Shown here: positions 1-64,000 of the stretch, piece by piece
Layout of the letters: every line of letters begins with the position of its first letter
Numbering within the stretch: the first letter of the stretch is position 1
Assembly: GCA_024636955.1 (NCBI GenBank)
Contig: JAGXGB010000048.1
Location: 124,001 to 188,000 of the forward strand
Length of the DNA stretch: 64,000 nucleotides
Source of the DNA: Bacteroidales bacterium
Lineage (GTDB): Bacteria; Bacteroidota; Bacteroidia; Bacteroidales; Lentimicrobiaceae
Reading direction: 5' to 3'
The notes under the pieces: model-generated
What the model saw: the letters and a program-made list of their open reading frames with translations, nothing else
The model's database searches: none
Told to the model about the DNA's origin: nothing
Made by a program: the position numbers and the translations under genes

Positions 1-2
1 AA

Positions 3-1961
3 GCAGATATTTCTTCAGGCAAAGATTCTGAAACTGTAATTAATACTTTGGAAGCTGAAGCAACCTCTGATGTTGAACCAGAATCAGCTGATCAAGGTAC
101 TATCGATGATGATGATGAACCTACTGTTGAAAAGCTAAAAGCATCACACATCACCCAGATTTCACTCGAAAATTTCGATTGGGATGCTATCGGTAAGAAG
201 CATGAAAATTATTCAGCCGACGAAAGAAATAAATTAGAAGGCCTTTATGACAAGACTCTTAGCTCTATAGTAGAGCATGAAGTTATAGATGGTACTGTAG
301 TTGCTATGAATAGCCGTGAAGTTGTTGTGAACATCGGCTTCAAATCTGATGGCGTTATTCCACAATCTGAACTTAGATATAATCCAAACCTCAAGGTTGG
401 TGATTTGATTGAAGTTTATGTGGAAAGTCAGGAAGATATGGGCGGACAATTAATCCTCTCACACAAAAAGGCACGCATCCTTCGTTCATGGGAGCGCGTT
501 AACCAGGCATTCGAAAAAGAAGAAATTATTAACGGTTACGTTAAATGCCGTACTAAGGGTGGTTTAATTGTGGATGTTTTTGGTATCGAAGCTTTCTTAC
601 CAGGTTCACAAATTGATGTTAAGCCTATCCGCGATTACGATATCTATGTAGATAAAGTAATGGAATTTAAGGTTGTTAAGATTAATCAGGAGTATAAGAA
701 TGTGGTTGTTTCACATAAAGCTTTGATAGAAGACGAACTTGAACACCAGAAAGCTGATATCATCAGTAAACTGGAAAAAGGCCAGATTCTTGAAGGTACT
801 GTTAAAAACATTACTTCATACGGTGTATTCGTTGATTTAGGTGGTGTTGACGGTCTTGTTCATATCACTGACCTTTCATGGGGACGTATTAACCATCCTG
901 AAGAAATTGTACAGCTTGATCAGAAGATCAGTGTTGTTATTCTCGATTTCGACGAAAACAAAAAACGTATTGCACTTGGACTTAAACAACTTACACCTCA
1001 TCCATGGGATTCACTTGATGAAAACATCAAAGTTGGTGACCAGGTTAAAGGCCGCGTAGTTGTTATTGCTGATTACGGTGCATTTATTGAAATAGCTGCC
1101 GGTGTTGAAGGACTTATTCACGTTTCAGAAATGTCATGGTCACAGCATCTCCGCACTGCACAGGATTTCCTCAAGGTAAGTGATGAAGTGAATGCTGTTA
1201 TTCTAACACTTGACCGTGATGAGCGTAAAATGTCATTGGGTATTAAACAACTGATTCCAGATCCATGGACAGACATCCGTGAGAAGTATCCGTTGAACTC
1301 AAAGCATGTTGCTACAGTTCGTAACTTCACAAACTTCGGTATATTCGTTGAACTTGAAGAAGGTGTTGACGGATTAATCCATATATCTGATCTTTCATGG
1401 TCAAAGAAGATCAAGCATCCAGCAGAATTCACCAAGATTGGTGAGAAAATTGATGTGATTGTACTTGATGTAGATGTTGAAAACCGCAGGTTAAGCCTTG
1501 GTCACAAACAACTCGAGGAAAATCCATGGGATGTATTTGAATCAGTATTCTCAGTTGGCTCAGTTCACAAAGGAACTATAACCGGCGTTAGTGATAAGGG
1601 TGTTGTTGTAGCTTTACCTTATGGTGTTGAAGGATTCGCTCCTATTCGCCATACTGTTAAGGAAGATACAAGCTCAGCAAAAGTTGAAGAAACACTTGAG
1701 TTTAAGGTTATCGAATTCTCAAAAGAGAACAAGAAAATTATCCTTTCACACTCAAGGATATTCCAGGACGCTGTTTCTGAAAAGAACAAAGAAGCAACAG
1801 CTACCAAGGACAATGCTGAAACAACAACTAAACGTGCAGTTAAGAAGCTGAAAGATAATCTTGAGAAAACAACTCTGGGTGACCTTGAAGCACTTGCAAA
1901 TCTGAAATCCGATATGGAACAATCAGAAAAAGCTGCAAGAGACAAGAAGAAAGAAGAGTAA
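3..1961 (+). CDS. rpsA: 30S ribosomal protein S1 (5' end outside the window)
   Basis: S1 binds mRNA on the 30S subunit and promotes initiation, which matters in a lineage that lacks strong Shine-Dalgarno sites. The frame is open to the left edge, and the first usable start inside the window is only a TTG at 48, so the true start lies upstream. An acidic N-terminal tail is followed by six S1/OB repeats, starting (residues counted from the TTG) near 82, 165, 250, 335, 420 and 510. The third to fifth carry the typical GVFVDL or GIFVEL and DGLIHISDLSW signatures. The C-terminus is a Lys/Glu-rich tail. A rho-independent terminator follows within 20 bp. The assignment is secure. Confidence 0.97.
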   Translation, partial: ADISSGKDSETVINTLEAEATSDVEPESADQGTIDDDDEPTVEKLKASHITQISLENFDWDAIGKKHENYSADERNKLEGLYDKTLSSIVEHEVIDGTVVAMNSREVVVNIGFKSDGVIPQSELRYNPNLKVGDLIEVYVESQEDMGGQLILSHKKARILRSWERVNQAFEKEEIINGYVKCRTKGGLIVDVFGIEAFLPGSQIDVKPIRDYDIYVDKVMEFKVVKINQEYKNVVVSHKALIEDELEHQKADIISKLEKGQILEGTVKNITSYGVFVDLGGVDGLVHITDLSWGRINHPEEIVQLDQKISVVILDFDENKKRIALGLKQLTPHPWDSLDENIKVGDQVKGRVVVIADYGAFIEIAAGVEGLIHVSEMSWSQHLRTAQDFLKVSDEVNAVILTLDRDERKMSLGIKQLIPDPWTDIREKYPLNSKHVATVRNFTNFGIFVELEEGVDGLIHISDLSWSKKIKHPAEFTKIGEKIDVIVLDVDVENRRLSLGHKQLEENPWDVFESVFSVGSVHKGTITGVSDKGVVVALPYGVEGFAPIRHTVKEDTSSAKVEETLEFKVIEFSKENKKIILSHSRIFQDAVSEKNKEATATKDNAETTTKRAVKKLKDNLEKTTLGDLEALANLKSDMEQSEKAARDKKKEE

Positions 1962-1980
1962 AATCTTATTGAATATTAGC

Positions 1981-2013
1981 AAAGAAATCCCCTTTAAGGG
2001 GATTTCTTTGTTT
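1981..2013 (+). terminator. rho-independent terminator of rpsA
   Basis: A 14-nt inverted repeat (AAAGAAATCCCCTT / AAGGGGATTTCTTT) with an almost absent loop is followed by a T-rich stretch 20 bp after the rpsA stop. Confidence 0.8.
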
Positions 2014-2050
2014 AATGTATATTGTCGTTTAATAAAAAATAGAAATAATA

Positions 2051-2358
2051 TACTGTCTTAAATATAATTCATGGTAAGAGTTCTCTTTGATAATATACTG
2101 TCTTCTATTTATTTAAGGCAAGAATTCTCTTTTAAGATATACTGTCTTCTATTTATTCAAGATAAGAATTTGCTATTAAGGTGTACTGTCTTCTATTAAT
2201 TCAAGGCAAGAAATTGCTATAAGATTTACTGTCTTCTATTAATTCAAGGCAAGAATTTGCTTTTAAGATTTACTGTCTTCTATTAATTCAAGGCAAGAAT
2301 TCGCTTTTAAGATGTACTGTCTTCTATTAATTCAATGCAAGAATTTGCTTTTAAGATG
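2051..2358. repeat. 44-bp direct repeat, seven copies
   Basis: Seven head-to-tail units begin with TACTGTCTT at 2051, 2096, 2140, 2184, 2227, 2271 and 2315, so the period is 43-45 bp. The consensus continues with CTATTAATTCAAGGCAAGAA and then TTTGCTTTTAAGAT. The right-hand copies are the most alike and the leftmost is the most diverged. The array fills almost the entire 418-bp gap between rpsA and rnz and stops about 20 bp before the rnz start. I see no ORF, stem or transposon feature in it. Confidence 0.9.
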
Positions 2359-2379
2359 TAACTATTAAATTTTAAACCA

Positions 2380-3294
2380 ATGAAGGAATTTTCTGTAACC
2401 GTGCTTGGTAGCAGCGCTGCAGTTGCAACAGATGACAGGAATTTAACTTCGCACTTGATCAATCACTGCAACAGTTTGTTTCTGATTGATTGTGGCGAAG
2501 GAACTCAATTCAGATTGCGTGAGTTAAGGGTTAGGACTAACAGGATAAAGAATATTTTTATTAGCCATTTGCATGGTGACCATTTTTTTGGATTGATCGG
2601 ACTGTTATCAACCATGCACCTCATGCGCAGAACAGAAGAGATTAAGGTGTATGGCCCTCCTTTACTTGAAGATATCATCAGACTTCAACTCAAAGCATCT
2701 GAAACTTCATTGTCCTACAGTCTGATATTTATAGAGACACAATCGGAAGGTGAAGAGGTAATTTATGATGATGGCAGACTTACCGTAAGTTCAATCCCAC
2801 TAAAACACCGCATACCAACCACGGGGTTTATCTTCAGGGAGAAATTACAACCCAGGCATATAAATAAAGAAGCCGTTGATAGGTTTGGTGTGCCAATTAT
2901 ATTTTATTCGTCTTTAACAAAGGGAATGGACTTTATTGCTGATGATGGTGAGATTATCCCTAATGGAGTACTTACAAACCCACCTGATATTCCACGCACT
3001 TATGCTTTTATCTCTGATACAGTTTATAATGAAGATATTGTTGATAGTATAATGGGTTGCGATTTACTTTATCATGAGTCGACATTCAGTCATGATTTAC
3101 AACATGCGGCACACGATAAGATGCATTCCACAAATGTGCAGGCAGCTACAATTGCAAAGCTTGCAGGAGCTAAAAGGCTTATGCTGGGGCACTTCTCAGC
3201 CAGGTATGATGATTTGAGTGCTATGCTGAGCGAGGCTAAAAAAACTTTCAATGAAACAATAGTTGCTGAAGAAGGTGTTGCAATATATATTTAA
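2380..3294 (+). CDS. rnz: Ribonuclease Z (tRNA 3' endonuclease)
   Basis: This is a metallo-beta-lactamase-fold endonuclease that cuts tRNA precursors 3' of the discriminator base. The zinc motif HxHxDH is at residues 63-68 (SHLHGDH), with the supporting histidines later in KHRIPTTG, FISDT and LGHFSARY. The length of 304 residues is normal for the short bacterial enzyme. It fits the local genome: of the three tRNA genes in this window two do not encode CCA, so 3' trimming followed by CCA addition is needed. The start is an ATG without an evident ribosome binding site. Confidence 0.96.
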   Translation: MKEFSVTVLGSSAAVATDDRNLTSHLINHCNSLFLIDCGEGTQFRLRELRVRTNRIKNIFISHLHGDHFFGLIGLLSTMHLMRRTEEIKVYGPPLLEDIIRLQLKASETSLSYSLIFIETQSEGEEVIYDDGRLTVSSIPLKHRIPTTGFIFREKLQPRHINKEAVDRFGVPIIFYSSLTKGMDFIADDGEIIPNGVLTNPPDIPRTYAFISDTVYNEDIVDSIMGCDLLYHESTFSHDLQHAAHDKMHSTNVQAATIAKLAGAKRLMLGHFSARYDDLSAMLSEAKKTFNETIVAEEGVAIYI

Positions 3295-3338
3295 TCTTCA
3301 ACTTAACTAAGCCCCGTGCTTTGTATATCTACCAAACC

Positions 3339-3404
3339 AGACTCTATTTAATACAATGCCATATTCTATACAATACAATACCACGCTCTATTTAATAGTT
3401 AATA
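3339..3404. repeat. 22-bp direct repeat, three copies
   Basis: Three adjacent degenerate 22-bp units start at 3339, 3361 and 3383 (core CTCTATTTAATACAATGCC), 45 bp after the rnz stop. Nothing else is visible in the rnz-histidine kinase gap except a nine-base duplication (AGATGATT) near 3411-3428. Confidence 0.7.
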
Positions 3405-3505
3405 TATCAAAGATGATTAGATGATTAGCTACTACAGAGTAAGCCATGTATATTTGACCTTCAAAAAGATCACTCTATGATTCTTAAGCATAGCACTTTA
3501 TAACT

Positions 3506-5263
3506 TTAACCCGCAGCTTGCTTGTATAATAAACTCGAGAATAGTTTTATCAGAGTTTTCTTATCATAGGGCTTGGCAACATAGTGCGAACATCCATTGG
3601 AAAGCAGCCTTTCCCTGTCACCTTGCATAGTATAACCAGTTACTGCAATAATAGGTACATCACTATAATGCTCAATGGCCCTGATTTCCTGTGCTATATG
3701 AATACCATTAGGCCCTGCACCAAGATTTATATCCATGAGCACTGCATCATACTTTTTAGCCTTAATTTTAGTCATAGCAATATACCCATTCTCAGCCATA
3801 TCAATATTGCAAATTTCCCTTAAATACAGGGCTGCGAGTCGGCGGTTGATCTCATTATCCTCTACAATAAGTACTTCTGGTACATTGCCCCGTCCTAGTC
3901 GTATAGTGTTGATTGGTTCAACTTTTTCAATCTCAGGTGCTATAACATCATTCACTACTGCAGCTGATGGGAGTGAAATATAAAAATCAGAACCTTTTTC
4001 AGGAACGCTTTCAACCCACACCTTTGCATTTAATAAACGTGAAATTTTGATAACCAAAGAGAGGCCAAGTCCACTACCTTCAAAGGTTCTTGATAACCCC
4101 TCACTTACCTGCCTGAATTCTTCAAAAATAAGTTTGTGGTGCTGCGGTGCAATGCCAATTCCAGTGTCACTGATTTTAATCACTACATCTGAAGTATCTC
4201 TAAGTCCGGAATATGCACTGATTGATATTCCTCCATCTATGGTAAACTTAATTGCATTATCAATTAAATGGTGGAGTAATTGACCGAGAAGCTTATCATC
4301 AGCAATTACATTTATTTGAGGAGGCAAGGCTGTGCGGATATATAATCCTTTATCACTGGCAATGGAGTAGGCATTTCGCAGAAGACCCATAAAGGTGTTC
4401 TTTACATTTACTGCTTTCAATGCTAAACTTGTGCGATTGGATTCAATTGCCGACAGGTCCATTATAGAATTTAAGGTTGTCATTAGCCTGTTAGCTGATT
4501 TGTATATGGTGGAAGCCATATTTTTCAACCGGTTATCATCCAATTCATCATGAAGTATTTCAGAAAAACCCAGGATTCCTGTCATTGGAGTCCTTAACTC
4601 ATGACTCATATTTGCAAGCAATGAAGATTTTAGTCTGCTGGACTCTTCAGCTTCATTTTTTGCCTTAATTAATGCCTCTTCATGTTGAGACCTGTCCTCA
4701 TCACTTTGCCTGTTTGCAACAGATGTAGTGCTTTGAAGAATGTTGCTATATAATTCAGTCTGGTAACTTAAAATAGAGCATGAGTAAATAAATCTGTCAT
4801 AATCAGCAAATTCTGCCTGATTAGCTGCTTCATTAGTCTGAGAAACCGTATAGCCATTTCGTGCAGCAAACTGTCTTATTTTATCTTCATTGCCATTTCT
4901 TGAAGTAAGCTGACTAATTATGAGCTTATATGCTGCGCTATTATTCAACTTCATGCTGATTAGACTAATTTCATGTCCACAGTTGCAGCTTTTAAACAAT
5001 GGCCTTCCACCATCACTAGTTGATGTTAGCATGGTTGCAATGGTTGCATCACAACATTGCCAAAGCTTCCCTGATTTTGTACCTGGAATTAAATACGGCG
5101 ACTGAAAAACAGGTTCTGTAAAAAGCTTTTCAAGGGGTGAAATTATTAGTATAGTAGCCTTTAAGGTTTTGCCGTATACTCTCTGTATTTTCTGAATTGT
5201 ATCTTTATGAAGGATATCACTTTCTTCAACTGATGCTGCCTTTACAAAAGATGTATTAATCAT
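3506..5263 (-). CDS. Hybrid sensor histidine kinase with C-terminal receiver
   Basis: This 585-residue protein has no predicted membrane segment and so is probably a cytoplasmic sensor. The N-terminal 180 residues form a sensory region with the paired cysteines CC (70-71) and CxC (93-95), reminiscent of PocR-type ligand-binding domains, although that match is only by eye. A coiled coil (190-215) leads into HisKA with the phospho-acceptor H221 in MSHELRTP. Then come a HATPase domain (N box HHLIDNAIKF, G boxes DTGIGI and GSGLGLS) and a receiver domain (VLIVEDNEINR, VLMDINLG, K in VAKPYDK). There is no DNA-binding output and no partner regulator beside it. A lone receiver protein is encoded at 45.8 kb, but no link is shown. 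Confidence 0.9.
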   Translation of the reverse strand: MINTSFVKAASVEESDILHKDTIQKIQRVYGKTLKATILIISPLEKLFTEPVFQSPYLIPGTKSGKLWQCCDATIATMLTSTSDGGRPLFKSCNCGHEISLISMKLNNSAAYKLIISQLTSRNGNEDKIRQFAARNGYTVSQTNEAANQAEFADYDRFIYSCSILSYQTELYSNILQSTTSVANRQSDEDRSQHEEALIKAKNEAEESSRLKSSLLANMSHELRTPMTGILGFSEILHDELDDNRLKNMASTIYKSANRLMTTLNSIMDLSAIESNRTSLALKAVNVKNTFMGLLRNAYSIASDKGLYIRTALPPQINVIADDKLLGQLLHHLIDNAIKFTIDGGISISAYSGLRDTSDVVIKISDTGIGIAPQHHKLIFEEFRQVSEGLSRTFEGSGLGLSLVIKISRLLNAKVWVESVPEKGSDFYISLPSAAVVNDVIAPEIEKVEPINTIRLGRGNVPEVLIVEDNEINRRLAALYLREICNIDMAENGYIAMTKIKAKKYDAVLMDINLGAGPNGIHIAQEIRAIEHYSDVPIIAVTGYTMQGDRERLLSNGCSHYVAKPYDKKTLIKLFSSLLYKQAAG

Positions 5264-5424
5264 CTGTTAAGATTTGGAAACCGATTAGTCATTATTTACG
5301 ATCTCAGTAAAATTATAAAATTATAAACATTACAGAGTATCATTCAAATATTTTTAATAACAAAATCAGTGTTAGTAACTGGTGTTTTGAATCCATTCTT
5401 AAAAATCCATTTATAACCTCTATG

Positions 5425-5456
5425 TTGTCATGTATCTATATTGTCATGTATCTATA
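5425..5456. repeat. 16-bp duplication spanning the tcdA stop codon
   Basis: TTGTCATGTATCTATA occurs twice in perfect tandem (5425-5440, 5441-5456). On the minus strand each unit reads as the last codons of tcdA, Asn-Ile-Asp-Thr-stop, so the downstream copy repeats the gene end including TGA. A third, decayed unit may follow (AACATAG). Confidence 0.85.
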
Positions 5457-6181
5457 TTATCACGAGACATAATGTCGCGAATAACCACTGAGGCACAATA
5501 GCATCCGAAAATGGCCGGCATATATGAGATAGTTCCAACAGTTGATTTCTTATTCATTTCTCCTTCAAGGGGTGCAATAGCATCACGGGACACCACTTCA
5601 GGAGAATAGACTGCCTTAAACCCTTTCCAAATACCTAGTTTGTGCAGCCGTTTACGCATGTAGTATGCAAGTTTACAGTTATAAGTATCATCGATATCAC
5701 TTACCGTTACAAGTGATGGATCAACTTTCCCACCTGAACCCATTGAACTAACAAGCGGAATACCTGCTTTAACTGTGTGATATATCAGGTATACTTTGGG
5801 TGAAAGCGTATCAATAGCATCTATTACATAGTCATAGCCATGTTGAATGATGTCGATCATTCGTTGATCTTTAATATACTCCTGAATGATCGTAAGATTG
5901 ATATCCGGATTTATATCCCGCAATCTGTTTCCTACAACAACGGCCTTGTACGACTCATGCGTGCTTACTAAAGCAGGCAGTTGTCGATTACGATTGGTTT
6001 CATGAATAGTATCACCATCCACTATTGTCAAACTTCCTACACCTGCCCTTGCCAGTTGTTCAGCAGCATAAGAGCCTACACCTCCAAGTCCGCATACTAA
6101 AACATGTGCATTCGCTAATTTCTGGATTTTCTCTTTTCCTGCTAAAAGAACAGTTCTTTCCTGCCAATGTGGTATCTCCAT
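5444..6181 (-). CDS. tcdA: tRNA threonylcarbamoyladenosine dehydratase (TcdA/CsdL, ThiF-like)
   Basis: This is an E1-like ATP-dependent enzyme that cyclises t6A37 of ANN-decoding tRNAs to ct6A. The nucleotide-binding GLGGVGSYAAEQLARAG is at about residues 31-47, followed by IVDGDTIHETNRNRQL and the DAIDTLSPK segment typical of the YgdL/TcdA branch rather than ThiF or MoeB. The 245-residue length is normal. The C-terminus lies within a 16-bp tandem duplication. It stands alone between two arrays of short repeats, with no neighbouring csd/suf gene. Confidence 0.93.
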   Translation of the reverse strand: MEIPHWQERTVLLAGKEKIQKLANAHVLVCGLGGVGSYAAEQLARAGVGSLTIVDGDTIHETNRNRQLPALVSTHESYKAVVVGNRLRDINPDINLTIIQEYIKDQRMIDIIQHGYDYVIDAIDTLSPKVYLIYHTVKAGIPLVSSMGSGGKVDPSLVTVSDIDDTYNCKLAYYMRKRLHKLGIWKGFKAVYSPEVVSRDAIAPLEGEMNKKSTVGTISYMPAIFGCYCASVVIRDIMSRDNIDT

Positions 6182-6216
6182 TTACATCATCTTATACTTA
6201 TACATCTTCTTATCCT

Positions 6217-6288
6217 GGTATACCTTAATACTCTATTACACCTTAATATTTTGGTAAAACTTAAAATTTTAGTAAACCTTATTATTAC
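6217..6288. repeat. 18-bp degenerate direct repeat, four copies
   Basis: Four 18-bp units start at 6217, 6235, 6253 and 6271 with the pattern (G/A)GTA(A/T)ACCTTAATATTTT. They sit between the tcdA start and the 3' end of the FAD/Fe-S dehydrogenase gene. Confidence 0.65.
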
Positions 6289-6342
6289 TCCAGTCTGCCA
6301 CACTATTCTATGACTTCGTTAGATTTATGGTATGTTTTATTC

Positions 6343-9276
6343 CTATTTTTGCTGCAATGATTCCCAAAGGATTTCAATTGGGTGTAATGCATCTCTGCCG
6401 GTGCCATCTTTTATTTGATGACGGCAGCTTGTTCCTGGTGCAGCAATGGTTACATCAATACTTGTTGACCTCACTTCCGGAAAAAGTATTAATTCGCCAA
6501 TCTTCATTGAAACATCATAATGCTCCGTTTCAAATCCAAATGAGCCAGCCATACCACAACAGCCTGATTTAATTTCTTCAACCTGATAACCTTTAGGCAA
6601 TGATAGCATTTGTTTTGTAGAAGCTGTTGAGGCAAGTGCTTTTTGATGGCAATGCCCATGAAGCTTTATCTTTCTGGGGATGCCTTTAAAGCTTTCGCTG
6701 GAAATTCGTCCAGCCGCAACTTCACGCATAATGAAGTCGTCAAACAGATAAACATTTCCAGCTAATTGCTTTGCTTTTTCTTTTGTTTCTCCCATTGTTA
6801 AGTCAATATACTCATCCTTAAATGTGAGTATAGCCGATGGTTCAATGCCAATAAGTGGTGACTCACTGGTGATTACTGATGAGAGTATTTCAACATTATA
6901 ATTTGCAAGTTTTTTAGCTATTCTTACTAATCCTTTGCTCAGGAAGGTACGTCCACTTTCCTTATGATCAGGAATTTCAACCTTATAGCCCAGTTTATTC
7001 AGAATTTTGACGGCACTGATACCAATTGCAACATCATTATAATTGGTAAACTCGTCAGCAAATAAATATACAATACGTCCGGATGATTGATGCTTTCGAT
7101 GTTTTGCGAACCAACTCTTTAAGGTAGTTTTATATAATAGAGGCAATGAGCGCTTATGAGAGAATCCAATGGCTTTTTGAAAAACACCTGAAAGAAAATT
7201 GTTCTTTACAAACCAATTGTAGAAAGAAGGCATCAAAGCTCCAATTCTATTGAAAGCAGTTATGTTTGCAATAATCCATGATCTAAGTGGTGTTCCGTTT
7301 GCATCATAATAATGCTGCAAAAACTCAGCTTTGTATTTTGCCATATCCACATTTGACGGACACTCGGCTTTGCACCCTTTACATGAGATACATAAATCCA
7401 TTACCTCAAGTATTTCCTTATGGTCAAATGGGTTTTTCTTATCGCTTCGGGTAAGCAATTCACGTAAAATATTTGCACGAGCCCTTGTTGTATCTCTTTC
7501 ATCACGAGTAGCCTGATAGCTTGGGCACATAGTTCCGGCAAATTGCTCTGATTTCCTGCAATCACCTGAACCATTGCACTGTTCTGCTGCCCTCACAATA
7601 CCCATGTTTTCAGAAAAATCAAACACAGTTTCTATTTCACGTGTTTTTTGTCCGGCTTCATACCTCAAAGAAGAATTCATTGCCGGTGTTTCAGTTATCT
7701 TGCCTGCATTAAAAATACCTTTTGGATCAAAAGTATGCTTAACGCCTTTCAGTAATTGATAAACATGATCGCCCAGCATTAGCGGTATGAATTCACCCCT
7801 CAACCGGCCATCACCATGTTCTCCACTTAATGAGCCGCGGTATTTTTTGACAAGCCGGGCTGATTCAAGGGCAACAGTATGAAATAGCTCAATATCTTTG
7901 GGATCTTTCAAATCAAGCATTGGACGTAAGTGGAGTTCTCCGGTAGCAATATGCGCATAATAAACACATTCTAGGTCAAGCTTAATAAGCATCGCCTTGA
8001 ACTCTTCCATATACAATGGCAATGCTTCGGGCAGTACTGCAGTGTCTTCAATTACAGCAACAGGTTTTTTATCGCCTTTAATATTTGATAAAAGCCCAAG
8101 CCCGGCTTTCCTAAGAGCCCAAACTTTATTGATATCAGTGCCAAAGATTACTGGGAAATGGTAACCATAACCATTAATGAGCATACTCTGCTCAAGAGAA
8201 TTTGCAGCTTCAAGAATTTCCTCTTTGGTATTGAAAGCAAATTCCACAACCAATATAGCAGCAGGCTCACCACTGATGAAAAAGCGGTTCTTCCTTTGTT
8301 CGATATTGTCTTTTGTCCGTTCAACTATGAACTGATCAATCAATTCAATTGCTACCGGTTTATGTTTTAACGCTATAAGATTTGCTTTAAAGGCTTCCTC
8401 TAAAGAGCGGCAGTGTATACAAACAAGTGCCTTTTCTCTGGGTGGGAGAGGAACAAGATTTAGTTTTATTTCAGTAGAGAATGCAAGAGTACCTTCTGAA
8501 CCTGCAAGTATTTTACAAAGGTTGAAGTGTTTATTAGATTCGCTAAATGGCTCTGAATCAAGTAACAAATCAAGGGCATATCCAGTGTTTCTTCTTTCCA
8601 GACGTGGATCAGGGTAGTTGTTAATAATCTCTGCTTTATTTTGTTGATCAATTAGAATATCCCGAAAGTGAGCGTATATTTTACCTTCCAGCGTATCCTG
8701 TTCACATTTCATCTTTAATTCCTCAGTGCCCAAAGATTTAAATGTTGTCTTTGAGCCATCACTGAGGAGTGCTGTGATTTCGAGTGTATGATCACGTGTG
8801 CTTCCATATACCAGTGAGTGTGAGCCGCAGGCATTATTGCCAACCATCCCGCCTATCATACATCTATTAGAAGTGGACGTTTCAGGTCCGAAGAATAGAC
8901 CAGTTGGTAGAAGTGCGTTGTTGAGTTCATCAAGAACAACGCCCGGCTCCACTCTTACCCAATGCTCATCCTGATTAATTTCAAGAATGCGGTTCATATA
9001 CTTCGACACATCAACAATAATTCCGTTACCAACTACCTGACCTGCCAATGAAGTACCTGCAGTTCTGGGGATTAATGTAACCTTCATTTTATTGGCAAAG
9101 TGGATCAGTGTGATAATATCTGACTCATCCTTAGGGCGGGCAACGGCTATAGGTAATTCCCTATATGCAGATGCATCAGTTGCATACAGTATTCTCATGG
9201 TTTCCCCTATGAAAATATCTCCTTTGAGTTTATTCGATAGTTCGTTCCACTTATTTACCGGTATAACAGTTGGCAT
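6343..9276 (-). CDS. FAD/Fe-S 2-hydroxyacid dehydrogenase (YdiJ/GlcD-GlpC fusion type)
   Basis: This 977-residue fusion is organised like YdiJ, the D-2-hydroxyglutarate dehydrogenase, and related D-lactate/glycolate oxidoreductases. A FAD-binding-4 domain lies at roughly 35-180 (PRTAGTSLAGQ, GGMVGNNACGSHS), and a FAD-oxidase C-terminal domain at about 250-530 (SGEHGDGRLRGEF). An iron-sulfur region follows (CNGSGDC; CISCKGCKAECPSNVD). It ends in a CCG/heterodisulfide-reductase-like domain (HGHCHQKAL, SGCCGMAGSFG). Electrons would pass from the flavin through the clusters to the quinone pool or another carrier. The DUF1338 gene just upstream on the same strand makes D-2-hydroxyglutarate an attractive substrate. 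A terminator separates the two genes, so this one probably has its own promoter. Substrate specificity cannot be read from the sequence. Confidence 0.88.
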   Translation of the reverse strand: MPTVIPVNKWNELSNKLKGDIFIGETMRILYATDASAYRELPIAVARPKDESDIITLIHFANKMKVTLIPRTAGTSLAGQVVGNGIIVDVSKYMNRILEINQDEHWVRVEPGVVLDELNNALLPTGLFFGPETSTSNRCMIGGMVGNNACGSHSLVYGSTRDHTLEITALLSDGSKTTFKSLGTEELKMKCEQDTLEGKIYAHFRDILIDQQNKAEIINNYPDPRLERRNTGYALDLLLDSEPFSESNKHFNLCKILAGSEGTLAFSTEIKLNLVPLPPREKALVCIHCRSLEEAFKANLIALKHKPVAIELIDQFIVERTKDNIEQRKNRFFISGEPAAILVVEFAFNTKEEILEAANSLEQSMLINGYGYHFPVIFGTDINKVWALRKAGLGLLSNIKGDKKPVAVIEDTAVLPEALPLYMEEFKAMLIKLDLECVYYAHIATGELHLRPMLDLKDPKDIELFHTVALESARLVKKYRGSLSGEHGDGRLRGEFIPLMLGDHVYQLLKGVKHTFDPKGIFNAGKITETPAMNSSLRYEAGQKTREIETVFDFSENMGIVRAAEQCNGSGDCRKSEQFAGTMCPSYQATRDERDTTRARANILRELLTRSDKKNPFDHKEILEVMDLCISCKGCKAECPSNVDMAKYKAEFLQHYYDANGTPLRSWIIANITAFNRIGALMPSFYNWFVKNNFLSGVFQKAIGFSHKRSLPLLYKTTLKSWFAKHRKHQSSGRIVYLFADEFTNYNDVAIGISAVKILNKLGYKVEIPDHKESGRTFLSKGLVRIAKKLANYNVEILSSVITSESPLIGIEPSAILTFKDEYIDLTMGETKEKAKQLAGNVYLFDDFIMREVAAGRISSESFKGIPRKIKLHGHCHQKALASTASTKQMLSLPKGYQVEEIKSGCCGMAGSFGFETEHYDVSMKIGELILFPEVRSTSIDVTIAAPGTSCRHQIKDGTGRDALHPIEILWESLQQK

Positions 9277-9337
9277 AATAGTATAAAATGAGTAATGGCA
9301 AAAACTGATCCAAAGTTAGGTAAATTAAACACTACAG

Positions 9338-9373
9338 AAAAAACCGCATTCCCTGATCTAAGGAAATGCGGTC
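9338..9373 (-). terminator. rho-independent terminator of the lplA-DUF1338 unit
   Basis: Read on the minus strand, ACCGCATTTCC pairs with GGAATGCGGT (one bulged base) and is followed by six T residues. It lies about 120 bp after the DUF1338 stop and 62 bp before the dehydrogenase start. Confidence 0.7.
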
Positions 9374-9407
9374 ACTTTTATGTGAAAACAGGAATGTTTA
9401 ATTATTA

Positions 9408-9480
9408 TTACAAAATGCAGTCTATTATTGAAAACTGGAAAGCTTTATTAATGTTACAAAATGCAGACGTTTATTGATAA
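9408..9480. repeat. 46-bp-period direct repeat, two copies
   Basis: TTACAAAATGCAG recurs at 9408 and 9454, each followed by a similar TTTATTGA-AAC stretch. The pair lies directly downstream (minus strand) of the DUF1338 gene. Confidence 0.6.
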
Positions 9481-9490
9481 CAGTGATCTC

Positions 9491-10303
9491 TTAATTCCCT
9501 TTATAAAAGTTTGTGCTTTCAAATATCTTATCAGCTGACTTTGCAATAAAGCCTGAATAAAGCTTCCCATCGGTATCAGGGTATCTTATAGCAAATTCAT
9601 AGTAGCATGAAGGTACTTCGTAAGTTCCTTCAAGAAATTGAACAGGCAATTTCCCCGCCATGGTACTCGATTGTTCCAATAGTTCTTCCGGAGTGCCTTT
9701 GACCCGGCCGCCTGAATCATTAATCCGGAAGCCGTTGTCTTCAACAAACTTATTGACCGCTTCAACGCTGGTAAATTTCTTTAATCCGTTAATGCTTACT
9801 GTGAAGTGGTTTGCCCTGAAGCCGTATACATAAACCCATGCTGCATATTCTGATTCGTCTCTTAGTTTATTATACACCTCGTATGAAGGCGTTCCCCAGA
9901 GGTTACCCCTGAAAATCAAATCTCCTTTTCCGTGCAATTCAGCAGGTATCTTATCAAGGATATCTTTCACAGTCTCCTGGACAAATGGTGATAGTTCCTC
10001 AGTCCTCAACTCCGAAATAAAGACTCTGGGAGCGTCTCGGAATTCCTTATGCTCATAATGACGCGCATTCAGCTTCTTGTCTTCGAAATTATACGATTGT
10101 TTGTATTCGTACCCTGCTTCAATGAACAGCTGTGCCATCACATCAATATTCACCCTTGAGTCATTGAAAGTCCTGAATGCAATATGATCATTCAGCACTT
10201 CTTCCCCCTGAGCAATGAATAAGTCATATACTTTCTTTGCTGATGGATTCTGGGTAATATAATCTGACCACAGTTTATCGAAAATCTCTTGTGCCTGCTT
10301 CAT
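9491..10303 (-). CDS. DUF1338 protein, 2-oxoadipate dioxygenase/decarboxylase family
   Basis: DUF1338 proteins include HglS, the iron-dependent enzyme of bacterial D-lysine breakdown that converts 2-oxoadipate to D-2-hydroxyglutarate. This 270-residue version belongs to the short form. The expected ligand set is visible: H40 with R44 (HxxxR in NDHIAFRTF), H166 (RANHFTVSI) and E236 (YYEFAIRY). These would correspond to the two histidines and the glutamate that hold iron and the substrate-binding arginine. It lies 21 bp downstream of lplA, and the adjacent downstream gene encodes a YdiJ-type dehydrogenase able in principle to oxidise D-2-hydroxyglutarate. The family is clear; the substrate is inferred. 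Confidence 0.85.
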   Translation of the reverse strand: MKQAQEIFDKLWSDYITQNPSAKKVYDLFIAQGEEVLNDHIAFRTFNDSRVNIDVMAQLFIEAGYEYKQSYNFEDKKLNARHYEHKEFRDAPRVFISELRTEELSPFVQETVKDILDKIPAELHGKGDLIFRGNLWGTPSYEVYNKLRDESEYAAWVYVYGFRANHFTVSINGLKKFTSVEAVNKFVEDNGFRINDSGGRVKGTPEELLEQSSTMAGKLPVQFLEGTYEVPSCYYEFAIRYPDTDGKLYSGFIAKSADKIFESTNFYKGN

Positions 10304-10324
10304 AACGTAACAATTTGTTTGCTT

Positions 10325-11344
10325 TTAAACATTCATATTTTGCAAATGTTCAGCTTTTTCACCAACAAACAGAGCATGTATTACCTTGTTTATAACACTG
10401 CTAGAGAATTCATTTTTTAATTGCTCTCTTATTGTTGATTCTCTAAGCTGTGCACCCACAAGTGATGTAATCAGCCGATTTATATCGGTGGGAATGACTG
10501 GGTTGTTAGTTTCAATTAGCTCTTCTTTTGTGATGTTTTCAATGATACCGTTTCTTACTTTCACTGTTCCAAGAAAAGAAGTCTCATTTAAGCTGAACCT
10601 TGCTTTAAAGCTAAAAGGAGGGGAGTAGCCATAGTTCCATTCCCATGTACTGTATTTATCTTGCCTTAATTTGTTGATCTCGATTATATCGCTTTCAGTT
10701 AAAGTGTACATGTATGCGCCATCGTTTCCGTTTAGAATTTCAGAAATAATGTATTCGGCAAAATCCTCCATGCCCATGTGCTCCGGCAGGTAATTGCTTA
10801 GATTTGTTACATTGCTTCGTAGGGACTTCACTGCTTTATCTTCATATTGAATATCAACCGGTAAAATTGCTTTATTCAGATTTTCGAGATTGCTATTAAA
10901 TAGGATTGTGCCATGATGGATAACTTTCTGCTTATAAACATGTTCAGCGTTTCCAGAAATCTTCATTCCATTGATATACAAGCTATTCCTGTTCCCAATG
11001 ACTACATTAGCCCCTAACTTATTAATAACATCAATTATTGGCAATGTGTATTTATGGAAATCAACAAGAGAGTTTTGATCTCCTGTGCCTGTTATAGTAA
11101 AGTTTAAATTGCCATGGTCGTGATACACTGCCCCACCTCCGGATATTCGCCTGACAACATGAATTCCATTCTTATTTATAAATTCATGATTTACTTCGGC
11201 AAATGTATTCTGGTGTTTGCCAACAATTACTGAAGGATCATTACGCCAGAGCATGAATGTATCTTCATTAAAGTTTTTGAAAATATATTCTTCAGCTGCC
11301 AGATTGAAGTACGGATCAGTTTCCTTTCTTAAAATGCAACGCAT
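10325..11344 (-). CDS. lplA: Lipoate-protein ligase A
   Basis: The enzyme activates free lipoate with ATP and attaches it to lipoyl domains of 2-oxoacid dehydrogenases or GcvH. The biotin/lipoate ligase core motif RRISGGGAVYHDHGNLNFT (with a KHQN segment before it) is near residues 44-84. The catalytic lysine region is GMKISGNA, and a C-terminal accessory domain is present. The length of 339 is typical of the LplA two-domain form. It is the first gene of a short unit with the DUF1338 gene (21-bp gap). Confidence 0.94.
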   Translation of the reverse strand: MRCILRKETDPYFNLAAEEYIFKNFNEDTFMLWRNDPSVIVGKHQNTFAEVNHEFINKNGIHVVRRISGGGAVYHDHGNLNFTITGTGDQNSLVDFHKYTLPIIDVINKLGANVVIGNRNSLYINGMKISGNAEHVYKQKVIHHGTILFNSNLENLNKAILPVDIQYEDKAVKSLRSNVTNLSNYLPEHMGMEDFAEYIISEILNGNDGAYMYTLTESDIIEINKLRQDKYSTWEWNYGYSPPFSFKARFSLNETSFLGTVKVRNGIIENITKEELIETNNPVIPTDINRLITSLVGAQLRESTIREQLKNEFSSSVINKVIHALFVGEKAEHLQNMNV

Positions 11345-11399
11345 ACATACAGTTCGTCAAGAGGGTTATACAGGTATTCATTAAGAAGGTATATAAAGC

Positions 11400-11438
11400 A
11401 AAACAAGCCTGAGAATGTTCAATCCAGGCTTGTTTTTT
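11400..11438 (-). terminator. terminator after nrfA
   Basis: An 11-nt inverted repeat (AAACAAGCCTG / CAGGCTTGTTT) with a 13-nt loop lies 20 bp after the nrfA stop. T runs flank both sides, so it could act in either direction. Confidence 0.7.
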
Positions 11439-11456
11439 GAATATAGGAATTAGAAG

Positions 11457-12935
11457 TTATTGTGGTTCAATCATCTGGCCTTCGGTTTGAACTGACTTTT
11501 TTGTCCATTCAGGTAATACCTCAGTCATAAATTTTTGCTTACTTGCAATTAAGGCAGGCATGTCAAGACCTATATATTCTTGCGCCTTTTGGCGGCTTGA
11601 GATGTCAGGTAATGTGATTGGAGTTTTAACACCATGGCTAATCAATACTGTATTGAGCAGAACTCTTGCTTCCTGGGCTTTTTGTATTGAAGTTCCTAAA
11701 GTACGTAAAGCTTCTACTGGTGCATGGAATCCCATTGCATTACTGGCAACTATATAATCCCAACGCCATTGTGACTGACGAATCAAAGCAAGTATCGGGG
11801 CCATTTCTTGTTCATTGGCTCCGTTGTCCCAAGCAGTTTTTGCTTCAATGTGAAGGCGGGCAAGGTTCTTCTCCGCAATACGTCGGAGTTCATAAACCTT
11901 ATCTTGCCTATCTATTACATTTGCCATTAATTTTTCTTCACTTTCACGGTGACATACAACACATGATCCTGAAATATTAGCTAAAGGACTCTGAATCTTA
12001 TGATCAGTGTATTTCATACCACCATCACGTTTGTATGGCATATGACAGTCAGCACATGCCACACCTCTATCGAAATGTACTCCTGTAGTGTATTGTTCAT
12101 AATCCGGGTGTTGTGCTTTAATCATAGGTGCTTTGCTTAACGCATGAACAAAATCCACATGTTGCGTACTGTCATAGTATGCTTCCATAGCTTCTGCACC
12201 CATTCCATTATCCCATGGGAATACCAGATATTTATCTTCTTTCGTGAAATAATACTCAACGTGACACTGTGCACAAACAAGGGAGCGCATTTCCTGATGA
12301 GTTGCTTCGGTAATATCCTTGCCTTGTCTTTCATAGGCTTCTATCAAAGCTGGTCGAGTAATGCGCAGGTTCATGGTCTTTGGGTCGTGACAGTCCTGAC
12401 AACCTATGTTGTTAACTACTTCAGATCCAAGATCCTTCCAGGTACTCTTGTAAAAAGCATCAACGCCCATTTCATTCATTAGTCGGGGAACATCTGTGCT
12501 TTTGCAAGTCCAGCATGTACCAGGTTGTGGAACATCTGTACGCAATGTTTCCCTGATATCATTGATAGCATAGTAATGGCCTCTTGATTGCTTGTATTCA
12601 CGTGAGAAAGCATAACCAGCCCATAGAACTACCATTTCAGGTTGTTCTTCAAGCGCATCACGTGTTGCACTTCCGCCATATTTGCTCCTGAAACTAGTGT
12701 CAAGCGTGTTGACGTATGACTCATATTCTCTGGGAAAATTTTCGCCCCAAACTTCATTTCTTGGCTCCCAGTCAGGTATTTCACTTACCATCTGAAAGTA
12801 AACCTTTGATTCACTTCTTCTTTCAACAATAGATGAGGCTAATAAACCAAGGACAAATACTATAATTACTGTTCCAAGAAAAATAAGCCAGGCAACCCAG
12901 GGTTTCCTCTTTGTAATTTCTGATACTGGTTCCAT
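11457..12935 (-). CDS. nrfA: Ammonia-forming cytochrome c nitrite reductase, catalytic subunit
   Basis: NrfA reduces nitrite to ammonium with six electrons on the periplasmic side. Five c-type haem sites are present: the active-site CWTCK (141-145, lysine as proximal ligand, diagnostic for NrfA) and CQDCH (179), CAQCH (221), CADCH (294) and CVVCH (325). Residues 13-35 form a hydrophobic helix that looks like an uncleaved anchor or signal. The length of 492 is normal. It lies 28 bp after nrfH, so the two form an operon. It can serve nitrite respiration or detoxification of nitrite, NO and hydroxylamine. Confidence 0.97.
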   Translation of the reverse strand: MEPVSEITKRKPWVAWLIFLGTVIIVFVLGLLASSIVERRSESKVYFQMVSEIPDWEPRNEVWGENFPREYESYVNTLDTSFRSKYGGSATRDALEEQPEMVVLWAGYAFSREYKQSRGHYYAINDIRETLRTDVPQPGTCWTCKSTDVPRLMNEMGVDAFYKSTWKDLGSEVVNNIGCQDCHDPKTMNLRITRPALIEAYERQGKDITEATHQEMRSLVCAQCHVEYYFTKEDKYLVFPWDNGMGAEAMEAYYDSTQHVDFVHALSKAPMIKAQHPDYEQYTTGVHFDRGVACADCHMPYKRDGGMKYTDHKIQSPLANISGSCVVCHRESEEKLMANVIDRQDKVYELRRIAEKNLARLHIEAKTAWDNGANEQEMAPILALIRQSQWRWDYIVASNAMGFHAPVEALRTLGTSIQKAQEARVLLNTVLISHGVKTPITLPDISSRQKAQEYIGLDMPALIASKQKFMTEVLPEWTKKSVQTEGQMIEPQ

Positions 12936-12963
12936 GTAGATTTTTATTTTAGGTATTGTTTAA

Positions 12964-13563
12964 TTATTTTTTCTGATTTGGTCTGTCATCCAGAAACTTA
13001 TTCATCCAATCGGGTATGATTGATTCCATCCGAGGCACAAGGGAATAGGGAGTAGCGGCAAGACTGTTGACAGTACCATGGGGTGTTTCCCTATGGCAAT
13101 CCCAACACCTGAAGCCTGCTCCTTCCTTGTAATTTTCACCTGTAACCCTTACAATGTTTACCATGTCAATAAGGTTACGGTGACATCTAATACAATTCTC
13201 CTGAACTACGTTGATACCAGCCTGCTTTATTTGAATAACCTGTGGTTCAGCCCGGGCGGTAAATATTGTAGCATGCCTTAAGCCATCCATGGCTTTAAAG
13301 TAATAGGTTCTGAATACATTATCATGCGGAACATGGCAGTCATTGCATGTTGCAGCGGCTCTATGGCTACTGTGCATCCATGTGGCATACTGTGGATACA
13401 TTACATGGCAATTAATGCATGTTTCAGGATTATCTGATAAATACGAGTGTGCTCTTGAACTATAAACAAGGAGGATTAAAATGCCAACGATAGTACCTGA
13501 TAGGATTATGGCCGGCAAACGCCAATTATCAGGGGGGCCAAGAAATTTGATTACTTTTTTCAT
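12964..13563 (-). CDS. nrfH: Cytochrome c quinol dehydrogenase NrfH (NapC/NirT family)
   Basis: NrfH is the membrane-anchored tetrahaem protein that oxidises menaquinol and feeds electrons to NrfA. One N-terminal transmembrane helix (about residues 17-37) is followed by four haem motifs: CINCH (49), CNDCH (73), CIRCH (124) and CWDCH (153). I chose the ATG at 13563, giving 199 residues. A longer frame begins at a TTG at 13599, but that TTG is part of a TAnnTTTG promoter box and would put coding sequence on the promoter. The family start at the short cytoplasmic tail before the helix also fits. Confidence 0.95.
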   Translation of the reverse strand: MKKVIKFLGPPDNWRLPAIILSGTIVGILILLVYSSRAHSYLSDNPETCINCHVMYPQYATWMHSSHRAAATCNDCHVPHDNVFRTYYFKAMDGLRHATIFTARAEPQVIQIKQAGINVVQENCIRCHRNLIDMVNIVRVTGENYKEGAGFRCWDCHRETPHGTVNSLAATPYSLVPRMESIIPDWMNKFLDDRPNQKK

Positions 13564-13570
13564 AGTACGG

Positions 13571-13604
13571 TTTGCTTGAAACTGACACTCTTCAAGCAAA
13601 TATA
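13571..13604 (-). promoter_or_regulatory. nrfHA promoter with overlapping inverted repeat
   Basis: On the minus strand TATATTTG (13604-13597) matches the Bacteroidota -7 element TAnnTTTG. It overlaps a perfect inverted repeat TTTGCTTGAA / TTCAAGCAAA (13600-13591 and 13580-13571, 10-nt spacer) that runs into the short leader before the nrfH ATG. A dimeric regulator bound here would cover the transcription start. The regulator is unknown. Confidence 0.55.
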
Positions 13605-13723
13605 TGAAATAAAGTAAGTATTTTTTAACAGAAAGTTAAATTTTATCAACATTCTTCACGCAAGGCAATCATAACGGGGATATCAGGTATGATTAATTTG
13701 AATACTAATACTCTTTCCCCTGT

Positions 13724-16700
13724 CTACCTGATAATTAGAAGTTTCTGACGGTCTATAACAGTATTGCCCGAAATCAGTCGTGCAACGTATAAACCTGGTA
13801 ATAAACTACTGATATCAACATACTCCTGACCATAATTTGATTGAATAAGAGTTTGAGATACCACCTGGCCAGTTGTATTTCGCAATTCTAAATGTCCACC
13901 TGTGAAACCATCCGCATACTGGTAGTCAAAGATTATGTAATTGGAGGCTGGTTGTGGATAAATCTTGAAACTATTACCTTCTATAACAAACGGAGGTATT
14001 TCTATAGATAGAAGTGTGCGTGGTTCCCCCGGTAATATATATGGTTCAGAATACTCACTTTGGCCATATCTCTTCAGAATATTCTGGGCATAAATAAAAG
14101 TATATTCCTCGGTCAGCAGATCTGCAATTTCCGTCAATTGTTGCTGTGTTAAGGTATCAGCCTCATTTAGGGTAGAGTGTAGCTTAAATAATCTGTCCAT
14201 ACTTTCTATAGCATCATTTTTGTCAGGATAGGTATGTGATGCATTTGTAAGTATTTCTTCTGATAAGAGATGATTCCCTCTTTGGTAGTATGCTGAAGCA
14301 GTAATGAAGTTTGATTGTATATTATTAGTGCTCATGATACGTGCATATAATGCTGAACTTTCAACAGGTGGTTCAGGAAACCAGTGTTTATTTATCTCGC
14401 ATGTAAGCAATGCATCTCTTATTGCCCTGATATTATCCCTTCTGCTTTCAAGTAATTCAAGCTGGCTATAATTCAAATATCTGTTTGTCAGTTGATTCAA
14501 CATGTATGGTTGAAGAGGAGGCTTACGTTCAATAATTAGCCCGAGGGTATTCCTATCTCTAAAAATTATTGGGTTGTTTATCAGGATGTCAATAAGCAGT
14601 GAATTGTGGAAATAATTGTTACTGATAAGTTCTCTAAGTACATCAGTAGAAAGCTTTGAATCGAGCTTTCGTAATCTTTTATATAGATCTGCGGCAGTTT
14701 CGGGGGTGAGCATATTAATATCATGAAGGATATCGTTAGTCATACCACCATCCTTTGTTAAGTTGAAGAGATTCTGAGCATTCAAATCATGCTCATCCCA
14801 CAATGGACCATTACCTTCAACACTGACAGGATCAAAATGAAGATAAGTAGGAAGGTAAGTGCTGTCAGATGGCAATGGAAATGCACTGTTAATTAACCAA
14901 AGATTAGCAAATAATCTTGGCATCTGGCGCGAAAGAATAGTTGAATTATTGTAATGGCTATAAATTATTGGCTCCCCATCATTGTGAAAATCACTTGTTC
15001 TATAAGCTTTACTGTGGCTAAAATAATTACCAGCCGGCTCAATTGGAGGCATTCCATGTGCGCCCTGATAGGTAGCAACACCTGCAAGTGATACTAAACT
15101 ATCTCTCGTTACACAAATGTCAAAACCATTTTTAAGAAAATTATTATAATAAAACCTTAATCCTTCGTCGCCTTTGGAATTACGGTTTCGGTTCTGCGCC
15201 AGTATTGAGTAATTCAGGAAACTAAACTTATTATTTGCGATTAGGTTGTTATTATCAAGGCAGTTATTTATAACAACTCCTGTCAACTGATTGCTCGAAC
15301 CAAGGAGACCTGGTCCTTTGAAGGTATTGTTGAGCAAATTAAATCGCATACAATTATCAATGTATATTCCGGTAACTTCTTTATTGGTGCTATCAATAAT
15401 GTTTAGTGAATTCAGTTCGAAAGAGCATGATGTGGTTTCAAATGAGCTGAATCCAGCAATATAAAATCCGGTGAAATTATTTTTAAAAGTCAAATTGTCA
15501 GCAAAAAAAGTATATCCCGGTAAGGAGGCAGTAACGTATATTCCTGTTTTTAATTGAAAGAAGAGAGGCTTTAATGAAGTGCCTAATGGTACTGAATCGC
15601 TTTCTATTTTTCCAACCCGTATTGACGAGTTATAACTATTGATTCCGGTACCTCTTTCAGCAATTGATAGTTTATTTTGAGGCACGTCGTTTCTGAATAT
15701 ACAACTATAGAATTCCAGCCCACTACTGCTCCTGATTCTAACAAACTCTTCCATTTGCTCGCCAGGCCAAGGTTGATGATCTAAAATAAATTCAGTAAGG
15801 ATGAATTTTGATGGATTAGTACCTGTTGTTGGCTTAATATCTAATGCACGAAGGTTGTTTTTAAAAATAGCCTTGTTACATTCAATAACCCCACCTCCCT
15901 TGGCGGAATTCTCATTGCCATTCTCATCAATTGCAACCATTTCTATACCGGTAAATGCATTTTCAATTACAGCACCATATTGCATAGTTACTTTCCCTTG
16001 TGGTAGATTTGAATTGTAATCTGATGACCCATAAACTTTTATACCTTGCCAGAGACTAATGCAGTTATTGGTTAATGTTCCTTTTTCAATTGATAGATGA
16101 GCGCCTGGTAAAACTTTAATTGTCCTCCCATCACCAACTTCTACTCTGTCATTTATTGTGAGCTTACTGCCAGGTAGTAAAACAAGATCGCTTAGTATAT
16201 TCCTGCCTTTAGGCCAGGTTAATGTATCACTAATAGTAAATGCAGTTTCAATTAATGGTAAACAGATGTCAGCTTCCCATAAACCTCTTCCAAATGTAGC
16301 AGCAACAAGTTTCTTTTTTGTGTAGTTGATTTCAATGTCAGAAATTACTGTTAACGGTAACCCTTCGCCAAACAATTCCCATTTGCTCATTAATTCGTCC
16401 CTGTAAAAAACGCCTGCATCAGTTGCTGCGAAAAGTATATCATATTCCGCCCCTTTAAAATACCTTATTGCATTGATTGGTATATTAGGAAGTCCCTGCG
16501 AGAAGTTGTTCCATGTTCGTCCTCCGTCATTAGTCACGTATACTCTATTGTCATTCCAGTTTCTGTCGAGTGCAAGATATATATTGGCAGGTTTTTTTGG
16601 GTTAATTAGTATGTCGTAAGCTGAAACCCATTGAAGTGATAAAGAGCCCCGGGGTGTAATATCATTCCATTTGCTTCCACCATCTGTAGTTATCATCAAC

Positions 16701-18586
16701 TTTTCAAGGGCAATATTCCCCCATGCTGGATTTTCAAAGCTTATGCAAATGACATCTGGATGAGACTCAGAGATTTCGATTGATTGAATTTTATGACTGT
16801 TAAGCGGATTGAATGAGCTTACTTTTTCCCATGTTTCAGCACCATCAGTTGATTTCCATAAGTTTTTTAATCCTGCATACATGATATTCGGATCCTGTGG
16901 ATGCATTGCTACCGGAATGCTATTCTTCCCTTGTTCAGTGGTGTCGGGAACCCCACGATAACTGAAGTTTAGGCCTGCATTTGTTGATTTTAAAAGAAAA
17001 ATGTTCTTTCTATTAAGTTTTGGGGGATAAGTTACAAGGTAAACATTCTTTGGGTTATTGTAATCTACCATGCCATCATAAGCATCGCCAATGTGGGTCT
17101 CGCGGGTCCATTCACCCGTGTCATAATTATAAAAGCAAAGGTTACCATCCTGAGGGCCACCATAAACCATGTTGCTGTTGTTGGCTATACTTATATTATG
17201 CAATTGAGTAGATTGCATCCCGTTGCGGGTTCTATCCTGCCATGTTATAGCACCATCAAATGACACGGTTACACCACCATCATTTCCCATTATTACTCTG
17301 TCACCATCAGCATGTCTATAAACCAGCAGCTCGCGAACATCCCTGTGATATTTATGATTGTTGAAGTTGAGATATCTTGCAGTGTCACCATCAAGCCTGT
17401 ACTTGAAAAACCATATTCCTCCCAAATAAAATTCCATAGGATCAGCAGGTGATATTTGTAATTCCAGCTTCCAGTATCCTGAGAAAGGAGTTAGATCTAC
17501 AGCAACCTTTTCATAAGTACGCCCATCATTAATTGATCTGAACAATTGATAATTCTTGCTGCCGGGGTTGAGCGTATCGTATGATTCAGTATAAACGAGA
17601 ATCAACCCAGGTACTGTATCTGATACTGCTAAAGCCAGTCGTGAGATTCTGTGATTTATTTCAGTGTCAAGCCTGTATGTAAGATCTTGCCATGTGCTAC
17701 CGGCATCACGGCTTCGGAGTAAGAGACTACCTACGGCAAAAATATTATCAGGTTTGCCTGGTGTTAAAACAATATCAAAAAGTTCTTCGCCCGGGCGATT
17801 ATATACTGGTTCCCAGTTAACCGCCTTATTAGTTGAACGGTAAATATTTGTTCCGCCATTATAATCCGCATTCATAACGGCATATAATGTGTCATTATGT
17901 TTGGAATGGAGTTTAATGTCTTGCACAATAAATCCACGACTCATAATACCTGCATTTAAACTGGTGCTTGTCCATGAGTTTCCACCATCTTTTGACTCCA
18001 TAACCCCGTTACCCCATGCCCTGTTAAAGCCCCAATGCCCGGTGCCTATATAAATATGTTGTTTGTCTTCAGGGTCCACTTCAATGGCTAGCACTCCAGT
18101 AGTTATGTAATTATCAGAAATTGATCTCCAGTTTTCTCCACCATCATTAGTTGCAAAGATTCCACCTGTATTGCTGCCTGCATACATAGTGAGATAATCA
18201 ACGGTATCAACCCACATTGCAGATACTAAGCCCAGTTGTGATAGCACTGGCGCCTTGTTAACTGATGGACCTAATGGATACCATTGAGGGAAGCGGTAAT
18301 TACCCTGCAGGGTGTCAGATTGTGATGTATTTCTTTTATTAACAGCCTCGCGCAGTGAATCCTGAACACTTTGAATTGTTTGGTTATAGTGAAACATACT
18401 GCCATTTATATCTGACCTTGAGCTTGAAAAATGTTCTGATCGTCTATGATCTTTTGCATCTAATGCAGGATGATTCAATCTGCTGGTCTGACCTGATGCC
18501 TCTAAGTTAACTAATGCTAATAGAAAAATTAGTAAACAGCCCTGAAGTGAAATATATAATTGGAACAAACGTAAATATTTAACCAT
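13724..18586 (-). CDS. Giant T9SS-exported protein with sortilin-like propeller and parallel beta-helix regions
   Basis: This protein of about 1620 residues is probably placed on the surface or secreted by type IX secretion. I start it at the ATG at 18586, which begins a good signal peptide (hydrophobic LIFLLALVNL, cleavage near EASGQ); the longer frame to 18664 adds 26 residues before it. Residues of roughly 100-770 hold repeated BNR/VPS10-like blades (STDGAETWEK, TTDGGSKWND, TNDGGRTWNN). A long stretch follows with right-handed beta-helix character (NNTFKG, ANNKFSF). The end is a type A sorting domain (KIYPQPASNYIIF to LPGLYVARLISG with a final basic IIR). It follows nrfHA on the same strand with a gap of about 160 bp in the other direction, and no functional link to nitrite reduction is evident. 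Confidence 0.85.
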   Translation of the reverse strand: MVKYLRLFQLYISLQGCLLIFLLALVNLEASGQTSRLNHPALDAKDHRRSEHFSSSRSDINGSMFHYNQTIQSVQDSLREAVNKRNTSQSDTLQGNYRFPQWYPLGPSVNKAPVLSQLGLVSAMWVDTVDYLTMYAGSNTGGIFATNDGGENWRSISDNYITTGVLAIEVDPEDKQHIYIGTGHWGFNRAWGNGVMESKDGGNSWTSTSLNAGIMSRGFIVQDIKLHSKHNDTLYAVMNADYNGGTNIYRSTNKAVNWEPVYNRPGEELFDIVLTPGKPDNIFAVGSLLLRSRDAGSTWQDLTYRLDTEINHRISRLALAVSDTVPGLILVYTESYDTLNPGSKNYQLFRSINDGRTYEKVAVDLTPFSGYWKLELQISPADPMEFYLGGIWFFKYRLDGDTARYLNFNNHKYHRDVRELLVYRHADGDRVIMGNDGGVTVSFDGAITWQDRTRNGMQSTQLHNISIANNSNMVYGGPQDGNLCFYNYDTGEWTRETHIGDAYDGMVDYNNPKNVYLVTYPPKLNRKNIFLLKSTNAGLNFSYRGVPDTTEQGKNSIPVAMHPQDPNIMYAGLKNLWKSTDGAETWEKVSSFNPLNSHKIQSIEISESHPDVICISFENPAWGNIALEKLMITTDGGSKWNDITPRGSLSLQWVSAYDILINPKKPANIYLALDRNWNDNRVYVTNDGGRTWNNFSQGLPNIPINAIRYFKGAEYDILFAATDAGVFYRDELMSKWELFGEGLPLTVISDIEINYTKKKLVAATFGRGLWEADICLPLIETAFTISDTLTWPKGRNILSDLVLLPGSKLTINDRVEVGDGRTIKVLPGAHLSIEKGTLTNNCISLWQGIKVYGSSDYNSNLPQGKVTMQYGAVIENAFTGIEMVAIDENGNENSAKGGGVIECNKAIFKNNLRALDIKPTTGTNPSKFILTEFILDHQPWPGEQMEEFVRIRSSSGLEFYSCIFRNDVPQNKLSIAERGTGINSYNSSIRVGKIESDSVPLGTSLKPLFFQLKTGIYVTASLPGYTFFADNLTFKNNFTGFYIAGFSSFETTSCSFELNSLNIIDSTNKEVTGIYIDNCMRFNLLNNTFKGPGLLGSSNQLTGVVINNCLDNNNLIANNKFSFLNYSILAQNRNRNSKGDEGLRFYYNNFLKNGFDICVTRDSLVSLAGVATYQGAHGMPPIEPAGNYFSHSKAYRTSDFHNDGEPIIYSHYNNSTILSRQMPRLFANLWLINSAFPLPSDSTYLPTYLHFDPVSVEGNGPLWDEHDLNAQNLFNLTKDGGMTNDILHDINMLTPETAADLYKRLRKLDSKLSTDVLRELISNNYFHNSLLIDILINNPIIFRDRNTLGLIIERKPPLQPYMLNQLTNRYLNYSQLELLESRRDNIRAIRDALLTCEINKHWFPEPPVESSALYARIMSTNNIQSNFITASAYYQRGNHLLSEEILTNASHTYPDKNDAIESMDRLFKLHSTLNEADTLTQQQLTEIADLLTEEYTFIYAQNILKRYGQSEYSEPYILPGEPRTLLSIEIPPFVIEGNSFKIYPQPASNYIIFDYQYADGFTGGHLELRNTTGQVVSQTLIQSNYGQEYVDISSLLPGLYVARLISGNTVIDRQKLLIIR

Positions 18587-18717
18587 ATCGGAATGAAATC
18601 TGTGAAAAAAATATAGTATATTCAAGGATGGAATGTGTTGAATAAGTGCACATTCCATCCTCAAAAGTAATAAATCTTTTATTGAATAGGAAAGAAAAAT
18701 TAGAAATTATGGTAGAG

Positions 18718-20271
18718 TTAATTTACAACAGAACTCTTTTCAAATTTAGGCACCGTTGCTGCCTTCTTCTTTTTCCTTCTGTTAGATTTCCAGTACATTA
18801 AAAAGCCGGTTATAAGGATAACCAAAACTGTAATGCCCATTAACGGAACATACAAGATGTAAAAATCACCTACTAAAAAAGCAAAGATTCTTCCGGTATG
18901 AACTTCCAATGCCAGATTCCACCATGAGATAGGTTGTGTGGATATATTATCAGACATAGTTGGTTTGGTTTGTGGCTTTATGTTCATCCATCCTGAACCA
19001 TAATCAAGGATTGCCATCAGGGTACTATTCCTCATGTAAACCCCTGCAACAGCTACTGCACCAAAGGGATTACCTTCGCTTTGTCCCACAACAGGCATAC
19101 CGGTTATCATATCAGTTGATAGACCACTTTGCGTATTCCATCGGTAAATTCCGCTAAACGAAGCTACAAGGTATTCATTATCATTCAGCTGTTCAAAAGC
19201 ATTAATTCCCATAACACTTACTGGTGGTTGTGACCTGAATGTTCTGGTATTTTCATGGCCTTCCCTTATTGAATACTCAATGAATCCCTCACTTGTGGAA
19301 ATAATATAAGCATTTAATGTGGTGTCAAAAACAACATCCCTTAATTTATCGTGCCATACATTCTCATGGGCTAGTAGTGTACCCGGAATAGCAGAGATTT
19401 GTTTATTTGCTATAGGTATTAATAGGGGAGGCCTTAGGAACATACCTGTTATCACGGTTATAAGTAATACTGGTATACCGTAAACCCCAATTAAAGTATG
19501 CCAGTTAATGAGCTTTCTGTTTGTCTTTTGAAACCTCTTTTTAAGGTTATCTGACAGCTTTTTGGCAAACTTAGGGAGGAATGTATAAAAGAAACCGGTT
19601 AAGGTCATAAAGATCACCGCAAGTCCAACCAGGTCTACTATGAGCTTTCCGGTCAGACCAAATATCTCACCACTATGTACCACCCACAAGGTGCGAAACA
19701 TTCCAACCTTCCCATCATGACCGGTAGGAGCAGGTATATGTATTGTTTGAGATATCTGATTGCCCGCCAGAGGCATTTTGTACATTTCTGACCTGGTAAG
19801 TATTATCAAGTCTCTATCTTTTTCAAGCAACTTGACTATTCTGGGACTTCCGGAAGGTAGCTTTATTTCATTCCACCTGTTTTCCTGAAGGTTAAACTCA
19901 AAGAATCCAAACAATGTACCGGCAAACAACCTATTGTTGCTGGTTTGTACCATTGTATATGTCTTGCGATGGTCAATGCCTTTGGGGAATCCTTTATTAA
20001 AATCAAAGAATTCTGTTAAGTGCTTGTCTGTTTTCCAGACTCCTACATTACCATAGGCCAGTACTGAAGAATCATGAAGTGGTAAGAATCCTTTAACCGA
20101 TGCAAGATTCCAATTTTTATATTGATAATCACCTGGCATTAAGAATCGTGGGAAATCAAGTGAGGCAAATATCGACCTGTGGTTCATTACAATGCCTGAA
20201 ACGCAAAACAAGAGAATAAAAAGGCCAACTATTAAAGATGGCCATTTATGGTATTTTCGAAGTTTCTTCAT
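18718..20271 (-). CDS. PepSY-associated transmembrane protein
   Basis: This 517-residue inner-membrane protein has the layout of PepSY_TM proteins. The first helix follows KKLRKYHKWPSLIVGLF (HKW/H near the membrane face). Two or three central helices carry the conserved H in INWHTLIGVYGIPVLL. A last helix pair is near residues 450-495, and the tail is basic (SNRRKKKKA). Relatives are linked to iron or flavin/haem redox at the membrane, such as siderophore reductases, but the function here is open. The large extracytoplasmic loops contain propeller-like repeats. It is 48 bp downstream of the cupin gene on the same strand. Confidence 0.75.
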   Translation of the reverse strand: MKKLRKYHKWPSLIVGLFILLFCVSGIVMNHRSIFASLDFPRFLMPGDYQYKNWNLASVKGFLPLHDSSVLAYGNVGVWKTDKHLTEFFDFNKGFPKGIDHRKTYTMVQTSNNRLFAGTLFGFFEFNLQENRWNEIKLPSGSPRIVKLLEKDRDLIILTRSEMYKMPLAGNQISQTIHIPAPTGHDGKVGMFRTLWVVHSGEIFGLTGKLIVDLVGLAVIFMTLTGFFYTFLPKFAKKLSDNLKKRFQKTNRKLINWHTLIGVYGIPVLLITVITGMFLRPPLLIPIANKQISAIPGTLLAHENVWHDKLRDVVFDTTLNAYIISTSEGFIEYSIREGHENTRTFRSQPPVSVMGINAFEQLNDNEYLVASFSGIYRWNTQSGLSTDMITGMPVVGQSEGNPFGAVAVAGVYMRNSTLMAILDYGSGWMNIKPQTKPTMSDNISTQPISWWNLALEVHTGRIFAFLVGDFYILYVPLMGITVLVILITGFLMYWKSNRRKKKKAATVPKFEKSSVVN

Positions 20272-20276
20272 TCAAG

Positions 20277-20332
20277 TAGGCTAATGAGAAATTAATTTAT
20301 TCACTTAGGTAATGAGAGATTATTTTTTAATC
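20277..20332. repeat. 28-bp duplication over the cupin gene stop
   Basis: On the minus strand the last codons of the cupin gene, its TAA and the following TCTCTCATTACCTAAGTGA are repeated once, in diverged form (TTTCTCATTAGCCTACTTGA), about 29 bp downstream. About 23 of 28 positions agree by eye. The second copy ends just before the PepSY protein start. Confidence 0.55.
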
Positions 20333-20649
20333 ATGGTTAAAACCATTTTAAAACGTTCGGTGGCATTCACTGCATGTGTAATATTGGCAGGCATTATTAT
20401 GGTCATACCTGAAGTAAGCACGTTAGTAGTTCCACCTATAACTATTTCTGCTTCACCTTCAACAACAGTTAGCATTGCATCGAATGGAGCAGTGTGCTCA
20501 CTTAACCGCTGACCTTTATCGAACGCAAATAAGCTAACATTACCGGTTGGTTGTTCAACTACCCTCATACTTACTATCCCACCGTCAGAATATTCAATCT
20601 CATTTTCAAATACAAATGGCTTTGCAGTCATAAATTTTGTGTTTTGCAT
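20320..20649 (-). CDS. Small cupin-domain protein
   Basis: This 109-residue single-domain cupin has the two conserved motif regions (GQRLSEHTAPFDAMLTVVEG and the second near PANITHAVNA with a metal-ligand histidine). Proteins of this kind bind a metal ion and a small ligand. In anaerobes they often sit beside redox or Rrf2-controlled genes, as here: the ferredoxin-like gene is 101 bp upstream and PepSY is downstream. The substrate is unknown. An alternative in-frame ATG lies six codons in. Confidence 0.85.
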   Translation of the reverse strand: MQNTKFMTAKPFVFENEIEYSDGGIVSMRVVEQPTGNVSLFAFDKGQRLSEHTAPFDAMLTVVEGEAEIVIGGTTNVLTSGMTIIMPANITHAVNATERFKMVLTMIKK

Positions 20650-20690
20650 ATCTCTTTATTTTAAAATTAATTAATCTATCATCTTGTACA

Positions 20691-20742
20691 GACGCGATTT
20701 ATCGCGTCTCTATCATTACGTAGAGACGCGATAAATCGCGTC
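20691..20742. repeat. REP-like palindromic element
   Basis: Two perfect 22-nt inverted arms (20691-20712 and 20721-20742) are separated by eight bases. Each arm is itself a palindrome (GACGCGAT-tt-ATCGCGTC), so either a cruciform or two small hairpins can form. The TAGAGAC/GTCTCTA edges are shared with the element at 43060. Confidence 0.85.
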
Positions 20743-20750
20743 CCTACATT

Positions 20751-21668
20751 TTACACCCACACTTCTGACATTACATCACCGTGTATACTCACAACTGTTT
20801 TTTTAATGGGAATGTTTCGTGATGCTTGTTCCCGGGCAATACTGGCCATTTGCACTAAACCTGAACAGCATGGAACTTCCATTGTAACAACGTGCAATGT
20901 ATTTATCAAGCTGTTATCAATCATGGCAGTGAGTTTCTGCACATAAGCCTCTTTGTTTGAATCAAGTTTAGGACAAGCAATTGCAACTGATTTGCCTTTC
21001 AGAAAACGATTATGGAAGTTGCCCATTGCAAAAGCCACGCAATCGGCTGCAAGTACAACATCAGCATTTTTAAAATATCCTGCCATCGGATTTAATAAGT
21101 GTAATTGCACCGGCCATTGCCTTAATTCAGACGGTGCTTCAGGTGATACTGAGTCAGTATTATTAACTTTATCCATATCAATATCAAAGCTCATTGCGCG
21201 TGATCCAGGGCAACCACCACCATGATTGCCATGTGAATGAGATGAGGCTGCCTGAGCGGCTCTTAATGATTCAAATGCAGTTATGGCTGGTATTGGTGAA
21301 TTTTGTGATTCTTCTTTCGGACTCATATCAATATTATTGGCTTTTATAAAATTAATGGCTTGTTGAAGTAATTCAGTCTCATTATGATCTTTTAGATGCT
21401 CAAGGTGTGCCAGAATTGTATTGCGACCTTTCGGTACCATTAGTTCCATTACTTTCACTTCATCATAAGGCTCAGCTTCGCGCTCTTCTAATGTTATTGC
21501 TCCTTCCGGACAATGTCCTATGCAGGCACCTAAACCATCACAGAACAAATCGCTTATTAATAGGGCCTTATTGTCAATAATTTGTAATGCACCTTCATGA
21601 CAATTAGGAACACATAGCCCACAACCATTGCATAATTCTTCATCTATTTTAATGATAGTCCTTTTCAT
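20751..21668 (-). CDS. Ferredoxin-like 4Fe-4S protein of unknown function
   Basis: In this 305-residue protein the N-terminal 60 residues form a dicluster ferredoxin. The first site is canonical (C13, C16, C19, C23 in CNGCGLCVPNC). The second reads CDGLGACIGHC (C43, C49, C53), lacking the usual second cysteine, where Leu46 sits. The rest contains a His/Gly/Cys segment (HSHGNHGGGC), an ADCVAFAMGNFH segment and a CCSG pair, which look like further metal or thiol chemistry. It overlaps the Rrf2 gene stop by four bases (ATGA), so the two are co-translated. The role may be in redox or nitrosative stress handling; this is inferred from the Rrf2 and nrf neighbours only. Confidence 0.75.
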   Translation of the reverse strand: MKRTIIKIDEELCNGCGLCVPNCHEGALQIIDNKALLISDLFCDGLGACIGHCPEGAITLEEREAEPYDEVKVMELMVPKGRNTILAHLEHLKDHNETELLQQAINFIKANNIDMSPKEESQNSPIPAITAFESLRAAQAASSHSHGNHGGGCPGSRAMSFDIDMDKVNNTDSVSPEAPSELRQWPVQLHLLNPMAGYFKNADVVLAADCVAFAMGNFHNRFLKGKSVAIACPKLDSNKEAYVQKLTAMIDNSLINTLHVVTMEVPCCSGLVQMASIAREQASRNIPIKKTVVSIHGDVMSEVWV

Positions 21669-22078
21669 TCGCTTTTAGTTTTGATCAGTTCTGAAAGTTT
21701 TTTATTTTTTAGATAATCCAGGAATTCAGCAGAGAATTTATTCAAAAGACTTCCGAATACGCAAGTATCAAACGGACATCTTTCATTTTCTATACCACAG
21801 TAATGACCCTCAAGCGTTCCATCCATTAGTTCATAGATTTGGAGCAGGTTAACCTCCGATGGATTAATCTTTAATGAAAATCCACCTTGCGGACCGCGAA
21901 CAGATTTCAGGTAATTATTCTTCACCAGTATTTGCATCACTTTTGCAAGGTGATTCCTTGATGAGTGTGTTCGGTCGGCAATTTGATTTACATTAAGCAT
22001 TTCGGTGCTATTAGCAATCATTGCCATACTGTGCACTGCTATTGAAGCTGCTTCGGAAATGTTTATAATTTTTGCCAC
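21665..22078 (-). CDS. Rrf2-family regulator with three-cysteine cluster motif
   Basis: This is a winged-helix repressor of the IscR/NsrR family. The helix-turn-helix is in NVNQIADRTHSSRNHLAKVMQIL. The wing GPQGGFSL is typical, and the cysteine loop CGIENERCPFDTC (C-x6-C-x4-C) could bind an iron-sulfur cluster sensing NO, oxygen or iron status. I start at the GTG at 22078, which gives the usual Rrf2 N-terminus (MAKIINISEAASIAV). The longer frame begins at a TTG at 22105 that is the last three bases of a TATATTTG promoter box. It is translationally coupled to the ferredoxin-like gene, its probable target along with the cupin and PepSY genes. Confidence 0.88.
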   Translation of the reverse strand: MAKIINISEAASIAVHSMAMIANSTEMLNVNQIADRTHSSRNHLAKVMQILVKNNYLKSVRGPQGGFSLKINPSEVNLLQIYELMDGTLEGHYCGIENERCPFDTCVFGSLLNKFSAEFLDYLKNKKLSELIKTKSE

Positions 22079-22498
22079 TCGGTATTTCGGAATTTGAATG
22101 CGCAAATATACTACATTCTTCTTATTGGTAACTATAGAACCTGAATAATTTTCACTCTATTCTATAAATATTAGTGTATCGTGTTATAATTCAGGACCTT
22201 AAAAATATTAGTGATCTTGAAGAAGGTTTTAACCCTGTGAGTGCATCAAATTGCTGGCAGTAGCACATTCCATTCAAATGGAAGCTATAACCATTAATGA
22301 TTCATTTCTCTCAACCATGTTACAACCTTATAGCAACTTTGTATAAACCTTGTATAAACAATGTATAATATACAAGGTTGAAATAACCATAACATAATGG
22401 TGGTACATGGTAACTAAAAATGAATATACAATGGAACTGAGTAGATAAAAACAACAGAGCGATGTTCTTTAGTACTTAGAAAGAAATGTCTTAAAATT
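22079..22498. other. Gap between the two Rrf2 genes with an inverted repeat
   Basis: I see no gene in these 420 bp. A perfect 11-nt inverted repeat AACCTTGTATA / TATACAAGGTT (22346-22356, 22369-22379, 12-bp spacer) contains a further TGTATA half-site and could be an operator. A short palindrome CCATTCAAATGG occurs near 22269. The rest is AT-rich with no clear ORF. Confidence 0.5.
22103..22110 (-). promoter_or_regulatory. -7 promoter element of the Rrf2 operon
   Basis: On the minus strand the sequence is TATATTTG, an exact TAnnTTTG match, 25 bp before the GTG start chosen for the Rrf2 gene. Confidence 0.5.
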
Positions 22499-22906
22499 TT
22501 ACTTTTTCTTTCTTACGTATGCTGAGAGCTTATGTGACTTTAAGAAACTGATAAAGTGGGAGGAGATTTCATCTGATAATTTATTGAAGGGCTCATGCCT
22601 TAAGGATCTTTTTTTCTCTGCTTTTACACTATCCAGCAGCCATTGACCTTCAATAGCTTCATAAATATCAAGCAAGGATATTTTATCAGGTTTTTCCTTA
22701 AGATAAAATCCACCTCCGGGCCCTCTTTTTGAACTTATTAACCCTCTCTTGGCAAGCCTTTGAAGTACTTTTGCTACATGATGTCGCGATGCGCCTGTTA
22801 CAAGAGCAATCATATCAATACTAAGGTTAACCTCTGAACCGGTTATTGTAACCATACTTCTAAATGCAATAGAGGTAGCCTGAGAAAAAGGGAATATCTG
22901 CGGCAT
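22499..22906 (-). CDS. Cysteine-free Rrf2-family regulator
   Basis: A second Rrf2 winged-helix protein, about 135 residues, shares the layout of its neighbour: ATSIAFRSM at the N-terminus, recognition region VTGASRHHVAKVLQRLAKRG, wing RGPGGGFYL, then LLDIYEAIEG. It has no cysteine at all, so it cannot ligate an iron-sulfur cluster. It must act constitutively, sense by another means, or pair with the cysteine-bearing paralogue. I prefer the ATG at 22906, since the frame to 22927 uses a GTG and adds seven residues. The C-terminal tail is very basic (YVRKKK). Confidence 0.85.
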   Translation of the reverse strand: MPQIFPFSQATSIAFRSMVTITGSEVNLSIDMIALVTGASRHHVAKVLQRLAKRGLISSKRGPGGGFYLKEKPDKISLLDIYEAIEGQWLLDSVKAEKKRSLRHEPFNKLSDEISSHFISFLKSHKLSAYVRKKK

Positions 22907-23028
22907 AATTTGTTTAGAATGATGCACAAAATTCGTGAATTAATATCTACTATGCAAATATCTTTGGTATGCAGCAAGTCACCTTTCCTGAATAGATAAT
23001 CCACGGAATTTCCAAGCGTTAAAATAAC

Positions 23029-23036
23029 TACCTTTG
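23029..23036 (+). promoter_or_regulatory. -7 promoter element of typA
   Basis: TACCTTTG matches TAnnTTTG and lies 32 bp before the typA ATG. A clear -33 TTG is not obvious. Confidence 0.45.
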
Positions 23037-23068
23037 CAAACTCAAATAATAATCTATTATAATCAAGA

Positions 23069-24871
23069 ATGTACAATATAAGAAACATTGCAATAATTGC
23101 CCACGTTGACCACGGAAAGACTACATTGGTCGACAGAATTCTTCACCAGGTGAACCTTTTCAGGGATAATCAGGAAATGGGTGAACTCATTCTTGATAGT
23201 AATGAACTTGAAAGAGAACGCGGCATAACTATCCTTTCAAAGAATGTATCTGTTAGATATAAAGGTGTAAAGATTAATATTATTGATACTCCGGGCCACA
23301 GTGATTTTGGTGGTGAAGTTGAGCGTGTGCTTAATATGGCTGATGGGGTATTGCTATTAGTGGACGCTTTTGAAGGTCCAATGCCTCAAACCAGGTTTGT
23401 ACTGATGAAAGCATTAGCACTTAACCTTAAACCTATTGTAGTAATTAACAAAGTTGACAAACCAAACTGCGACCCTGAAGGTGTTCATGAATCAGTATTC
23501 GACCTGATGTTTAATCTTGATGCAACAGAAGAACAGCTAAACTTCCCCACCGTATATGGCTCAAGCAAAGAAGGGTGGATGTCGTCAGACTGGAATAAAC
23601 CAACCACCGATATTACTTACCTGCTCGATACTATAATTAATCACATACCTGATTATAAGTTTGAAGAAGGAAATACCCAATTGCAAATCACTTCTCTTGA
23701 TTATTCTTCCTACGTTGGGCGTATTGCTGTAGGTCGCTTATCAAGAGGCGTACTTCGCGGTGGTATGAATGTTTCGCTCCTAAAGCAGGATGGGAGGGCT
23801 TTTAAAACTAAGATTAAGGAACTGTACGTTTTTGAAGGACTAGGCAAAGAAAAGATCAAAACTGAGGTATTCCCGGGAGAAATATGTGCTATTCTTGGCA
23901 TTGACGATTTTGATATAGGTGATACCATTGCTGATTATGAACTGCCAGAGGCACTTAAGCCACTCAATATTGATGAACCAACAATGAGTATGTTGTTCAC
24001 AATCAATAATTCACCGTTCTTTGGAAGGGAAGGCAAATTTGTAACATCCCGCCATCTTAGGGATAGGCTTTTTAAGGAAATAGAGAAGAATCTCGCAATG
24101 CGCATCGTTGAAACTGAATCACCTGACACACTCATTGTTTATGGTAGGGGTATTCTGCACTTGTCAATCCTGGTGGAGACTATGCGCCGTGAGGGATATG
24201 AGTTACAGTTAGGACAACCACAGGTTATCATTAAAGAGATTGATGGCGTTAATCATGAACCTATTGAATACTTAACAGTGCATGTTCCTGAAGCATTCTC
24301 AGGTAAGGTTATTGAATTGGTAACACAAAGAAAAGGCGAGATTCTTACGATAGAAACAAAAGCCGATAGAATACATCTTGAATTCTCAATACCATCCCGT
24401 GGTATTATTGGGCTCCGTAACAATGTTCTAACTGCCACTGAAGGGGAAGCCATTATGGCACATCGCTTTAAAGCATATGAACCCTGGAAAGGTGATATTG
24501 CCGGAAGACGTAATGGATCTCTTATAGCCATGGAAACTGGATTAGCAATAGCATACTCTATTGATAAACTTCAGGATCGTGGTACGTTTTTTGTCCACCC
24601 AAATGAGGAAATATATGCAGGGCAGGTTATTGGCGAGCATATCAGGCCTGATGATCTTATGATCAATGTATCAAAGACGAAGAAATTAACCAATGTTAGA
24701 GCATCAGGATCAGATGATAAGATATTTATTGTACCTGCTGTAAAATTCTCACTTGATGAATCAATGGAGTATATTGGGAAAGATGAATTCCTTGAAGTTA
24801 CTCCTCGTTCATTGAGAATGCGTAAGATTATCCTTGATGAACATGATCGTAAAAGACAACAAAAACAATAA
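23069..24871 (+). CDS. typA: Ribosome-associated GTPase TypA/BipA
   Basis: This EF-G-like translational GTPase acts in ribosome assembly and stress adaptation. The G1 motif [11 protein letters not shown] is at residues 11-21, G2 is RGITI, G3 is [12 protein letters not shown] and G4 is NKVDK. Domains II, III and V and the BipA-specific C-terminal domain follow. At 600 residues it is full length. The LEA-like lipoprotein gene begins 11 bp downstream and may be cotranscribed. Confidence 0.97.
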
Positions 24872-24882
24872 ATACCAATCTC

Positions 24883-25479
24883 ATGAAAAAGCTGCTTCTT
24901 ATTTCAATGATATTGTCATCGTTTATTCTGAATAGCTGTGATATTCTTGATCAGGCTCAACGAGCACTTGCATTTACTAAGTGCGAATTCAGGCTGGGGA
25001 CTCTCACCAACACACAGCTTGCCGGTGTAAACATTCATAATATGGACAGCTACCGTGATCTAAATGCTATGGATATTGCCCGTGTTGGTACTGCATACGC
25101 AACTGGTAGTTTGCCACTCAGCTTCACCTTAAACGTGGATATTAAGAACCCTAACGCACAAGCCGCCGGTATGAGCAAACTTGACTGGATCTTATTGATT
25201 GATGGTGTTGAAAGGTTAACAGGAATATCTGAAGAAAGAATAACAATTCCGGCTAATGGTGGAACTGCAACAATGCCTATGAATTTGAAGTTTGACCTCA
25301 TGAAAGTAGTTGAAGCTAAAAACCTTGAGTCACTTGCTAATTTTGCAATGAATTTGGCTGGAGTAGGTAACAAGCCTTCGCGCGTCACGTTAAAAGCAAA
25401 ACCAACTATTTATGTTGGATCCAGTGCAATCAGTTACCCAAATTACATAACAATAGAAAACGAGTTTTCAAGCAATTAA
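24883..25479 (+). CDS. LEA14-like lipoprotein
   Basis: This 198-residue protein has a lipoprotein signal peptide (MKKLLLISMILSSFILNSC, lipobox LNSC with Cys19). The mature part resembles the LEA type 2 / WHy fold: an immunoglobulin-like domain with the NVDIKNPNAQAAGMSKLDW pattern, then an inhibitory-type strand ITIPANGGT. The protein is expected to be anchored in the outer membrane, facing the periplasm. The function is unknown. A strong terminator follows about 100 bp downstream. Confidence 0.75.
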   Translation: MKKLLLISMILSSFILNSCDILDQAQRALAFTKCEFRLGTLTNTQLAGVNIHNMDSYRDLNAMDIARVGTAYATGSLPLSFTLNVDIKNPNAQAAGMSKLDWILLIDGVERLTGISEERITIPANGGTATMPMNLKFDLMKVVEAKNLESLANFAMNLAGVGNKPSRVTLKAKPTIYVGSSAISYPNYITIENEFSSN

Positions 25480-25581
25480 GTCCTGTAATAAGTCAGAGCA
25501 ATATCTGTGCACTCATCCCATTCTCATTAGGCGTTTGGAAGTAGTTTTCCTGCCTCAATTAAAGCAGTCAGGCATAAAAAT

Positions 25582-25618
25582 ATAACCCTTGCATTATATA
25601 AAAAGATGCAAGGGTTAT
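25582..25618 (+). terminator. terminator after the typA-LEA unit
   Basis: Perfect 13-nt arms ATAACCCTTGCAT / ATGCAAGGGTTAT with an 11-nt loop are followed by TTTAATT. Confidence 0.75.
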
Positions 25619-25649
25619 TTAATTGTAAGAGCAGCGGTAAAATCTGTTT

Positions 25650-25787
25650 AGTTCAAGTAGCTTGTTAGTTCAACAAATGGTGTTGGTTCAAGTAACTTGT
25701 TAGTTCAAGTAAACTTGTTGGTTCAAGTAACTGGATTTCAAGTAACTGGTATTTCAAGCAATTGTTATTTCAAGTAACTTGTAGTTT
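25650..25787. repeat. 16-bp direct repeat seeded at the TerB-like gene end
   Basis: On the minus strand, the last codons of the TerB-like gene (Leu-Gln-Val-Thr-stop, CTACAAGTTACTTGAA) are followed by about five further 15-18-bp copies ending in ACTTGAA or GCTTGAA, running away from the gene. Each copy therefore repeats a TGA stop. Confidence 0.85.
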
Positions 25788-26141
25788 CTTTTTGAGCTTG
25801 TTAATTAAAGCCATTTCTGTTTCATCAACACCTTCATCAGTAGCTGCAATGACCATAGCAAGCCTGATACACATTGTCTTAATTCTCTGTTGGATTGTAC
25901 TGCCATGATGTTCAATGAAATTGCTGAACATATAGAAGGCATCCCGAGCAGATACATTCATCTTTCTAAGTTTAGTAAACTCAGTCCCTACATACATTAC
26001 ATCGCCGGTGCCTGTGTACTCAATCTCCTGGTCAATAAAGTTGAAGATGTTTTCAACTTCCTTTTCTTTAACATAACCATTTGATTTAGCTACAGCATAG
26101 GCCATCCGACCTATTTCAGTATATAGTTTGTTTGTGTCCAT
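25770..26141 (-). CDS. Small TerB-like helical protein
   Basis: This 123-residue all-alpha protein has the TerB/DUF533 pattern: GRMAYAVAKSNGYVKEKEVENI at the start (an AxxDG-like metal-binding turn with acidic residues) and IAATDEGVDETEMALINKLKKK at the end, the same motif repeated. Such proteins are implicated in stress or envelope functions, but none is defined. It is a single gene with no signal peptide. Its stop codon is the first unit of a 16-bp repeat array. Confidence 0.6.
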   Translation of the reverse strand: MDTNKLYTEIGRMAYAVAKSNGYVKEKEVENIFNFIDQEIEYTGTGDVMYVGTEFTKLRKMNVSARDAFYMFSNFIEHHGSTIQQRIKTMCIRLAMVIAATDEGVDETEMALINKLKKKLQVT

Positions 26142-26337
26142 AATTGCTTGCAGTGTTTATATACTTAACCGCAAATTTGCTGCCATAGCTTAGAATAGTA
26201 ATATTATGGAACAGAAAGTTTTAATTATATAAGATGCTGGAGGTTGAGCATAATAAGTGCCTGATAATTAATCATTTAACTCCACAAGTTGGGGTGCTTG
26301 ATACAGCATGTTTATATACAACATGACCTTTTAGGAA

Positions 26338-26500
26338 TACACATTGTGCAATTTAAATGTAGAACTGTGCAATTTCAATACGTATAGCTTCAATCCTATG
26401 CATTTCTGTATTTCAATGAATATTCTGTATCCTGTGAATGTTCTGTATTCCCGTCATGTTCTGTATTCCTGCGCATATTCTATATTCCCCTGTGTATAAA
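26338..26500. repeat. Two adjoining short-repeat blocks in a 422-bp gap
   Basis: There is no gene between 26142 and 26563. A 22-bp pair with core TGTGCAATTT lies at about 26345-26382. About five 18-19-bp units with core ATATTCTGTATTCC(C/T)G lie at about 26400-26492. Confidence 0.7.
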
Positions 26501-26512
26501 GAGTAATAATAA

Positions 26513-26542
26513 AAGAGGCTGTTACAACCGTAACAGCCTCTT
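26513..26542 (-). terminator. terminator of the T9SS propeller gene
   Basis: Perfect 13-nt arms AAGAGGCTGTTAC / GTAACAGCCTCTT with a four-base loop lie 22 bp after the stop, with a T-rich flank on the minus strand. Confidence 0.85.
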
Positions 26543-26563
26543 AAAATTAAATAAATCTAAAAT

Positions 26564-28696
26564 TTACCTTACGCTGATCTTTTTGGTGACTACACCACGA
26601 TCAGAGGTAATATTAAGCATGTATAAACCTTTAGTAATAGAAGTTGTATTAATAATTGTTTCATTAGCTAAAACAGTTGATTCGTATACAACCTGGCCAG
26701 CAAGATTTACAAGCTGAACTTTATTTATCTTACTGTCGGCCTTAACATTGAGTATGCCATTTGACGGGTTTGGATATACCATCAGGTTTTCAACAACCGG
26801 AAGATCATTGGTAGATACCATGTAACTGATTACAATGTCATCAACCATGAAAACGAATGCATCATATGATACACACTGGATAGCAACATAAACATTCTGT
26901 CCAATATACTGATCAAGTGCGTAAGTTACAAGTGTCCATTCTTCAACTGGTGCAGATACTGGTCCAGCTACTAATTCAAAACTTGCAGGATTGAGGTCAG
27001 TTGTTGAAACAAGTACATTGTATACTTCCAATCCCCAATCATCGGTATATGTTTTTACCCAAAAAGAGATTGATGGATTTTCCCCTAAAGTTACCTGAGG
27101 AGAAATCAGCCAATCATTATTTGGAGGAGTAGTAGCAGCAAATGAAGCACCAAAACGTTCACCGCCATGTGGTTCCATACCTGTAACAGGAGGAGTAGTT
27201 GCTAATGGATTAAATGCGATGAAACCCATTGGCTGATAAGCGTTAGGGAATGTAATGCCTTCAAAACCATATGTTGCACTACCATCAACATCAAGAGTAG
27301 TCCAGTCACCAAAAGTAAGTGAGAAGTCTTCCTGATCTTCAAAGTCAAGTTCAATAGTTGTCATTGTTCCACCACCGGTGATTTCAACTTCAACAGTATT
27401 TGATGGGGATGATTCACCATTTTCATAAACTGCAGTCACCATGTAAGCGTATGCGCCGTTTGCAAGGTTTGCGTCAACGTAGGTAGTTTCAGCAACCAAT
27501 GTAGCAATAGGAACAGTGTTTCTCCATACAGTGTAACCAAGGAAACTACTGCCCAGGTTAACTGGTGCATCCCATGTTAATGTTACAGTTTGATCTACAA
27601 CTGTAGCCTGTAAGTTTGTTGGAGGCTCTGGTTGTGCAAGGCTACCGTTGAATTTGTACATTCCACCTTCTGTAGGACTTACACTAAATCCACCTGCCCA
27701 TCCTGTTTCAGTATCAACAAAGTCAGTTGCGAGGAATTGAGTGGCTTCAGTATCAGGGAAATATTCCCAGTTGTGTCCACCATCATAAGTGAAGGCAACG
27801 CCTGTAGCACCTGTAGCAGCACCTGTAGCAACAAAAGTCATTTCAGTTCCCGGTACGTATGTGAAGTCATTTGAAAGGGTTGGTCCTGAAGCTGATATGT
27901 TTGCCCAGGTAACACCACCATCGAATGTTTCAGCAAAAGTACCCGTACTGCTGGCGCCTTTGTCCTGTGCTAAACCATGAAGCTCGTTAGCAAATTCTAC
28001 ATCAACAAAAGTAGCACCCAAAGAAGTTGTTGAAACATCCCAGGTTAAACCTTTATCACTTGAGCGGAATACTCTACCTTTATTTGTGCCAAACCAAATG
28101 TTGTCACCAACAGCTGAATAATAACCAACTATACCCCATTCACCTGAAACTGGATTAGGAATATTGGCACCGGGTACTGCTGTCCAGGTTGTTCCGCCAT
28201 TAGTGGTTGTATAAAGTTCGAACTCACCACCTATTGGATCACCTTGCGCGAAACCGTTGTTTGCATCAAAAAAGTGAACAACATTGGTGAAAGAAGCAGC
28301 ATTGTTAAAAAGTGCAGTTGCCTGATGTGACCAGGTAGCTCCACCATTAGTGGTAATATAAATACCTTGTGGGTTGGTGCCTGAAGTTTTATACATTGCA
28401 GCATAAGCTGTGTTGGCATCAATACCAAATATCATTGCAAATTCAAGACCTGTAGCATTGTTGACAACACCAGGAACCCATAATTCACCACCATTGACTG
28501 TACGTGTAAACTCTTGAATTACAGCAGTACCACCTGATCCATCATAAGCTGTAGCCCATACTACCTGATCGTCTACCGCGTGTAAATATTTAATACCTCT
28601 TGACGCTGCAGTAAAGCCTGAAGCTTGAGGTAACCATTGTGCCATGGAAGTATACGAGATAGCTACCAAAGCAATTAGAGTAAATAGTTTTTTCAT
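26564..28696 (-). CDS. T9SS-exported propeller protein with Fn3 and anchor-J-like domains
   Basis: This 710-residue secreted protein has a signal peptide (MKKLFTLIALVAISYTSMAQ). Residues of about 25-350 contain BNR/VPS10-type blades with repeated TTNGGATW, TFDGGVTW and TYDGGHNW motifs. A fibronectin type III domain follows (about 355-445, PPTNLQATVVDQTVTLTW). A MAM-like 'choice-of-anchor J' domain spans about 450-620 (DWTTLDVDG to FMVDDIVI). The end is a type A sorting domain (VYPNPSNGILNV to KGLYMLNI, ending KKISVR). The signal and sorting domain predict export by T9SS and attachment or release at the surface. Confidence 0.88.
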   Translation of the reverse strand: MKKLFTLIALVAISYTSMAQWLPQASGFTAASRGIKYLHAVDDQVVWATAYDGSGGTAVIQEFTRTVNGGELWVPGVVNNATGLEFAMIFGIDANTAYAAMYKTSGTNPQGIYITTNGGATWSHQATALFNNAASFTNVVHFFDANNGFAQGDPIGGEFELYTTTNGGTTWTAVPGANIPNPVSGEWGIVGYYSAVGDNIWFGTNKGRVFRSSDKGLTWDVSTTSLGATFVDVEFANELHGLAQDKGASSTGTFAETFDGGVTWANISASGPTLSNDFTYVPGTEMTFVATGAATGATGVAFTYDGGHNWEYFPDTEATQFLATDFVDTETGWAGGFSVSPTEGGMYKFNGSLAQPEPPTNLQATVVDQTVTLTWDAPVNLGSSFLGYTVWRNTVPIATLVAETTYVDANLANGAYAYMVTAVYENGESSPSNTVEVEITGGGTMTTIELDFEDQEDFSLTFGDWTTLDVDGSATYGFEGITFPNAYQPMGFIAFNPLATTPPVTGMEPHGGERFGASFAATTPPNNDWLISPQVTLGENPSISFWVKTYTDDWGLEVYNVLVSTTDLNPASFELVAGPVSAPVEEWTLVTYALDQYIGQNVYVAIQCVSYDAFVFMVDDIVISYMVSTNDLPVVENLMVYPNPSNGILNVKADSKINKVQLVNLAGQVVYESTVLANETIINTTSITKGLYMLNITSDRGVVTKKISVR

Positions 28697-28798
28697 AATT
28701 CTGATTTTTGGTTAAACGTTTAATTGATTGAGCAAATATAAAAAACTCACCGAATAATTCATGCTTTTAAACTCATTTTATTTTTGAGCCTTATTAAT

Positions 28799-28886
28799 TG
28801 ATAATTCTTAAACCCTCTTTAACTGGTTATTTCTTAAACCATTAATGGATTATTTTAAACCCTTTTTAACGGACATTTTTTAATTG
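28799..28886. repeat. Degenerate 22-25-bp repeats and small hairpins upstream of ffh
   Basis: About four AT-rich units with core TTCTTAAACC or TTTTAAACCC lie in this part of the 369-bp gap. Two short hairpins follow: ACCAAAT-tctg-ATTTGGT near 28943, and GGTAAGG / CCTTACC with a ten-base loop near 28970. No gene is visible. Confidence 0.45.
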
Positions 28887-28990
28887 AGATTGTTTAGTTC
28901 AAATTGGAATAATAAGTATTAGTTGTCCTCTATGTACAAACAACCAAATTCTGATTTGGTTTTAGGGTAAGGTATCTAATTGCCTTACCG

Positions 28991-29017
28991 TTGGATAACA
29001 GGAAATTGTTAATTTTG
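28991..29017 (+). promoter_or_regulatory. ffh promoter
   Basis: TTG at 28991 and TAATTTTG at 29010-29017 match the Bacteroidota -33/-7 elements, 49 bp before the ATG. The leader includes a short duplicated AGAAAC-GAGGAAT segment. Confidence 0.45.
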
Positions 29018-29065
29018 CAGATTATTACAAGAAACTGAGGAATCACAGAAACAGAGGAATAAATT

Positions 29066-30418
29066 ATGTTCGAGAATTTAAGTGATAAACTGGATAGAGC
29101 TTTTAAAACTCTAAAAGGACAAGGATATATAACTGAAATTAACGTTGCTGAAACGCTTAAAGATGTTCGGAAGGCATTGCTTGATGCCGATGTTAGTTAT
29201 AAAGTTGCCAAGCAATTTACTGATACCGTCAAGGAAAAGGCTTTTGGTGCTGAGGTGCTAACAGCAGTTTCGCCCGGTCAGTTAATGGTTAAAATTGTAC
29301 ATGATGAACTTGCCGGGTTGATGGGTGGTGAAAATGTTGATATTAACCTTAAAGGTGCTCCGGCTGTAATTCTAATTGCCGGGTTACAAGGTTCCGGTAA
29401 AACAACTTTTTCAGCTAAGCTCGCTAATTACCTTAAGAATAAGAGAAATCGTAAAGTTCTGCTTGTTGCAGGTGACGTATACCGCCCCGCAGCTATTGAA
29501 CAGCTAAAAGTGCTGGGTGAACAGGTTAATGTAAAAGTCTTTACTGTTGAAGGTAGTACTGACCCTGTTTCAATCGCCAAACAGGCTATTGCTCATGCTA
29601 AAGAATACGACATCAATACAGTAATTATTGACACTGCGGGTCGTTTGGCTATTGATGAGGTGATGATGAAAGAGATTGCAGCTATAAAACAGGCTGTTAA
29701 TCCTCAGGAAACACTATTCGTTGTCGACTCCATGACTGGCCAGGATGCTGTGAATACTGCCAAGGCATTTAACGACAGGTTGAATTATGATTGTGTTGTT
29801 CTTACCAAACTTGATGGTGATACCCGTGGTGGTGCTGCGCTAACCATAAGGTCAGTTGTTGATAAACCGGTTAAATTTGTTGGACTAGGTGAAAAGATGG
29901 ATGCTATTGATATCTTCTATCCTTCCCGTATGGCTGACCGAATACTGGGCATGGGTGATATAGTATCACTTGTTGAACGGGCTCAGGAGCAGTTTGATGA
30001 AGATCAAGCCCGTAGACTTCAGCAAAAACTTATTAAGGACCAGTTTAATTTTAATGATTTTGTTACCCAGATCAAGCAAATCAAGAAGATGGGTAATGTA
30101 AAGGACCTTATAGGTATGATACCGGGTATGGGCAAAGCGCTTAAGGATATCGACATTGACGATGACGCATTCAAAGGAATTGAAGCTATGATTTCTTCCA
30201 TGACACCGGCTGAACGTGAAACCCCCTCTCTCCTTAATGGAAGCAGGCGTAAACGTATTGCTCTTGGCAGCGGTACTGATATAGCAGAAGTCAATAGGCT
30301 AATCAAACAATTTGACGACACCCGAAAGATGATGAAAATGGTATCGGGTGGTGGTGGCAAAAACGCATTGAACGCAATGCGCAATATGCAGAAAATGTCG
30401 TCAGGAAGAAAACGTTAA
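29066..30418 (+). CDS. ffh: Signal recognition particle GTPase Ffh
   Basis: Ffh binds signal sequences of inner-membrane proteins and delivers them with FtsY. The N domain is followed by the G domain with GLQGSGKTTFSAKLA, DVYRPAAIEQL, DTAGR and TKLDGD. The methionine-rich M domain contains MGNVKDLIGMIPGMGKAL and a C-terminal run of methionines (RKMMKMVSGGGG, NAMRNMQKM). The length of 450 is normal. No SRP RNA gene was recognised nearby. The stop codon is immediately followed by the 21-bp repeats leading into folD. Confidence 0.97.
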   Translation: MFENLSDKLDRAFKTLKGQGYITEINVAETLKDVRKALLDADVSYKVAKQFTDTVKEKAFGAEVLTAVSPGQLMVKIVHDELAGLMGGENVDINLKGAPAVILIAGLQGSGKTTFSAKLANYLKNKRNRKVLLVAGDVYRPAAIEQLKVLGEQVNVKVFTVEGSTDPVSIAKQAIAHAKEYDINTVIIDTAGRLAIDEVMMKEIAAIKQAVNPQETLFVVDSMTGQDAVNTAKAFNDRLNYDCVVLTKLDGDTRGGAALTIRSVVDKPVKFVGLGEKMDAIDIFYPSRMADRILGMGDIVSLVERAQEQFDEDQARRLQQKLIKDQFNFNDFVTQIKQIKKMGNVKDLIGMIPGMGKALKDIDIDDDAFKGIEAMISSMTPAERETPSLLNGSRRKRIALGSGTDIAEVNRLIKQFDDTRKMMKMVSGGGGKNALNAMRNMQKMSSGRKR

Positions 30419-30481
30419 AGGATGAAATTATTAGATTTCAGGATGTAATTGATAGAATAGAGGATGAAATTAATAGACGGC
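30419..30481. repeat. 21-bp direct repeat, three copies, last one is the folD start
   Basis: Three exact 21-bp registers (30419, 30440, 30461) begin AGGATGAAATTA, AGGATGTAATTG and AGGATGAAATTA. The third holds the ATG of folD at 30464. The array begins at the base after the ffh stop and makes up the whole intergenic gap. Unit 1 also carries an in-frame ATG (30422) that would encode a short decoy peptide ending at a TAA in unit 2. Confidence 0.9.
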
Positions 30482-31342
30482 AAAAAAATAGCAGAAGAAA
30501 TCAAAAAAACATTAGCAAGTCAGGTTGCTGAAATCATTGATGCAGAGGGTGACCCTCCACATCTGGCAGCAATTCTTGTTGGTGACGACCCTGCAAGTCA
30601 AACATACATTGCAAGCAAAGAAAGAGCATGTAAAAGTGTAGGTTTTACCTCAAGTATTTACAGGTTTCCTGATAATGTTACTCAACAGAAGCTAATGGAA
30701 GTAATTGACTTCCTTAATGACGATCCTGATGTTAATGGATTTATTGTGCAGTTACCACTACCCGGTCATATTGATTCAAATGCTGTGCTTCAGAGAATAA
30801 ATCCTGCTAAGGACGTTGATGGATTTCATCCTGTTAATATTGGCAGGTTGGTTTTAGGTTTGCCGGCTTATCATCCTGCAACTCCTGCAGGAATCATGAT
30901 GCTGCTTGAACAAATGAAGATTGAAACTTCAGGCAAGCACTGTGTTGTTCTAGGTAGAAGTAATATTGTAGGTACACCTATTAGTATACTAATGTCACGA
31001 AAAGGCACTCCCGGTGATAGTACTGTAACATTATGCCATAGTAAAACTCAGAATATTGAAGATATTGCCAGTCAGGCAGATATACTGATAGCTGCCATTG
31101 GTAAAGCAGGTTTTGTGAATGAAAACATGGTTAAACAAGGAGCTGTGGTAATAGATGTTGGCATTCACCGTATTAATGATAGTTCAGAAAAGGGATACCA
31201 TCTGGTAGGTGATGTAGATTTTGACCGTGTAGCCGGTAAGTGCAGCTTTATTACTCCCGTTCCCGGAGGAGTGGGGCCCATGACGATAGTTGGACTATTA
31301 ATAAATACAATGAAATCATTCAGGAAAGAGATTTACAAATAG
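30464..31342 (+). CDS. folD: Methylenetetrahydrofolate dehydrogenase/cyclohydrolase
   Basis: This bifunctional enzyme interconverts 5,10-methylene-, methenyl- and 10-formyl-tetrahydrofolate. The motifs are YIASKERACKSVGF (catalytic lysine region), GFIVQLPLPGH, DVDGFHPVN, the Rossmann segment VVLGRSNIVGTPIS and the C-terminal TPVPGGVGPMTI. The length of 292 is typical. It is probably co-transcribed with ffh across the repeat-filled 45-bp gap. Confidence 0.97.
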   Translation: MKLIDGKKIAEEIKKTLASQVAEIIDAEGDPPHLAAILVGDDPASQTYIASKERACKSVGFTSSIYRFPDNVTQQKLMEVIDFLNDDPDVNGFIVQLPLPGHIDSNAVLQRINPAKDVDGFHPVNIGRLVLGLPAYHPATPAGIMMLLEQMKIETSGKHCVVLGRSNIVGTPISILMSRKGTPGDSTVTLCHSKTQNIEDIASQADILIAAIGKAGFVNENMVKQGAVVIDVGIHRINDSSEKGYHLVGDVDFDRVAGKCSFITPVPGGVGPMTIVGLLINTMKSFRKEIYK

Positions 31343-31352
31343 TCTCACCAAT

Positions 31353-32324
31353 ATGGGTTTCCCTTTTTATCTTCGGCCGGTATTGTACATTCTATTACCG
31401 GCCTTGCTTTTTCCTGCCATAAGCTGGTCTCAACAAGAGGGATGCACTGATACATTAGCATCAAATTTTGACGTCAATGCTGTTATTAATGATGGCTCAT
31501 GTATGTATCCTGATATTACTATTAACTTCCGGAAGGCTGTTTCGAGCATGCCTGTAACTATCAGCGAAAGCTCAGGCTTGATCTGGTGGCGCAATAGTTA
31601 CTGGACTCACAATGATAATGGCGGATCTAATGAAATATACTGCCTGGATTCAATTACAGGAAATGTTAAGCAAATAATCACGTTGAAAGATGCTACTAAT
31701 GTTGACTGGGAGGATATGACCCATGACCAGGACTATATCTACGTTGGAGATTTTGGCAATAATTATGGCAACCGATCTGACCTTTGTGTATATATGGTGG
31801 CAAAGAATGATATCCCATCTAACGGTGATACAATTGTTGCCTGTGAGAAACTATCATACAGCTATGCTGACCAGAGCGATTTCACAATCAGAAACCTAAA
31901 GAATGATTACGATTGTGAAGCAATGGTAAGTTTAGGAGATAGTTTATACCTTTTTACTAAAAATTGGGCTACTTTTACTACCAGGCTATATGCTTTGCCT
32001 AAAAGACCAGGTAGCTATTATATATACCCCATTGACGAGTATAATATTAAAGGACTCGTTACAGGAGCATCAATTGATGTTGAAAGCCAGTGGGTGGTAT
32101 TATGCGGATATCATAATTACATTCCGTTTATTGTGATTTTAAGTGATTTTTGGCGTAATGATTTCTTTGGCGGAAACAAACGAAGGATTAATTTTAAAAA
32201 TTATTTTGCAACACAAACTGAAGCTATTGCATATACAGGTAACAACACTTACGTTATTTCATCTGAGAGAACTATAATAAGAAAAGCTAAAATTTACAAG
32301 ATTGATTTGAAGGAGATTCAGTAA
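31353..32324 (+). CDS. Secreted protein with Gly-Cys-Thr-Asp motif and propeller-like domain
   Basis: This 323-residue protein has a signal peptide (hydrophobic LYILLPALLFPAISW, cleavage near SWSQQ). The mature start carries the GCTDTLASNFDVNA-NDGSC segment, a short repeat common in Bacteroidota surface proteins, with two cysteines that can bridge. The remainder is beta-rich and resembles a six-bladed propeller (WEDMTHDQDYIYVGDFGNN). No sorting domain is present, so it may be periplasmic. It starts ten bp after folD. Its last 20 bp, including TAA, form the first unit of a 43-44-bp repeat array. Confidence 0.6.
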   Translation: MGFPFYLRPVLYILLPALLFPAISWSQQEGCTDTLASNFDVNAVINDGSCMYPDITINFRKAVSSMPVTISESSGLIWWRNSYWTHNDNGGSNEIYCLDSITGNVKQIITLKDATNVDWEDMTHDQDYIYVGDFGNNYGNRSDLCVYMVAKNDIPSNGDTIVACEKLSYSYADQSDFTIRNLKNDYDCEAMVSLGDSLYLFTKNWATFTTRLYALPKRPGSYYIYPIDEYNIKGLVTGASIDVESQWVVLCGYHNYIPFIVILSDFWRNDFFGGNKRRINFKNYFATQTEAIAYTGNNTYVISSERTIIRKAKIYKIDLKEIQ

Positions 32325-32478
32325 GAATGTATTGAATTAATCAGTTTAAAAGCGAAAGATCAATCAAGTCTGTATAAAGTTAAAATGCTAAATTTGAAAG
32401 AGATTCAGTAATACTGCATAATATTTGTAAGCCGCATTTGAAAGAGAATCAATAAAGTTGCGTTAATTATATTTAACA
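32305..32478. repeat. 43-45-bp direct repeat seeded at a stop codon, four copies
   Basis: ATTTGAAGGAGATTCAGTAA (32305, the end of the upstream gene with its TAA) recurs as ATTTGAAAGAGATTCAGTAA at 32392 and ATTTGAAAGAGAATCAATAA at 32436. A decayed copy sits at 32348 (GCGAAAGATCAATCAAGT). The array fills the gap up to the start of the OmpA-family gene. Confidence 0.75.
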
Positions 32479-32486
32479 ATTTGCTA

Positions 32487-34409
32487 ATGATCAAGAAGCT
32501 CTGCACCTGTTTGCTCATAATTGCGTTTTTTAGCAATAATCTTTATAGTCAGAATAGTCAGAATAACAGAAGTAGTAAAGCAGCAAAGTTGCATAACCGG
32601 GCGTTGCAGTATTATAATGCGGCAGCTTATGACGAAGCCCTTGTTGAAGTTGAGAAGGCAATTAAAGCTGATAAGAATTATATACAATCATGGCTGTTGG
32701 CCGGCGACATACAATCCCTTAAAGGTGATAAACAGAAGGCAATCAATAGTTATAAAGCTGCCATTGCACTTGATTCCACTTTCTTTGTTCCGGCTTATTA
32801 CATTCTTGCCAATCTCCTTTTTGACCAGCAGGAGTATAGTGAAAGTATAAAATACTACAATCGGTATTCAAGCTACCCACGTATTAAGGATGCTGAGAAA
32901 ACCCGTTTGAATAAAAACCTTGAAACAGCTAAGTTCAGGCTTCATGCTATAAACAATCCTGTTCCTTTTAAACCGGTAAATATTGGTCAGAATGTAAATA
33001 CAGCGGGTTACGAGTTTGTGAATTACATAAGTCCTGATCGTAGCCGTTTATATTTTACCCGAAGGATGATGACAGGTGAAAGACGAGATGAACAATTTTT
33101 CTATTCTCAGAATATTGGTGATACTGCGTGGAGCCGCTCAATAGATATTGGGCCTCCTATTAACACTGAAAGGGATGAAGGGGCTATGACCTTGTCGCCT
33201 GATGGGCAGTATCTGTTTTTTTCAGGATGTAATAATATGGATGGTTATGGCAGTTGTGACCTCTATGCTTCAAGACTGTTGGGCGACAGATGGGGAGAAC
33301 CGGTGAATCTCGGACCAGGTGTTAACTCATCATCCTGGGAGTCGCAGCCCAGCTTCTCATCTGATGGTCGAACTCTTTACTTTATAAGCAACCGACCCGG
33401 TGGGAAAGGCAGCAGTGATATCTGGATAACAAAACTTCAAAATAACGGTGAATGGTCAACTCCATTCAATGCCGGGGATGTTATTAATACCAACGAAGCA
33501 GAAAGAGGTCCTTTTATTCACCCCGATGGTGTTACTATGTATTTCTCTTCAAAAGGCCATGTAGGTATGGGTCAAGGTGATATTTTTCACTCAACGTTCC
33601 AAGGGGAGGAATGGTCAAAACCTGTCAACATTGGTTACCCTGTAAATTCAGAGGATGATGAAGTTACCATGATAGTTGATAACGAAGGACGGTATGCCTA
33701 TTATTCATCAGCTAAGGAAGAAGGATTCGGACTTACTGATATATATCAGTTCGAGCTGCCGGAGGCGGTGAGGCCCAAACTTGTATCGTATATGAAAGGT
33801 ATTGTGTACGATAGCATAACCAAAAACCCTTTGCAAGCTGAGATTAGATTACTTGACCATCAAACAGGCAACACAATCATTGAATCAACCTCAAATAAAG
33901 GCGATGGAGGGTATTTTATTGTTATCCCATCCGGTCAAAATTATGCACTAAATGTTGAACGTCAAGGCTACCTGTTCTATTCTGCACATTTTGAATTAAA
34001 AGGTGAGAATACACTTATGGATCCTTTTGTTAAGGATATTCCGCTAAAACCCATCAGAGAAGGTGAATCAATTGTATTGCGGAATATCTTCTTTGCCACA
34101 GATAGTTTTAATTTGTTACCAGAATCAAAAGCCGAGCTTGACCACCTTGTAAGAATCATTCAAGCTAATAAGGGGATGGTTACTGAAATAAGCGGACATA
34201 CTGACGATGTTGGTTCGGAGGAATATAATATGGGTCTTTCCCATAAGCGCGCCATGTCAGTATACAGTTACCTCGTAAAGGAAGGTATCGAACCTTCAAG
34301 ATTGAGGTATAAAGGTTATGGCACAACAAAGCCAGTTGTCCCAAATGATTCTCCAGAAAACCGGGCATTAAACCGACGAACTGAAATGCTGATCATTAAG
34401 CTGAATTAA
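32487..34409 (+). CDS. PorE-like TPR/PD40/OmpA envelope protein
   Basis: The protein has 640 residues when started at the ATG at 32487; a TTG two codons earlier is less likely. After a signal peptide (MIKKLCTCLLIIAFFSN) come TPR units (about 30-150, ALVEVEKAIKADKNYIQSWLL) and a PD40/WD40-like propeller (about 170-430) with repeated LSPDGQYLFFSG, FSSDGRTLYFIS and IHPDGVTMYFSS. A carboxypeptidase-regulatory-like domain (435-510) and an OmpA peptidoglycan-binding domain (FFATDSFNLLP, GHTDDVGSEEYN, NRRTEMLI) complete it. This order matches PorE of the type IX secretion machinery, which ties the outer-membrane complex to peptidoglycan. PorE is a lipoprotein and no lipobox is seen here, so it may be a paralogue. 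Confidence 0.85.
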   Translation: MIKKLCTCLLIIAFFSNNLYSQNSQNNRSSKAAKLHNRALQYYNAAAYDEALVEVEKAIKADKNYIQSWLLAGDIQSLKGDKQKAINSYKAAIALDSTFFVPAYYILANLLFDQQEYSESIKYYNRYSSYPRIKDAEKTRLNKNLETAKFRLHAINNPVPFKPVNIGQNVNTAGYEFVNYISPDRSRLYFTRRMMTGERRDEQFFYSQNIGDTAWSRSIDIGPPINTERDEGAMTLSPDGQYLFFSGCNNMDGYGSCDLYASRLLGDRWGEPVNLGPGVNSSSWESQPSFSSDGRTLYFISNRPGGKGSSDIWITKLQNNGEWSTPFNAGDVINTNEAERGPFIHPDGVTMYFSSKGHVGMGQGDIFHSTFQGEEWSKPVNIGYPVNSEDDEVTMIVDNEGRYAYYSSAKEEGFGLTDIYQFELPEAVRPKLVSYMKGIVYDSITKNPLQAEIRLLDHQTGNTIIESTSNKGDGGYFIVIPSGQNYALNVERQGYLFYSAHFELKGENTLMDPFVKDIPLKPIREGESIVLRNIFFATDSFNLLPESKAELDHLVRIIQANKGMVTEISGHTDDVGSEEYNMGLSHKRAMSVYSYLVKEGIEPSRLRYKGYGTTKPVVPNDSPENRALNRRTEMLIIKLN

Positions 34410-34448
34410 TTCGGTAATAATCTTGGTGCCTGAAAGGGTGTAATTGCC

Positions 34449-34456
34449 TAATTTTG
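34449..34456 (+). promoter_or_regulatory. -7 promoter element upstream of the 34.5-kb gene
   Basis: TAATTTTG matches TAnnTTTG, with a TTG about 23 bp upstream (34423). It lies inside a longer TTG-initiated reading frame, which argues that translation begins at the ATG at 34474. Confidence 0.45.
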
Positions 34457-34473
34457 CATCGTTGCAACTTTTT

Positions 34474-37161
34474 ATGGTACGAATACTCCTGACAATCATC
34501 TTCTTACTGGCATTTCTTGCGCGTTTATCTGCCCAAACTATATTTGAACAGAGCGACACATCAAGATATGTGTTTTCTTATGTACCCTATGAGCGAAGTA
34601 CAAATAATAAGGTAATCAATCAATTGGCACTTGCTCACCTTAAGGTGCCTGAAAAAACATCATTTACATACTCATTCAGGCACAGGCTAAGCATCAACTT
34701 CAGGAATAGCGACTCACTTTTCATAATGCTTGATGTTAAGTCACTAAACGTAACCGGCGATAAGCTAATAAAGGATTTTGATATTCAGAAGCTTCTCAGG
34801 CCTTCACGTTACGATATTTCCATCAACATTGAAGACCCCCTTTCGGGCAACGTATTTAATGAATCAAGGAATGTAATAATGGACAATGGCATTGTGCAGG
34901 TTACATCAATCCCTGATTCTGTGTGGAAGGAAGGCATTAAAGTTGAACTCCGTATCAACAGTGTTAGCTTCACAGAGGAAGATTACAGGAGAATAGAGCT
35001 GGAACTGACCGCTATCAGGGATTATTATGCATCGGCAGCATTAGGTGATACCCTTTTAAAAAACATACAGAAAGCGAGGAGAAATACTACTGATTTCAGC
35101 AATGCCATAAAATTATATGTCACTTCTGTTAAAGGATTGTATCTTCTAAAACAATCAATTGAACAGTCATCAGAAATTGTACCGGGTCGTGATCCTTTAA
35201 ATGTAGCCTCACGTAATAAATTGATCCACTACAATTTTGAAGAATACATTAGTCATTTAACAACATCGCGCCAACCTCACTTTACGGGTAATGTGTATAA
35301 AGAATTTGCCGGTGCGTATGTTCAAAGTTTAAAGGAAGCCAATAAACTATCTCAAAAGGTAGATTACTACAGCAGTCCATTCTTCTATAAGCTATACAGC
35401 AATTCAATAACTTCTTCACAATTATTAAGGGCTGAGAAAAAATTCCTTACCGAAGTTAAACGCCGGGGTGTAGGAAATTTTAATGCAACCCGACTCATGA
35501 ATGAAATAATGCACAAGTATATATCTGAAAGTGAAGTATTATTAGCTGAGGACAGATATGTGGAGGCTGTTGACCTATTATCAGGCGCTGAAAAGCTTAA
35601 AAACCTGTCTCCTTATGATCAGGTATCAGGTGAAGTGGAAGATGCATTAGCATATGCCAGGAAGGGATTGATATACTCGTATACCGAAATCATGCAAAAG
35701 GCGCTTGATAAGAACCTCGTTACTTTGGCAGAGAAGTATTTAACCGAAGTTGAGAATTATATTGCCCGCTATGGAGTGACTAACACTGAAACTGGTCTTT
35801 TCAGGGAAATATATATCAGAATGGCTGATATTCATGCCCAAATTGGAAGGAATGCTTTTAATAAGGATGACTTTCATTCATCTCTTGCCGAATACTCTAA
35901 AGCACTTGAGCTACTTAGCGGATTGGAAAATGGTATCAAGCTTAAGATAAATGATGGCATCCTTATGAATGTAAGGTCTATTTACAACCATTCTATCAAT
36001 GAAGTTGACATACTACTTCATGAGAATAAATATGAGGAGGCTGAAGTGGTTCTTCAGAAAGCAGAGCAGTTTGCACTTGAGTACCCTGAATTCTATCCTG
36101 ACAAATATCACGTTTTCACGCTTCAATACAGAATAGCCGCACTGAGGTACAATTCAATTCTCACTGATTTGCAACTCATAGAACATCAGAATGTTACAGA
36201 TCAAATGGTATATAGTCTGATCGAGGCAAATGATCTGCGCAAGAAATACGATCTTCCTGATAATGAGCAACTCGAGCAACTGAAATATACCATCGGGATC
36301 AGGCACCTAAATGATCTGTTCACAAAAGGCAGATTGAAACATTGGGCATCAGAACCTGACAGTGCATTACTACTTGCCGGCCAAGCCAATGCTATTGCTA
36401 CAAGGCTAAACTTAGGCTATGTTGAGGATATTAAAAGACAGTATGCAGGGTTAATGGAGCAAGCTGGTGAAACATACTGTAAAGAAGCCAAAAAGGAATT
36501 TTATTCAATGCTTGAGGAAGCTAATCGACTATTTATAATGAAGAAGTTTAGTGATGCACTCAATATAACAAACCAGGCACGTGAACTTGTTTATTTAAAA
36601 TCATCCTGTGGTTTAACTACAATGCCCATCAATAAACTACTGTTAAAATACGAGAATCATATTAAGTGGCACGAATTGGTAACTCAGGCATTAGTTCTTA
36701 TTGATAAAAATGAGTTTCAGCAATCAATCCACCTTATTCAAAAAGCTGAATCTATATATACGTATTACAAGCTCGACACTTCAGGCATTGCAAACATTGG
36801 GTACTTTGACCTTGCGATGGAATCAAATAATACTGAATTGCTAAAGCATGCTATTGGGAATCAAATAAGTAGAAGTAAATTTAGTGAGGCTTTTCAACTT
36901 CTTGAACGCCTCCGGATAGTAGGGTACCCCGCTGAAAAATGCTCTCACCTTCAGGAAACATTAGCAAGGAATTTGGCATTGCAAGATAAAGCAGGTAATA
37001 ATGATCTTAATGTGAATGGTAAACTTCAATCATATACAAATGGCAACAAATGGTATACAAGATTTGATGTCGTATACAGATATTATACCCGATCAGAAGA
37101 TAACTCCATGATAAACAGGTCAATTAAGAGTATTTCAGATGAGCTGAAAAATTTATTTTAG
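34474..37161 (+). CDS. Large secreted helical-repeat protein of unknown function
   Basis: This 895-residue protein starts at the ATG at 34474 and has a clear signal peptide (MVRILLTIIFLLAFLARLSAQ). The first 180 residues are beta-rich. From about 200 to 880 it is almost entirely helical with TPR/SEL-like periodicity (YVEAVDLLSGAEKL, FHSSLAEYSKALELL, YEEAEVVLQKAEQFA, FQQSIHLIQKAESIY). It has no enzymatic motif and no sorting domain, so a periplasmic scaffold is likely. It follows the PorE-like gene by 64 bp and may work with it at the envelope. I do not recognise the family. Confidence 0.6.
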   Translation: MVRILLTIIFLLAFLARLSAQTIFEQSDTSRYVFSYVPYERSTNNKVINQLALAHLKVPEKTSFTYSFRHRLSINFRNSDSLFIMLDVKSLNVTGDKLIKDFDIQKLLRPSRYDISINIEDPLSGNVFNESRNVIMDNGIVQVTSIPDSVWKEGIKVELRINSVSFTEEDYRRIELELTAIRDYYASAALGDTLLKNIQKARRNTTDFSNAIKLYVTSVKGLYLLKQSIEQSSEIVPGRDPLNVASRNKLIHYNFEEYISHLTTSRQPHFTGNVYKEFAGAYVQSLKEANKLSQKVDYYSSPFFYKLYSNSITSSQLLRAEKKFLTEVKRRGVGNFNATRLMNEIMHKYISESEVLLAEDRYVEAVDLLSGAEKLKNLSPYDQVSGEVEDALAYARKGLIYSYTEIMQKALDKNLVTLAEKYLTEVENYIARYGVTNTETGLFREIYIRMADIHAQIGRNAFNKDDFHSSLAEYSKALELLSGLENGIKLKINDGILMNVRSIYNHSINEVDILLHENKYEEAEVVLQKAEQFALEYPEFYPDKYHVFTLQYRIAALRYNSILTDLQLIEHQNVTDQMVYSLIEANDLRKKYDLPDNEQLEQLKYTIGIRHLNDLFTKGRLKHWASEPDSALLLAGQANAIATRLNLGYVEDIKRQYAGLMEQAGETYCKEAKKEFYSMLEEANRLFIMKKFSDALNITNQARELVYLKSSCGLTTMPINKLLLKYENHIKWHELVTQALVLIDKNEFQQSIHLIQKAESIYTYYKLDTSGIANIGYFDLAMESNNTELLKHAIGNQISRSKFSEAFQLLERLRIVGYPAEKCSHLQETLARNLALQDKAGNNDLNVNGKLQSYTNGNKWYTRFDVVYRYYTRSEDNSMINRSIKSISDELKNLF

Positions 37162-37204
37162 CTAAACGTCTCAACTATTTCCATCAATATACACCCCGAG
37201 TTGT

Positions 37205-37212
37205 TATATTTG
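37205..37212 (+). promoter_or_regulatory. -7 promoter element of pepE
   Basis: TATATTTG matches TAnnTTTG and lies 41 bp before the ATG. Confidence 0.45.
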
Positions 37213-37253
37213 CGTAAGAAAAAACCCATTGTTTAACTTACGAAAATATAATT

Positions 37254-37979
37254 ATGGATCTGTTATTAATCAGCAATTCAACAAATCCCGGTGAAGATTA
37301 CCTGGGATGGCCTCAACAGGAAATTAAGGATTATCTTGATAAGAGAAATATAAAGCGTGTGCTTTTCATTCCCTTTGCCGGTGTTACTTTTAGTTACGAC
37401 ACTTATGAGGAAAAGGTAAACAAAGTATTCAGCAGTTTGGGTTTTGAAATATATTCAGTACACAATCAGCCCGATCCTTTGAAAGCAGTTGAAGAAGCTG
37501 AAGCAATTGCAGTAGGAGGGGGGAATACTTTCCACCTCGTAAGGGAAATGCAGAAGCTTGGACTTATGGATGCAATCCGTGAAAAGGTAAAAAGCGGAAC
37601 ACCATACATGGGATGGAGCGCCGGATCAAATGTTGCTTGTCCCACTTTACGCACAACCAATGATATGCCCATTGTTGAGCCTGAAAGTTTCAATTGCATG
37701 GGTCTGATTCCTTTTCAGATAAATCCTCATTACCTTGATGCCCATCCAACAAATCATGGTGGCGAAACAAGAGAACAAAGAATAGAAGAGTTTTTGGTTG
37801 CCAATCCAAATATGTACGTTGCCGGACTAAGAGAAGCAACCTTGTTACTATTAGAAAATGGAAAACTATCGTTAAGAGGCAGGCATCCTATGAGAGTTTT
37901 TAAGAATGGAAAGCAGCCACTTGAACTGGAACCAGGATCAGATCTGCAGTTTCTGTTACAATTAGAATCAATTGCTTAA
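37254..37979 (+). CDS. pepE: Dipeptidase E (peptidase family S51)
   Basis: The enzyme hydrolyses Asp-X dipeptides in the cytoplasm. The class I glutamine-amidotransferase-like fold is evident: AVGGGNTFHL (about 87-96), the nucleophile elbow GWSAGSN with Ser122, and the histidine-containing FQINPHYLDAHP around 155-166. The length of 241 is normal. The stop codon lies in the first unit of a perfect-register 22-bp repeat array. Confidence 0.93.
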   Translation: MDLLLISNSTNPGEDYLGWPQQEIKDYLDKRNIKRVLFIPFAGVTFSYDTYEEKVNKVFSSLGFEIYSVHNQPDPLKAVEEAEAIAVGGGNTFHLVREMQKLGLMDAIREKVKSGTPYMGWSAGSNVACPTLRTTNDMPIVEPESFNCMGLIPFQINPHYLDAHPTNHGGETREQRIEEFLVANPNMYVAGLREATLLLLENGKLSLRGRHPMRVFKNGKQPLELEPGSDLQFLLQLESIA

Positions 37980-38062
37980 ATGACCGAATGCAAATGTTTA
38001 AGTGACTGAAAGACATAGTTTAAGTGACTGAATGTGATAGTTTAAGTGACTGAATGTCATAG
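37975..38062. repeat. 22-bp direct repeat over the pepE stop, four copies
   Basis: Units start at 37975, 37997, 38019 and 38041 in exact 22-bp register. The first contains the pepE TAA. The others read TTTAAGTGACTGAATG with only one or two changes. Each later unit contains TAA, TGA and TGA in the three forward frames, so it stops translation in any frame. Confidence 0.9.
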
Positions 38063-38157
38063 TTGTTAGGTTTTAACTAATTAGTATAATGATGTTTAAG
38101 AAATCAACCACATATATCTGTAAAACTCATTTAAATTAACATAAAAACTTATCAATT

Positions 38158-38736
38158 ATGACATTCGATTTACCTCCTTTGCCATTCGCACCCGATGCGC
38201 TTGAGCCGGTTATCAGCGCCAACACTTTAAGCTTTCATCATGGTAAGCATCATCAGGCTTACGTGAATAATCTCAACAACCTGATAAAGGGTACTAAGTT
38301 TGAGAATAACTATGATCTTGAGCAGATCATTATGGAGTCAGATGGTGGATTATTTAACAATGCTGCCCAGGTATGGAACCATACATTTTATTGGGAATCA
38401 TTGGGAAAAGAATCCCGAGGACCTCAAGGCAAGTTACTTCAAGCCATAGAGAAAGACTTTGAATCATTTGACAAGTTCAAAGAGCAATTCTCTGATGCCG
38501 CAGCTAAACTGTTTGGATCAGGCTGGGCATGGCTGGTTAGTGATACTTCAGGGAATTTAAAGATCGTTCAAACATCAAACGCTGCCAATCCACTTACCGA
38601 TGGATTTAAGCCTTTACTTACATGTGATGTTTGGGAGCATGCATACTATCTCGATTATCAAAACAGGAGACCTGATTATGTCAAAAGTTTCTGGGATATT
38701 GTTAATTGGGAAAATGTAGCTGCCCGGTTTCAATAA
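38158..38736 (+). CDS. sodB: Superoxide dismutase (Fe/Mn family)
   Basis: The enzyme converts superoxide to hydrogen peroxide and oxygen in the cytoplasm. Metal ligands sit in the usual places: [16 protein letters not shown] (first His, near residue 27), NHTFYWESL (second), and [19 protein letters not shown] (Asp and His). [11 protein letters not shown] and GSGWAWLV are typical of the iron or cambialistic type. The length of 192 is full. Its presence suggests occasional oxygen exposure of an otherwise anaerobic metabolism. Confidence 0.96.
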
Positions 38737-38776
38737 TCACTAATAAGTTTCTGCTCATAAAATTTCGCAAAGTCTG

Positions 38777-38890
38777 ATACTTCAAGGTATACGAAAACTG
38801 AATAGAATTTACTACTTGTAGTTACAAGGCTGAACAGTTTTTACTCCTCAAATGTAAACAGAGCCTGCCAGTTTATACCCCTAAAGTATA
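38777..38890. repeat. Degenerate 30-34-bp repeats with small variable stems
   Basis: In the 293-bp gap after sodB, four spaced units each hold a tiny inverted repeat: ATAC/GTAT (38777), ACTAC/GTAGT (38811), TTAC/GTAA (38841) and TATAC/GTATA (38874). The stem sequence differs from unit to unit but pairing is kept. Confidence 0.5.
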
Positions 38891-38981
38891 CAGAGCTTAT
38901 TTATTATCATAGCTGAATTGTGGGTTTTGAATTTTTTTTTTAAACTTGCGTTAAAACGGTGATTATGTGGATGGCAATATG

Positions 38982-38989
38982 TATATTTG
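38982..38989 (+). promoter_or_regulatory. -7 promoter element of the first Omp28-like gene
   Basis: TATATTTG matches TAnnTTTG, 40 bp before the ATG at 39030. Confidence 0.45.
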
Positions 38990-39029
38990 GCACATAATGT
39001 ATCCACATATCTTACCCTAAAAAACGCTT

Positions 39030-40811
39030 ATGAAAAAAAGAATTCTACTCTCATTCTTCGTATTGGCAGGTTTTTACCTCCAGGCTCAGCAGGTTTTAAA
39101 TGAACAATTCAGTGGTTCATTTCCACCCACCGGTTGGTCAATTGATGCACATTCTGCAAACTGGAGTGCTGAGCAATCTGCTACTGCCGGTGGAACTGCT
39201 CCTGAAGCTGTTATGTCGTGGTCGCCTGAATTCAACGGCGCTACCCGATTGATATCACCGGCTCTTGATCTATCAGGTGAAACTACCTTGCTACTTCAAT
39301 TCAAGCACTTTATTGATCATTATGGAGGATCATACCAAATTGGTGTTGCAACTCGGTCAAATGGTGGTGCATGGACCAACGCATGGACTCAAACTGTTAC
39401 AACAAGCATTAGTGCAAAAACTGTAATGGTTCCTATAATTGATGCTAATGTTAATAGCTCATCATTCCAGTTTTGCATCTTCTTCTCTGGAAATAGCTAT
39501 AACATTAATTCATGGTCAATTGATGATATTGTTCTAAGCATTCCGTCAGAACTTGATGGTGCTGTAATCGCATTGGATGTTCCTACTTATTTTATCGGAT
39601 CAACTGATGTAAAAGGAACTATAGCCAACTTTGGTACAACTCCTATTGTATCTTTCAACTTGAACTGGCAACTTAACGATGGTGAAATCCACAATGATAT
39701 TATCGTAGGCCAAAACCTTACACTAGGTCAAACCTATAATTTTACTGCTGAAGATCAAGTTACCCCTGAACCAGGTGTTCATACACTAAAAGTATGGGTG
39801 TCAACTGTTAACGGAATCACCACTCCTGATGATGTCCCCGCAAACGACAGTATGTCAAAAGAGCTGAGGATACCCACTCAAACAGTACCTCGTGTACCTA
39901 TGTTTGAGGAATTTACCAGCTCAACCTGCTCTCCATGTGCTACTTTTAATAATTCAACCTTTAATCCATTTTTAGCTCAAAATGGTGAAGACATCGTACT
40001 AGTTAAATACCAAATGAACTGGCCAGCTCCGGGTGACGACTATTACACTGCTGAAGGTGGTGTAAGACGTGATTATTATGGCGTTAATGCTGTACCAATG
40101 CTATACGTTGATGGTAAGAATGCTGCCACTACAACCGCTGGAGTAAATGCTGCCTTTAATAATTCACTCATCAAACCGGCATTTGTTGAAATCTCCGGTT
40201 ATTATTCTATAGATGGTGATATTCTTGATATCAGAGGTCAATTCGTAAGCTATACTGATCTTGCTAATGCTACTTTACACATAGTTGTTTTCGAAGGACT
40301 GACAACGCAGAATGTGGGTAACAATGGAGAGACTCAGTTTCATCACGTTATGATGAGAGTTTTACCCAATGGCAATGGAACTAATCTTGAAGCTGTTCAA
40401 GCAGAAGTGCCATTTACCTTTGAGCAAAACGTTAACATGTCATCTACTTTCGTTGAAGAAATGAGCGACCTACAGGTTGCAATGTTCCTTCAGGATAATG
40501 TTACCAAAGAAATATTCCAGTCAGCTTATGCTGATTTAAGCGGGGTAAACGTGGTTAATAAATATTTGACCAAATTATCAGTATATCCCAATCCTGCAAG
40601 TGACATGATCAACATTACTATTCCTGAATCTTTAGGGAATAATGTAAAAATTGAAGTGGTAAATTCTACCGGTATTGTTGTTATGACAAAAGAAATGAGT
40701 ACCCAAAACGGATTACTCAAAATAGCCAATGTGTTCCCAAAAGGCCTTTACACTGTAAAAGTTATTGGACAATTGCATAACGCAACCGGAAAATTTATTA
40801 GCATACGATAG
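39030..40811 (+). CDS. T9SS-exported Omp28-like thioredoxin-fold protein A
   Basis: This 593-residue protein has a signal peptide (MKKRILLSFFVLAGFYLQAQ). An anchor-J/MAM-like jelly roll spans about 20-175 (FPPTGWSIDAHSANW to SWSIDDIVLSI), and a CARDB-like beta domain about 180-280. An Omp28-type thioredoxin-fold domain begins at FEEFTSSTCSPC, where the two cysteines form a CxxC active site near residues 300-303. The end is a type A sorting domain (VYPNPASDMINI to KGLYTVKV). It may act in surface disulfide chemistry or as an adhesin; only the domains are certain. A longer paralogue follows directly. Confidence 0.85.
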   Translation: MKKRILLSFFVLAGFYLQAQQVLNEQFSGSFPPTGWSIDAHSANWSAEQSATAGGTAPEAVMSWSPEFNGATRLISPALDLSGETTLLLQFKHFIDHYGGSYQIGVATRSNGGAWTNAWTQTVTTSISAKTVMVPIIDANVNSSSFQFCIFFSGNSYNINSWSIDDIVLSIPSELDGAVIALDVPTYFIGSTDVKGTIANFGTTPIVSFNLNWQLNDGEIHNDIIVGQNLTLGQTYNFTAEDQVTPEPGVHTLKVWVSTVNGITTPDDVPANDSMSKELRIPTQTVPRVPMFEEFTSSTCSPCATFNNSTFNPFLAQNGEDIVLVKYQMNWPAPGDDYYTAEGGVRRDYYGVNAVPMLYVDGKNAATTTAGVNAAFNNSLIKPAFVEISGYYSIDGDILDIRGQFVSYTDLANATLHIVVFEGLTTQNVGNNGETQFHHVMMRVLPNGNGTNLEAVQAEVPFTFEQNVNMSSTFVEEMSDLQVAMFLQDNVTKEIFQSAYADLSGVNVVNKYLTKLSVYPNPASDMINITIPESLGNNVKIEVVNSTGIVVMTKEMSTQNGLLKIANVFPKGLYTVKVIGQLHNATGKFISIR

Positions 40812-40812
40812 T

Positions 40813-40864
40813 AAATAAGTGGGTATATAATCATAAATATACATACATTTATACCCACTTATTT
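40813..40864. terminator. inverted repeat between the Omp28-like paralogues
   Basis: Perfect 15-nt arms (AAATAAGTGGGTATA and its complement) are separated by a 22-nt loop, directly after the first paralogue's stop. It is a candidate terminator or transcript-end stem. Confidence 0.6.
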
Positions 40865-40903
40865 AACACCCTTAACATAGTTATAATTAACAATCAGCAA
40901 AAG

Positions 40904-43024
40904 ATGAAAAAACTTTTACTCATTATTTTCGGAGCATTTCTTATAAGTGGTGCACAGGCTCAAGTGTTGTTTGAAGAAACATTCAGTGCAGGTGCCATAC
41001 CTGTGCCGGGATGGCTTATAATGGGCAATTCAGAGAATTTCTCTAATCCAGCAACCGCAATAGCAGGTGGTACTGCTCCTGAACTTGTATTTGATAATGA
41101 TCCTCCATTCCCAAACACTACCATGCGTATTATCTCTCCTCAGATCAATACAACAGGTAGCACACAGCTAATTATCAGGTTCAAACATATGTTTGAGCAT
41201 GTATCGGGCAATACAACTGCTTTTACTATCAAATTAGAAACACGTTCAGGCAGTAGTGGTACATGGAACACTGTATGGACCTCGAGTCCTACTGCCAATA
41301 TCGATGCTCAGGGTGTGAATGTGTTGGTAAACAATGCTAACGTGGGCACTGCAAACTTTCAGCTAAGTTTTGCAATTACCGGCACCAGCTCAATTATGAA
41401 GAACTGGTTTATTGATGATGTTATAGTGTTGAAACCATTAGCGCTCGATGGCGCCATTTCATCAGTCGACCTTCCTTCATTATTCACCGGCATACAACCT
41501 ATCGAAGGAGAATTCAGTAATTTAGGTACTACAGCAGTGAATTCTATTGATGTCAGCTGGAGAGTAGATGATGGTGATATTCACACTACCAGCTACACCG
41601 GACTTAATGTTCCACTTGGCGGTTCTGCTCCTTATCTATCAGCTGATTCGCTTGATCTTACTGAAGGTGATTATGATTTGTATGTTTGGGTGTCAAATGT
41701 AAACGGAGTGTCAGTTGATGATGATCCATCAAATGACACACTAGTGCGGGAGTTGTCAATTCCTGACAGGATAATCTACTACATACCGTTCTTTGAAGAG
41801 TTTACAAGTTCAACATGTGCGCCATGTGCATCCTTTAATAACGGTGTATTTAATCCTTTCCTCGCTCAGCATGGTGACGATGATCTCACACTTATTAAGT
41901 ATCAAATGAACTGGCCGGGTTCTGGTGACCCTTATTACACTGCTGAAGGTGGTGTGCGCCGCTCATATTATGGTGTTAATGCTGTTCCTGATCTATATGT
42001 TGATGGAAAGAAAGTTGCAACCAATGCTTCAGCTGTTAATGCTGCATATTCTGCAACCAGTGGAACAATGGGCTCAGTATATATTGGATCAACTCATGAA
42101 ATTCAGGGAAACAATGTGATAATTAATGCCAATATTGTACCCTATGCTAACTATAGTAATGTTAAAGTTCATATTTCTGTTATAGAAAAAATGACAACCC
42201 AGAATGTTGCTACAAACGGCGAAACCCAATTCCATCATGTAATGATGAAAATGGTCCCTAATGCCAGTGGTACTACAGCTAATCTTGTTAACGGTGAAGA
42301 ACTCTCATACCAGCATAATGTTAACATGACATCAACTAATGTTGAAGAAATGGATGACCTTATGGTTGCTATTTTCATTCAGGATGCAAATAAAAATATC
42401 CTTCAGTCAGGCTACTCACTTGAAGTTGGGGCTACTATTTCTTCCAGCATTCCTAACGAAGCAATCAATATACCAGTTGATCAGCCTATTGTTATCAATT
42501 TCTCACAACCTGTTCGTATGATTGGTGGTCAGGCAATTACAAACGCTAACGTAGCAAGTGTTATATCCTTTAAGGAAGGTGATGCTACTGGTGCTCCTGT
42601 AGGATTCGTTGCAACTATTAATGATGCAAAAACCCAAATCACTATTACTCCTCAGCCAAATTTGAAGTACTTACAGAGATATTATCTGAACGTATTACCG
42701 GTTGAGAATTACACATCTACCCCTACTTTAAGTTATGTTGTTAATTTCACTACTAAACTTAACGTTGGTGTGATTGAAACTCCTGTGGTAGAATTCTCAG
42801 TTTATCCAAATCCTGCTAACTCAATGTTGAATATCAGCAATGTTAGCAATATCAAAACAGTTGAGATTTACAGCATCGTAGGTAATCTTATCAGGTCAAT
42901 TGATCTGAATAACAACGTAGGCCAGCATACAATTAATATAAGCAATATGCCTGCCGGTGTTTATATCATGAAAGCAAAAGGTGTTCAAACCGAAAAGGCG
43001 GTAAGGTTTATCATTTCGAGGTAA
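40904..43024 (+). CDS. T9SS-exported Omp28-like thioredoxin-fold protein B
   Basis: This 706-residue paralogue of the preceding gene has the same signal peptide type and the same anchor-J, CARDB-like and Omp28 domains in order. FEEFTSSTCAPC holds the CxxC near residues 305-308, and the YYTAEGGVRR-YYGVNAVP block is almost identical between the two. It differs by an extra Ig-like (Big_5-type) domain at about 515-625 (IPVDQPIVINFSQPV) inserted before the sorting domain (VYPNPANSMLNI to AGVYIMKA). The pair arose by tandem duplication followed by domain gain or loss. Confidence 0.87.
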   Translation: MKKLLLIIFGAFLISGAQAQVLFEETFSAGAIPVPGWLIMGNSENFSNPATAIAGGTAPELVFDNDPPFPNTTMRIISPQINTTGSTQLIIRFKHMFEHVSGNTTAFTIKLETRSGSSGTWNTVWTSSPTANIDAQGVNVLVNNANVGTANFQLSFAITGTSSIMKNWFIDDVIVLKPLALDGAISSVDLPSLFTGIQPIEGEFSNLGTTAVNSIDVSWRVDDGDIHTTSYTGLNVPLGGSAPYLSADSLDLTEGDYDLYVWVSNVNGVSVDDDPSNDTLVRELSIPDRIIYYIPFFEEFTSSTCAPCASFNNGVFNPFLAQHGDDDLTLIKYQMNWPGSGDPYYTAEGGVRRSYYGVNAVPDLYVDGKKVATNASAVNAAYSATSGTMGSVYIGSTHEIQGNNVIINANIVPYANYSNVKVHISVIEKMTTQNVATNGETQFHHVMMKMVPNASGTTANLVNGEELSYQHNVNMTSTNVEEMDDLMVAIFIQDANKNILQSGYSLEVGATISSSIPNEAINIPVDQPIVINFSQPVRMIGGQAITNANVASVISFKEGDATGAPVGFVATINDAKTQITITPQPNLKYLQRYYLNVLPVENYTSTPTLSYVVNFTTKLNVGVIETPVVEFSVYPNPANSMLNISNVSNIKTVEIYSIVGNLIRSIDLNNNVGQHTINISNMPAGVYIMKAKGVQTEKAVRFIISR

Positions 43025-43059
43025 TATCAACCGTATTATAAATTAATTATTTGATTCGT

Positions 43060-43090
43060 AGAGACAGGGCACGCCCTGTCTCTATTTTTT
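43060..43090 (+). repeat. REP-like palindrome acting as a probable terminator
   Basis: AGAGACAGGGC-ac-GCCCTGTCTCT is a perfect 11-nt stem followed by ATTTTTT. It carries the same AGAGAC/GTCTCT edges as the element at 20691. A decayed relative lies near 43150-43194 (GACAGGGCAT to GCCGTGTCTCTAT). Confidence 0.75.
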
Positions 43091-43209
43091 ATTGTGATTT
43101 GATGATACCGAATGAACAAGGCACACCCCACATGAAGTGCATTCTTTGGCGACAGGGCATACCATAGAAACAGTGCAATGCCGTGTCTCTATATATTATG
43201 CATCAACAT

Positions 43210-44430
43210 TTATTGATTCAATACCAACGCCTTCTTTATGTGGTTAATGTTTTTGTAATACCACAGTGCAACCAGAAGGCATAGGAGCGATGTAACAACA
43301 AGGGTGCTCTGTAGGCTTGTAAATTCAGTTATCATTCCTAAAAGGATGCTGCCAATAGGTGTAAAGCCCATGAACGACATGCTGTACAACGCAACAATCC
43401 TTCCTCTCATATTTTCATTAACCATTGTTTGAAGTAAGGTATTGCAGGAAGCAAAAAGCACTACCATACCAAAACCGGTTACTACCAGCGCAATCATGGA
43501 TAAGTATAGTGTTTCAGAGAGGGTAAAAACCCCAAGTCCTATACTGAACATCAGAGCTGATGTTAGTATCACCGATGGGAACCTACTGATGGATGACTGA
43601 TTTGCCAATAGCAGTGCCCCTGTTAAAGCTCCCGCACCCAAAGCTCCGGTAAGTATCCCAAGGGTTTTTGAATCGCCACCCAGAATATCCTTGGCAAATA
43701 CCGGCATAAATACCTGGAAAGGCAATCCGATAAAGCTCACTATGATAACCATTACAATTAAGATACGAAGATGCTGCGTTTCATAAGCGTACCTAAATCC
43801 GCCAAGCAGATCTGACAATACCGAATTATGCTCAAGGCTCTTGATTATTCGTGGAATATTCATAGCAAGCAATGAGGCAATCACAGCAATGTAACTTAAC
43901 CCATTCACCAAAAAACAAACCCCTTCACCTGCATAAGCAACAAGAAAACCTCCAATAGGAGGACCAATAAACCTTGCTGAATTATACATGGTTGAATTAA
44001 GTGCAATGGCATTTGGCAGGTCCTTCCGGTCATCTATCATATTTACCAGGAAAGCATGGCGGTATGGATTATCAATAGCATTGGCTATACCATTTATTAC
44101 TGCCCCAATGATGATGATCATAACTGTTATCCTGTCGGTGAGGACAAGAAATGCAAGTAAGAGTGCAATTACCATTGAAACAGCCTGAGTCATTAATAAT
44201 ACACTCCGGCGCTCTGTTTTATCGGCAAACACCCCTGCAACAGGGGTAATGAAGAACGACGGTATCTGAGCAGCAAATCCAACCACTCCAAGCAACAATG
44301 CTGAATCAGTCAACCTGAATACCAGCCATCCCATCGCAATGTTTTGTATCCAGTTGCCAGGTAGTGAAATGATCTGTCCAAAGAAGAATAATCTGAAATT
44401 ACGGTGCCTGAGTGATTTAAAAGTTTCCAT
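43210..44430 (-). CDS. MFS transporter (EntS-like, MFS_3)
   Basis: This 406-residue protein has twelve predicted helices. The N-terminal LRHRNFRLFFFGQIISLPGNWIQNIAMGWLVFRLT signature (conserved Asn/Gln/Trp) and the loop motif GVFADKTERRSVLL are typical of the MFS_3 group that includes enterobactin exporter EntS. The substrate is not predictable. It is 33 bp downstream of the acyltransferase gene on the same strand and probably cotranscribed. Confidence 0.85.
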   Translation of the reverse strand: METFKSLRHRNFRLFFFGQIISLPGNWIQNIAMGWLVFRLTDSALLLGVVGFAAQIPSFFITPVAGVFADKTERRSVLLMTQAVSMVIALLLAFLVLTDRITVMIIIIGAVINGIANAIDNPYRHAFLVNMIDDRKDLPNAIALNSTMYNSARFIGPPIGGFLVAYAGEGVCFLVNGLSYIAVIASLLAMNIPRIIKSLEHNSVLSDLLGGFRYAYETQHLRILIVMVIIVSFIGLPFQVFMPVFAKDILGGDSKTLGILTGALGAGALTGALLLANQSSISRFPSVILTSALMFSIGLGVFTLSETLYLSMIALVVTGFGMVVLFASCNTLLQTMVNENMRGRIVALYSMSFMGFTPIGSILLGMITEFTSLQSTLVVTSLLCLLVALWYYKNINHIKKALVLNQ

Positions 44431-44463
44431 TGCCTGTATAAGCTATCAACTTAAAAACCACCT

Positions 44464-45420
44464 TCAATGTTTCCATCGTTTATGTGACCATAACCAGTTC
44501 ACAGGAGTTGCATGGATATCTGCTTCGAGCAGTCTGGCATATTCCCTGAGTATCTGAATTTCATAACCTGATGCATTGGCTGAAGCATTCGCAGGAGTAT
44601 TGGTGGGTGCAGTGGCAGACGCTTTGTCAAGAATGTCACTTTCAGTATGTAATTTGGTGATGCTTTCAGGTTCAGCAACTTCAATTGGTATGAAGCGTAC
44701 TGAGTAATTGCCGCGACTCACTTTCCTTATTGAGATATATACCACAGCAGCCTTTGTTGCCCTGGCAAGTTTAGCCCCTCCGGTAAAAAATGTGGTACTT
44801 TGATTAAGAAACATGAACTCATGCGCATTTTCAACCTTTGCCGGCGACTGATCGCCAATGAAAATATACAATGCCGTGCTGTTCTTGTTACTAAGAATAT
44901 ACCTTGCTGCATTAGACATCGCGAGAAGCTTCATCCCAAACCTTAACCTTATACGGGTCATTACCCCCTCGGCTTGCTTATTCCGCAATGGTTTATAAAG
45001 CGTATAGCATGAGAAAGGATACAGTGCAGGCACAATGCTAAGCCACTCCCAATTACCAATATGCCCGGTGAGCCCTATAATATTTTTGCCCAAATTGTAA
45101 TATTCCATCAGAAGCTCAGGATTTTCAACCCTGAACCGCTTCTTTAGCTCATCGGCAGGCATAGTAATGCTTTTAACAACTTCAGCAAATACATCTGTAA
45201 AATGAAGGTAGAATTCATCAGCAAGTGCTATAATTTCCTTGTATTTGAGGTTAGGAAATGAGCGACATAAGTTCTGAATGATAACATTCCGGCGATATCC
45301 GACTATATTTCGCAATACAAATGAGAGGAATTTTGAAACGCCGTATAGCCAATTGAGTGGCAGGTAGCTGATCAACCGGGCTAGTGAAAAGAGCAGAGAA
45401 GATAGGAATCTTTTGATCAT
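44464..45420 (-). CDS. LpxL/HtrB-type lipid A or lysophospholipid acyltransferase
   Basis: This 318-residue membrane-associated protein has an N-terminal hydrophobic anchor and the catalytic motif H120-IGNW-E125 (HX4E). FIGDQSPAK and FLNQSTTFFTGGAKLAR are the other conserved blocks of the lipid A late acyltransferases. It would acylate lipid A or a related lipid at the inner membrane. An unusual Ala/Thr/Asn-rich segment (SATAPTNTPANASANASG) near residues 268-285 interrupts the C-terminus, and the DNA there is repetitive. The protein still ends in a normal NWLWSHKRWK motif. Confidence 0.88.
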   Translation of the reverse strand: MIKRFLSSLLFSLARLISYLPLNWLYGVSKFLSFVLRNIVGYRRNVIIQNLCRSFPNLKYKEIIALADEFYLHFTDVFAEVVKSITMPADELKKRFRVENPELLMEYYNLGKNIIGLTGHIGNWEWLSIVPALYPFSCYTLYKPLRNKQAEGVMTRIRLRFGMKLLAMSNAARYILSNKNSTALYIFIGDQSPAKVENAHEFMFLNQSTTFFTGGAKLARATKAAVVYISIRKVSRGNYSVRFIPIEVAEPESITKLHTESDILDKASATAPTNTPANASANASGYEIQILREYARLLEADIHATPVNWLWSHKRWKH

Positions 45421-45461
45421 TCCTTATGCTCAACCAATTGATAAAGAGATAATTTGGTTAG

Positions 45462-45535
45462 TGATCCGGAGGCGACTCGAACGCCTGACCCGCAGCTTAG
45501 AAGGCTGCTGCTCTATCCAACTGAGCTACCGGACC
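45462..45535 (-). tRNA. tRNA-Arg (anticodon TCT)
   Basis: The minus strand folds into a complete cloverleaf of 74 nt. The acceptor is GGTCCGG / CCGGATC with discriminator A, the D arm is GCTCAGTTGGATAGAGC, the anticodon arm has the loop CTTCTAA, and the T arm is AGGCGTTCGAGTCGCCT. CCA is not encoded. A TACCTTTG promoter element lies 54 bp upstream (45589-45596, minus). Confidence 0.95.
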
Positions 45536-45588
45536 GTCAGATAATTCATCAATCAAGCAAAATAGCGAGGTGTTGAATTATAGGACTG

Positions 45589-45596
45589 CAAAGGTA
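45589..45596 (-). promoter_or_regulatory. -7 promoter element of tRNA-Arg
   Basis: On the minus strand the sequence is TACCTTTG, matching TAnnTTTG. Confidence 0.4.
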
Positions 45597-45772
45597 CTAA
45601 AAACTGATATATTTACTATCATAGTTATAAAATTAAGCTTCTTTAGAAGTAAATTGTCTCTTTTTGTTGTTTAAGCGGTTACTTTTTTAAGATTTGGAGA
45701 TAAAACTTAAATTGCATCAAGATTTATTACTACTTTCGCTAAGCAATCGAGGTGCATAAGTTCAAAAACCCC

Positions 45773-46228
45773 ATGAAACAACTACTGTTTACGGAATTTC
45801 AAAACAATACCACAGGGAAGACCTATGATTGGGCAGGTAAGGCCATCCTGATTGCCGAAGACACCGATTGTAGTTTCCTATATCTAAAGACCATATTACG
45901 CCATACCAATGCTGAGATATTATGGGCTGCCTCAGGGCAAGAAGCCATTAATATGGTACGCGAGCATAAAAACATTGATATTGTACTTATGGATATCAAT
46001 ATGCCCGGTATTAATGGCTTTGATGCTACCATGGCAATTCACAGTATTAAGGAAGATCTGCCGGTTATAGCTCAAACAGCTTATGTGTATGACAATGAAG
46101 TTGAGTTATGCTATGCTTCAGGCTGCATTGATTACATCGCCAAGCCAATCGACAAACAGATGCTTTTAGAGAAAATAGGCAACTTCCTGGGTGCCGGAGT
46201 ATCCTCCAAAGGCCTTTATATCCCTTAA
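45773..46228 (+). CDS. Single-domain response regulator
   Basis: This CheY-like receiver has about 151 residues: ILIAEDTDCSFLYLK (acidic pair), VLMDINMPGINGFDA (phospho-acceptor Asp), IAQTAYVYDNE and YIAKPIDKQMLLEK (conserved Lys). There is no output domain. I prefer the ATG at 45773 to a GTG at 45752, because a promoter-like TTG-N16-TACTTTCG (45712-45738) leaves almost no leader for the GTG. No kinase is adjacent; it might take phosphate from an orphan hybrid kinase such as the one at 3.5-5.3 kb, which is speculative. Confidence 0.9.
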   Translation: MKQLLFTEFQNNTTGKTYDWAGKAILIAEDTDCSFLYLKTILRHTNAEILWAASGQEAINMVREHKNIDIVLMDINMPGINGFDATMAIHSIKEDLPVIAQTAYVYDNEVELCYASGCIDYIAKPIDKQMLLEKIGNFLGAGVSSKGLYIP

Positions 46229-46271
46229 TTCATAATTTTCTTTAAAATAACCTATAATTCTTTCAATTTTA

Positions 46272-46302
46272 TTTGGTTATTAGGATTCCTTTCGTACTTT
46301 TG
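46272..46302 (+). promoter_or_regulatory. Promoter of the tRNA-Ser/tRNA-Pro unit
   Basis: TTTG (46272-46275) and TACTTTTG (46295-46302) separated by 19 bp match the Bacteroidota housekeeping consensus closely, 11 bp before tRNA-Ser. Confidence 0.7.
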
Positions 46303-46313
46303 CACTCCCGTTT

Positions 46314-46403
46314 GGTGAGGTGGGTGAGTGGCTGAAACCAACAGTTTGCTAAACTGTCGTACTGGAAACGGTACCGGGGGTTCGAATCCCCCCTTCACCG
46401 CCA
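46314..46403 (+). tRNA. tRNA-Ser (anticodon GCT)
   Basis: A 90-nt type II tRNA has a long variable arm (CGTACTGGAAACGGTACCG), anticodon loop TTGCTAA, T arm GGGGGTTCGAATCCCCC, discriminator G and an encoded CCA. Confidence 0.95.
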
Positions 46404-46431
46404 AGTGAAGAGGATTAGAATAAAGATTTTT

Positions 46432-46506
46432 CGGGGCGTAGCGCAGCCCGGCTAGCGCACCTGGTTTGGGACCAGGGGGTCGAAGGTTCGAATCCTTTCG
46501 CCCCGA
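46432..46506 (+). tRNA. tRNA-Pro (anticodon TGG)
   Basis: A 75-nt cloverleaf has acceptor CGGGGCG / CGCCCCG, anticodon arm CTGGT-TTGGGA-CCAG and T arm AAGGTTCGAATCCTT. CCA is not encoded. It is 28 nt after tRNA-Ser and shares its promoter and terminator. Confidence 0.95.
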
Positions 46507-46510
46507 CAAA

Positions 46511-46550
46511 AACCCCTGTAATCGCAAGATTTACAGGGGTTTTATTTTTT
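46511..46550 (+). terminator. terminator of the tRNA unit
   Basis: Arms AACCCCTGTAA / TTACAGGGGTT with a nine-base loop are followed by TTATTTTTT. Confidence 0.85.
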
Positions 46551-46791
46551 ATGCCCACTTACCAATTTCAATTCCTTACCATCTGTTGAAACCAGACCAT
46601 CCTTCACAGTCAGTTTCAGCCCGTTACAAATCAATTACATTTACAAGTCTCACTCGTCCTAAAAGTCCTACTGGCCATACTTTATATTAGTGATCCGATA
46701 ATAACATCACAGCCATTATTAATCTGCCATAAAAAGGCAATCATTGGGATTATGAATTGAGTAATACCCTACCCTAAAAATATAGTTACAG

Positions 46792-46848
46792 TACGGTTAG
46801 ACTACGGTTACTCTACCTTCAGGGTAGAGTAACCGTAGTCTAACCGTA
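46792..46848. repeat. Perfect 26-bp-arm hairpin upstream of the P-type ATPase gene
   Basis: Two identical-complement arms of 26 nt (46792-46817 and 46823-46848) flank a five-base loop TTCAG. The arm itself repeats GGTTAGACTAC / GGTTACTCTAC, and a further GTAGTCTAAA copy follows. There is no T-run, so it is not a standard terminator. The remaining 46551-47004 gap shows no gene. Confidence 0.85.
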
Positions 46849-46933
46849 GTCTAAATGTACTGTAACTGTAACCTAATATACAACTTATCTGAATTTCTAC
46901 CATCATTTATTCAATTTTCATTAACTCATTACG

Positions 46934-46941
46934 TAAGTTTG
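46934..46941 (+). promoter_or_regulatory. -7 promoter element of the P-type ATPase gene
   Basis: TAAGTTTG matches TAnnTTTG, 63 bp before the ATG. Confidence 0.4.
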
Positions 46942-47004
46942 TGTTTATAAACCTCTAATTGTTTTACATTGTTAGTTAAGTAAGTTTCAGTTATATTTTC
47001 AAAC

Positions 47005-49638
47005 ATGGACGAGAAAGCGAACCGGGATAAAAGTGCCGGGAAATCAAATGCAGAGGGTGGTGAAAACCTGTCAGGTTATGCATGTCCTATGGGGTGTGAA
47101 GGTGATAAAGTCTATAAAAATCCCGATTCATGCCCTGAATGTGGGATGTTTTTGAAACCTGTGGAAGAGGCAAGAAAGAAACAGGCTGAATTGAAACAGC
47201 CCGACTATTACTGCCCAATGTATTGTGAGGGTGATAAAACCTATGATCAGCCTGGCCGCTGCCCAGTGTGTAATATGTTCCTGGTTAAGGTTGATGAGAA
47301 ATATGATCCGCCTGCTGCGGGGGAAAGCCATAAGCACAGTAAGTATGCACCGGTAAATAACACAAAGAAGTTCATTCCATCTAAGGAAGCATCTGATGGG
47401 AAATCATCAGGAGGCGATAGGTATTATTGTCCGATGCGCTGCGAAGGGGATAAAGTTTATGATCATCCGGGCGATTGTCCGGTTTGTGGTATGCATTTAT
47501 TGAAAGAGGAGAGCTTTGTAAAGACCTCTGCCGGATATACCTGCCCTATGCATCCTGAAATCAGGCAGGATAAGCCTGGGAGTTGCCCAATTTGTGGTAT
47601 GGACCTGGTGCCAATTGATGTTCAGCCTGTAAGTGAAGAGGAGCGGGCATACAAGGCAATGGCTAAGAAGTTTTGGATAGCGGTTGCATTAACTGTTCCA
47701 GTTTTTGTAGTTGCAATGTCAGATATGATACCTGCAGTATCTGAGCTGGCTATGCAATACCGCACGGTTATTGGCTGGCTCTCTTTTGCACTTACTACTC
47801 CAGTGGTATTTTATTCAGGCTGGCAGTTTTTCAAAAGGGGGTACAGCTCTATTGTTAGGCGATCGCCAAATATGTGGACTCTTATCTCCATTGGCGTTGG
47901 AGCTGCGTATCTTTTCAGTGTGTTCGCCCTTTTAGCCCCCGGCTTGTTTCCCGCACAGTTTAAGGATATGCATGGTAATGTGCATTTGTACTTTGAAGCA
48001 GCGGCAGTGATACTTACTTTGGTATTGCTGGGACAGGTACTCGAACTAAAAGCGCATTCAAAAACCAACACAGCCATAAGATCATTACTTGATCTGGTAC
48101 CACCTGTTGCCAGGAAAATTACCAATGGCACCGAAGAGGAAATACCGCTTGAGCATGTAATGGCAGGTGATCTGTTAAGGGTGAGACCAGGTGAAAAGAT
48201 TCCTGTTGATGGTGATATTACTGAAGGTGATGCCACCGTTGATGAAAGTATGATCACCGGTGAGCCGATGCCCGTGGATAAGGAAACTGGTGATAAGGTG
48301 ACCGGTGGAACAATTAATGGTAAGACCTCTTTTGTTATGCGGGCAGAGAAGGTTGGAAAAGATACTTTACTTGCGCGAATTATTGAGATGGTTAATGAAG
48401 CAAGCCGATCGCGGGCGCCAATACAGCGATTGGCCGATACGGTTGCCAAGTATTTCGTGCAAATCATTATCGGCATTGCCATCCTTACTTTTGCCATTTG
48501 GGCAACATGGGGTCCGCAACCTGCCTTGGTATATGCTTTCGTTAATGCGGTATCGGTTCTCATAATTGCCTGCCCGTGTGCACTTGGTTTAGCTACGCCT
48601 ATGTCAATTATGGTAGGAACCGGAAGAGGGGCTCAATCGGGAATACTGGTCAAGGATGCCCGTGCCATGGAGGAAATGAATAAGATAGATACTTTGATAG
48701 TTGATAAAACGGGCACCTTAACTCAAGGGAAGCCGGCTTTGAAAGCCAGTAAGTCGTTTGGTGAGCTTACTGATGATGAAGTGCTTCAAATGGCCGCTTC
48801 AGTGGATGTATTCAGTGAGCATCCGCTTGCCGAAGCTATTGTTAAAGGCGCTAAGGAAAAGAAGATCAATTTACTTGACGTTGAAAAGTTCAACTCTGTT
48901 ACCGGTAAGGGTGTTGAAGGGATTGTAAATAATAAGCGGGTTGGACTCGGTAATAAAAAACTGCTTGAGGATTTCAATGCATCGGTAAACGAAGAAAAAC
49001 AAGGTATTATAAAGGAATGGCAATCAACCGGACAAACGGTGATGTACCTAATTATCGGGAACAATGTGGAAGGGATTGTAAGTGTTGCTGATAGTATCAA
49101 GAAAACATCTTACAGTGCCATCAAAGAGTTGAAGGAGATGGGTGTTAAGGTAATCATGCTCACGGGTGATAATGAATACACGGCCGCAGCAGTAGCAAAG
49201 GAATTGGGTTTGGATGATTTCAAGGCCGATTGTTTGCCTGATGACAAGTATAACATGGTTAAGGAGCTTCAGAAGGAAGGTAAGATGGTGGCAATGGCCG
49301 GCGATGGTATAAATGATGCACCTGCTCTTGCACAAGCCAATATTGGTATTGCTATGGGTACAGGTACTGATATTGCCATGCAAAGTGCCGAAATTACCCT
49401 GGTAAAAGGCGATTTGTCAGGAATAGCAAGGGCGAAGAAGCTGAGCGTTGAAGTTATGCGAAATATAAAGCAGAATTTGTTCTTTGCTTTTGTTTACAAT
49501 ATTCTCGGAGTTCCCATAGCGGCAGGTTTGCTTTTCCCATTTTTCGGAATACTATTGAGCCCAATGATTGCGGCTGTTGCAATGAGTTTTAGTTCAGTAT
49601 CGGTAATTGCTAATGCACTAAGACTTAGAACTAAATAA
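47005..49638 (+). CDS. Copper-type P1B ATPase with four N-terminal CPM/CPxC metal-binding knuckles
   Basis: This 877-residue ATPase probably exports Cu+ (or Ag+) from the cytoplasm. The N-terminus has four heavy-metal-binding domains at about 25-53, 68-95, 140-167 and 178-204. The first three read CPMxCEGDK-Y---P--CPxCxM, and the fourth is the canonical [22 protein letters not shown] type; no CxxC HMA domain is present. Eight membrane helices surround the metal site CPC (523-525). The actuator TGE is at 418-420, the phosphorylation site DKTGTLT at 567-573, the HP motif is SEHPLAEA and the hinge is [10 protein letters not shown]. The subgroup resembles CopB/SilP-like enzymes. There is no adjacent regulator. 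Confidence 0.93.
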
Positions 49639-49706
49639 CATTATTGCGTATCTTTGCAGCCGATCGCGCAAGCTCTTTTATAACTGCGGAACAAATAAAA
49701 TAACCA

Positions 49707-51044
49707 TTGAGAATAAAAACAAGACGGAACAAGTACATAGTTGGTTTATTGCTACTTGTTTTTCTTACTTTTCTATATTTTGTGCTTAGAGAATCACTGC
49801 CACATTATGCCGGCAGAATACCACTATTAGGCATATACCTCCTGCTTGAGTACCTTGCTTATAACTATATACGCGAAGCGCGGCCTGTATTGAGCGATCG
49901 GTTCAGGGTTTTGCTGATAGTACTATGGTGGCTTCCTGTTATTTTGCTGATCGCCTTTCTTGTGGTTGCCTCATTTATCCCTTTGCAGGAATGGCATCAA
50001 TTTTGGAAGATCTATCTCCCCGGGATAGGGGTAATGGCACTGTTAGCCAAAACAATAACGTTTGCTTTACTTATTCTACCCCTTGTTATTGAATTATTCA
50101 GGTTGATATTCCGCAGAAGGATCAAACCAGGGGGCATTTATTTTTACATACAAAAATTTCTAAAACGAATGGCAATATTATTGGGTAGTTTGGCTTTTGT
50201 GGGATTATTTATTGGTAGCATACATTGGGTATCAAAATTTAAAACGCGCGAAATTGAATTGCAGGTAAGTCACCTGCCTGAATCGCTGAAAGGCTTGAAG
50301 ATAGTACAGTTATCAGATATACATCTTGGCAGTTGGGCATCAACAAAGCCTATGGAAAAGGCGGTGGAAATTGTAAATGAACTTCAGCCTGACCTGGTTT
50401 TATTTACCGGCGATATGGTGAACTTTAGCGCTACTGAAACAAAAGGTTTTGAGGATATTCTCGGTAAGATCGATGCACCGCTTGGCATTTATGCCATCAT
50501 GGGAAATCACGATTACGGTGATTATGTTCCCTGGCCCGATTCCGCTGCGAAGCTAAATGATATCAAGTTGCTTGAGGCATTTTATGACAAAATGGGGTGG
50601 AAGTTACTCAGAAATGAGAATACTGTTATAGATGTTGAAGGCAGCACCATTCTGCTTGCAGGTGTTGAGAACTGGAGTGCGACAACCCGTTTTCACCGGT
50701 ATGGTGATATGGGTATTACCATGCAAAATGCCCCAGATACAGATGTAAGCATCCTCATGTCGCATGATCCTACTCATTGGGATGCAGAAGTAGTGCAAAA
50801 GTATCCCCGGTTTCATATAACATTGTCGGGTCACACCCATGGTATGCAAATGGGAATACAGGGTTTTGGCATCAAATGGAGCCCCTCACAGTACATTTAT
50901 AAGAACTGGGGTGGTATGTATAAAAAGAAGCTTAACGATGGCCATGTGTCCCGTTTATACGTGAATGTAGGTCTGGGCCATATAGCCTATCCGGGCAGGG
51001 TTGGAATATTACCTGAAATAACTTTGATAACGCTAACTGATTAA
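49707..51044 (+). CDS. Membrane-anchored calcineurin-like metallophosphoesterase
   Basis: In this 445-residue protein the first 190 residues contain four or five transmembrane helices (GLLLLVFLTFLYFVL onward). A YkuE/YaeI-type phosphoesterase domain follows with all five metal motifs: LSDIHLGSW, FTGDMVN, GNHDYGDY, MSHDPTHW and SGHTHGMQMG. Relatives act on lipid or nucleotide phosphoesters; the substrate is unknown. The start must be the TTG at 49707: an in-frame stop lies six bases upstream and the next ATG would remove the membrane region. It follows the ATPase gene by 68 bp and converges with the aminotransferase gene. Confidence 0.9.
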   Translation: MRIKTRRNKYIVGLLLLVFLTFLYFVLRESLPHYAGRIPLLGIYLLLEYLAYNYIREARPVLSDRFRVLLIVLWWLPVILLIAFLVVASFIPLQEWHQFWKIYLPGIGVMALLAKTITFALLILPLVIELFRLIFRRRIKPGGIYFYIQKFLKRMAILLGSLAFVGLFIGSIHWVSKFKTREIELQVSHLPESLKGLKIVQLSDIHLGSWASTKPMEKAVEIVNELQPDLVLFTGDMVNFSATETKGFEDILGKIDAPLGIYAIMGNHDYGDYVPWPDSAAKLNDIKLLEAFYDKMGWKLLRNENTVIDVEGSTILLAGVENWSATTRFHRYGDMGITMQNAPDTDVSILMSHDPTHWDAEVVQKYPRFHITLSGHTHGMQMGIQGFGIKWSPSQYIYKNWGGMYKKKLNDGHVSRLYVNVGLGHIAYPGRVGILPEITLITLTD

Positions 51045-51055
51045 GCAGCAGTCAA

Positions 51056-52549
51056 TCAGATTGAATACTCGGTTTGCTTCAGCGTGAACCAGTTGGTCAC
51101 TCTGTCTGTGAACCTGTCGTTCAATACAGAATTATCGAGGTGGTGCCTGAATTCATTGGTGTGTTTGTTATACACGTAATCAGTTTTCCACGATTCGTGA
51201 TTCTTCTTTATTTCACCAATGGCATATATGATGTAATCTAATTCATCATTTGTCATGGTAGGATGCAGTGAAAGCCTCACCCAGCCCGGTTTTCTTGATA
51301 GATCACCGCTATTGATTAATTGGGTAATTTGTTTGGAATGTTCATAGCTTACATCGAGAAGGAAATGGCCGTATGTACCGGCACAAGCGCAACCACCTCT
51401 TACCTGTATGCCAAAGCGATCGCTCAGCATTTTAACTACCAGATTGTAATGAATATCTTCAAAGTAGAATGAAATGATACCCAGCCTTTGTTTCTGCTCC
51501 GGTGCCAGAATGTGTAAGCCTTCAATACTGTTCAATCCTTTGAAAGCAATGTCGAGCAATTCAATTTCTCTTGCTTTCATGTTTTCAACGCCCATATTCT
51601 CCTTTAATTCAATACAAAGGGCAGTTTGAATGGCTTGCATAAACCCGGGAGTTCCGCCATCTTCCCGTGCTTCAATATCGTCAACATACTTGAATTCACC
51701 CCAGGGGTTAGTCCAGTCAACAGTTCCGCCTCCAGGTTGATCGGGGGTTCGGTTATGATACATTGCTTTGTTAAAAACCAGCACTCCTGATGAGCCGGGA
51801 CCGCCTAAGAACTTGTGCGGAGAAAACATAACAGCATCAAGGTGTTCCATTGGATCTTCGGGATGCATGTTGATGTTGTCATAAGGGGCAGATGCTGCAA
51901 AATCAATAAAGCAAACACCTTCATATTCGTGCATTATACGAGCCAGTGTGTGGAATGGTGTGCGCACTCCTGTAACGTTTGAGCAGGCTGTGAAAGCACC
52001 TATTTTTACAGGCCGGTCCTTGTATATTTCAAGTTGCCTGCGTAATTCCTCAGGATCAACAAGCAGGTCTTTATCAGGTTGCAAAACAACTACATCACTG
52101 ATGGTTTCAAACCATGATGTGTGGTTTGAATGATGTTCCATGTGTGTTACAAAAACAACAGGCTTTTCTTTATCCTTAAAGCAAACATTATCAGTGAGCT
52201 GACCGCACATCTTTAAACCCATCATTCGCTGGAATTTAACAATCACTCCCGTCATTCCAAAGCCGGCTGTGATTATAAGATCGTCAGCGCTTGCATTCAC
52301 ATGTTTCTTTATGATATTGTGGGCCAGATGATAAGCCCGTGTCATTGAAGTGCCGGTTTCACTGGTTTCAGTGTGGGTGTTTCCAATAAATGGGCCGATA
52401 TCGTTTGTAAGTCTGTCTTCTATAGGTTTGTATAACCGTCCGCTGGCTATCCAGTCGGCATAAACCAGTTTAACTTCACCATAAGGTGTTGTGTACTTAA
52501 GATCATGGCCAATAATGTTTTTCCTGAAATTCCCGAAGTACTGTTCCAT
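51056..52549 (-). CDS. Class V aminotransferase / cysteine desulfurase-like PLP enzyme
   Basis: This 497-residue fold-type I PLP enzyme has the HMEHHSNHTSW segment, VCFIDFAASAPY (Asp contacting the pyridine nitrogen) and the Schiff-base lysine in MFSPHKFLGGPGSSG. RGGCACAGTYG, near residue 395, resembles the cysteine-bearing loop of SufS-type desulfurases. It is longer than SufS or NifS (about 400-410), and its N-terminus (KLVYADWIASGR) is typical of a less studied group. It may act on cysteine, selenocysteine or kynurenine-like substrates. It lies downstream of the TPR gene. Confidence 0.8.
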   Translation of the reverse strand: MEQYFGNFRKNIIGHDLKYTTPYGEVKLVYADWIASGRLYKPIEDRLTNDIGPFIGNTHTETSETGTSMTRAYHLAHNIIKKHVNASADDLIITAGFGMTGVIVKFQRMMGLKMCGQLTDNVCFKDKEKPVVFVTHMEHHSNHTSWFETISDVVVLQPDKDLLVDPEELRRQLEIYKDRPVKIGAFTACSNVTGVRTPFHTLARIMHEYEGVCFIDFAASAPYDNINMHPEDPMEHLDAVMFSPHKFLGGPGSSGVLVFNKAMYHNRTPDQPGGGTVDWTNPWGEFKYVDDIEAREDGGTPGFMQAIQTALCIELKENMGVENMKAREIELLDIAFKGLNSIEGLHILAPEQKQRLGIISFYFEDIHYNLVVKMLSDRFGIQVRGGCACAGTYGHFLLDVSYEHSKQITQLINSGDLSRKPGWVRLSLHPTMTNDELDYIIYAIGEIKKNHESWKTDYVYNKHTNEFRHHLDNSVLNDRFTDRVTNWFTLKQTEYSI

Positions 52550-52560
52550 TGGTGAATTCT

Positions 52561-52582
52561 ATTTGCATGCAAATTTGCAAAT
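52561..52582. promoter_or_regulatory. Overlapping palindromes before the aminotransferase gene
   Basis: ATTTGCATGCAAAT (52561-52574) and ATTTGCAAAT (52573-52582) are both perfect palindromes and share two bases. They lie 12-33 bp upstream of the start, where an operator is plausible. Confidence 0.4.
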
Positions 52583-52636
52583 AAAACACCAACCATCAAA
52601 GGGTTTAGACTCAACTTGTTAAAGAAATTGTAAAAG

Positions 52637-54766
52637 TTATTGCTCTTGTTGCAGCACAACTGGCTGAATATCACCCTGAGAGATATGCATACTGCTGATC
52701 TCCAGGTCACCGCCTTCAGGATATAGCGTAATATAGTTATTATCAACCCGGTACCATTTATCCTGCACACTAATCCTGAGTAAGTAATCAACAGTTTCTT
52801 CGCTTTCAATGCCCTTCATGACGATACCACCACTTTTCATACCATCCTTGCCGTAATTGATAAATACTTTGGGTGTATACTCAGTGGTTCTTCTTGCCTT
52901 AATAAGAATATAATTATTCTTCCTTAAGCGCATATCAATCGGGTCAAACCTGAATCTTTGCTCATAACCATTAAGAATGATAATCGGTTCGGTAACTAAG
53001 CCAACTATAGAATTATCCTCCATTAACTTCTTGATCTTGCTGATCATAAGGGTAGGGTAGGACTCCTCAGGACGCATGGTTAAAGCTTTTTCAAACTCTT
53101 CGAGGGCACGGTCAAATACGTTTGTCTGGTATGCCAGATCACCGGCTGCAACAAATTTATTGTAGGCATCAAGATTATTCTTCATGCGCTCAAGCACAAT
53201 ATTGTTGATCTGTATGAGCCGATCACGCGGATAATCCTCCATTGGTTTTAGCTCAACAGCCTTTTCAAACATCTTCATTGCTGATGGGAAGTCTTCCTCA
53301 GTATAAAGCTTGTTCCCATTTTCAATTGCTTCATTGTATTCCCTGTCGGCAAGAGAAGTTCTTTCATACTCCAATTGCCTTATTCTTTCTTCCTCAATCC
53401 TTGTAGCTTCAGCAAGTGCTTCCTGTTCACGAAGCTGTTCGGCCTTTAGTTTTTCCTGTTCACGAAGCTGTTCGGCCTTTAAGTTTTCCTGCGCGCGAAG
53501 CTGTTCATCTCTTTCAGCATCTTCTTTTGCTTTGAGTTCTGCCAACTCGGCAAGTCTGAGCTCCTCAGCCTTGCTTTGAGCTGCCAGTGCTGCCTCTTTT
53601 GCCGCGTTCTCCTCTGCCAGTGCTGCCTCATTTGCTGCAGTCTCCTCTGCAAGCTGCAGACTATCAGCAATACGTTTCTCTTCGGCCAGCTTGGCTAACC
53701 GTAGTTCCTCAGCCTGAGTTTGCGCTGTCAGTGCTGCCTGATTAGCAGCAGTCTCTTCTGCAAGTTGCAGACTATCGGCTGCACGTTTCTCTTTAGCCTG
53801 CCTTGCTGCAAGTTCATCAGCCTCACGTGTTGCTTTTTCTGTAGCTTCTTCTTCAGCGCGAAGCTGTGCAAGTTTTGCTTCCTCTTCAACCCGAAGTTTT
53901 TCAAGTCTTGCCTCTTCTTCAGCCCGAAGCAGAGCAAATTTTGCTTCCTCCTCCTGACGTTTCTTAAGCTCGGCTTCATTGGCAATTGCGTTGGTTGCCT
54001 GAGTTTTTATAGCTTCATTCACCCTTTCGAGCATACTCCCCGGGTAAGTTTCTGCGGGTTTTAGCTTAGCAGCCTGCTGATATTTAAGCTTTGCCTGGGC
54101 AAAGTCGCGGTTCATATAAGCTTCATCAGCCAGGGCAACTTCCGCGTTATAACTATCATCAAGGGCTTTCTGTGCTGCAAGTATAGCATCAATTTCCTTT
54201 ATCTTATTCTTTGGGTATGCTTCCTCAGGGTTGAGCAATGCAGCCTGCTCATATTTCGGTTTCGCGACTTCATAGTTCTTTTCACTTAAATCCTTATCAG
54301 CGGCAGCGATTAACGTTTCATATTCTTTTAACCGTTGATTTTTCTCGACATCTAATTTGTCAACTTTACCAAGCTTCTCTCTCACTGATCTATCTTCAGG
54401 CTTTATTAATAGTGCAGCTTCATACTTAGCTTTTGCTTCTCTATAACTGCCTGAGGCTGACAGCCTATCGCCTGATGCAACGGCATCAGCAAAATCAGTT
54501 TCATCCTTTGGATCAATGTAAACCTTACGTATCTGAGCAAGTTTATCCTTGGCAAACCGGGAGGAAGGGTCTATTGCCAATGCCTTCTGGTATTCAGCCT
54601 TTGCTTTTGCATAGTCTTTATTCTGTAGAAATTCCTCCCCACGGGTAATTGATTCCTCAAATTGTAACAGTTTTACCTTATCAATTGACTGAGCATGAGC
54701 ATGATACGATGTTCCCATGATCACAAGCAGGAGTAGATATATATAATTAAAGTTCAAATTTGTCAT
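52637..54766 (-). CDS. Periplasmic TPR and coiled-coil protein
   Basis: This 709-residue protein has a signal peptide (LLLLVIMGTSYHAHAQ). Four TPR-like pairs lie at about 30-260 (YAKAKAEYQKALAIDP, YREAKAKYEAALLIKP, FAQAKLKYQQAAKLKP). An extended Glu/Ala/Leu coiled coil spans about 265-450 and contains internal repeats (ADSLQLAEETAAN twice; LKAEQLREQE twice, encoded by 33-bp DNA repeats). Two more TPRs (FPSAMKMFEKAVELKP, FDRALEEFEKALTMRP) and a C-terminal beta domain follow. It probably is a scaffold at the envelope. It is 55 bp after the LolD-like gene and may be cotranscribed. Confidence 0.75.
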   Translation of the reverse strand: MTNLNFNYIYLLLLVIMGTSYHAHAQSIDKVKLLQFEESITRGEEFLQNKDYAKAKAEYQKALAIDPSSRFAKDKLAQIRKVYIDPKDETDFADAVASGDRLSASGSYREAKAKYEAALLIKPEDRSVREKLGKVDKLDVEKNQRLKEYETLIAAADKDLSEKNYEVAKPKYEQAALLNPEEAYPKNKIKEIDAILAAQKALDDSYNAEVALADEAYMNRDFAQAKLKYQQAAKLKPAETYPGSMLERVNEAIKTQATNAIANEAELKKRQEEEAKFALLRAEEEARLEKLRVEEEAKLAQLRAEEEATEKATREADELAARQAKEKRAADSLQLAEETAANQAALTAQTQAEELRLAKLAEEKRIADSLQLAEETAANEAALAEENAAKEAALAAQSKAEELRLAELAELKAKEDAERDEQLRAQENLKAEQLREQEKLKAEQLREQEALAEATRIEEERIRQLEYERTSLADREYNEAIENGNKLYTEEDFPSAMKMFEKAVELKPMEDYPRDRLIQINNIVLERMKNNLDAYNKFVAAGDLAYQTNVFDRALEEFEKALTMRPEESYPTLMISKIKKLMEDNSIVGLVTEPIIILNGYEQRFRFDPIDMRLRKNNYILIKARRTTEYTPKVFINYGKDGMKSGGIVMKGIESEETVDYLLRISVQDKWYRVDNNYITLYPEGGDLEISSMHISQGDIQPVVLQQEQ

Positions 54767-54821
54767 ATAAAGTGGTTACCGGGAAACTTTACTAACGTAC
54801 AATCAATCAGATTATTGAGAT

Positions 54822-55487
54822 TTACAGTGAATCCTTTTCAAAAATGTTACCATCTTGCATAAATATCCTTCTATCGGCCATTTCAGCCAGTTCTTCGTTA
54901 TGGGTAACTATTAGGATTGTTTGGTTAAAGTGTTTCCGGAGGTCGAAGAACAGATTATGTAATTGACGTGCATTCACCGAATCAAGATTTCCCGAAGGCT
55001 CATCAGCCATTATCACAGCAGGTTCATTGACCAAAGCCCTTGCGATAGATACTCTTTGCTGTTCGCCACCTGATAATTCTGAAGGCTTATGATCTTTGCG
55101 GTTGTCAATACCGAGCAATTTCATCAGTTCCAAGGCTTTTGAAGTTGCAGCTTTCTGGCTTTTACCGGCAATGTAAGCAGGAATACAAATGTTTTCAAGG
55201 GCAGTAAACTCAGGAAGTAAATGATGGAACTGGAATACGAAACCTATTTTCTTATTCCTGAAATCAGATATCTTTTTATCATCAAGCTTTCTTAGTTGAA
55301 TACCATCAATAATCACATTCCCATCATCAGGAGTATCAAGGGTACTGAGTATATGAAGCAGCGTTGATTTACCGGCACCTGAGGGTCCTGTAATAGAAAC
55401 AATTTCTCCTTTCCCGACTTTGATGGATACACCCTTAAGGACTTCGAGACTGCCGTATGATTTACGTATTCCTGTTGCTTCGATCAT
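54822..55487 (-). CDS. lolD: LolD-like ABC transporter ATP-binding protein
   Basis: This 221-residue ATPase belongs to the MacB/LolD family: Walker [10 protein letters not shown] (about 35-43), Q-loop [14 protein letters not shown], signature [15 protein letters not shown], Walker [13 protein letters not shown] and the switch His in VTHNEEL. LolD powers release of lipoproteins from the inner membrane toward LolA. No LolC/E permease gene is in the window, which is usual in Bacteroidota. A TAACTTTG promoter element (55506-55513, minus) sits 19 bp upstream. Confidence 0.88.
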
Positions 55488-55505
55488 TAAATTTAATGTT
55501 TACGG

Positions 55506-55513
55506 CAAAGTTA
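55506..55513 (-). promoter_or_regulatory. -7 promoter element of the LolD-like gene
   Basis: On the minus strand the sequence is TAACTTTG, matching TAnnTTTG, just upstream of the start codon. Confidence 0.45.
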
Positions 55514-55525
55514 CATAAATAACAT

Positions 55526-55555
55526 AAAAAAGGCCGGAATTGCTTCCGGCCTTTT
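55526..55555 (-). terminator. terminator of the 55.6-kb gene
   Basis: A stem AAAAGGCCGGAA / TTCCGGCCTTTT with a four-base loop is flanked by T residues on the minus strand, 20 bp after the stop. Confidence 0.85.
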
Positions 55556-55573
55556 AATATGATTGATTATGGA

Positions 55574-56476
55574 TTATTCCATATCATTATTCATATCGTT
55601 ATCAATGTTATCATTCCTGTTATTTAAGTCGTCACTGAACTGGTCAGTTTTGTTCTCAAAAGTAAAAGGAATAACTACTATTTTGTTATCATCAGTACTG
55701 ATGGTAGTTTGAATGCTATAAGTACCATCTTCATTTAAGGCTAATTCACCGGTGTGGTGATCTTCATTATGACGTAGATCAGCTGTGAAGGTTTTTTGAC
55801 TAGGTGTTACAACCTTAAGTTCAATATCTTCAGCATTAACCTCTTTACCTGTAGATTCATCTATTACTTTAACAATAACTGTGTTTTTTTCCATTTGCGT
55901 ACCTGCTTGCTGTCCAATAGGATTGGTGGTAGCTTGCCAGTCATCTGTTAAGTCAGTTTTTGAAGTAGTACCAGCTGATACTGTATCATTGAAATCCTGG
56001 TTATTAAATGCAGGATTTTCATTTCTTACTGTTTCTGTGCGATCAGCCTGACTAGTCTGGGTTGTAGTTTCGGTTGTACCAACTGAACCACTAACACCGG
56101 TTCCTGTAGTACCTACTTGACCTGAAACACCTGTACCAGTAGTACCTACGTTACCTGAAACATCAGCATCAGTTCCCATTTTAGGTGATTTACTGTCGTA
56201 ACGGGTATCAAAGTTCTTGGTAGCCGTTCCTTCTGCAGGAAGTACCCACATTTGAACCTTATATCCTTGTGAAGATTTCTCTGCAGTTGGTGTGGCACTT
56301 AAAGAAAGTGCATCACTTTGTTGCTGATCATTTGAATGCATTTTATCTAGTGATGATTGTGTTGTTGTTTGCTTATCTATACCTGTTGTCGTCGTTGTGT
56401 CCGTCTGTGCTACAGACGTGAAATAAAAACCACAAACAGCTGTAGTTAAAACTGCTATTACTTTTATCTTTTTCAT
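55574..56476 (-). CDS. Secreted low-complexity protein with 11-residue repeats
   Basis: This 300-residue protein has a signal peptide (MKKIKVIAVLTTAVCGFYFTSVAQ). A Thr/Ser/Gln-rich region is followed by tandem 11-residue repeats VGTTGTGVSGQ / VGTTGTGVSGS / VGTTETTTQTS near 110-145 (33-bp DNA repeats). A beta-sandwich-like segment spans about 200-270 (VIVKVIDESTGKEV, HHTGELALNEDGTYSI), and the tail is Asn/Asp-rich (RNDNIDNDMNND). No known family is recognised. The C-terminal half could be a YtkA-like or other Ig-like domain. It is probably periplasmic or surface exposed. Confidence 0.6.
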   Translation of the reverse strand: MKKIKVIAVLTTAVCGFYFTSVAQTDTTTTTGIDKQTTTQSSLDKMHSNDQQQSDALSLSATPTAEKSSQGYKVQMWVLPAEGTATKNFDTRYDSKSPKMGTDADVSGNVGTTGTGVSGQVGTTGTGVSGSVGTTETTTQTSQADRTETVRNENPAFNNQDFNDTVSAGTTSKTDLTDDWQATTNPIGQQAGTQMEKNTVIVKVIDESTGKEVNAEDIELKVVTPSQKTFTADLRHNEDHHTGELALNEDGTYSIQTTISTDDNKIVVIPFTFENKTDQFSDDLNNRNDNIDNDMNNDME

Positions 56477-56667
56477 TTTATAGTACTTTTTGAGTTATTA
56501 AAAGTTTGATTTTACACGTTACTGCAAATATCAAACCAACTGATACACAATTGGTTACATCATTTTTCCTTAATGTTCCATAATCCCCACCTCTTGATTG
56601 GAGCACTATAAATAATAGTGATATTGATATTATATTATCAACAAGATGTAATAGATGTCAAAATGGT

Positions 56668-57759
56668 TTACTTGCTGCTCAGGATTTTAATCAGACTAAT
56701 TTCTTCATTTTTGAGCAAATTGGTTGTATCATTCGATTCATGGTGCATGCTTGAATCTATAAAACGGTCAAGTTTCTTTTGCTCGTAAAGCTTTACGACC
56801 ACCGGATGTATATAGTGGCTTTTGCAAACATTTCTGGTGTTGCCAAGTTCACCTGCCACATAGTCATACATCTGGTTGATGTTCGTTTTCATTTCTGTCT
56901 GGCTACCAAAAGGTCCAATTTCACTAAATGCCTTTATAGCAGTTACACTCCCTGCCCAGGTACGAAAGTCTTTGGCAGAAAAGTCCTTTCCTGATATTTC
57001 ACGTATGTAATTATTTACCATTCCTGAATCAACATGCTGGATAATTCCTTCGTCATTTAAGTAACCAAACAGTTGCTGGCCGGGTATCACTCTGCACTTT
57101 TTTATGATTCCTGAAAGTTTCCTGTTTTTGAGTGTTACATTGCTGCGAATGCCTTTTTTACCAATAAAGCGAAACTTTATGGTAGAACCTTCAATTTTAA
57201 CATGCTTGTCCTTCAGTGTAGTGAGTCCATAAGAGCCATTCAGCTTTTCATATACCGAATTACCAATCCTTATATAGGCTGCATCAAGAATAGCAATAAT
57301 TAATGCCAGTACTTTCTCTTTTACTAATCCGGGCTTCATTAAATCTGAAGCTATATTTTTCCTGATGGTTGACAAACTCAAACCAAAATCCAGTAGCCGG
57401 TAGTATTTAGTCTGGCTTCTGATCCTACTCCATAACTTATGGTACCTGTATTGCTTTCTACCTGCTGTGTCAAAACCGGTTGCCTGCAAATGACCTACCT
57501 CGTCAGGGCATATCCAAACGCGTTCCCATGCAGGTGGTATTGCCAGGCTTTTAATCCTTAATAATTCCTCTGTATCCTTAACTTGCTTATTGTTGAGATG
57601 GTAGATGAACTTATCACCTTTTCTTTTCCGTTGAATTCCTGCAGATGCACCATTTGTGTATTTAAGTTTAGCAACCTTTGCACTACCCGGTCCATCCTTA
57701 AGCGCTGCTTTCAATTGGCGTTTGGTAATTTCAATTTCTTCGCTAGCTGACATCACCAT
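56668..57759 (-). CDS. DNA topoisomerase IB (poxvirus type)
   Basis: This 363-residue enzyme relaxes supercoils by a 3'-phosphotyrosyl intermediate. The N-terminal domain contains IPPAWERVWICPDEVGHLQATGFD with RKQYRYH. The catalytic domain has RIGN (Arg166-region), KGIRSNVTL, KDFRTWAGSV (Arg/Trp) and the nucleophile Tyr316 in CKSHYIHP. The length is typical of the bacterial poxvirus-like topoisomerases. It is scattered among bacteria and may have moved by transfer, although base composition here is not obviously different. Confidence 0.93.
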   Translation of the reverse strand: MVMSASEEIEITKRQLKAALKDGPGSAKVAKLKYTNGASAGIQRKRKGDKFIYHLNNKQVKDTEELLRIKSLAIPPAWERVWICPDEVGHLQATGFDTAGRKQYRYHKLWSRIRSQTKYYRLLDFGLSLSTIRKNIASDLMKPGLVKEKVLALIIAILDAAYIRIGNSVYEKLNGSYGLTTLKDKHVKIEGSTIKFRFIGKKGIRSNVTLKNRKLSGIIKKCRVIPGQQLFGYLNDEGIIQHVDSGMVNNYIREISGKDFSAKDFRTWAGSVTAIKAFSEIGPFGSQTEMKTNINQMYDYVAGELGNTRNVCKSHYIHPVVVKLYEQKKLDRFIDSSMHHESNDTTNLLKNEEISLIKILSSK

Positions 57760-57849
57760 GAAAATTTATATATTTCAAAAAAAAGATCCGCGAATGCTAT
57801 TGTTTATTAGCATCCTCAGATCTCTTTACAAATACATTTAGTTGTTAGG

Positions 57850-57993
57850 TTATTGATCGAGAATAAAATCTTTTTCCTCAACCTCTAACATTAACTCAGC
57901 ATCTACTAGTTCAACAAGCCATTTATAATGCTTCTTAACTATAAGTCTGATCTTCGTGAATCCCATTACAGGGAAAATAAGTCTGGCAGTCAT
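57850..57993 (-). CDS. Possible 47-residue small protein
   Basis: A short open frame starts at ATG 57993 (alternative ATG at 57966 for 38 residues) and ends at TAA 57850. The product has a basic first half (KIRLIVKKHYKWL) and an acidic second half (VDAELMLEVEEKD). Codon choice looks normal, but there is no Shine-Dalgarno or clear promoter. It sits 90 bp upstream of the topoisomerase gene in an otherwise empty 393-bp gap (57760-58152). Confidence 0.3.
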   Translation of the reverse strand: MTARLIFPVMGFTKIRLIVKKHYKWLVELVDAELMLEVEEKDFILDQ

Positions 57994-58152
57994 TGCTTTA
58001 GGGTATTATATATTATTAATGTAAGTTTTTGTAATAAGTCATTTTGTGGTAAAAATGAAGCTTTTTACAGTGTATCAAAATTCCTAATTACTCAGCAGAT
58101 AACCGTTACATTCTTATGTGAAAAGATTACATTTTTCCCATATAGGTTATAA

Positions 58153-58911
58153 CTAAGTTCCTGTTATTCCTATAATTTTCATTCCATACTTATTTTTGAG
58201 CACGACCAGTCTACAACTTATACCTGATTCTTCTAATTGGGTTATCAGATTCTTTAAGTTTTTCTTACTGTGAAGATTCAAAATACTTATTATGCCATCC
58301 CATATAGTGAAAAACATAACCAGTGGTATAAGGTAAGTGAAGAGGACCCTACCAAGGCGAAATGGCTTGATAAATGGAGTAAAGAGAAACATTAGTATTG
58401 GATGGAATACTATGATGGAAAGGATCATTATAAGGTTCTTATTACCACTATCAAAAAATGCAAAGGATTCACCACTTTGACAACTGTTGCTGATTATCAG
58501 TTTAATTTCTTCAGTAGTAAAGTGGTGCAAGCTTGAAAACATGGTGCGCAGACCTTTGAGGCCTTTGGGAACTGATTTAGCATCAACAGAATCTTTGTGA
58601 TATGTTATTCCCTTGGGCAGATGCTTAATTATTTCTTCGGGAATGAATTTATCAGTTAGAATGATTGGAATGTGTTTATTGTAGTACTTGAGGAAATCGT
58701 TTTGGATTGAAATTACCGGGCCTCCGCTACCTGAACACAGATCGACAATTGCGGTGCTGCTGTTTTTTTTAATAAGCTTCTGTAACTCGTGAACAACTGG
58801 TTTATACATGTTGAATTTAGTGAATATGAACTGAAGATAATCAGTCATGTATTCTCTCAATGATTGAGGAAACCACGGCTGGTCTTCAAATTCAAATAGT
58901 ATTTTGCTCAC
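58153..58911 (-). CDS. Membrane-associated SAM-dependent methyltransferase-like protein
   Basis: In this 252-residue last gene of the type III PKS operon, residues 45-150 form a Rossmann methyltransferase core with motif I DLCSGSGGP and later LTDKF and SSLHHFT (His-rich post-motif loop). The second half adds two hydrophobic segments (MILSIIVFHPILMFLF and VLFTYLIPLVMFFTIW), so it is probably membrane bound. This fits a lipid-soluble substrate. It overlaps the flavin hydroxylase gene by 20 bp. The reaction is likely O- or C-methylation of the polyketide product. Confidence 0.75.
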   Translation of the reverse strand: MSKILFEFEDQPWFPQSLREYMTDYLQFIFTKFNMYKPVVHELQKLIKKNSSTAIVDLCSGSGGPVISIQNDFLKYYNKHIPIILTDKFIPEEIIKHLPKGITYHKDSVDAKSVPKGLKGLRTMFSSLHHFTTEEIKLIISNSCQSGESFAFFDSGNKNLIMILSIIVFHPILMFLFTPFIKPFRLGRVLFTYLIPLVMFFTIWDGIISILNLHSKKNLKNLITQLEESGISCRLVVLKNKYGMKIIGITGT

Positions 58912-60433
58912 GCTTAAGTTGCTTGAAATAGGGTTTTATTTTATGCAGGTCATTTTCTTCTCCGAAGATTGCGATATGGTTGTCGGGCCGAAGGAGAATA
59001 AAACAGCTGCTTTTAATTCTTAGACGTTTAAAGATATCGGATGCTGTCCTGGTATTCCCGATCTCTATTACATCAACAGATATAGACCCGTTTGTCCAAT
59101 AATATGGATGGATAAGCAAATCGCCGAAGATTATTAACTTGAAGTTTACTGACTGCCTGAAATCAACCGGCAAGTCAGCAGTCTTGTATAGTTTGCCGGG
59201 CGAAAGCCCGTTTGCATTTCTATTTGGGACAATAAGGGGGCCGTTATACCTGATCCATAACTGTGAGACAGAGTTCAGCATGTAATTCCTGACTTTTGTG
59301 TTATCGACAATTTTCGAAAACACTGGAACTAATAAAGGGATAGTTCGCAGCCAGAAAAATGAGTGCAGTTTAGTTTTTTGAGTAACCAGGTTAAAGAAAA
59401 AGGTGCTTTTGTCCATGATTGTCTTAACTACCGGTTTCCTTTCAGTGGTATAGGTGTTAAGGATACTATCATGTGCAATGCCCTTCAGCACAAAAGCAAG
59501 CTTCCAGCCCAGGTTAGCGGCATCCTGGAACCCTGAATTCATACCTTGTCCTCCAACGGGATTGTGCGAATGTGCCGCATCACCTATTAGAAAGCAGTTC
59601 CCACTTCTGAAATTATTGGCTAACACATAACTACATGTGAAAACTGAAAACCATTTTACCCTTTCAATGCTTAATCCTGAAGGTAAATGTTGAATGATGT
59701 TTTCACTTTTTGTTTCATTGGATTTTAGTTTTAAATCTTTAACATGACCATCAAGTCTAACTGAACCGTTCTTTAGAGGGAAGATGCCGAATGAGCCTGA
59801 ATCATTAAATATAAAATTCATCTCATGAGGGTTTGAATCTATCCCACCCATAAAGTCCATTATAAAAACTGATTGTTTGTCGTACCTATTTTTGGTCGGT
59901 ATCTTAAATAAGTGTCGAACAATACTGTCCTTACCATCAGCGCCTATCAAATACCTACAAGTAATGGTTATACTGTTATACTTGTGTTTTACCACATGGG
60001 CGGTTATGAAGTTATCAGATTCATAAGCATCAATGAGTTCAAAATCATTTTTTGTTGAAATGTCTTTATTGCTCAGATAATCAATTAAAATTTCCTCAAG
60101 TAGATACTGCTCCAGAAGAATGATTAAAGGATATGTTGTGATGTCATTGACTGATTTATGAGTTGAAAAATGCAAAAACTTTTTATTCTGCCAGTTGAAA
60201 TTAATTGAATCAACAAGTGTAGCTGCTTGCAGAACCTTATCGAGGATATTAAGGCGTGCAAAGATTTCGAGAGAAGCGGGATGAATAACCAGGGCACCGG
60301 AATACTCTTTTCGATGCGTCCTCTTTTCAATGATCATAAATTCAACACCGTGCAACGACAATTGACAGCCCAACATGAGTCCGGAGGGCCCAGCACCTGA
60401 AATCAGGATATCTGTATCAATTCTTTTCATCAT
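58892..60433 (-). CDS. FAD-dependent aromatic hydroxylase (PheA/TfdB type)
   Basis: This flavin monooxygenase has about 513 residues: the GxGxxG motif ISGAGPSGLMLGCQL, the NAD(P)H/FAD DG motif YLIGADGKDS, the GD motif FLIGDAAHSHNPVGGQGMN, and a thioredoxin-like C-terminal domain ending in a FILLRPDNHIAIFG segment. These enzymes hydroxylate phenols using NAD(P)H and O2, so here it would turn a resorcinol-type ring into a hydroquinone or quinone. I start at the ATG at 60433 (the Met-Met pair). The frame to 60499 adds 22 hydrophobic residues that overlap the preceding gene. It overlaps that methyltransferase gene by 17 bp. Confidence 0.88.
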   Translation of the reverse strand: MMKRIDTDILISGAGPSGLMLGCQLSLHGVEFMIIEKRTHRKEYSGALVIHPASLEIFARLNILDKVLQAATLVDSINFNWQNKKFLHFSTHKSVNDITTYPLIILLEQYLLEEILIDYLSNKDISTKNDFELIDAYESDNFITAHVVKHKYNSITITCRYLIGADGKDSIVRHLFKIPTKNRYDKQSVFIMDFMGGIDSNPHEMNFIFNDSGSFGIFPLKNGSVRLDGHVKDLKLKSNETKSENIIQHLPSGLSIERVKWFSVFTCSYVLANNFRSGNCFLIGDAAHSHNPVGGQGMNSGFQDAANLGWKLAFVLKGIAHDSILNTYTTERKPVVKTIMDKSTFFFNLVTQKTKLHSFFWLRTIPLLVPVFSKIVDNTKVRNYMLNSVSQLWIRYNGPLIVPNRNANGLSPGKLYKTADLPVDFRQSVNFKLIIFGDLLIHPYYWTNGSISVDVIEIGNTRTASDIFKRLRIKSSCFILLRPDNHIAIFGEENDLHKIKPYFKQLKREQNTI

Positions 60434-61139
60434 CTTCCGGTGATATAACAAACAAATAGCGAAAAAAGGGCACAGCGCAAATGCATCTAATATTGACACC
60501 TGCTTTTTGTGCTAAGGCTGAAATCTCATTCTTTTTAAATCCCCTGAGCACTGATAATGGCCCATCGTGCTTAGCCAATGATGTTCCATTAAGTAAGCGG
60601 GTGATGGCAATTGCACCATAATATGCCACTTTACTTCTCTTAAGATCGTTAACTATCAATATTGAGTTTAACTGTTTTGCGGTCTTGAAAAGTGAAATTA
60701 TCTCGTGATCTTCAAGATGGTGGGTAAACAGGGCGCAATGAATAATGTCAATCTTCTGATCACTTTCGTTAAGAAAGGATTCGTAATCTGTGTAAAATAC
60801 CTTTATCTGTTTGATGTAGCTGCTACGTTTTTGCAAATACTCAACAGCAACAGGATTATTATCTACCCCTGTTAATTCTATGTCCAAATTATTCTTCGCG
60901 GCCCATTTAGCTGCTTGTATCATGAACTCGCCTCCTCCGCATCCCAAATCAACAAGGTTGTAGTGCTTGCCTGATTCCAGTTTCAATTTTTCCAGCTGCT
61001 TTAAAGTAAACCAAATACTGCCGGTTAACCTGTTATAGGTATCAAGTTCCTTTAAGTTTCGAATTGTTTCAAAAGCCGGAACATCATTTGAATCTATGAG
61101 TTCCTTGCTGTTTGATCGTTGATCGAATTTTATTCTCAT
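60417..61139 (-). CDS. SAM-dependent methyltransferase
   Basis: This 240-residue class I methyltransferase has motif I VDLGCGGGEF (about 63-72), the acidic strand ELTGVDNNPVA, and FTHHLEDHEI with INDLKRSKVAYY downstream. This THH/NDLxR pattern is typical of methyltransferases that accompany type III polyketide synthases. The start at 61139 lies 90 bp after the synthase stop, and the stop overlaps the hydroxylase start. The expected role is methylation of the polyketide phenol or its pyrone. Confidence 0.87.
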   Translation of the reverse strand: MRIKFDQRSNSKELIDSNDVPAFETIRNLKELDTYNRLTGSIWFTLKQLEKLKLESGKHYNLVDLGCGGGEFMIQAAKWAAKNNLDIELTGVDNNPVAVEYLQKRSSYIKQIKVFYTDYESFLNESDQKIDIIHCALFTHHLEDHEIISLFKTAKQLNSILIVNDLKRSKVAYYGAIAITRLLNGTSLAKHDGPLSVLRGFKKNEISALAQKAGVNIRCICAVPFFRYLFVISPEDDEKN

Positions 61140-61229
61140 TGCCTCTTACTTGCCTGGGCGCTGTTTGCATAGTTATTATTTAACGCCTCTTGATTACGCA
61201 TCTTGCTCGCCTATATGCTGAATCCATTA

Positions 61230-62453
61230 CTAGGACTGAACACCTCTTGTTTTCATAAGTGCTGTTTCAACACTTATACCTGGACCAAAGCCCATTGCAA
61301 TTATTTGTGAACCTGCCTCAACGTTCTTTAACATTTCTTCAAGTACAAATAATATGGTAACTGACGACATATTTCCGTGTTGTTGCAGTATTTGATACGA
61401 CTCCGCAATATCACTACTGCTAAAATTCATTGCTTTACAGAATTCATCCAGAATTTTCTTGCCTCCCGGATGAATAGCCCACTTAAGATCCAGGGTATTA
61501 TCAAGTTTGAAAGATTTCGAAATTTCTTTGAAAATATAATTGACGTTCTTGCCTATGAATTCAGGTATAGAAGAGCTCAGCACCATTTCAAAGTTTACAG
61601 GATTTATATTCCAGGCCATTAAATCAGCTCCCTCTTTCAGGGTAAGGGTATGAAACCCTTTTAACTCAATACCGCTTAAATTGTGTTGGTCAGCATATTC
61701 GGCCGAGGTGATTACCATAGCAGCAGCGCCATCAGCAAAAAGCGTGTTGGCAAGCAAGTTGTCATTGTTATCCTTAGGTTGGAAGTGCAGTGTGCAAAGC
61801 TCCACGCAAACAACAACGACTAATGCATTCTTATCGTTTCGCTGTATAAGATCAGCCATACGTATAGCAGCAAAAGAGGCGTTACAGCCCATAAAGTTTA
61901 TAGCTGTATGGAAGGTGTTGGCGGGAAGATTATAATGATTGATCAGCTCAATGCCTAATCCCGGCGCATACATTCCGGTGCATGTAACAGTTATAATATG
62001 CGTGATTTTTTCTAATACATTTGGATCATTAAGCTTTTTGAGGGCATTGTCAATTGCGATGGATGCTAAAGGTAGCACCTTGTGTTTGTATACATTCATG
62101 CGTTTTTCCACATCCGGAACAACACCATTCATAAATAACTCTGGCTTTTCACAGTTAATGCTAAAATCAGGAATTACTGATTGCCGGTAGTGAATGCCGC
62201 TTTGTTTAGAGAGTATGTTTAATTTCCTTGCTGCGGTATTATCAGCATACATCTTCCCCATAAACAGCGCAACTTCATCCTGCCTGAAGGAATAAGATGC
62301 TGACTGGGTTCCTATTGATGCAATTACACTAGTAAACCGCTGACCTGCTAATGCAATATCATTTTTTGAACGTTTTCCTAATGCTGCAATTGCACTTTTT
62401 GGACGGTCACCTGTTGACGTAATTACTCTTTTGATCTTAGTATTTGTTGACAT
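61230..62453 (-). CDS. Type III polyketide synthase (chalcone/stilbene synthase-like)
   Basis: This homodimeric condensing enzyme builds pyrones, resorcinols or related rings from acyl-CoA and malonyl-CoA. With the start at 62453 (407 residues) the triad is C190 (MGCNASFA), H328 (AIHPGGKK) and N361 (HGNMSSVT). The end is GFGPGISVET. The start codon overlaps the UbiA stop (TAATG), which decides against the longer frame to 62492. Residues 8-51 are four in-frame 11-residue repeats (KRVITSTGDRP, KSAIAALGKRS, KNDIALAGQRF, TSVIASIGTQS); only the last is the family's normal first strand. It is the core of the operon. Confidence 0.95.
   Translation of the reverse strand: MSTNTKIKRVITSTGDRPKSAIAALGKRSKNDIALAGQRFTSVIASIGTQSASYSFRQDEVALFMGKMYADNTAARKLNILSKQSGIHYRQSVIPDFSINCEKPELFMNGVVPDVEKRMNVYKHKVLPLASIAIDNALKKLNDPNVLEKITHIITVTCTGMYAPGLGIELINHYNLPANTFHTAINFMGCNASFAAIRMADLIQRNDKNALVVVVCVELCTLHFQPKDNNDNLLANTLFADGAAAMVITSAEYADQHNLSGIELKGFHTLTLKEGADLMAWNINPVNFEMVLSSSIPEFIGKNVNYIFKEISKSFKLDNTLDLKWAIHPGGKKILDEFCKAMNFSSSDIAESYQILQQHGNMSSVTILFVLEEMLKNVEAGSQIIAMGFGPGISVETALMKTRGVQS
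62301..62432. repeat. 33-bp in-frame direct repeat, four copies, in the PKS gene start
   Basis: Four 33-bp units (62432-62400, 62399-62367, 62366-62334, 62333-62301, minus strand) share the pattern AAAAGTGTAATTGCATCAAT then GG and CGTTCA. The last unit encodes the conserved first beta strand; the others are diverged copies placed in front of it. Confidence 0.85.
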
Positions 62454-63385
62454 TAACCCATAATGAGAATGAGAAAAAAAGCATTCATGCACAATGATGT
62501 AATTACATTCATCAACATAGAATACTCATAGGCTGCGTATTTTTTATTTGTCTTTACTTTAAAGATCCAAAAGAGGAAGTAAACAAATACAGGCAGCATT
62601 ATAATTGAGAACAGGAAGAATGAATTAATGTTTTGCATGATGCTGAAATGAATATACATCAGCACAGAGGCGAATAAAAATAATGCCATTGAAAAAACAA
62701 AGGAGCCAATATATCCGAGCCTGTAGCTTAGTGTGATGACTCCATCGTTTTTGTCTGTTGTATGCTGGTATATCTGAGTAAGGGGATAAATGCTACCGAC
62801 AAAAAGAGAAGAAATCAGAATTGCCCTTAGGTTTGATGAAGTAAATATGGGTTCTAAGTTATATAAACCTAAAGTAGCAAAAAGAGTCATTATGTATACG
62901 TATCCACCTTGAAAGAAGGCTACAATTATGAATGCTATAATTGGATATCTCTTAAGTCTGATTCTCCGATTGCTATAAGCCCGCGACATTCCAATAAAGC
63001 CGGCAATTAAAATTGAAAACCATGGGGAAATAATTAGGCCGGCAACTATTGCAATAATGTCCATTGCATTTGTACAATACAACAAACTCTTACTTACCGG
63101 AGGAGGATTTTTTAATAAACCTATGCTACCCGTGTCTTTATCATGATAACTATTGTAGCCATTACTAGAAGGGAACACAAGGAAATGTAGAATGAAGAAG
63201 GCAAGCAGGGTGTTGGGTGTGTTGATAACAGTTGACTGGCTGACAGCGAAGAGGAAAACTGGTAGAAGAAAAAAGGAGAAATGGAATCGTAAATGTAGTA
63301 AAGTACTCTTAGGCAAATGAAATTTGCCCGATAGTTTATACTGCTTTTGAAAGCGGGCTAATACCCGCTTTTGCAATGATGTCAA
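62453..63385 (-). CDS. UbiA-family prenyltransferase
   Basis: This 310-residue integral membrane protein has about eight or nine helices. The first Asp-rich motif NSYHDKDTGSIG (about 79-90) matches N-x3-D-x2-D, and the second is in QIYQHTTDKNDGV (about 208-220). UbiA enzymes attach an isoprenoid to an aromatic or other acceptor in the membrane. The acceptor is presumably the product of the adjacent synthase, to which it is translationally coupled (TAATG). It is five bp downstream of the small first gene. Confidence 0.88.
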   Translation of the reverse strand: MTSLQKRVLARFQKQYKLSGKFHLPKSTLLHLRFHFSFFLLPVFLFAVSQSTVINTPNTLLAFFILHFLVFPSSNGYNSYHDKDTGSIGLLKNPPPVSKSLLYCTNAMDIIAIVAGLIISPWFSILIAGFIGMSRAYSNRRIRLKRYPIIAFIIVAFFQGGYVYIMTLFATLGLYNLEPIFTSSNLRAILISSLFVGSIYPLTQIYQHTTDKNDGVITLSYRLGYIGSFVFSMALFLFASVLMYIHFSIMQNINSFFLFSIIMLPVFVYFLFWIFKVKTNKKYAAYEYSMLMNVITSLCMNAFFLILIMG

Positions 63386-63390
63386 GTTGA

Positions 63391-63726
63391 TTAGTTCTTT
63401 GGAGGGCTTGTTCTTATATAGCCTTCATTATGTTTAACTTGTGGGATTATTGCATCATTTCCATTACTGATTTTCTTCTTGCCTTCTGTTTTACTTTTAA
63501 ACAATTTGTCGAGACTATCCTCAAAATTGCTTGTGATAAAGTTGGTCTTGTTTTTCTTAGACAGATTTTGCATAATCCTTGTTTCGCCTATATATTCATT
63601 TTCTTTACGAACATGATGAAAGGCTGCACTTATAGAACTAAGTAATTTCTTTCCTTCAACTGTATCTTCAAATTTTACTTTTGATGTGCTGTTTTCGCTG
63701 TAGTTAGCTTTTTTGATTTTGTTCAT
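63391..63726 (-). CDS. Small basic protein, first gene of the type III PKS operon
   Basis: This 111-residue protein is Lys/Ser/Asn-rich and cysteine-free, with a central helix-forming segment (SSISAAFHHVRKENEYIGETRIM) and a disordered tail (GYIRTSPPKN). It has no recognised domain, signal peptide or membrane span. The five-base gap to the UbiA gene makes it part of the operon; a regulatory or scaffold role is possible but unsupported. The region to the window edge (63727-64000) shows only AT-rich DNA with a weak CATCTTTG promoter-like box near 63827-63834 (minus). Confidence 0.6.
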   Translation of the reverse strand: MNKIKKANYSENSTSKVKFEDTVEGKKLLSSISAAFHHVRKENEYIGETRIMQNLSKKNKTNFITSNFEDSLDKLFKSKTEGKKKISNGNDAIIPQVKHNEGYIRTSPPKN

Positions 63727-64000
63727 GATTGCTTAGTTTTAAATATTAGTACTAAATTTTAGATAACACTTCAAATTCTGATAGTTACCTTTTACTATGC
63801 TTGAAGTCAACTTTAAATGTTCTATAATGCAAAGATGAAAGACCATGAAGTTTTAACTGTTACATAATCTTAATGTTTCCTTTCATGATTCCCATATAGT
63901 CAAGTTAATCAGAACCATTTTACACTAAGTCTATCATATAGCAATTACACTTATCTCTCCTTATTAATACATTTAATTTGAATCTTAAAAATTGATTCAA

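Follow-up and report, generated by a model that had tools for sequence, protein, structure and literature searches.

Tandem arrays at gene borders

Arrays of degenerate direct repeats lie at gene borders in the window (the whole stretch of DNA that was analysed, 64,000 nucleotides), several of them straddling a stop codon. Are gene ends the places where such duplications are made, as the earlier note proposed, or merely the places where they are kept? A total of 18 arrays was called in the window by TRF (score at least 50, period at least 9). Those at gene borders, in spacers and within genes are listed below; all are TRF calls apart from the array at 32300-32470, which is missing from the TRF list and readable by eye. 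G008 is the nearest relative, syntenic with the window over 30 intergenic regions.

2051-2360, plus strand: 44-bp unit, 7 degenerate copies, between an S1-domain gene and a beta-lactamase-fold gene; no array in the syntenic region of G008
3336-3397, no strand assigned: 22-bp unit, 2.8 copies, in a convergent intergenic region of 211 bp; in G008 the genes overlap
5419-5462, minus strand: 16-bp unit, 2.8 copies, spanning the stop (5444) of a ThiF-family gene
6216-6286, minus strand: 18/36-bp unit array downstream of gene 6343-9276
9378-9483, minus strand: 46-bp unit, 2.3 copies, between genes 6343-9276 and 9491-10303; absent in G008
20270-20326, minus strand: 28-29-bp unit, 2 copies, spanning the stop (20320) of a cupin gene; one stop-containing copy in G008
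25648-25786, minus strand: 16-18-bp unit, about 8 copies, with the stop (25770) of a TerB-like gene in the first unit; weak single match at the stop in G008
26404-26488, minus strand: 18-19-bp unit, 4.6 copies, intergenic; no array in G008
30419-30477, plus strand: 21-bp unit, 2.8 copies, the last unit being the folD start; one copy in G008
32300-32470, plus strand: copies 43 or 86 bp apart, with the stop of gene 31353-32324 in the first copy; the last copy retains the ancestral downstream flank
37965-38064, plus strand: 22-bp unit, 4 copies, with the stop (37979) of a peptidase S51 gene in the first unit; no detectable copy in G008
53420-53947, minus strand: 33-bp in-frame coding repeats inside gene 52637-54766

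Genes were called with a home-made ORF and hexamer caller, whose stop positions are secure and whose start positions are less certain. A questionable short ORF was also called at 9295-9477, and for this reason the 9378 array appears coding.

Seven of the eight array sites named in the earlier note were confirmed. The eighth, a supposed 33-bp start-side duplication at 62453, was not: TRF is empty there at a score of at least 30, and self-matches at a spacing of 30-36 bp reach 58% at best. Of the two sites where a gene start was said to be a repeat unit, this leaves the array at 30464, where the folD start serves as the last unit (the best match of folD in a relative is 77% identical). The gene end with its stop codon does form the first unit at the listed sites, but this follows of itself, because in a straddling array the first in-frame stop is where translation terminates.

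Palindromic loci set apart

Not all arrays in the window are of one kind: three loci are palindrome-type.

20675-20750, no strand assigned: two copies of the palindrome GACGCGATWWATCGCGTC, REP-like (TRF and genome search)
22296-22425, no strand assigned: palindrome with 11-bp spaced repeats (AACCTTGTATA), hairpin of -34 kcal/mol (TRF row 22324-22368)
46785-46854, no strand assigned: inverted arms of 11-bp repeats (GTAGNSTAACC) around a palindrome centre at 46819, one of 9 loci in the genome

REP elements are associated with their own transposase (Y1_Tnp); this domain (PF01797) was not found in the 93%-complete draft genome. The palindrome at 20675-20750 ends in CGTC and occurs at 9 genome places within 2 mismatches, the exact core searched being only 18 bp and the copy number low. 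CGTC-tagged REP elements (PMC3733652) are characterized as dispersed 20-40-bp palindromes with a terminal CGTC; the paired palindromes at 20675-20750 resemble them in ending in CGTC, but occupy only those 9 places and are unrelated to the other gene-edge arrays. The 11-bp palindrome class forms recurrent sequence families in this genome and looks like a dedicated element; it is only in this separate class of 9-11-bp repeats that a motif is shared across loci.

Abundance and ancestry of the arrays

The genome was sampled over 1.79 of its 3.22 Mb (56%), a sample biased to long contigs and contig starts rather than random; the first 1.10 Mb was compared with 0.74 Mb of stretches from 11 genomes of the same genus. 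Head-to-tail copies of the kind left by slippage occur far beyond chance: the 1.10 Mb holds 115 intergenic arrays, where three first-order Markov shuffles gave 6.3 on average. Noncoding array density is 1.06 per kb against 0.31 in the relatives (3.4-fold), and coding density 0.047 against 0.014, the relatives' coding figure resting on 9 arrays; the second sample of this genome gave 1.06 per noncoding and 0.036 per coding kb. Noncoding density varies across the relatives from 0 to 0.70 per kb, the upper ones (0.59-0.70) being not far below this genome. Since arrays within genes are enriched over the relatives like those between genes, the process appears to be genome-wide.

In or bordering the 30 syntenic intergenic regions lie 12 of the 18 window arrays; G008 has one array there, of the 11-bp palindrome class, and no array counterpart of the window's gene-edge arrays. 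The earlier note suggested a comparison of arrays with related genomes. When 11 window arrays were aligned to G008, clear single-copy counterparts emerged for three and a weak one for a fourth; the other seven, among them the array at 37965-38064, have none that is detectable. Alignment is strongest for the 32324 array, whose last copy aligns to G008 (z 6.3), followed by the 20320 array (z 4.7); both exceed 200 of 200 shuffles, and in both the single G008 copy contains the stop codon. The array at the folD start (30419-30477; z 3.8) ties the best of 200 shuffles, while the 25770 array (z 2.1) does not exceed all of its 200. The alignments indicate an origin by tandem duplication in this lineage for the arrays at one gene start and at two gene ends, and more weakly for that at a third gene end. 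The duplicative origin put forward in the earlier note stands where the relative has one copy; its specificity for gene ends is not supported.

Loss of a repair gene was considered as a cause, and SbcD, RecJ and MutS yield no clear candidate. RecJ and MutS are present; SbcD is missing from this 93%-complete genome, in which gene absences are weak evidence, but it also falls below the cut-off in 15 of 18 relatives.

Unit lengths near multiples of 11 bp

The lengths of noncoding units cluster at 22, 33 and 43-44 bp, lengths close to an integral number of helical turns at ∼11 bp per turn. A length test set before the new stretches were looked at agrees with an 11-bp phase (n = 50, Rayleigh Z 9.78). 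Cleaning for internal similarity and folding, applied after this pre-specified test, left 108 noncoding units, 59 of which deviate by at most 1 bp from a multiple of 11 (about 27% expected); their best period is 11.0 at phase 0, and none of 20,000 draws from a kernel null was as strong at any of four bandwidths. The 11-bp signal drops to Z 1.2 once units of 20-23 bp are left out. Units of at least 25 bp alone (n = 47) give Z 7.5 at 11 bp and 8.6 at 10 bp, so the period is defined only roughly, and there are off-phase units of 19 bp (9) and 35-38 bp (9). Lag counts made without TRF, and repeated with a filter, have sharp peaks at 22, 33 and 44; because a 22-bp array with several copies may register at 44 or 66 in such counts, we relied on the periods given by TRF. 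Among the 67 coding arrays there are likewise peaks at 21 bp (10 arrays) and 33 bp (9 arrays), a signal confounded by protein repeats.

Do these lengths reflect function? Phased protein sites are typically spaced by whole turns, as the arrays of 22, 33 and 44 bp would be if they were phased binding sites or curved DNA under selection, and the recurrent families of the 11-bp palindrome class do resemble a dedicated element. We nonetheless consider a functional origin of the lengths rather unlikely. As the earlier note had maintained, units at different sites are unrelated: the best matches of 24 cleaned 22-bp units average 14.2 of 22 positions against 13.6 in shuffles, a result that, together with the confinement of any common motif to the 9-11-bp class, also speaks against arrays of one sequence-specific binding site. 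Folding is not above that of matched controls (median z -0.32 versus -0.37, n = 145 each), which likewise argues against structured RNA or a terminator role. The gene-edge arrays lack array counterparts in the syntenic regions of G008, and many arrays lie in convergent regions, which are promoterless. There the length preference is present all the same, with 10 of 22 units exactly 22 bp long; since it is also found in arrays that cross stops, selection for helical phase in promoters is not its cause.

Placement relative to stops and starts

The earlier note put the arrays down to mutation at gene ends, by replication slippage, transcription-replication conflict or error-prone repair, and expected enrichment at gene edges; the form weighed here is conflict, or slippage at terminators. 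Under random intergenic placement over the 1.79 Mb the expectation is borne out at stops, crossed by 44 arrays against 22.2, and reversed at starts, which are avoided (8 against 26.0). Further support comes from tandem regions (29 stop-crossing arrays versus 16.2), from a cruder null pooled over all regions of the first 1.10 Mb with a 100-bp start margin (17 versus 9.9, 1.7-fold, P 0.012) and from the new stretches alone (12 versus 7.6, P 0.07). Yet most of the stop excess vanishes when each array is set against its own intergenic region, and a gene-end process is not needed: stop-crossing arrays then number 38 against 29.6 with no start margin (P 0.023), 26 against 20.9 with a margin of 40 bp and 22 against 20.3 with one of 80 bp (P 0.36). 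Convergent regions have no excess (10 versus 10.1), array coverage has no peak at stops, being 5.5% at 0-9 bp downstream of the stop and climbing to 10.9% by 50-69 bp, the relatives pooled have 1 stop-crossing array where 3.6 are expected, and coding arrays are enriched over the relatives too. We therefore hold a process specific to gene ends to be quite improbable. Taken together, the nulls, the coverage profiles and the convergent regions weaken the gene-end hotspot while leaving some excess, and a mild residual preference for gene ends may be real. A genuine excess at stop codons can stem from selective removal at starts.

Selection against events that break coding frames, invoked in the earlier note, is upheld: 51 of 67 coding arrays in the 1.79 Mb have units divisible by three. 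Its two other statements on frame do not survive the larger sample. Start-side units are multiples of three in 2 of 12 start-crossing arrays, so that the former regularity was a small-sample impression, and 13 of 50 stop-side units are multiples of three, about the expectation without constraint.

A probable helix-phased duplication process

Two further explanations fare worse. A reading of the 22-, 33- and 44-bp units as higher-order repeats (dimers, trimers and tetramers) of 11-bp arrays that have since decayed would account for the step common to both classes, and some 22-bp units do fall in 11-bp families; but it is very unlikely, as units of 21-22 bp match themselves at lag 11 no better than shuffles (0.333 versus 0.327, n = 33) and the length preference persists after removal of units with internal 7-12-bp similarity of at least 0.6. 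Dispersed mobile repeats or assembly artefacts, suggested by the draft state of the genome (83 contigs) and by two window arrays of dispersed classes (the palindrome pair at 20675-20750 and the 11-bp family at 46785-46854), are extremely improbable, given that the 44-bp array sequence of 2051-2360 occurs once in the genome, that copies within an array differ from one another, unlike assembly repeats, and that single-copy ancestral segments exist at some sites.

The gene-edge arrays were probably produced by a lineage-specific, genome-wide duplication process with a helix-phased step size, filtered by selection. A segment, mostly of 14-46 bp, would be duplicated head to tail, and further rounds of duplication together with point mutations would yield 2-8 degenerate copies. 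Selection would then retain in genes almost only lengths divisible by three, few copies at starts, and almost any at stops and in the spacer downstream; copies across a stop would be tolerated because a stop-spanning duplication leaves the protein unchanged. Copies would persist at any place that tolerates them rather than at gene ends in particular, and the helix-turn lengths hint at an unusual copying error.

The length preference itself may arise in the mutational step. In the usual picture, slippage involves a looped-out single strand, which brings no helical preference. Slipped or bridged strand synthesis could, for example, restart on the same helix face of negatively supercoiled DNA, whose helical repeat in vivo is put at about 11 bp per turn (PMC8501960). 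More tentatively, there may be a helix-phased duplication machinery, for instance a protein holding two sites on one helix face while strand synthesis restarts, that moves in whole-turn steps (about 11 bp) of supercoiled DNA and leaves 22-, 33- and 44-bp arrays across the genome, perhaps also the palindrome family of 11-bp repeats. If duplication lengths do follow the in vivo helical repeat, it becomes testable whether the step is set by a bound protein or by supercoiling, and array lengths would report naturally on the twist of DNA inside cells.

Comparison with known repeat systems

Direct repeats of TAACTGA and other heptamers are reported (PMC4679880) from Beggiatoaceae, Cyanobacteria and a few Bacteroidetes. 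Like the arrays described here they are intergenic direct repeats, occur in Bacteroidota-like genomes and in some cases overlap the stop codons of upstream genes; they consist, however, of one fixed heptamer and lie mostly just upstream of starts. The arrays of this genome have long units that differ from site to site and avoid starts, and 145 noncoding arrays with units of 12-60 bp lack a 7-bp sub-repeat, against 20 that have one, which argues against membership in the heptamer family.

For a genome-wide excess in one lineage with unit lengths of ∼11n, no description was found in the open-access literature searched. Bacterial minisatellites or VNTRs are products of slipped-strand replication. 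With these the present arrays share degenerate head-to-tail copies, an intergenic bias, frame filtering in genes and, at some sites, a single-copy ancestor in a relative; they differ in their genome-wide excess in one lineage and in lengths that fall near multiples of 11 bp.

Tandem arrays in the genome and its relatives

The window derives from a 3.22 Mb draft genome (83 contigs, 93% complete). For its FolD, the closest named matches (identity up to 65%) come from assemblies of Bacteroidales and other Bacteroidota; of the 18 same-genus genomes listed, 14 yielded a FolD, 70–77% identical. Tandem Repeats Finder (TRF; score ≥50, period ≥9) returned 296 arrays in a 1.79 Mb sample of this genome, sorted into seven classes, and the main finding rests chiefly on the 145 noncoding arrays with 12–60-bp units. 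In the intergenic DNA of a 1.10 Mb sample, array count is well above that of shuffled sequence (115 vs a mean of 6.3). Eight places had been named as arrays in the earlier note: seven are present, including that at the stop codon at 32324 (recognized by eye; missed by TRF), but the start-side one at 62453 is absent.

Array classes in 1.79 Mb of the genome
Within genes: 67 arrays
Mostly within genes: 6 arrays
Noncoding, units 12–60 bp: 145 arrays
Noncoding with internal 7-bp repeat: 20 arrays
Units 9–11 bp: 50 arrays
REP-like: 6 arrays
Longer units: 2 arrays

Noncoding arrays occur at 1.06 per kb here vs 0.31 in relatives (0.74 Mb from 11 same-genus genomes, spanning 0 to 0.70), and coding arrays at 0.047 vs 0.014 per kb in the same 11 genomes; a second sample of this genome gave 1.06 per noncoding and 0.036 per coding kb. 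Counting cleaned units under a simpler ORF mask gives 6.5 arrays per 100 kb for this genome, vs 1.2 for the genus and 0.9 for loci drawn mostly from other Bacteroidota. MutS and RecJ were found in this genome; SbcD fell below the cut-off in this 93%-complete draft, likewise in 15 of 18 relatives.

The same-genus relative G008 is syntenic with the window region, and the 30 intergenic regions in common hold 12 arrays here vs one, of the palindromic 11-bp class, in G008. Several regions far exceed their G008 counterparts in length (290 vs 40 bp; 279 vs 30 bp; 211 bp where the G008 genes overlap); some are longer in G008 (254 vs 92 bp here, 536 vs 143 bp here). At the counterparts of the stops at 20320 (cupin gene) and 32324, G008 has a single copy, stop codon included; the start-side unit occurs once at its folD, and the counterpart of 25770 (TerB-like gene stop) has one similar copy, a statistically weak match. 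Seven of 11 window arrays had no counterpart detectable by alignment in G008. The first copy in the 32324 array is the present gene end and the last retains the ancestral downstream flank, the pattern expected from tandem duplication over the stop.

Palindromes and other repeat classes

Palindromic 11-bp-repeat arrays are an element separate from the main array class. Many 11-bp-unit arrays form palindrome arms, six recurrent sequence families take in 27 of them, folding of 30 gave a median z of −5.8, and strong palindromes lie at 21 of 33 centres. One family has 9 loci here and, in 18 other genus genomes, one 3-mismatch match; the relatives' sample yielded two noncoding arrays of 11-bp units, both from G008 and with unit sequences differing from those here. 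The palindromes measure ∼80–130 bp, each arm having 2–5 tandem 11-bp repeats, and at least six sequence families are alike in build. Some have a TAATGAATC-like sequence on their outer side, seen at 11 of 42 arms and in 5.4% of controls. No Rfam family matches those in the window. A palindromic 11-bp array in G008 (L118:7398-7441) lies upstream of a gene that we take to be Rrf2-like; this genome has one in the like position, at ∼22300-22420, with different 11-bp sequences, and the sites may not be exactly orthologous.

Dispersed repeats (L numbers, sampled stretches)
11-bp palindromes: window 46785-46854 and ∼22296-22425; L096:18014, L137:2955, L147:7483, L163:3791, L098:11974, L195:5889, others
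TTGAAC/GTTCAA-core arrays: L152:12411, L164:15721, L199:11625, L223:4691, L147:11464, L166:1023, others

The TTGAAC/GTTCAA-core class comprises 12 dispersed arrays with 9–10-bp units; the GTTCAA core also occurs in the window's 25648 array. GTCCCACAA-type 9-bp arrays occupy three loci (L107:18636, L166:17303, L201:11367). Heptamer-built 21-bp units, each three 7-bp repeats (GTTCTGA, GCCCTAA, CACTAAC; L166:12034, L164:14108, L109:8455), are distinct from the 22-bp arrays. The window gene at 52637-54766 carries in-frame 33-bp repeats at 53420-53947. A REP-like palindrome, GACGCGATWWATCGCGTC, has 9 occurrences, for the most part closely paired (window 20691-20742; contigs 40, 48, 56, 70 and 76); no Y1_Tnp transposase was found in this 93%-complete draft.

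Placement and reading frame

Placement was analyzed for 167 arrays (unit ≥12 bp, less than half coding, REP left out). Stops are crossed by 44 (22.2 expected), starts by 8 (26.0 expected) and both by one. The stop excess persists in the first 1.10 Mb with the window left out (28 vs 13.0) and in later-drawn stretches (12 vs 7.6, P 0.07), and is thus not merely an effect of window selection. The mutational activity at gene ends that the earlier note proposed finds some support in this excess, but when each array is placed randomly within its own intergenic region the excess shrinks, from 38 vs 29.6 (P 0.02) to 26 vs 20.9 (P 0.09) with a 40-bp start margin and 22 vs 20.3 (P 0.36) with 80 bp. Under this null convergent regions lack it (10 vs 10.1), and coverage by arrays does not peak at the stop; it is maximal 50–69 bp downstream and lower near starts. 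A pooled null with a 100-bp start margin retains an excess (17 vs 9.9). We read this placement as avoidance of starts, joined by no more than a mild gene-end preference.

A duplication spanning a stop would leave the protein unchanged; one spanning a start or within a gene would mostly alter it. Units are divisible by three in 51 of 67 coding arrays, in line with the frame selection proposed earlier, vs 13 of 50 stop-crossing arrays, near the unconstrained level, and 2 of 12 start-crossing arrays, where multiples of three had been claimed. A lineage-specific duplication process acting genome-wide, its products then filtered by selection, is the most likely account of placement, frame pattern, the state of relatives and density.

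Unit length and the helical turn

Noncoding unit lengths in the first 1.10 Mb peak at 11, 21–22, 33 and 43–44 bp. A length test set beforehand and run on newly drawn stretches gave a Rayleigh Z of 9.78 (n = 50, phase −0.5 bp). After removal of folded units and those with internal 7–12-bp similarity, 59 of the 108 units left differ from a multiple of 11 by no more than 1 bp, with a best-fitting period of 11.0 (phase 0); at each of four bandwidths, none of 20,000 draws from a smoothed-length null matched the observed value. The preference also appears in convergent regions, two-copy and high-identity arrays and, more weakly, in stop-crossing arrays. The signal drops to Z 1.2 once lengths 20–23 are left out, and at ≥25 bp a 10-bp period fits as well as 11. 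Relatives gave Z 0.13 on a small sample of 14 arrays.

The main rival is a functional reading of the length preference. The 22-bp units show no internal 11-bp repeat beyond shuffles and no shared motif, and arrays as a class fold no more than controls. The preference itself points to a putative duplication step that senses the helix; the in vivo helical repeat reported for supercoiled bacterial DNA is ∼11 bp per turn (PMC8501960).

What the first reader, a model, noticed from the sequence alone, without database searches (positions are those of the whole stretch)
6343..10303. DUF1338 enzyme next to a YdiJ-type dehydrogenase: possible 2-oxoadipate to 2-oxoglutarate route
HglS of the DUF1338 family makes D-2-hydroxyglutarate from 2-oxoadipate, and YdiJ-type FAD/Fe-S enzymes oxidise D-2-hydroxyglutarate. 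The short Bacteroidota DUF1338 protein here retains the metal and arginine ligands (H40, R44, H166, E236) and sits one gene from such a dehydrogenase. This suggests lysine or 2-aminoadipate catabolism in an organism where it is not usually considered. A terminator between the genes means they are not one transcript.
Basis: partly seen in the sequence, partly recalled or inferred. Interest (0 to 1): 0.6.

Follow-up and report, generated by a model that had tools for sequence, protein, structure and literature searches.

The report
Plant-like lysine breakdown genes in Bacteroidota
Two neighbouring genes in this Bacteroidota genome very probably carry out the last two steps of turning lysine into the central metabolite 2-oxoglutarate, the same chemistry plants use; the pair is conserved in dozens of related bacteria, and the earlier lysine-breakdown genes sit elsewhere in the same genome.

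Summary
Observation confirmed. Window 9491-10303(-) encodes a 270-aa PF07063/HGLS (DUF1338) protein. The next gene, 6343-9276(-), is a 977-aa YdiJ-like FAD/Fe-S dehydrogenase. A 13-bp-stem terminator lies between them. The ligands H40, R44, H166 and E236 are identical in 89 of 89 homologues aligned. The closest solved relatives are 3LHO and rice FLO7, a proven 2-oxoadipate to 2-hydroxyglutarate enzyme. The dehydrogenase keeps the D-2-hydroxyglutarate carboxylate and metal residues.

The adjacency is not confined to this genome. In 40 of 71 GTDB loci with enough flank, a YdiJ-like gene lies within 2.6 kb downstream on the same strand. In another lineage the two genes are 4 bp apart. Elsewhere DUF1338 sits beside ALDH7 (2-aminoadipate-semialdehyde dehydrogenase) and a lysine/saccharopine-dehydrogenase-like gene; one MAG carries all of these in one run.

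The window's own genome also encodes lysine-ketoglutarate reductase plus saccharopine dehydrogenase, ALDH7 and a cytochrome oxidase. Lysine to 2-oxoglutarate by a plant-like route is therefore well supported as inference. The 2-aminoadipate aminotransferase is unidentified and no activity has been measured. Individual enzymes are known; the bacterial combination and its conservation look new.

The parts
9491..10303 (-). DUF1338 / HGLS protein (270 aa), predicted 2-oxoadipate dioxygenase/decarboxylase making D-2-hydroxyglutarate
   Evidence: PF07063 106.7 bits; 3LHO 2.9e-81 and FLO7 6W1K 9.8e-39; H40/R44/H166/E236 invariant in 89 of 89
6343..9276 (-). YdiJ-like FAD / 4Fe-4S dehydrogenase (977 aa), predicted D-2-hydroxyglutarate dehydrogenase
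   Evidence: Pfam domains; NCBIfam NF049975 664.5 bits, below cut-off; R389, K404, H442, H449, E486, H487 match human D2HGDH R386, K401, H434, H441, E475, H476 and are invariant with E. coli YdiJ
9342..9373 (-). intrinsic terminator between the two genes
   Evidence: 13-bp stem, 6-nt loop, T-run; MFE -23.5 kcal/mol, z -5.0; comparable hairpins after DUF1338 in close relatives L045, L046, L050
9311..9318 (-). TAACTTTG, a possible Bacteroidota-type -7 box upstream of the dehydrogenase gene (weak)
   Evidence: read directly from the sequence; match to the TAnnTTTG consensus is from my own knowledge, not tested
10325..11344 (-). lipoate-protein ligase LplA, 21 bp upstream of DUF1338; conserved neighbour of unclear meaning
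   Evidence: TIGR00545 329.7 bits against cut-off 280; upstream of DUF1338 in 31 of 71 loci with enough flank

Best explanation
The pair is the exit module of lysine/2-aminoadipate catabolism. The DUF1338 protein, an Fe(II)/O2-dependent VOC-fold enzyme, decarboxylates and hydroxylates 2-oxoadipate to D-2-hydroxyglutarate. The YdiJ-like FAD/Fe-S dehydrogenase oxidises that to 2-oxoglutarate. In this genome 2-oxoadipate would come from lysine through lysine-ketoglutarate reductase, saccharopine dehydrogenase, ALDH7-type 2-aminoadipate-semialdehyde dehydrogenase and an unidentified aminotransferase, which is the plant-like saccharopine route. Shown here: genes, family membership, catalytic residues, conserved neighbourhood, co-occurrence and a genome with a cytochrome oxidase. 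Inferred: substrates, flux, electron acceptor and the aminotransferase.
For: DUF1338 is close to FLO7, which was shown to make 2HG from 2OA (PMC7286885), and keeps all four ligands. The dehydrogenase keeps the D-2HG C1/C5-carboxylate and metal residues of human D2HGDH and of E. coli YdiJ, which is strictly D-2HG-specific. YdiJ-like gene within 2.6 kb downstream, same strand, in 40 of 71 loci (24 within 0.7 kb). 4-bp gap in G002. Divergent arrangement in marine Flavobacteriaceae L103, L107, L112. DUF1338 beside ALDH7 in Flavobacterium, G126 and G162. Lysine-dehydrogenase-like, ALDH7, DUF1338, SerC, YdiJ in one run in L124. Own genome: LKR and SDH overlapping by 4 nt, ALDH7 at 770 bits against cut-off 730, aa3 oxidase. 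Of 30 DUF1338-carrying relatives all have an LKR-like gene, 26 of them at 51-70% identity, and 22 have ALDH7.
Against: No activity data. The YdiJ-like protein is below the curated equivalog cut-off and 33% identical to E. coli YdiJ. The 2-aminoadipate aminotransferase was not found. LKR/SDH and ALDH7 lie on other contigs, not beside the pair. Genome G196, holding the best DUF1338 match in the 297-genome sample (64%), has no YdiJ, ALDH7 or LKR match at the thresholds used. Several clades carry DUF1338 without a YdiJ neighbour. YdiJ is much commoner than DUF1338 in the phylum (128 against 17 of 297 genomes), so it must have another role too. A terminator separates the genes here.
Confidence: 0.77

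Rival explanations
1. The YdiJ-like enzyme mainly recycles D-2-hydroxyglutarate made by SerA during serine synthesis; its nearness to DUF1338 reflects a shared metabolite rather than a dedicated lysine pathway.
For: E. coli YdiJ does this (PMC9504171). A SerB-SerA fusion gene sits between DUF1338 and YdiJ in G202 and L119, and SerC sits between them in L124. YdiJ occurs in 128 of 297 genomes, DUF1338 in only 17.
Against: It does not explain the repeated direct DUF1338-YdiJ adjacency or the ALDH7 and lysine-dehydrogenase neighbours. The two roles are compatible.
Confidence: 0.15
2. DUF1338 acts on a different 2-oxo acid, so the pair is not lysine catabolism.
For: No short-type (about 270 aa) DUF1338 protein has a published activity that I could find; 3LHO is only labelled 'putative hydrolase'. 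G196 carries DUF1338 without recognisable upstream enzymes.
Against: Arg44 and the HHE triad are invariant. HglS acts only on 2-oxoadipate among seven 2-oxo acids tested, and its Arg mutant is dead (PMC7286885). ALDH7 and lysine/saccharopine dehydrogenase genes are neighbours in several lineages.
Confidence: 0.06
3. Chance or passive neighbourhood: housekeeping genes that stayed together by descent, without functional link.
For: The LplA and NrfHA genes are also conserved neighbours in close relatives with no obvious link to lysine, so part of the order may be inherited.
Against: The partner recurs in different orders and orientations: Bacteroidales same strand, marine Flavobacteriaceae divergent, the long-type DUF1338 in G002 with a 4-bp gap, and L124 with an E. 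coli-type YdiJ.
Confidence: 0.05

Closest known systems
HglS, hydroxyglutarate synthase (Pseudomonas putida) with YdcJ (E. coli)
   Same: PF07063 family, HHE metal triad plus substrate arginine; in P. putida it converts 2-oxoadipate to D-2-hydroxyglutarate in lysine catabolism (PMC7286885). That P. putida pairs it with a YdiJ-type dehydrogenase is from memory.
   Different: HglS is longer (ligands H70, R74, H226, E294, with a V402/S403 loop) and belongs to D-lysine catabolism; here the short type is paired with saccharopine-pathway genes and lies beside the dehydrogenase gene.
FLO7 / AT1G07040 (plants)
   Same: Closest characterised sequence (136.5 bits, E 9.8e-39 to 6W1K); same ligands; works downstream of LKR/SDH and an aldehyde dehydrogenase in plants.
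   Different: Chloroplast enzyme; plants finish with a different D-2HG dehydrogenase; plant LKR and SDH are one bifunctional protein, here two overlapping genes.
3LHO (Shewanella frigidimarina 'putative hydrolase')
   Same: Same short subfamily (267 aa, 2.9e-81).
   Different: Structure only; no activity in the literature I could read.
YdiJ D-2-hydroxyglutarate dehydrogenase (E. coli, Pantoea ananatis)
   Same: FAD domain plus 4Fe-4S/GlpC-like half; the key D-2HG residues are invariant.
   Different: 33% identical; lacks an insertion of about 30 residues in the Fe-S half; scores below the NF049975 cut-off; Bacteroidota-type subfamily.
Saccharopine pathway (AASS/LKR-SDH plus ALDH7A1)
   Same: Own-genome LKR, SDH and ALDH7 match the human AASS domains and ALDH7A1.
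   Different: In mammals 2-oxoadipate goes on to glutaryl-CoA; here no acyl-CoA dehydrogenase found passed the glutaryl-CoA dehydrogenase cut-off.

Membership tests
HGLS / DUF1338 (PF07063) | Pfam model above gathering cut-off | tested here: met
   106.7 bits against 25
HGLS / DUF1338 (PF07063) | His-His-Glu metal triad and substrate arginine | tested here: met
   H40, H166, E236 and R44 align with FLO7 and are invariant in 89 of 89
HGLS / DUF1338 (PF07063) | Fe(II)/O2-dependent conversion of 2-oxoadipate to D-2-hydroxyglutarate | not testable with these tools
   needs an enzyme assay
YdiJ D-2-hydroxyglutarate dehydrogenase | NCBIfam NF049975 equivalog cut-off (1350 bits) | tested here: not met
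   664.5 bits; E. coli YdiJ scores 1727.9. Therefore described as YdiJ-like, not filed as that equivalog.
YdiJ D-2-hydroxyglutarate dehydrogenase | FAD_binding_4, FAD-oxidase_C and 4Fe-4S domain architecture | tested here: met
YdiJ D-2-hydroxyglutarate dehydrogenase | residues for metal, C1- and C5-carboxylates of D-2HG | tested here: met
   R389, K404, Y440, H442, H449, E486, H487 present; Thr390 is Leu and Asn443 is Arg here, but E. coli YdiJ also departs there (Val, Arg)
YdiJ D-2-hydroxyglutarate dehydrogenase | activity on D-2-hydroxyglutarate | not testable with these tools
   needs an enzyme assay
Saccharopine pathway of lysine catabolism | lysine-ketoglutarate reductase and saccharopine dehydrogenase in the genome | tested here: met
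   G000:C26:1903-3390 and 3387-4706; matches to AASS LKR 8DDA (4.8e-71) and saccharopine reductase 1E5L (4.2e-85)
Saccharopine pathway of lysine catabolism | 2-aminoadipate-6-semialdehyde dehydrogenase (ALDH7 / NF050084) | tested here: met
   G000:C25:2736-4307, 770.3 bits against cut-off 730; alpha-aminoadipic semialdehyde dehydrogenase structures about 1e-163
Saccharopine pathway of lysine catabolism | 2-aminoadipate aminotransferase | not tested
   no specific model used; searches exhausted; none seen beside the genes in G000 or the relatives examined
Glutaryl-CoA branch (mammalian-type fate of 2-oxoadipate) | glutaryl-CoA dehydrogenase in the genome | tested here: not met
   three acyl-CoA dehydrogenases found, best 313 bits to NF045552 against cut-off 470; genome 93% complete

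The most novel reading that the evidence does not exclude
DUF1338 plus YdiJ form a portable 2-oxoadipate exit module in Bacteroidota that is joined to different entries: saccharopine (LKR/SDH) in Bacteroidales, a lysine/saccharopine-dehydrogenase-like enzyme in other lineages, and in some Flavobacterium a kinase plus PLP-lyase fusion that could feed 5-hydroxylysine (as from collagen) through 2-aminoadipate semialdehyde into 2-oxoglutarate.
Probability: 0.4. Interest if true: 0.65.

Novelty: new variant of a known kind. Interest (0 to 1): 0.52.

Why it matters
It gives Bacteroidota a genome-supported, O2-dependent, non-ketogenic route from lysine to 2-oxoglutarate that mirrors the plant pathway, and an annotation for two otherwise vaguely named proteins. 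It predicts that organisms carrying the pair degrade lysine by this route only with O2, pass through D-2-hydroxyglutarate, and do not need glutaryl-CoA dehydrogenase. Some cultured Flavobacterium strains carry the genes, so the prediction is directly testable.

Tried and rejected
A kinase/PLP fusion like that of Flavobacterium was sought in the window's genome and not found; the only hit is an ornithine aminotransferase. The glutaryl-CoA branch was looked for: no acyl-CoA dehydrogenase passed the glutaryl-CoA dehydrogenase cut-off. The gene between DUF1338 and YdiJ in many MAGs was hoped to be the missing aminotransferase; it looks like a secreted lipoprotein hydrolase, and the one tested has no Pfam match. 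Neshich 2013 and Thompson 2019 are not held in the library, so prior claims about Bacteroidota could not be read. No paper found in the searches made describes this pair in Bacteroidota. Structure prediction was not run because sequence matches to solved relatives were already decisive for fold and ligands.
Full report
OBSERVATION. The window encodes, all on the minus strand, NrfH (12964-13599), NrfA (11457-12935), lipoate-protein ligase LplA (10325-11344), a 270-aa DUF1338/HGLS protein (9491-10303) and a 977-aa FAD/Fe-S dehydrogenase (6343-9276). The DUF1338 gene starts 21 bp after LplA and ends 214 bp before the dehydrogenase gene. A 13-bp hairpin with a T-run sits in that gap at 9373-9342 and folds far better than shuffles (z = -5.0). 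The genes are direct neighbours.

THE DUF1338 PROTEIN. PF07063 is matched at 106.7 bits (cut-off 25). By sequence the closest solved structures are 3LHO from Shewanella frigidimarina (267 aa, 2.9e-81) and rice FLO7 6W1K (9.8e-39). FLO7 was shown to convert 2-oxoadipate to 2-hydroxyglutarate, and HglS does so with equimolar O2, acts only on 2-oxoadipate among seven 2-oxo acids, and loses activity when its substrate arginine is removed (PMC7286885). H40, H166, E236 (metal) and R44 (substrate carboxylate) align with FLO7 and are identical in all 14 Bacteroidota homologues and in all 89 of a wider set. That paper states that arginine is retained in more than 99% of bacterial homologues with the triad and predicts the same activity. 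Step 2-oxoadipate to D-2HG: strongly inferred, not measured.

THE DEHYDROGENASE. It has the YdiJ architecture and NF049975 YdiJ as best NCBIfam hit, but at 664.5 bits against an equivalog cut-off of 1350, so I call it YdiJ-like. Aligned with E. coli YdiJ (33% identity) and Bacteroidota relatives, R389, K404, H442, H449, E486 and H487 are invariant. They match human D2HGDH R386, K401, H434, H441, E475 and H476 in order, with the same R-to-K and H-to-H spacing. K401 binds the C5 carboxylate and is replaced in D-lactate dehydrogenases and GlcD (PMC7801405). E. coli YdiJ oxidises D-2HG and none of the other acids tested (PMC9504171). Step D-2HG to 2-oxoglutarate: inferred.

IS THE PAIR CONSERVED? 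In a sample of 297 Bacteroidota genomes DUF1338 occurs in 17 and the YdiJ-like protein in 128. In G002 (a long-type DUF1338, 35% identical to the window's) the two genes are 4 bp apart on one strand; in three genomes of genus g7 (G202, G025, G246; Flavobacterium by comparison) they lie about 2.5 to 13.5 kb apart on one strand. Eighty GTDB loci of the short type were fetched. Of the 71 with at least 3 kb downstream, 40 have the YdiJ-like gene within 2.6 kb downstream on the same strand, 24 of these within 0.7 kb. LplA lies just upstream in 31 of 71 with enough upstream flank. Many gaps are only 16-70 bp, mostly without a hairpin, whereas close relatives L045, L046 and L050 carry terminator-like hairpins as the window does. 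In L103, L107 and L112 (marine Flavobacteriaceae) YdiJ is on the opposite, divergent strand with an Lrp-type regulator gene between. For a single gene placed at random in a 4-Mb genome, landing in a given 2.6-kb same-strand interval has a probability well under 0.1% (my estimate). Loci are related, so they are not 40 independent events, but there are several distinct arrangements. Some clades carry DUF1338 without this neighbour.

WHICH PATHWAY? In Flavobacterium DUF1338 is followed by an ALDH7-type gene (NF050084 L-piperidine-6-carboxylate dehydrogenase, 826.9 bits, cut-off 730; loci). G126 has DUF1338 then ALDH7, and G162 has saccharopine/lysine-dehydrogenase-like, DUF1338, ALDH7. L124, a MAG labelled Burkholderiales, has lysine-dehydrogenase-like, ALDH7, DUF1338, SerC and an E. 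coli-type YdiJ in one co-directional run with gaps of 3-45 bp. L117, a MAG labelled Oligoflexia, has a lysine-dehydrogenase-like match, ALDH7 and DUF1338. The substrate of the lysine-dehydrogenase-like proteins is inferred from the Pfam saccharopine dehydrogenase domains only.

THE WINDOW'S OWN GENOME (G000; 3.2 Mb, 93% complete). One DUF1338 gene. On contig C26, lysine-ketoglutarate reductase (1903-3390; human AASS LKR domain 8DDA, 4.8e-71) overlaps saccharopine dehydrogenase (3387-4706; 1E5L 4.2e-85) by 4 nt. On contig C25 lies ALDH7 (2736-4307; 770.3 bits). An aa3-type oxidase is present (674.4 bits against 670.75), so the O2 that DUF1338 needs can be available. No acyl-CoA dehydrogenase found passed the glutaryl-CoA dehydrogenase model. 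Among 30 DUF1338-carrying relatives, all have an LKR-like gene (26 at 51-70% identity, 4 at 31-34%) and 22 have ALDH7; in the phylum sample matches of at least 40% identity to this LKR are rare, about 20 of 297 genomes, and other than G000 those lack DUF1338. Relatedness inflates the first figure.

GAPS AND COUNTER-EVIDENCE. No 2-aminoadipate aminotransferase was assigned. LKR/SDH and ALDH7 are unlinked to the pair in G000. G196 carries a 64%-identical DUF1338 but no YdiJ, ALDH7 or LKR match at the thresholds used. YdiJ has another role, clearing D-2HG made by SerA (PMC9504171), and SerA or SerC genes do appear beside it in G202, L119 and L124. Both roles can coexist because both deliver D-2HG.

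NOVELTY. Each enzyme type and the plant pathway are known. HglS with a YdiJ-type dehydrogenase in P. putida is known to me from memory only. What appears new, within the literature I could search, is the conserved DUF1338-YdiJ neighbourhood in Bacteroidota and its coupling to a saccharopine entry. I rate this a new variant of a known kind.

Noticed in passing
L022:13157-15454, L023:14000-16297, L123 (Flavobacterium): A 765-aa APH-kinase plus class-III aminotransferase fusion lies between DUF1338/ALDH7 and YdiJ. Its PLP half is closest to ethanolamine-phosphate phospho-lyase 6TOR (475 bits). In this context it could be a hydroxylysine kinase / phosphohydroxylysine phospho-lyase.
   Followed up: partly
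window 10325-11344 and upstream of DUF1338 in 31 of 71 loci: Lipoate-protein ligase is a conserved upstream neighbour of DUF1338 in Bacteroidales; NrfHA lies next to it in close relatives L046, L049-L051. No functional reason is obvious.
   Followed up: partly
L063, L070, L074, L078, L080, L085, L090, L091, L095-L097, L100: A 409-500-aa lipoprotein with an esterase/hydrolase-like look sits between DUF1338 and YdiJ in one clade of MAGs; the one tested (L074) has no Pfam match.
   Followed up: partly
L021:9534-11447 and L119:12307-14199: A SerB-SerA fusion protein gene lies between DUF1338 and YdiJ: two D-2-hydroxyglutarate producers beside the predicted consumer.
   Followed up: partly
L022:5449-5919, L023:1558-2028, L103, L107, L112: A divergent Lrp/AsnC-family regulator gene faces DUF1338 in Flavobacteriaceae; a candidate lysine or 2-aminoadipate sensor.
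   Followed up: no
L134, L136, L141, L142 and own-genome L040: ALDH7 is repeatedly next to a molybdate/tungstate-binding-like lipoprotein gene and, in relatives, a ModE-like regulator gene (names by eye, not tested).
   Followed up: no
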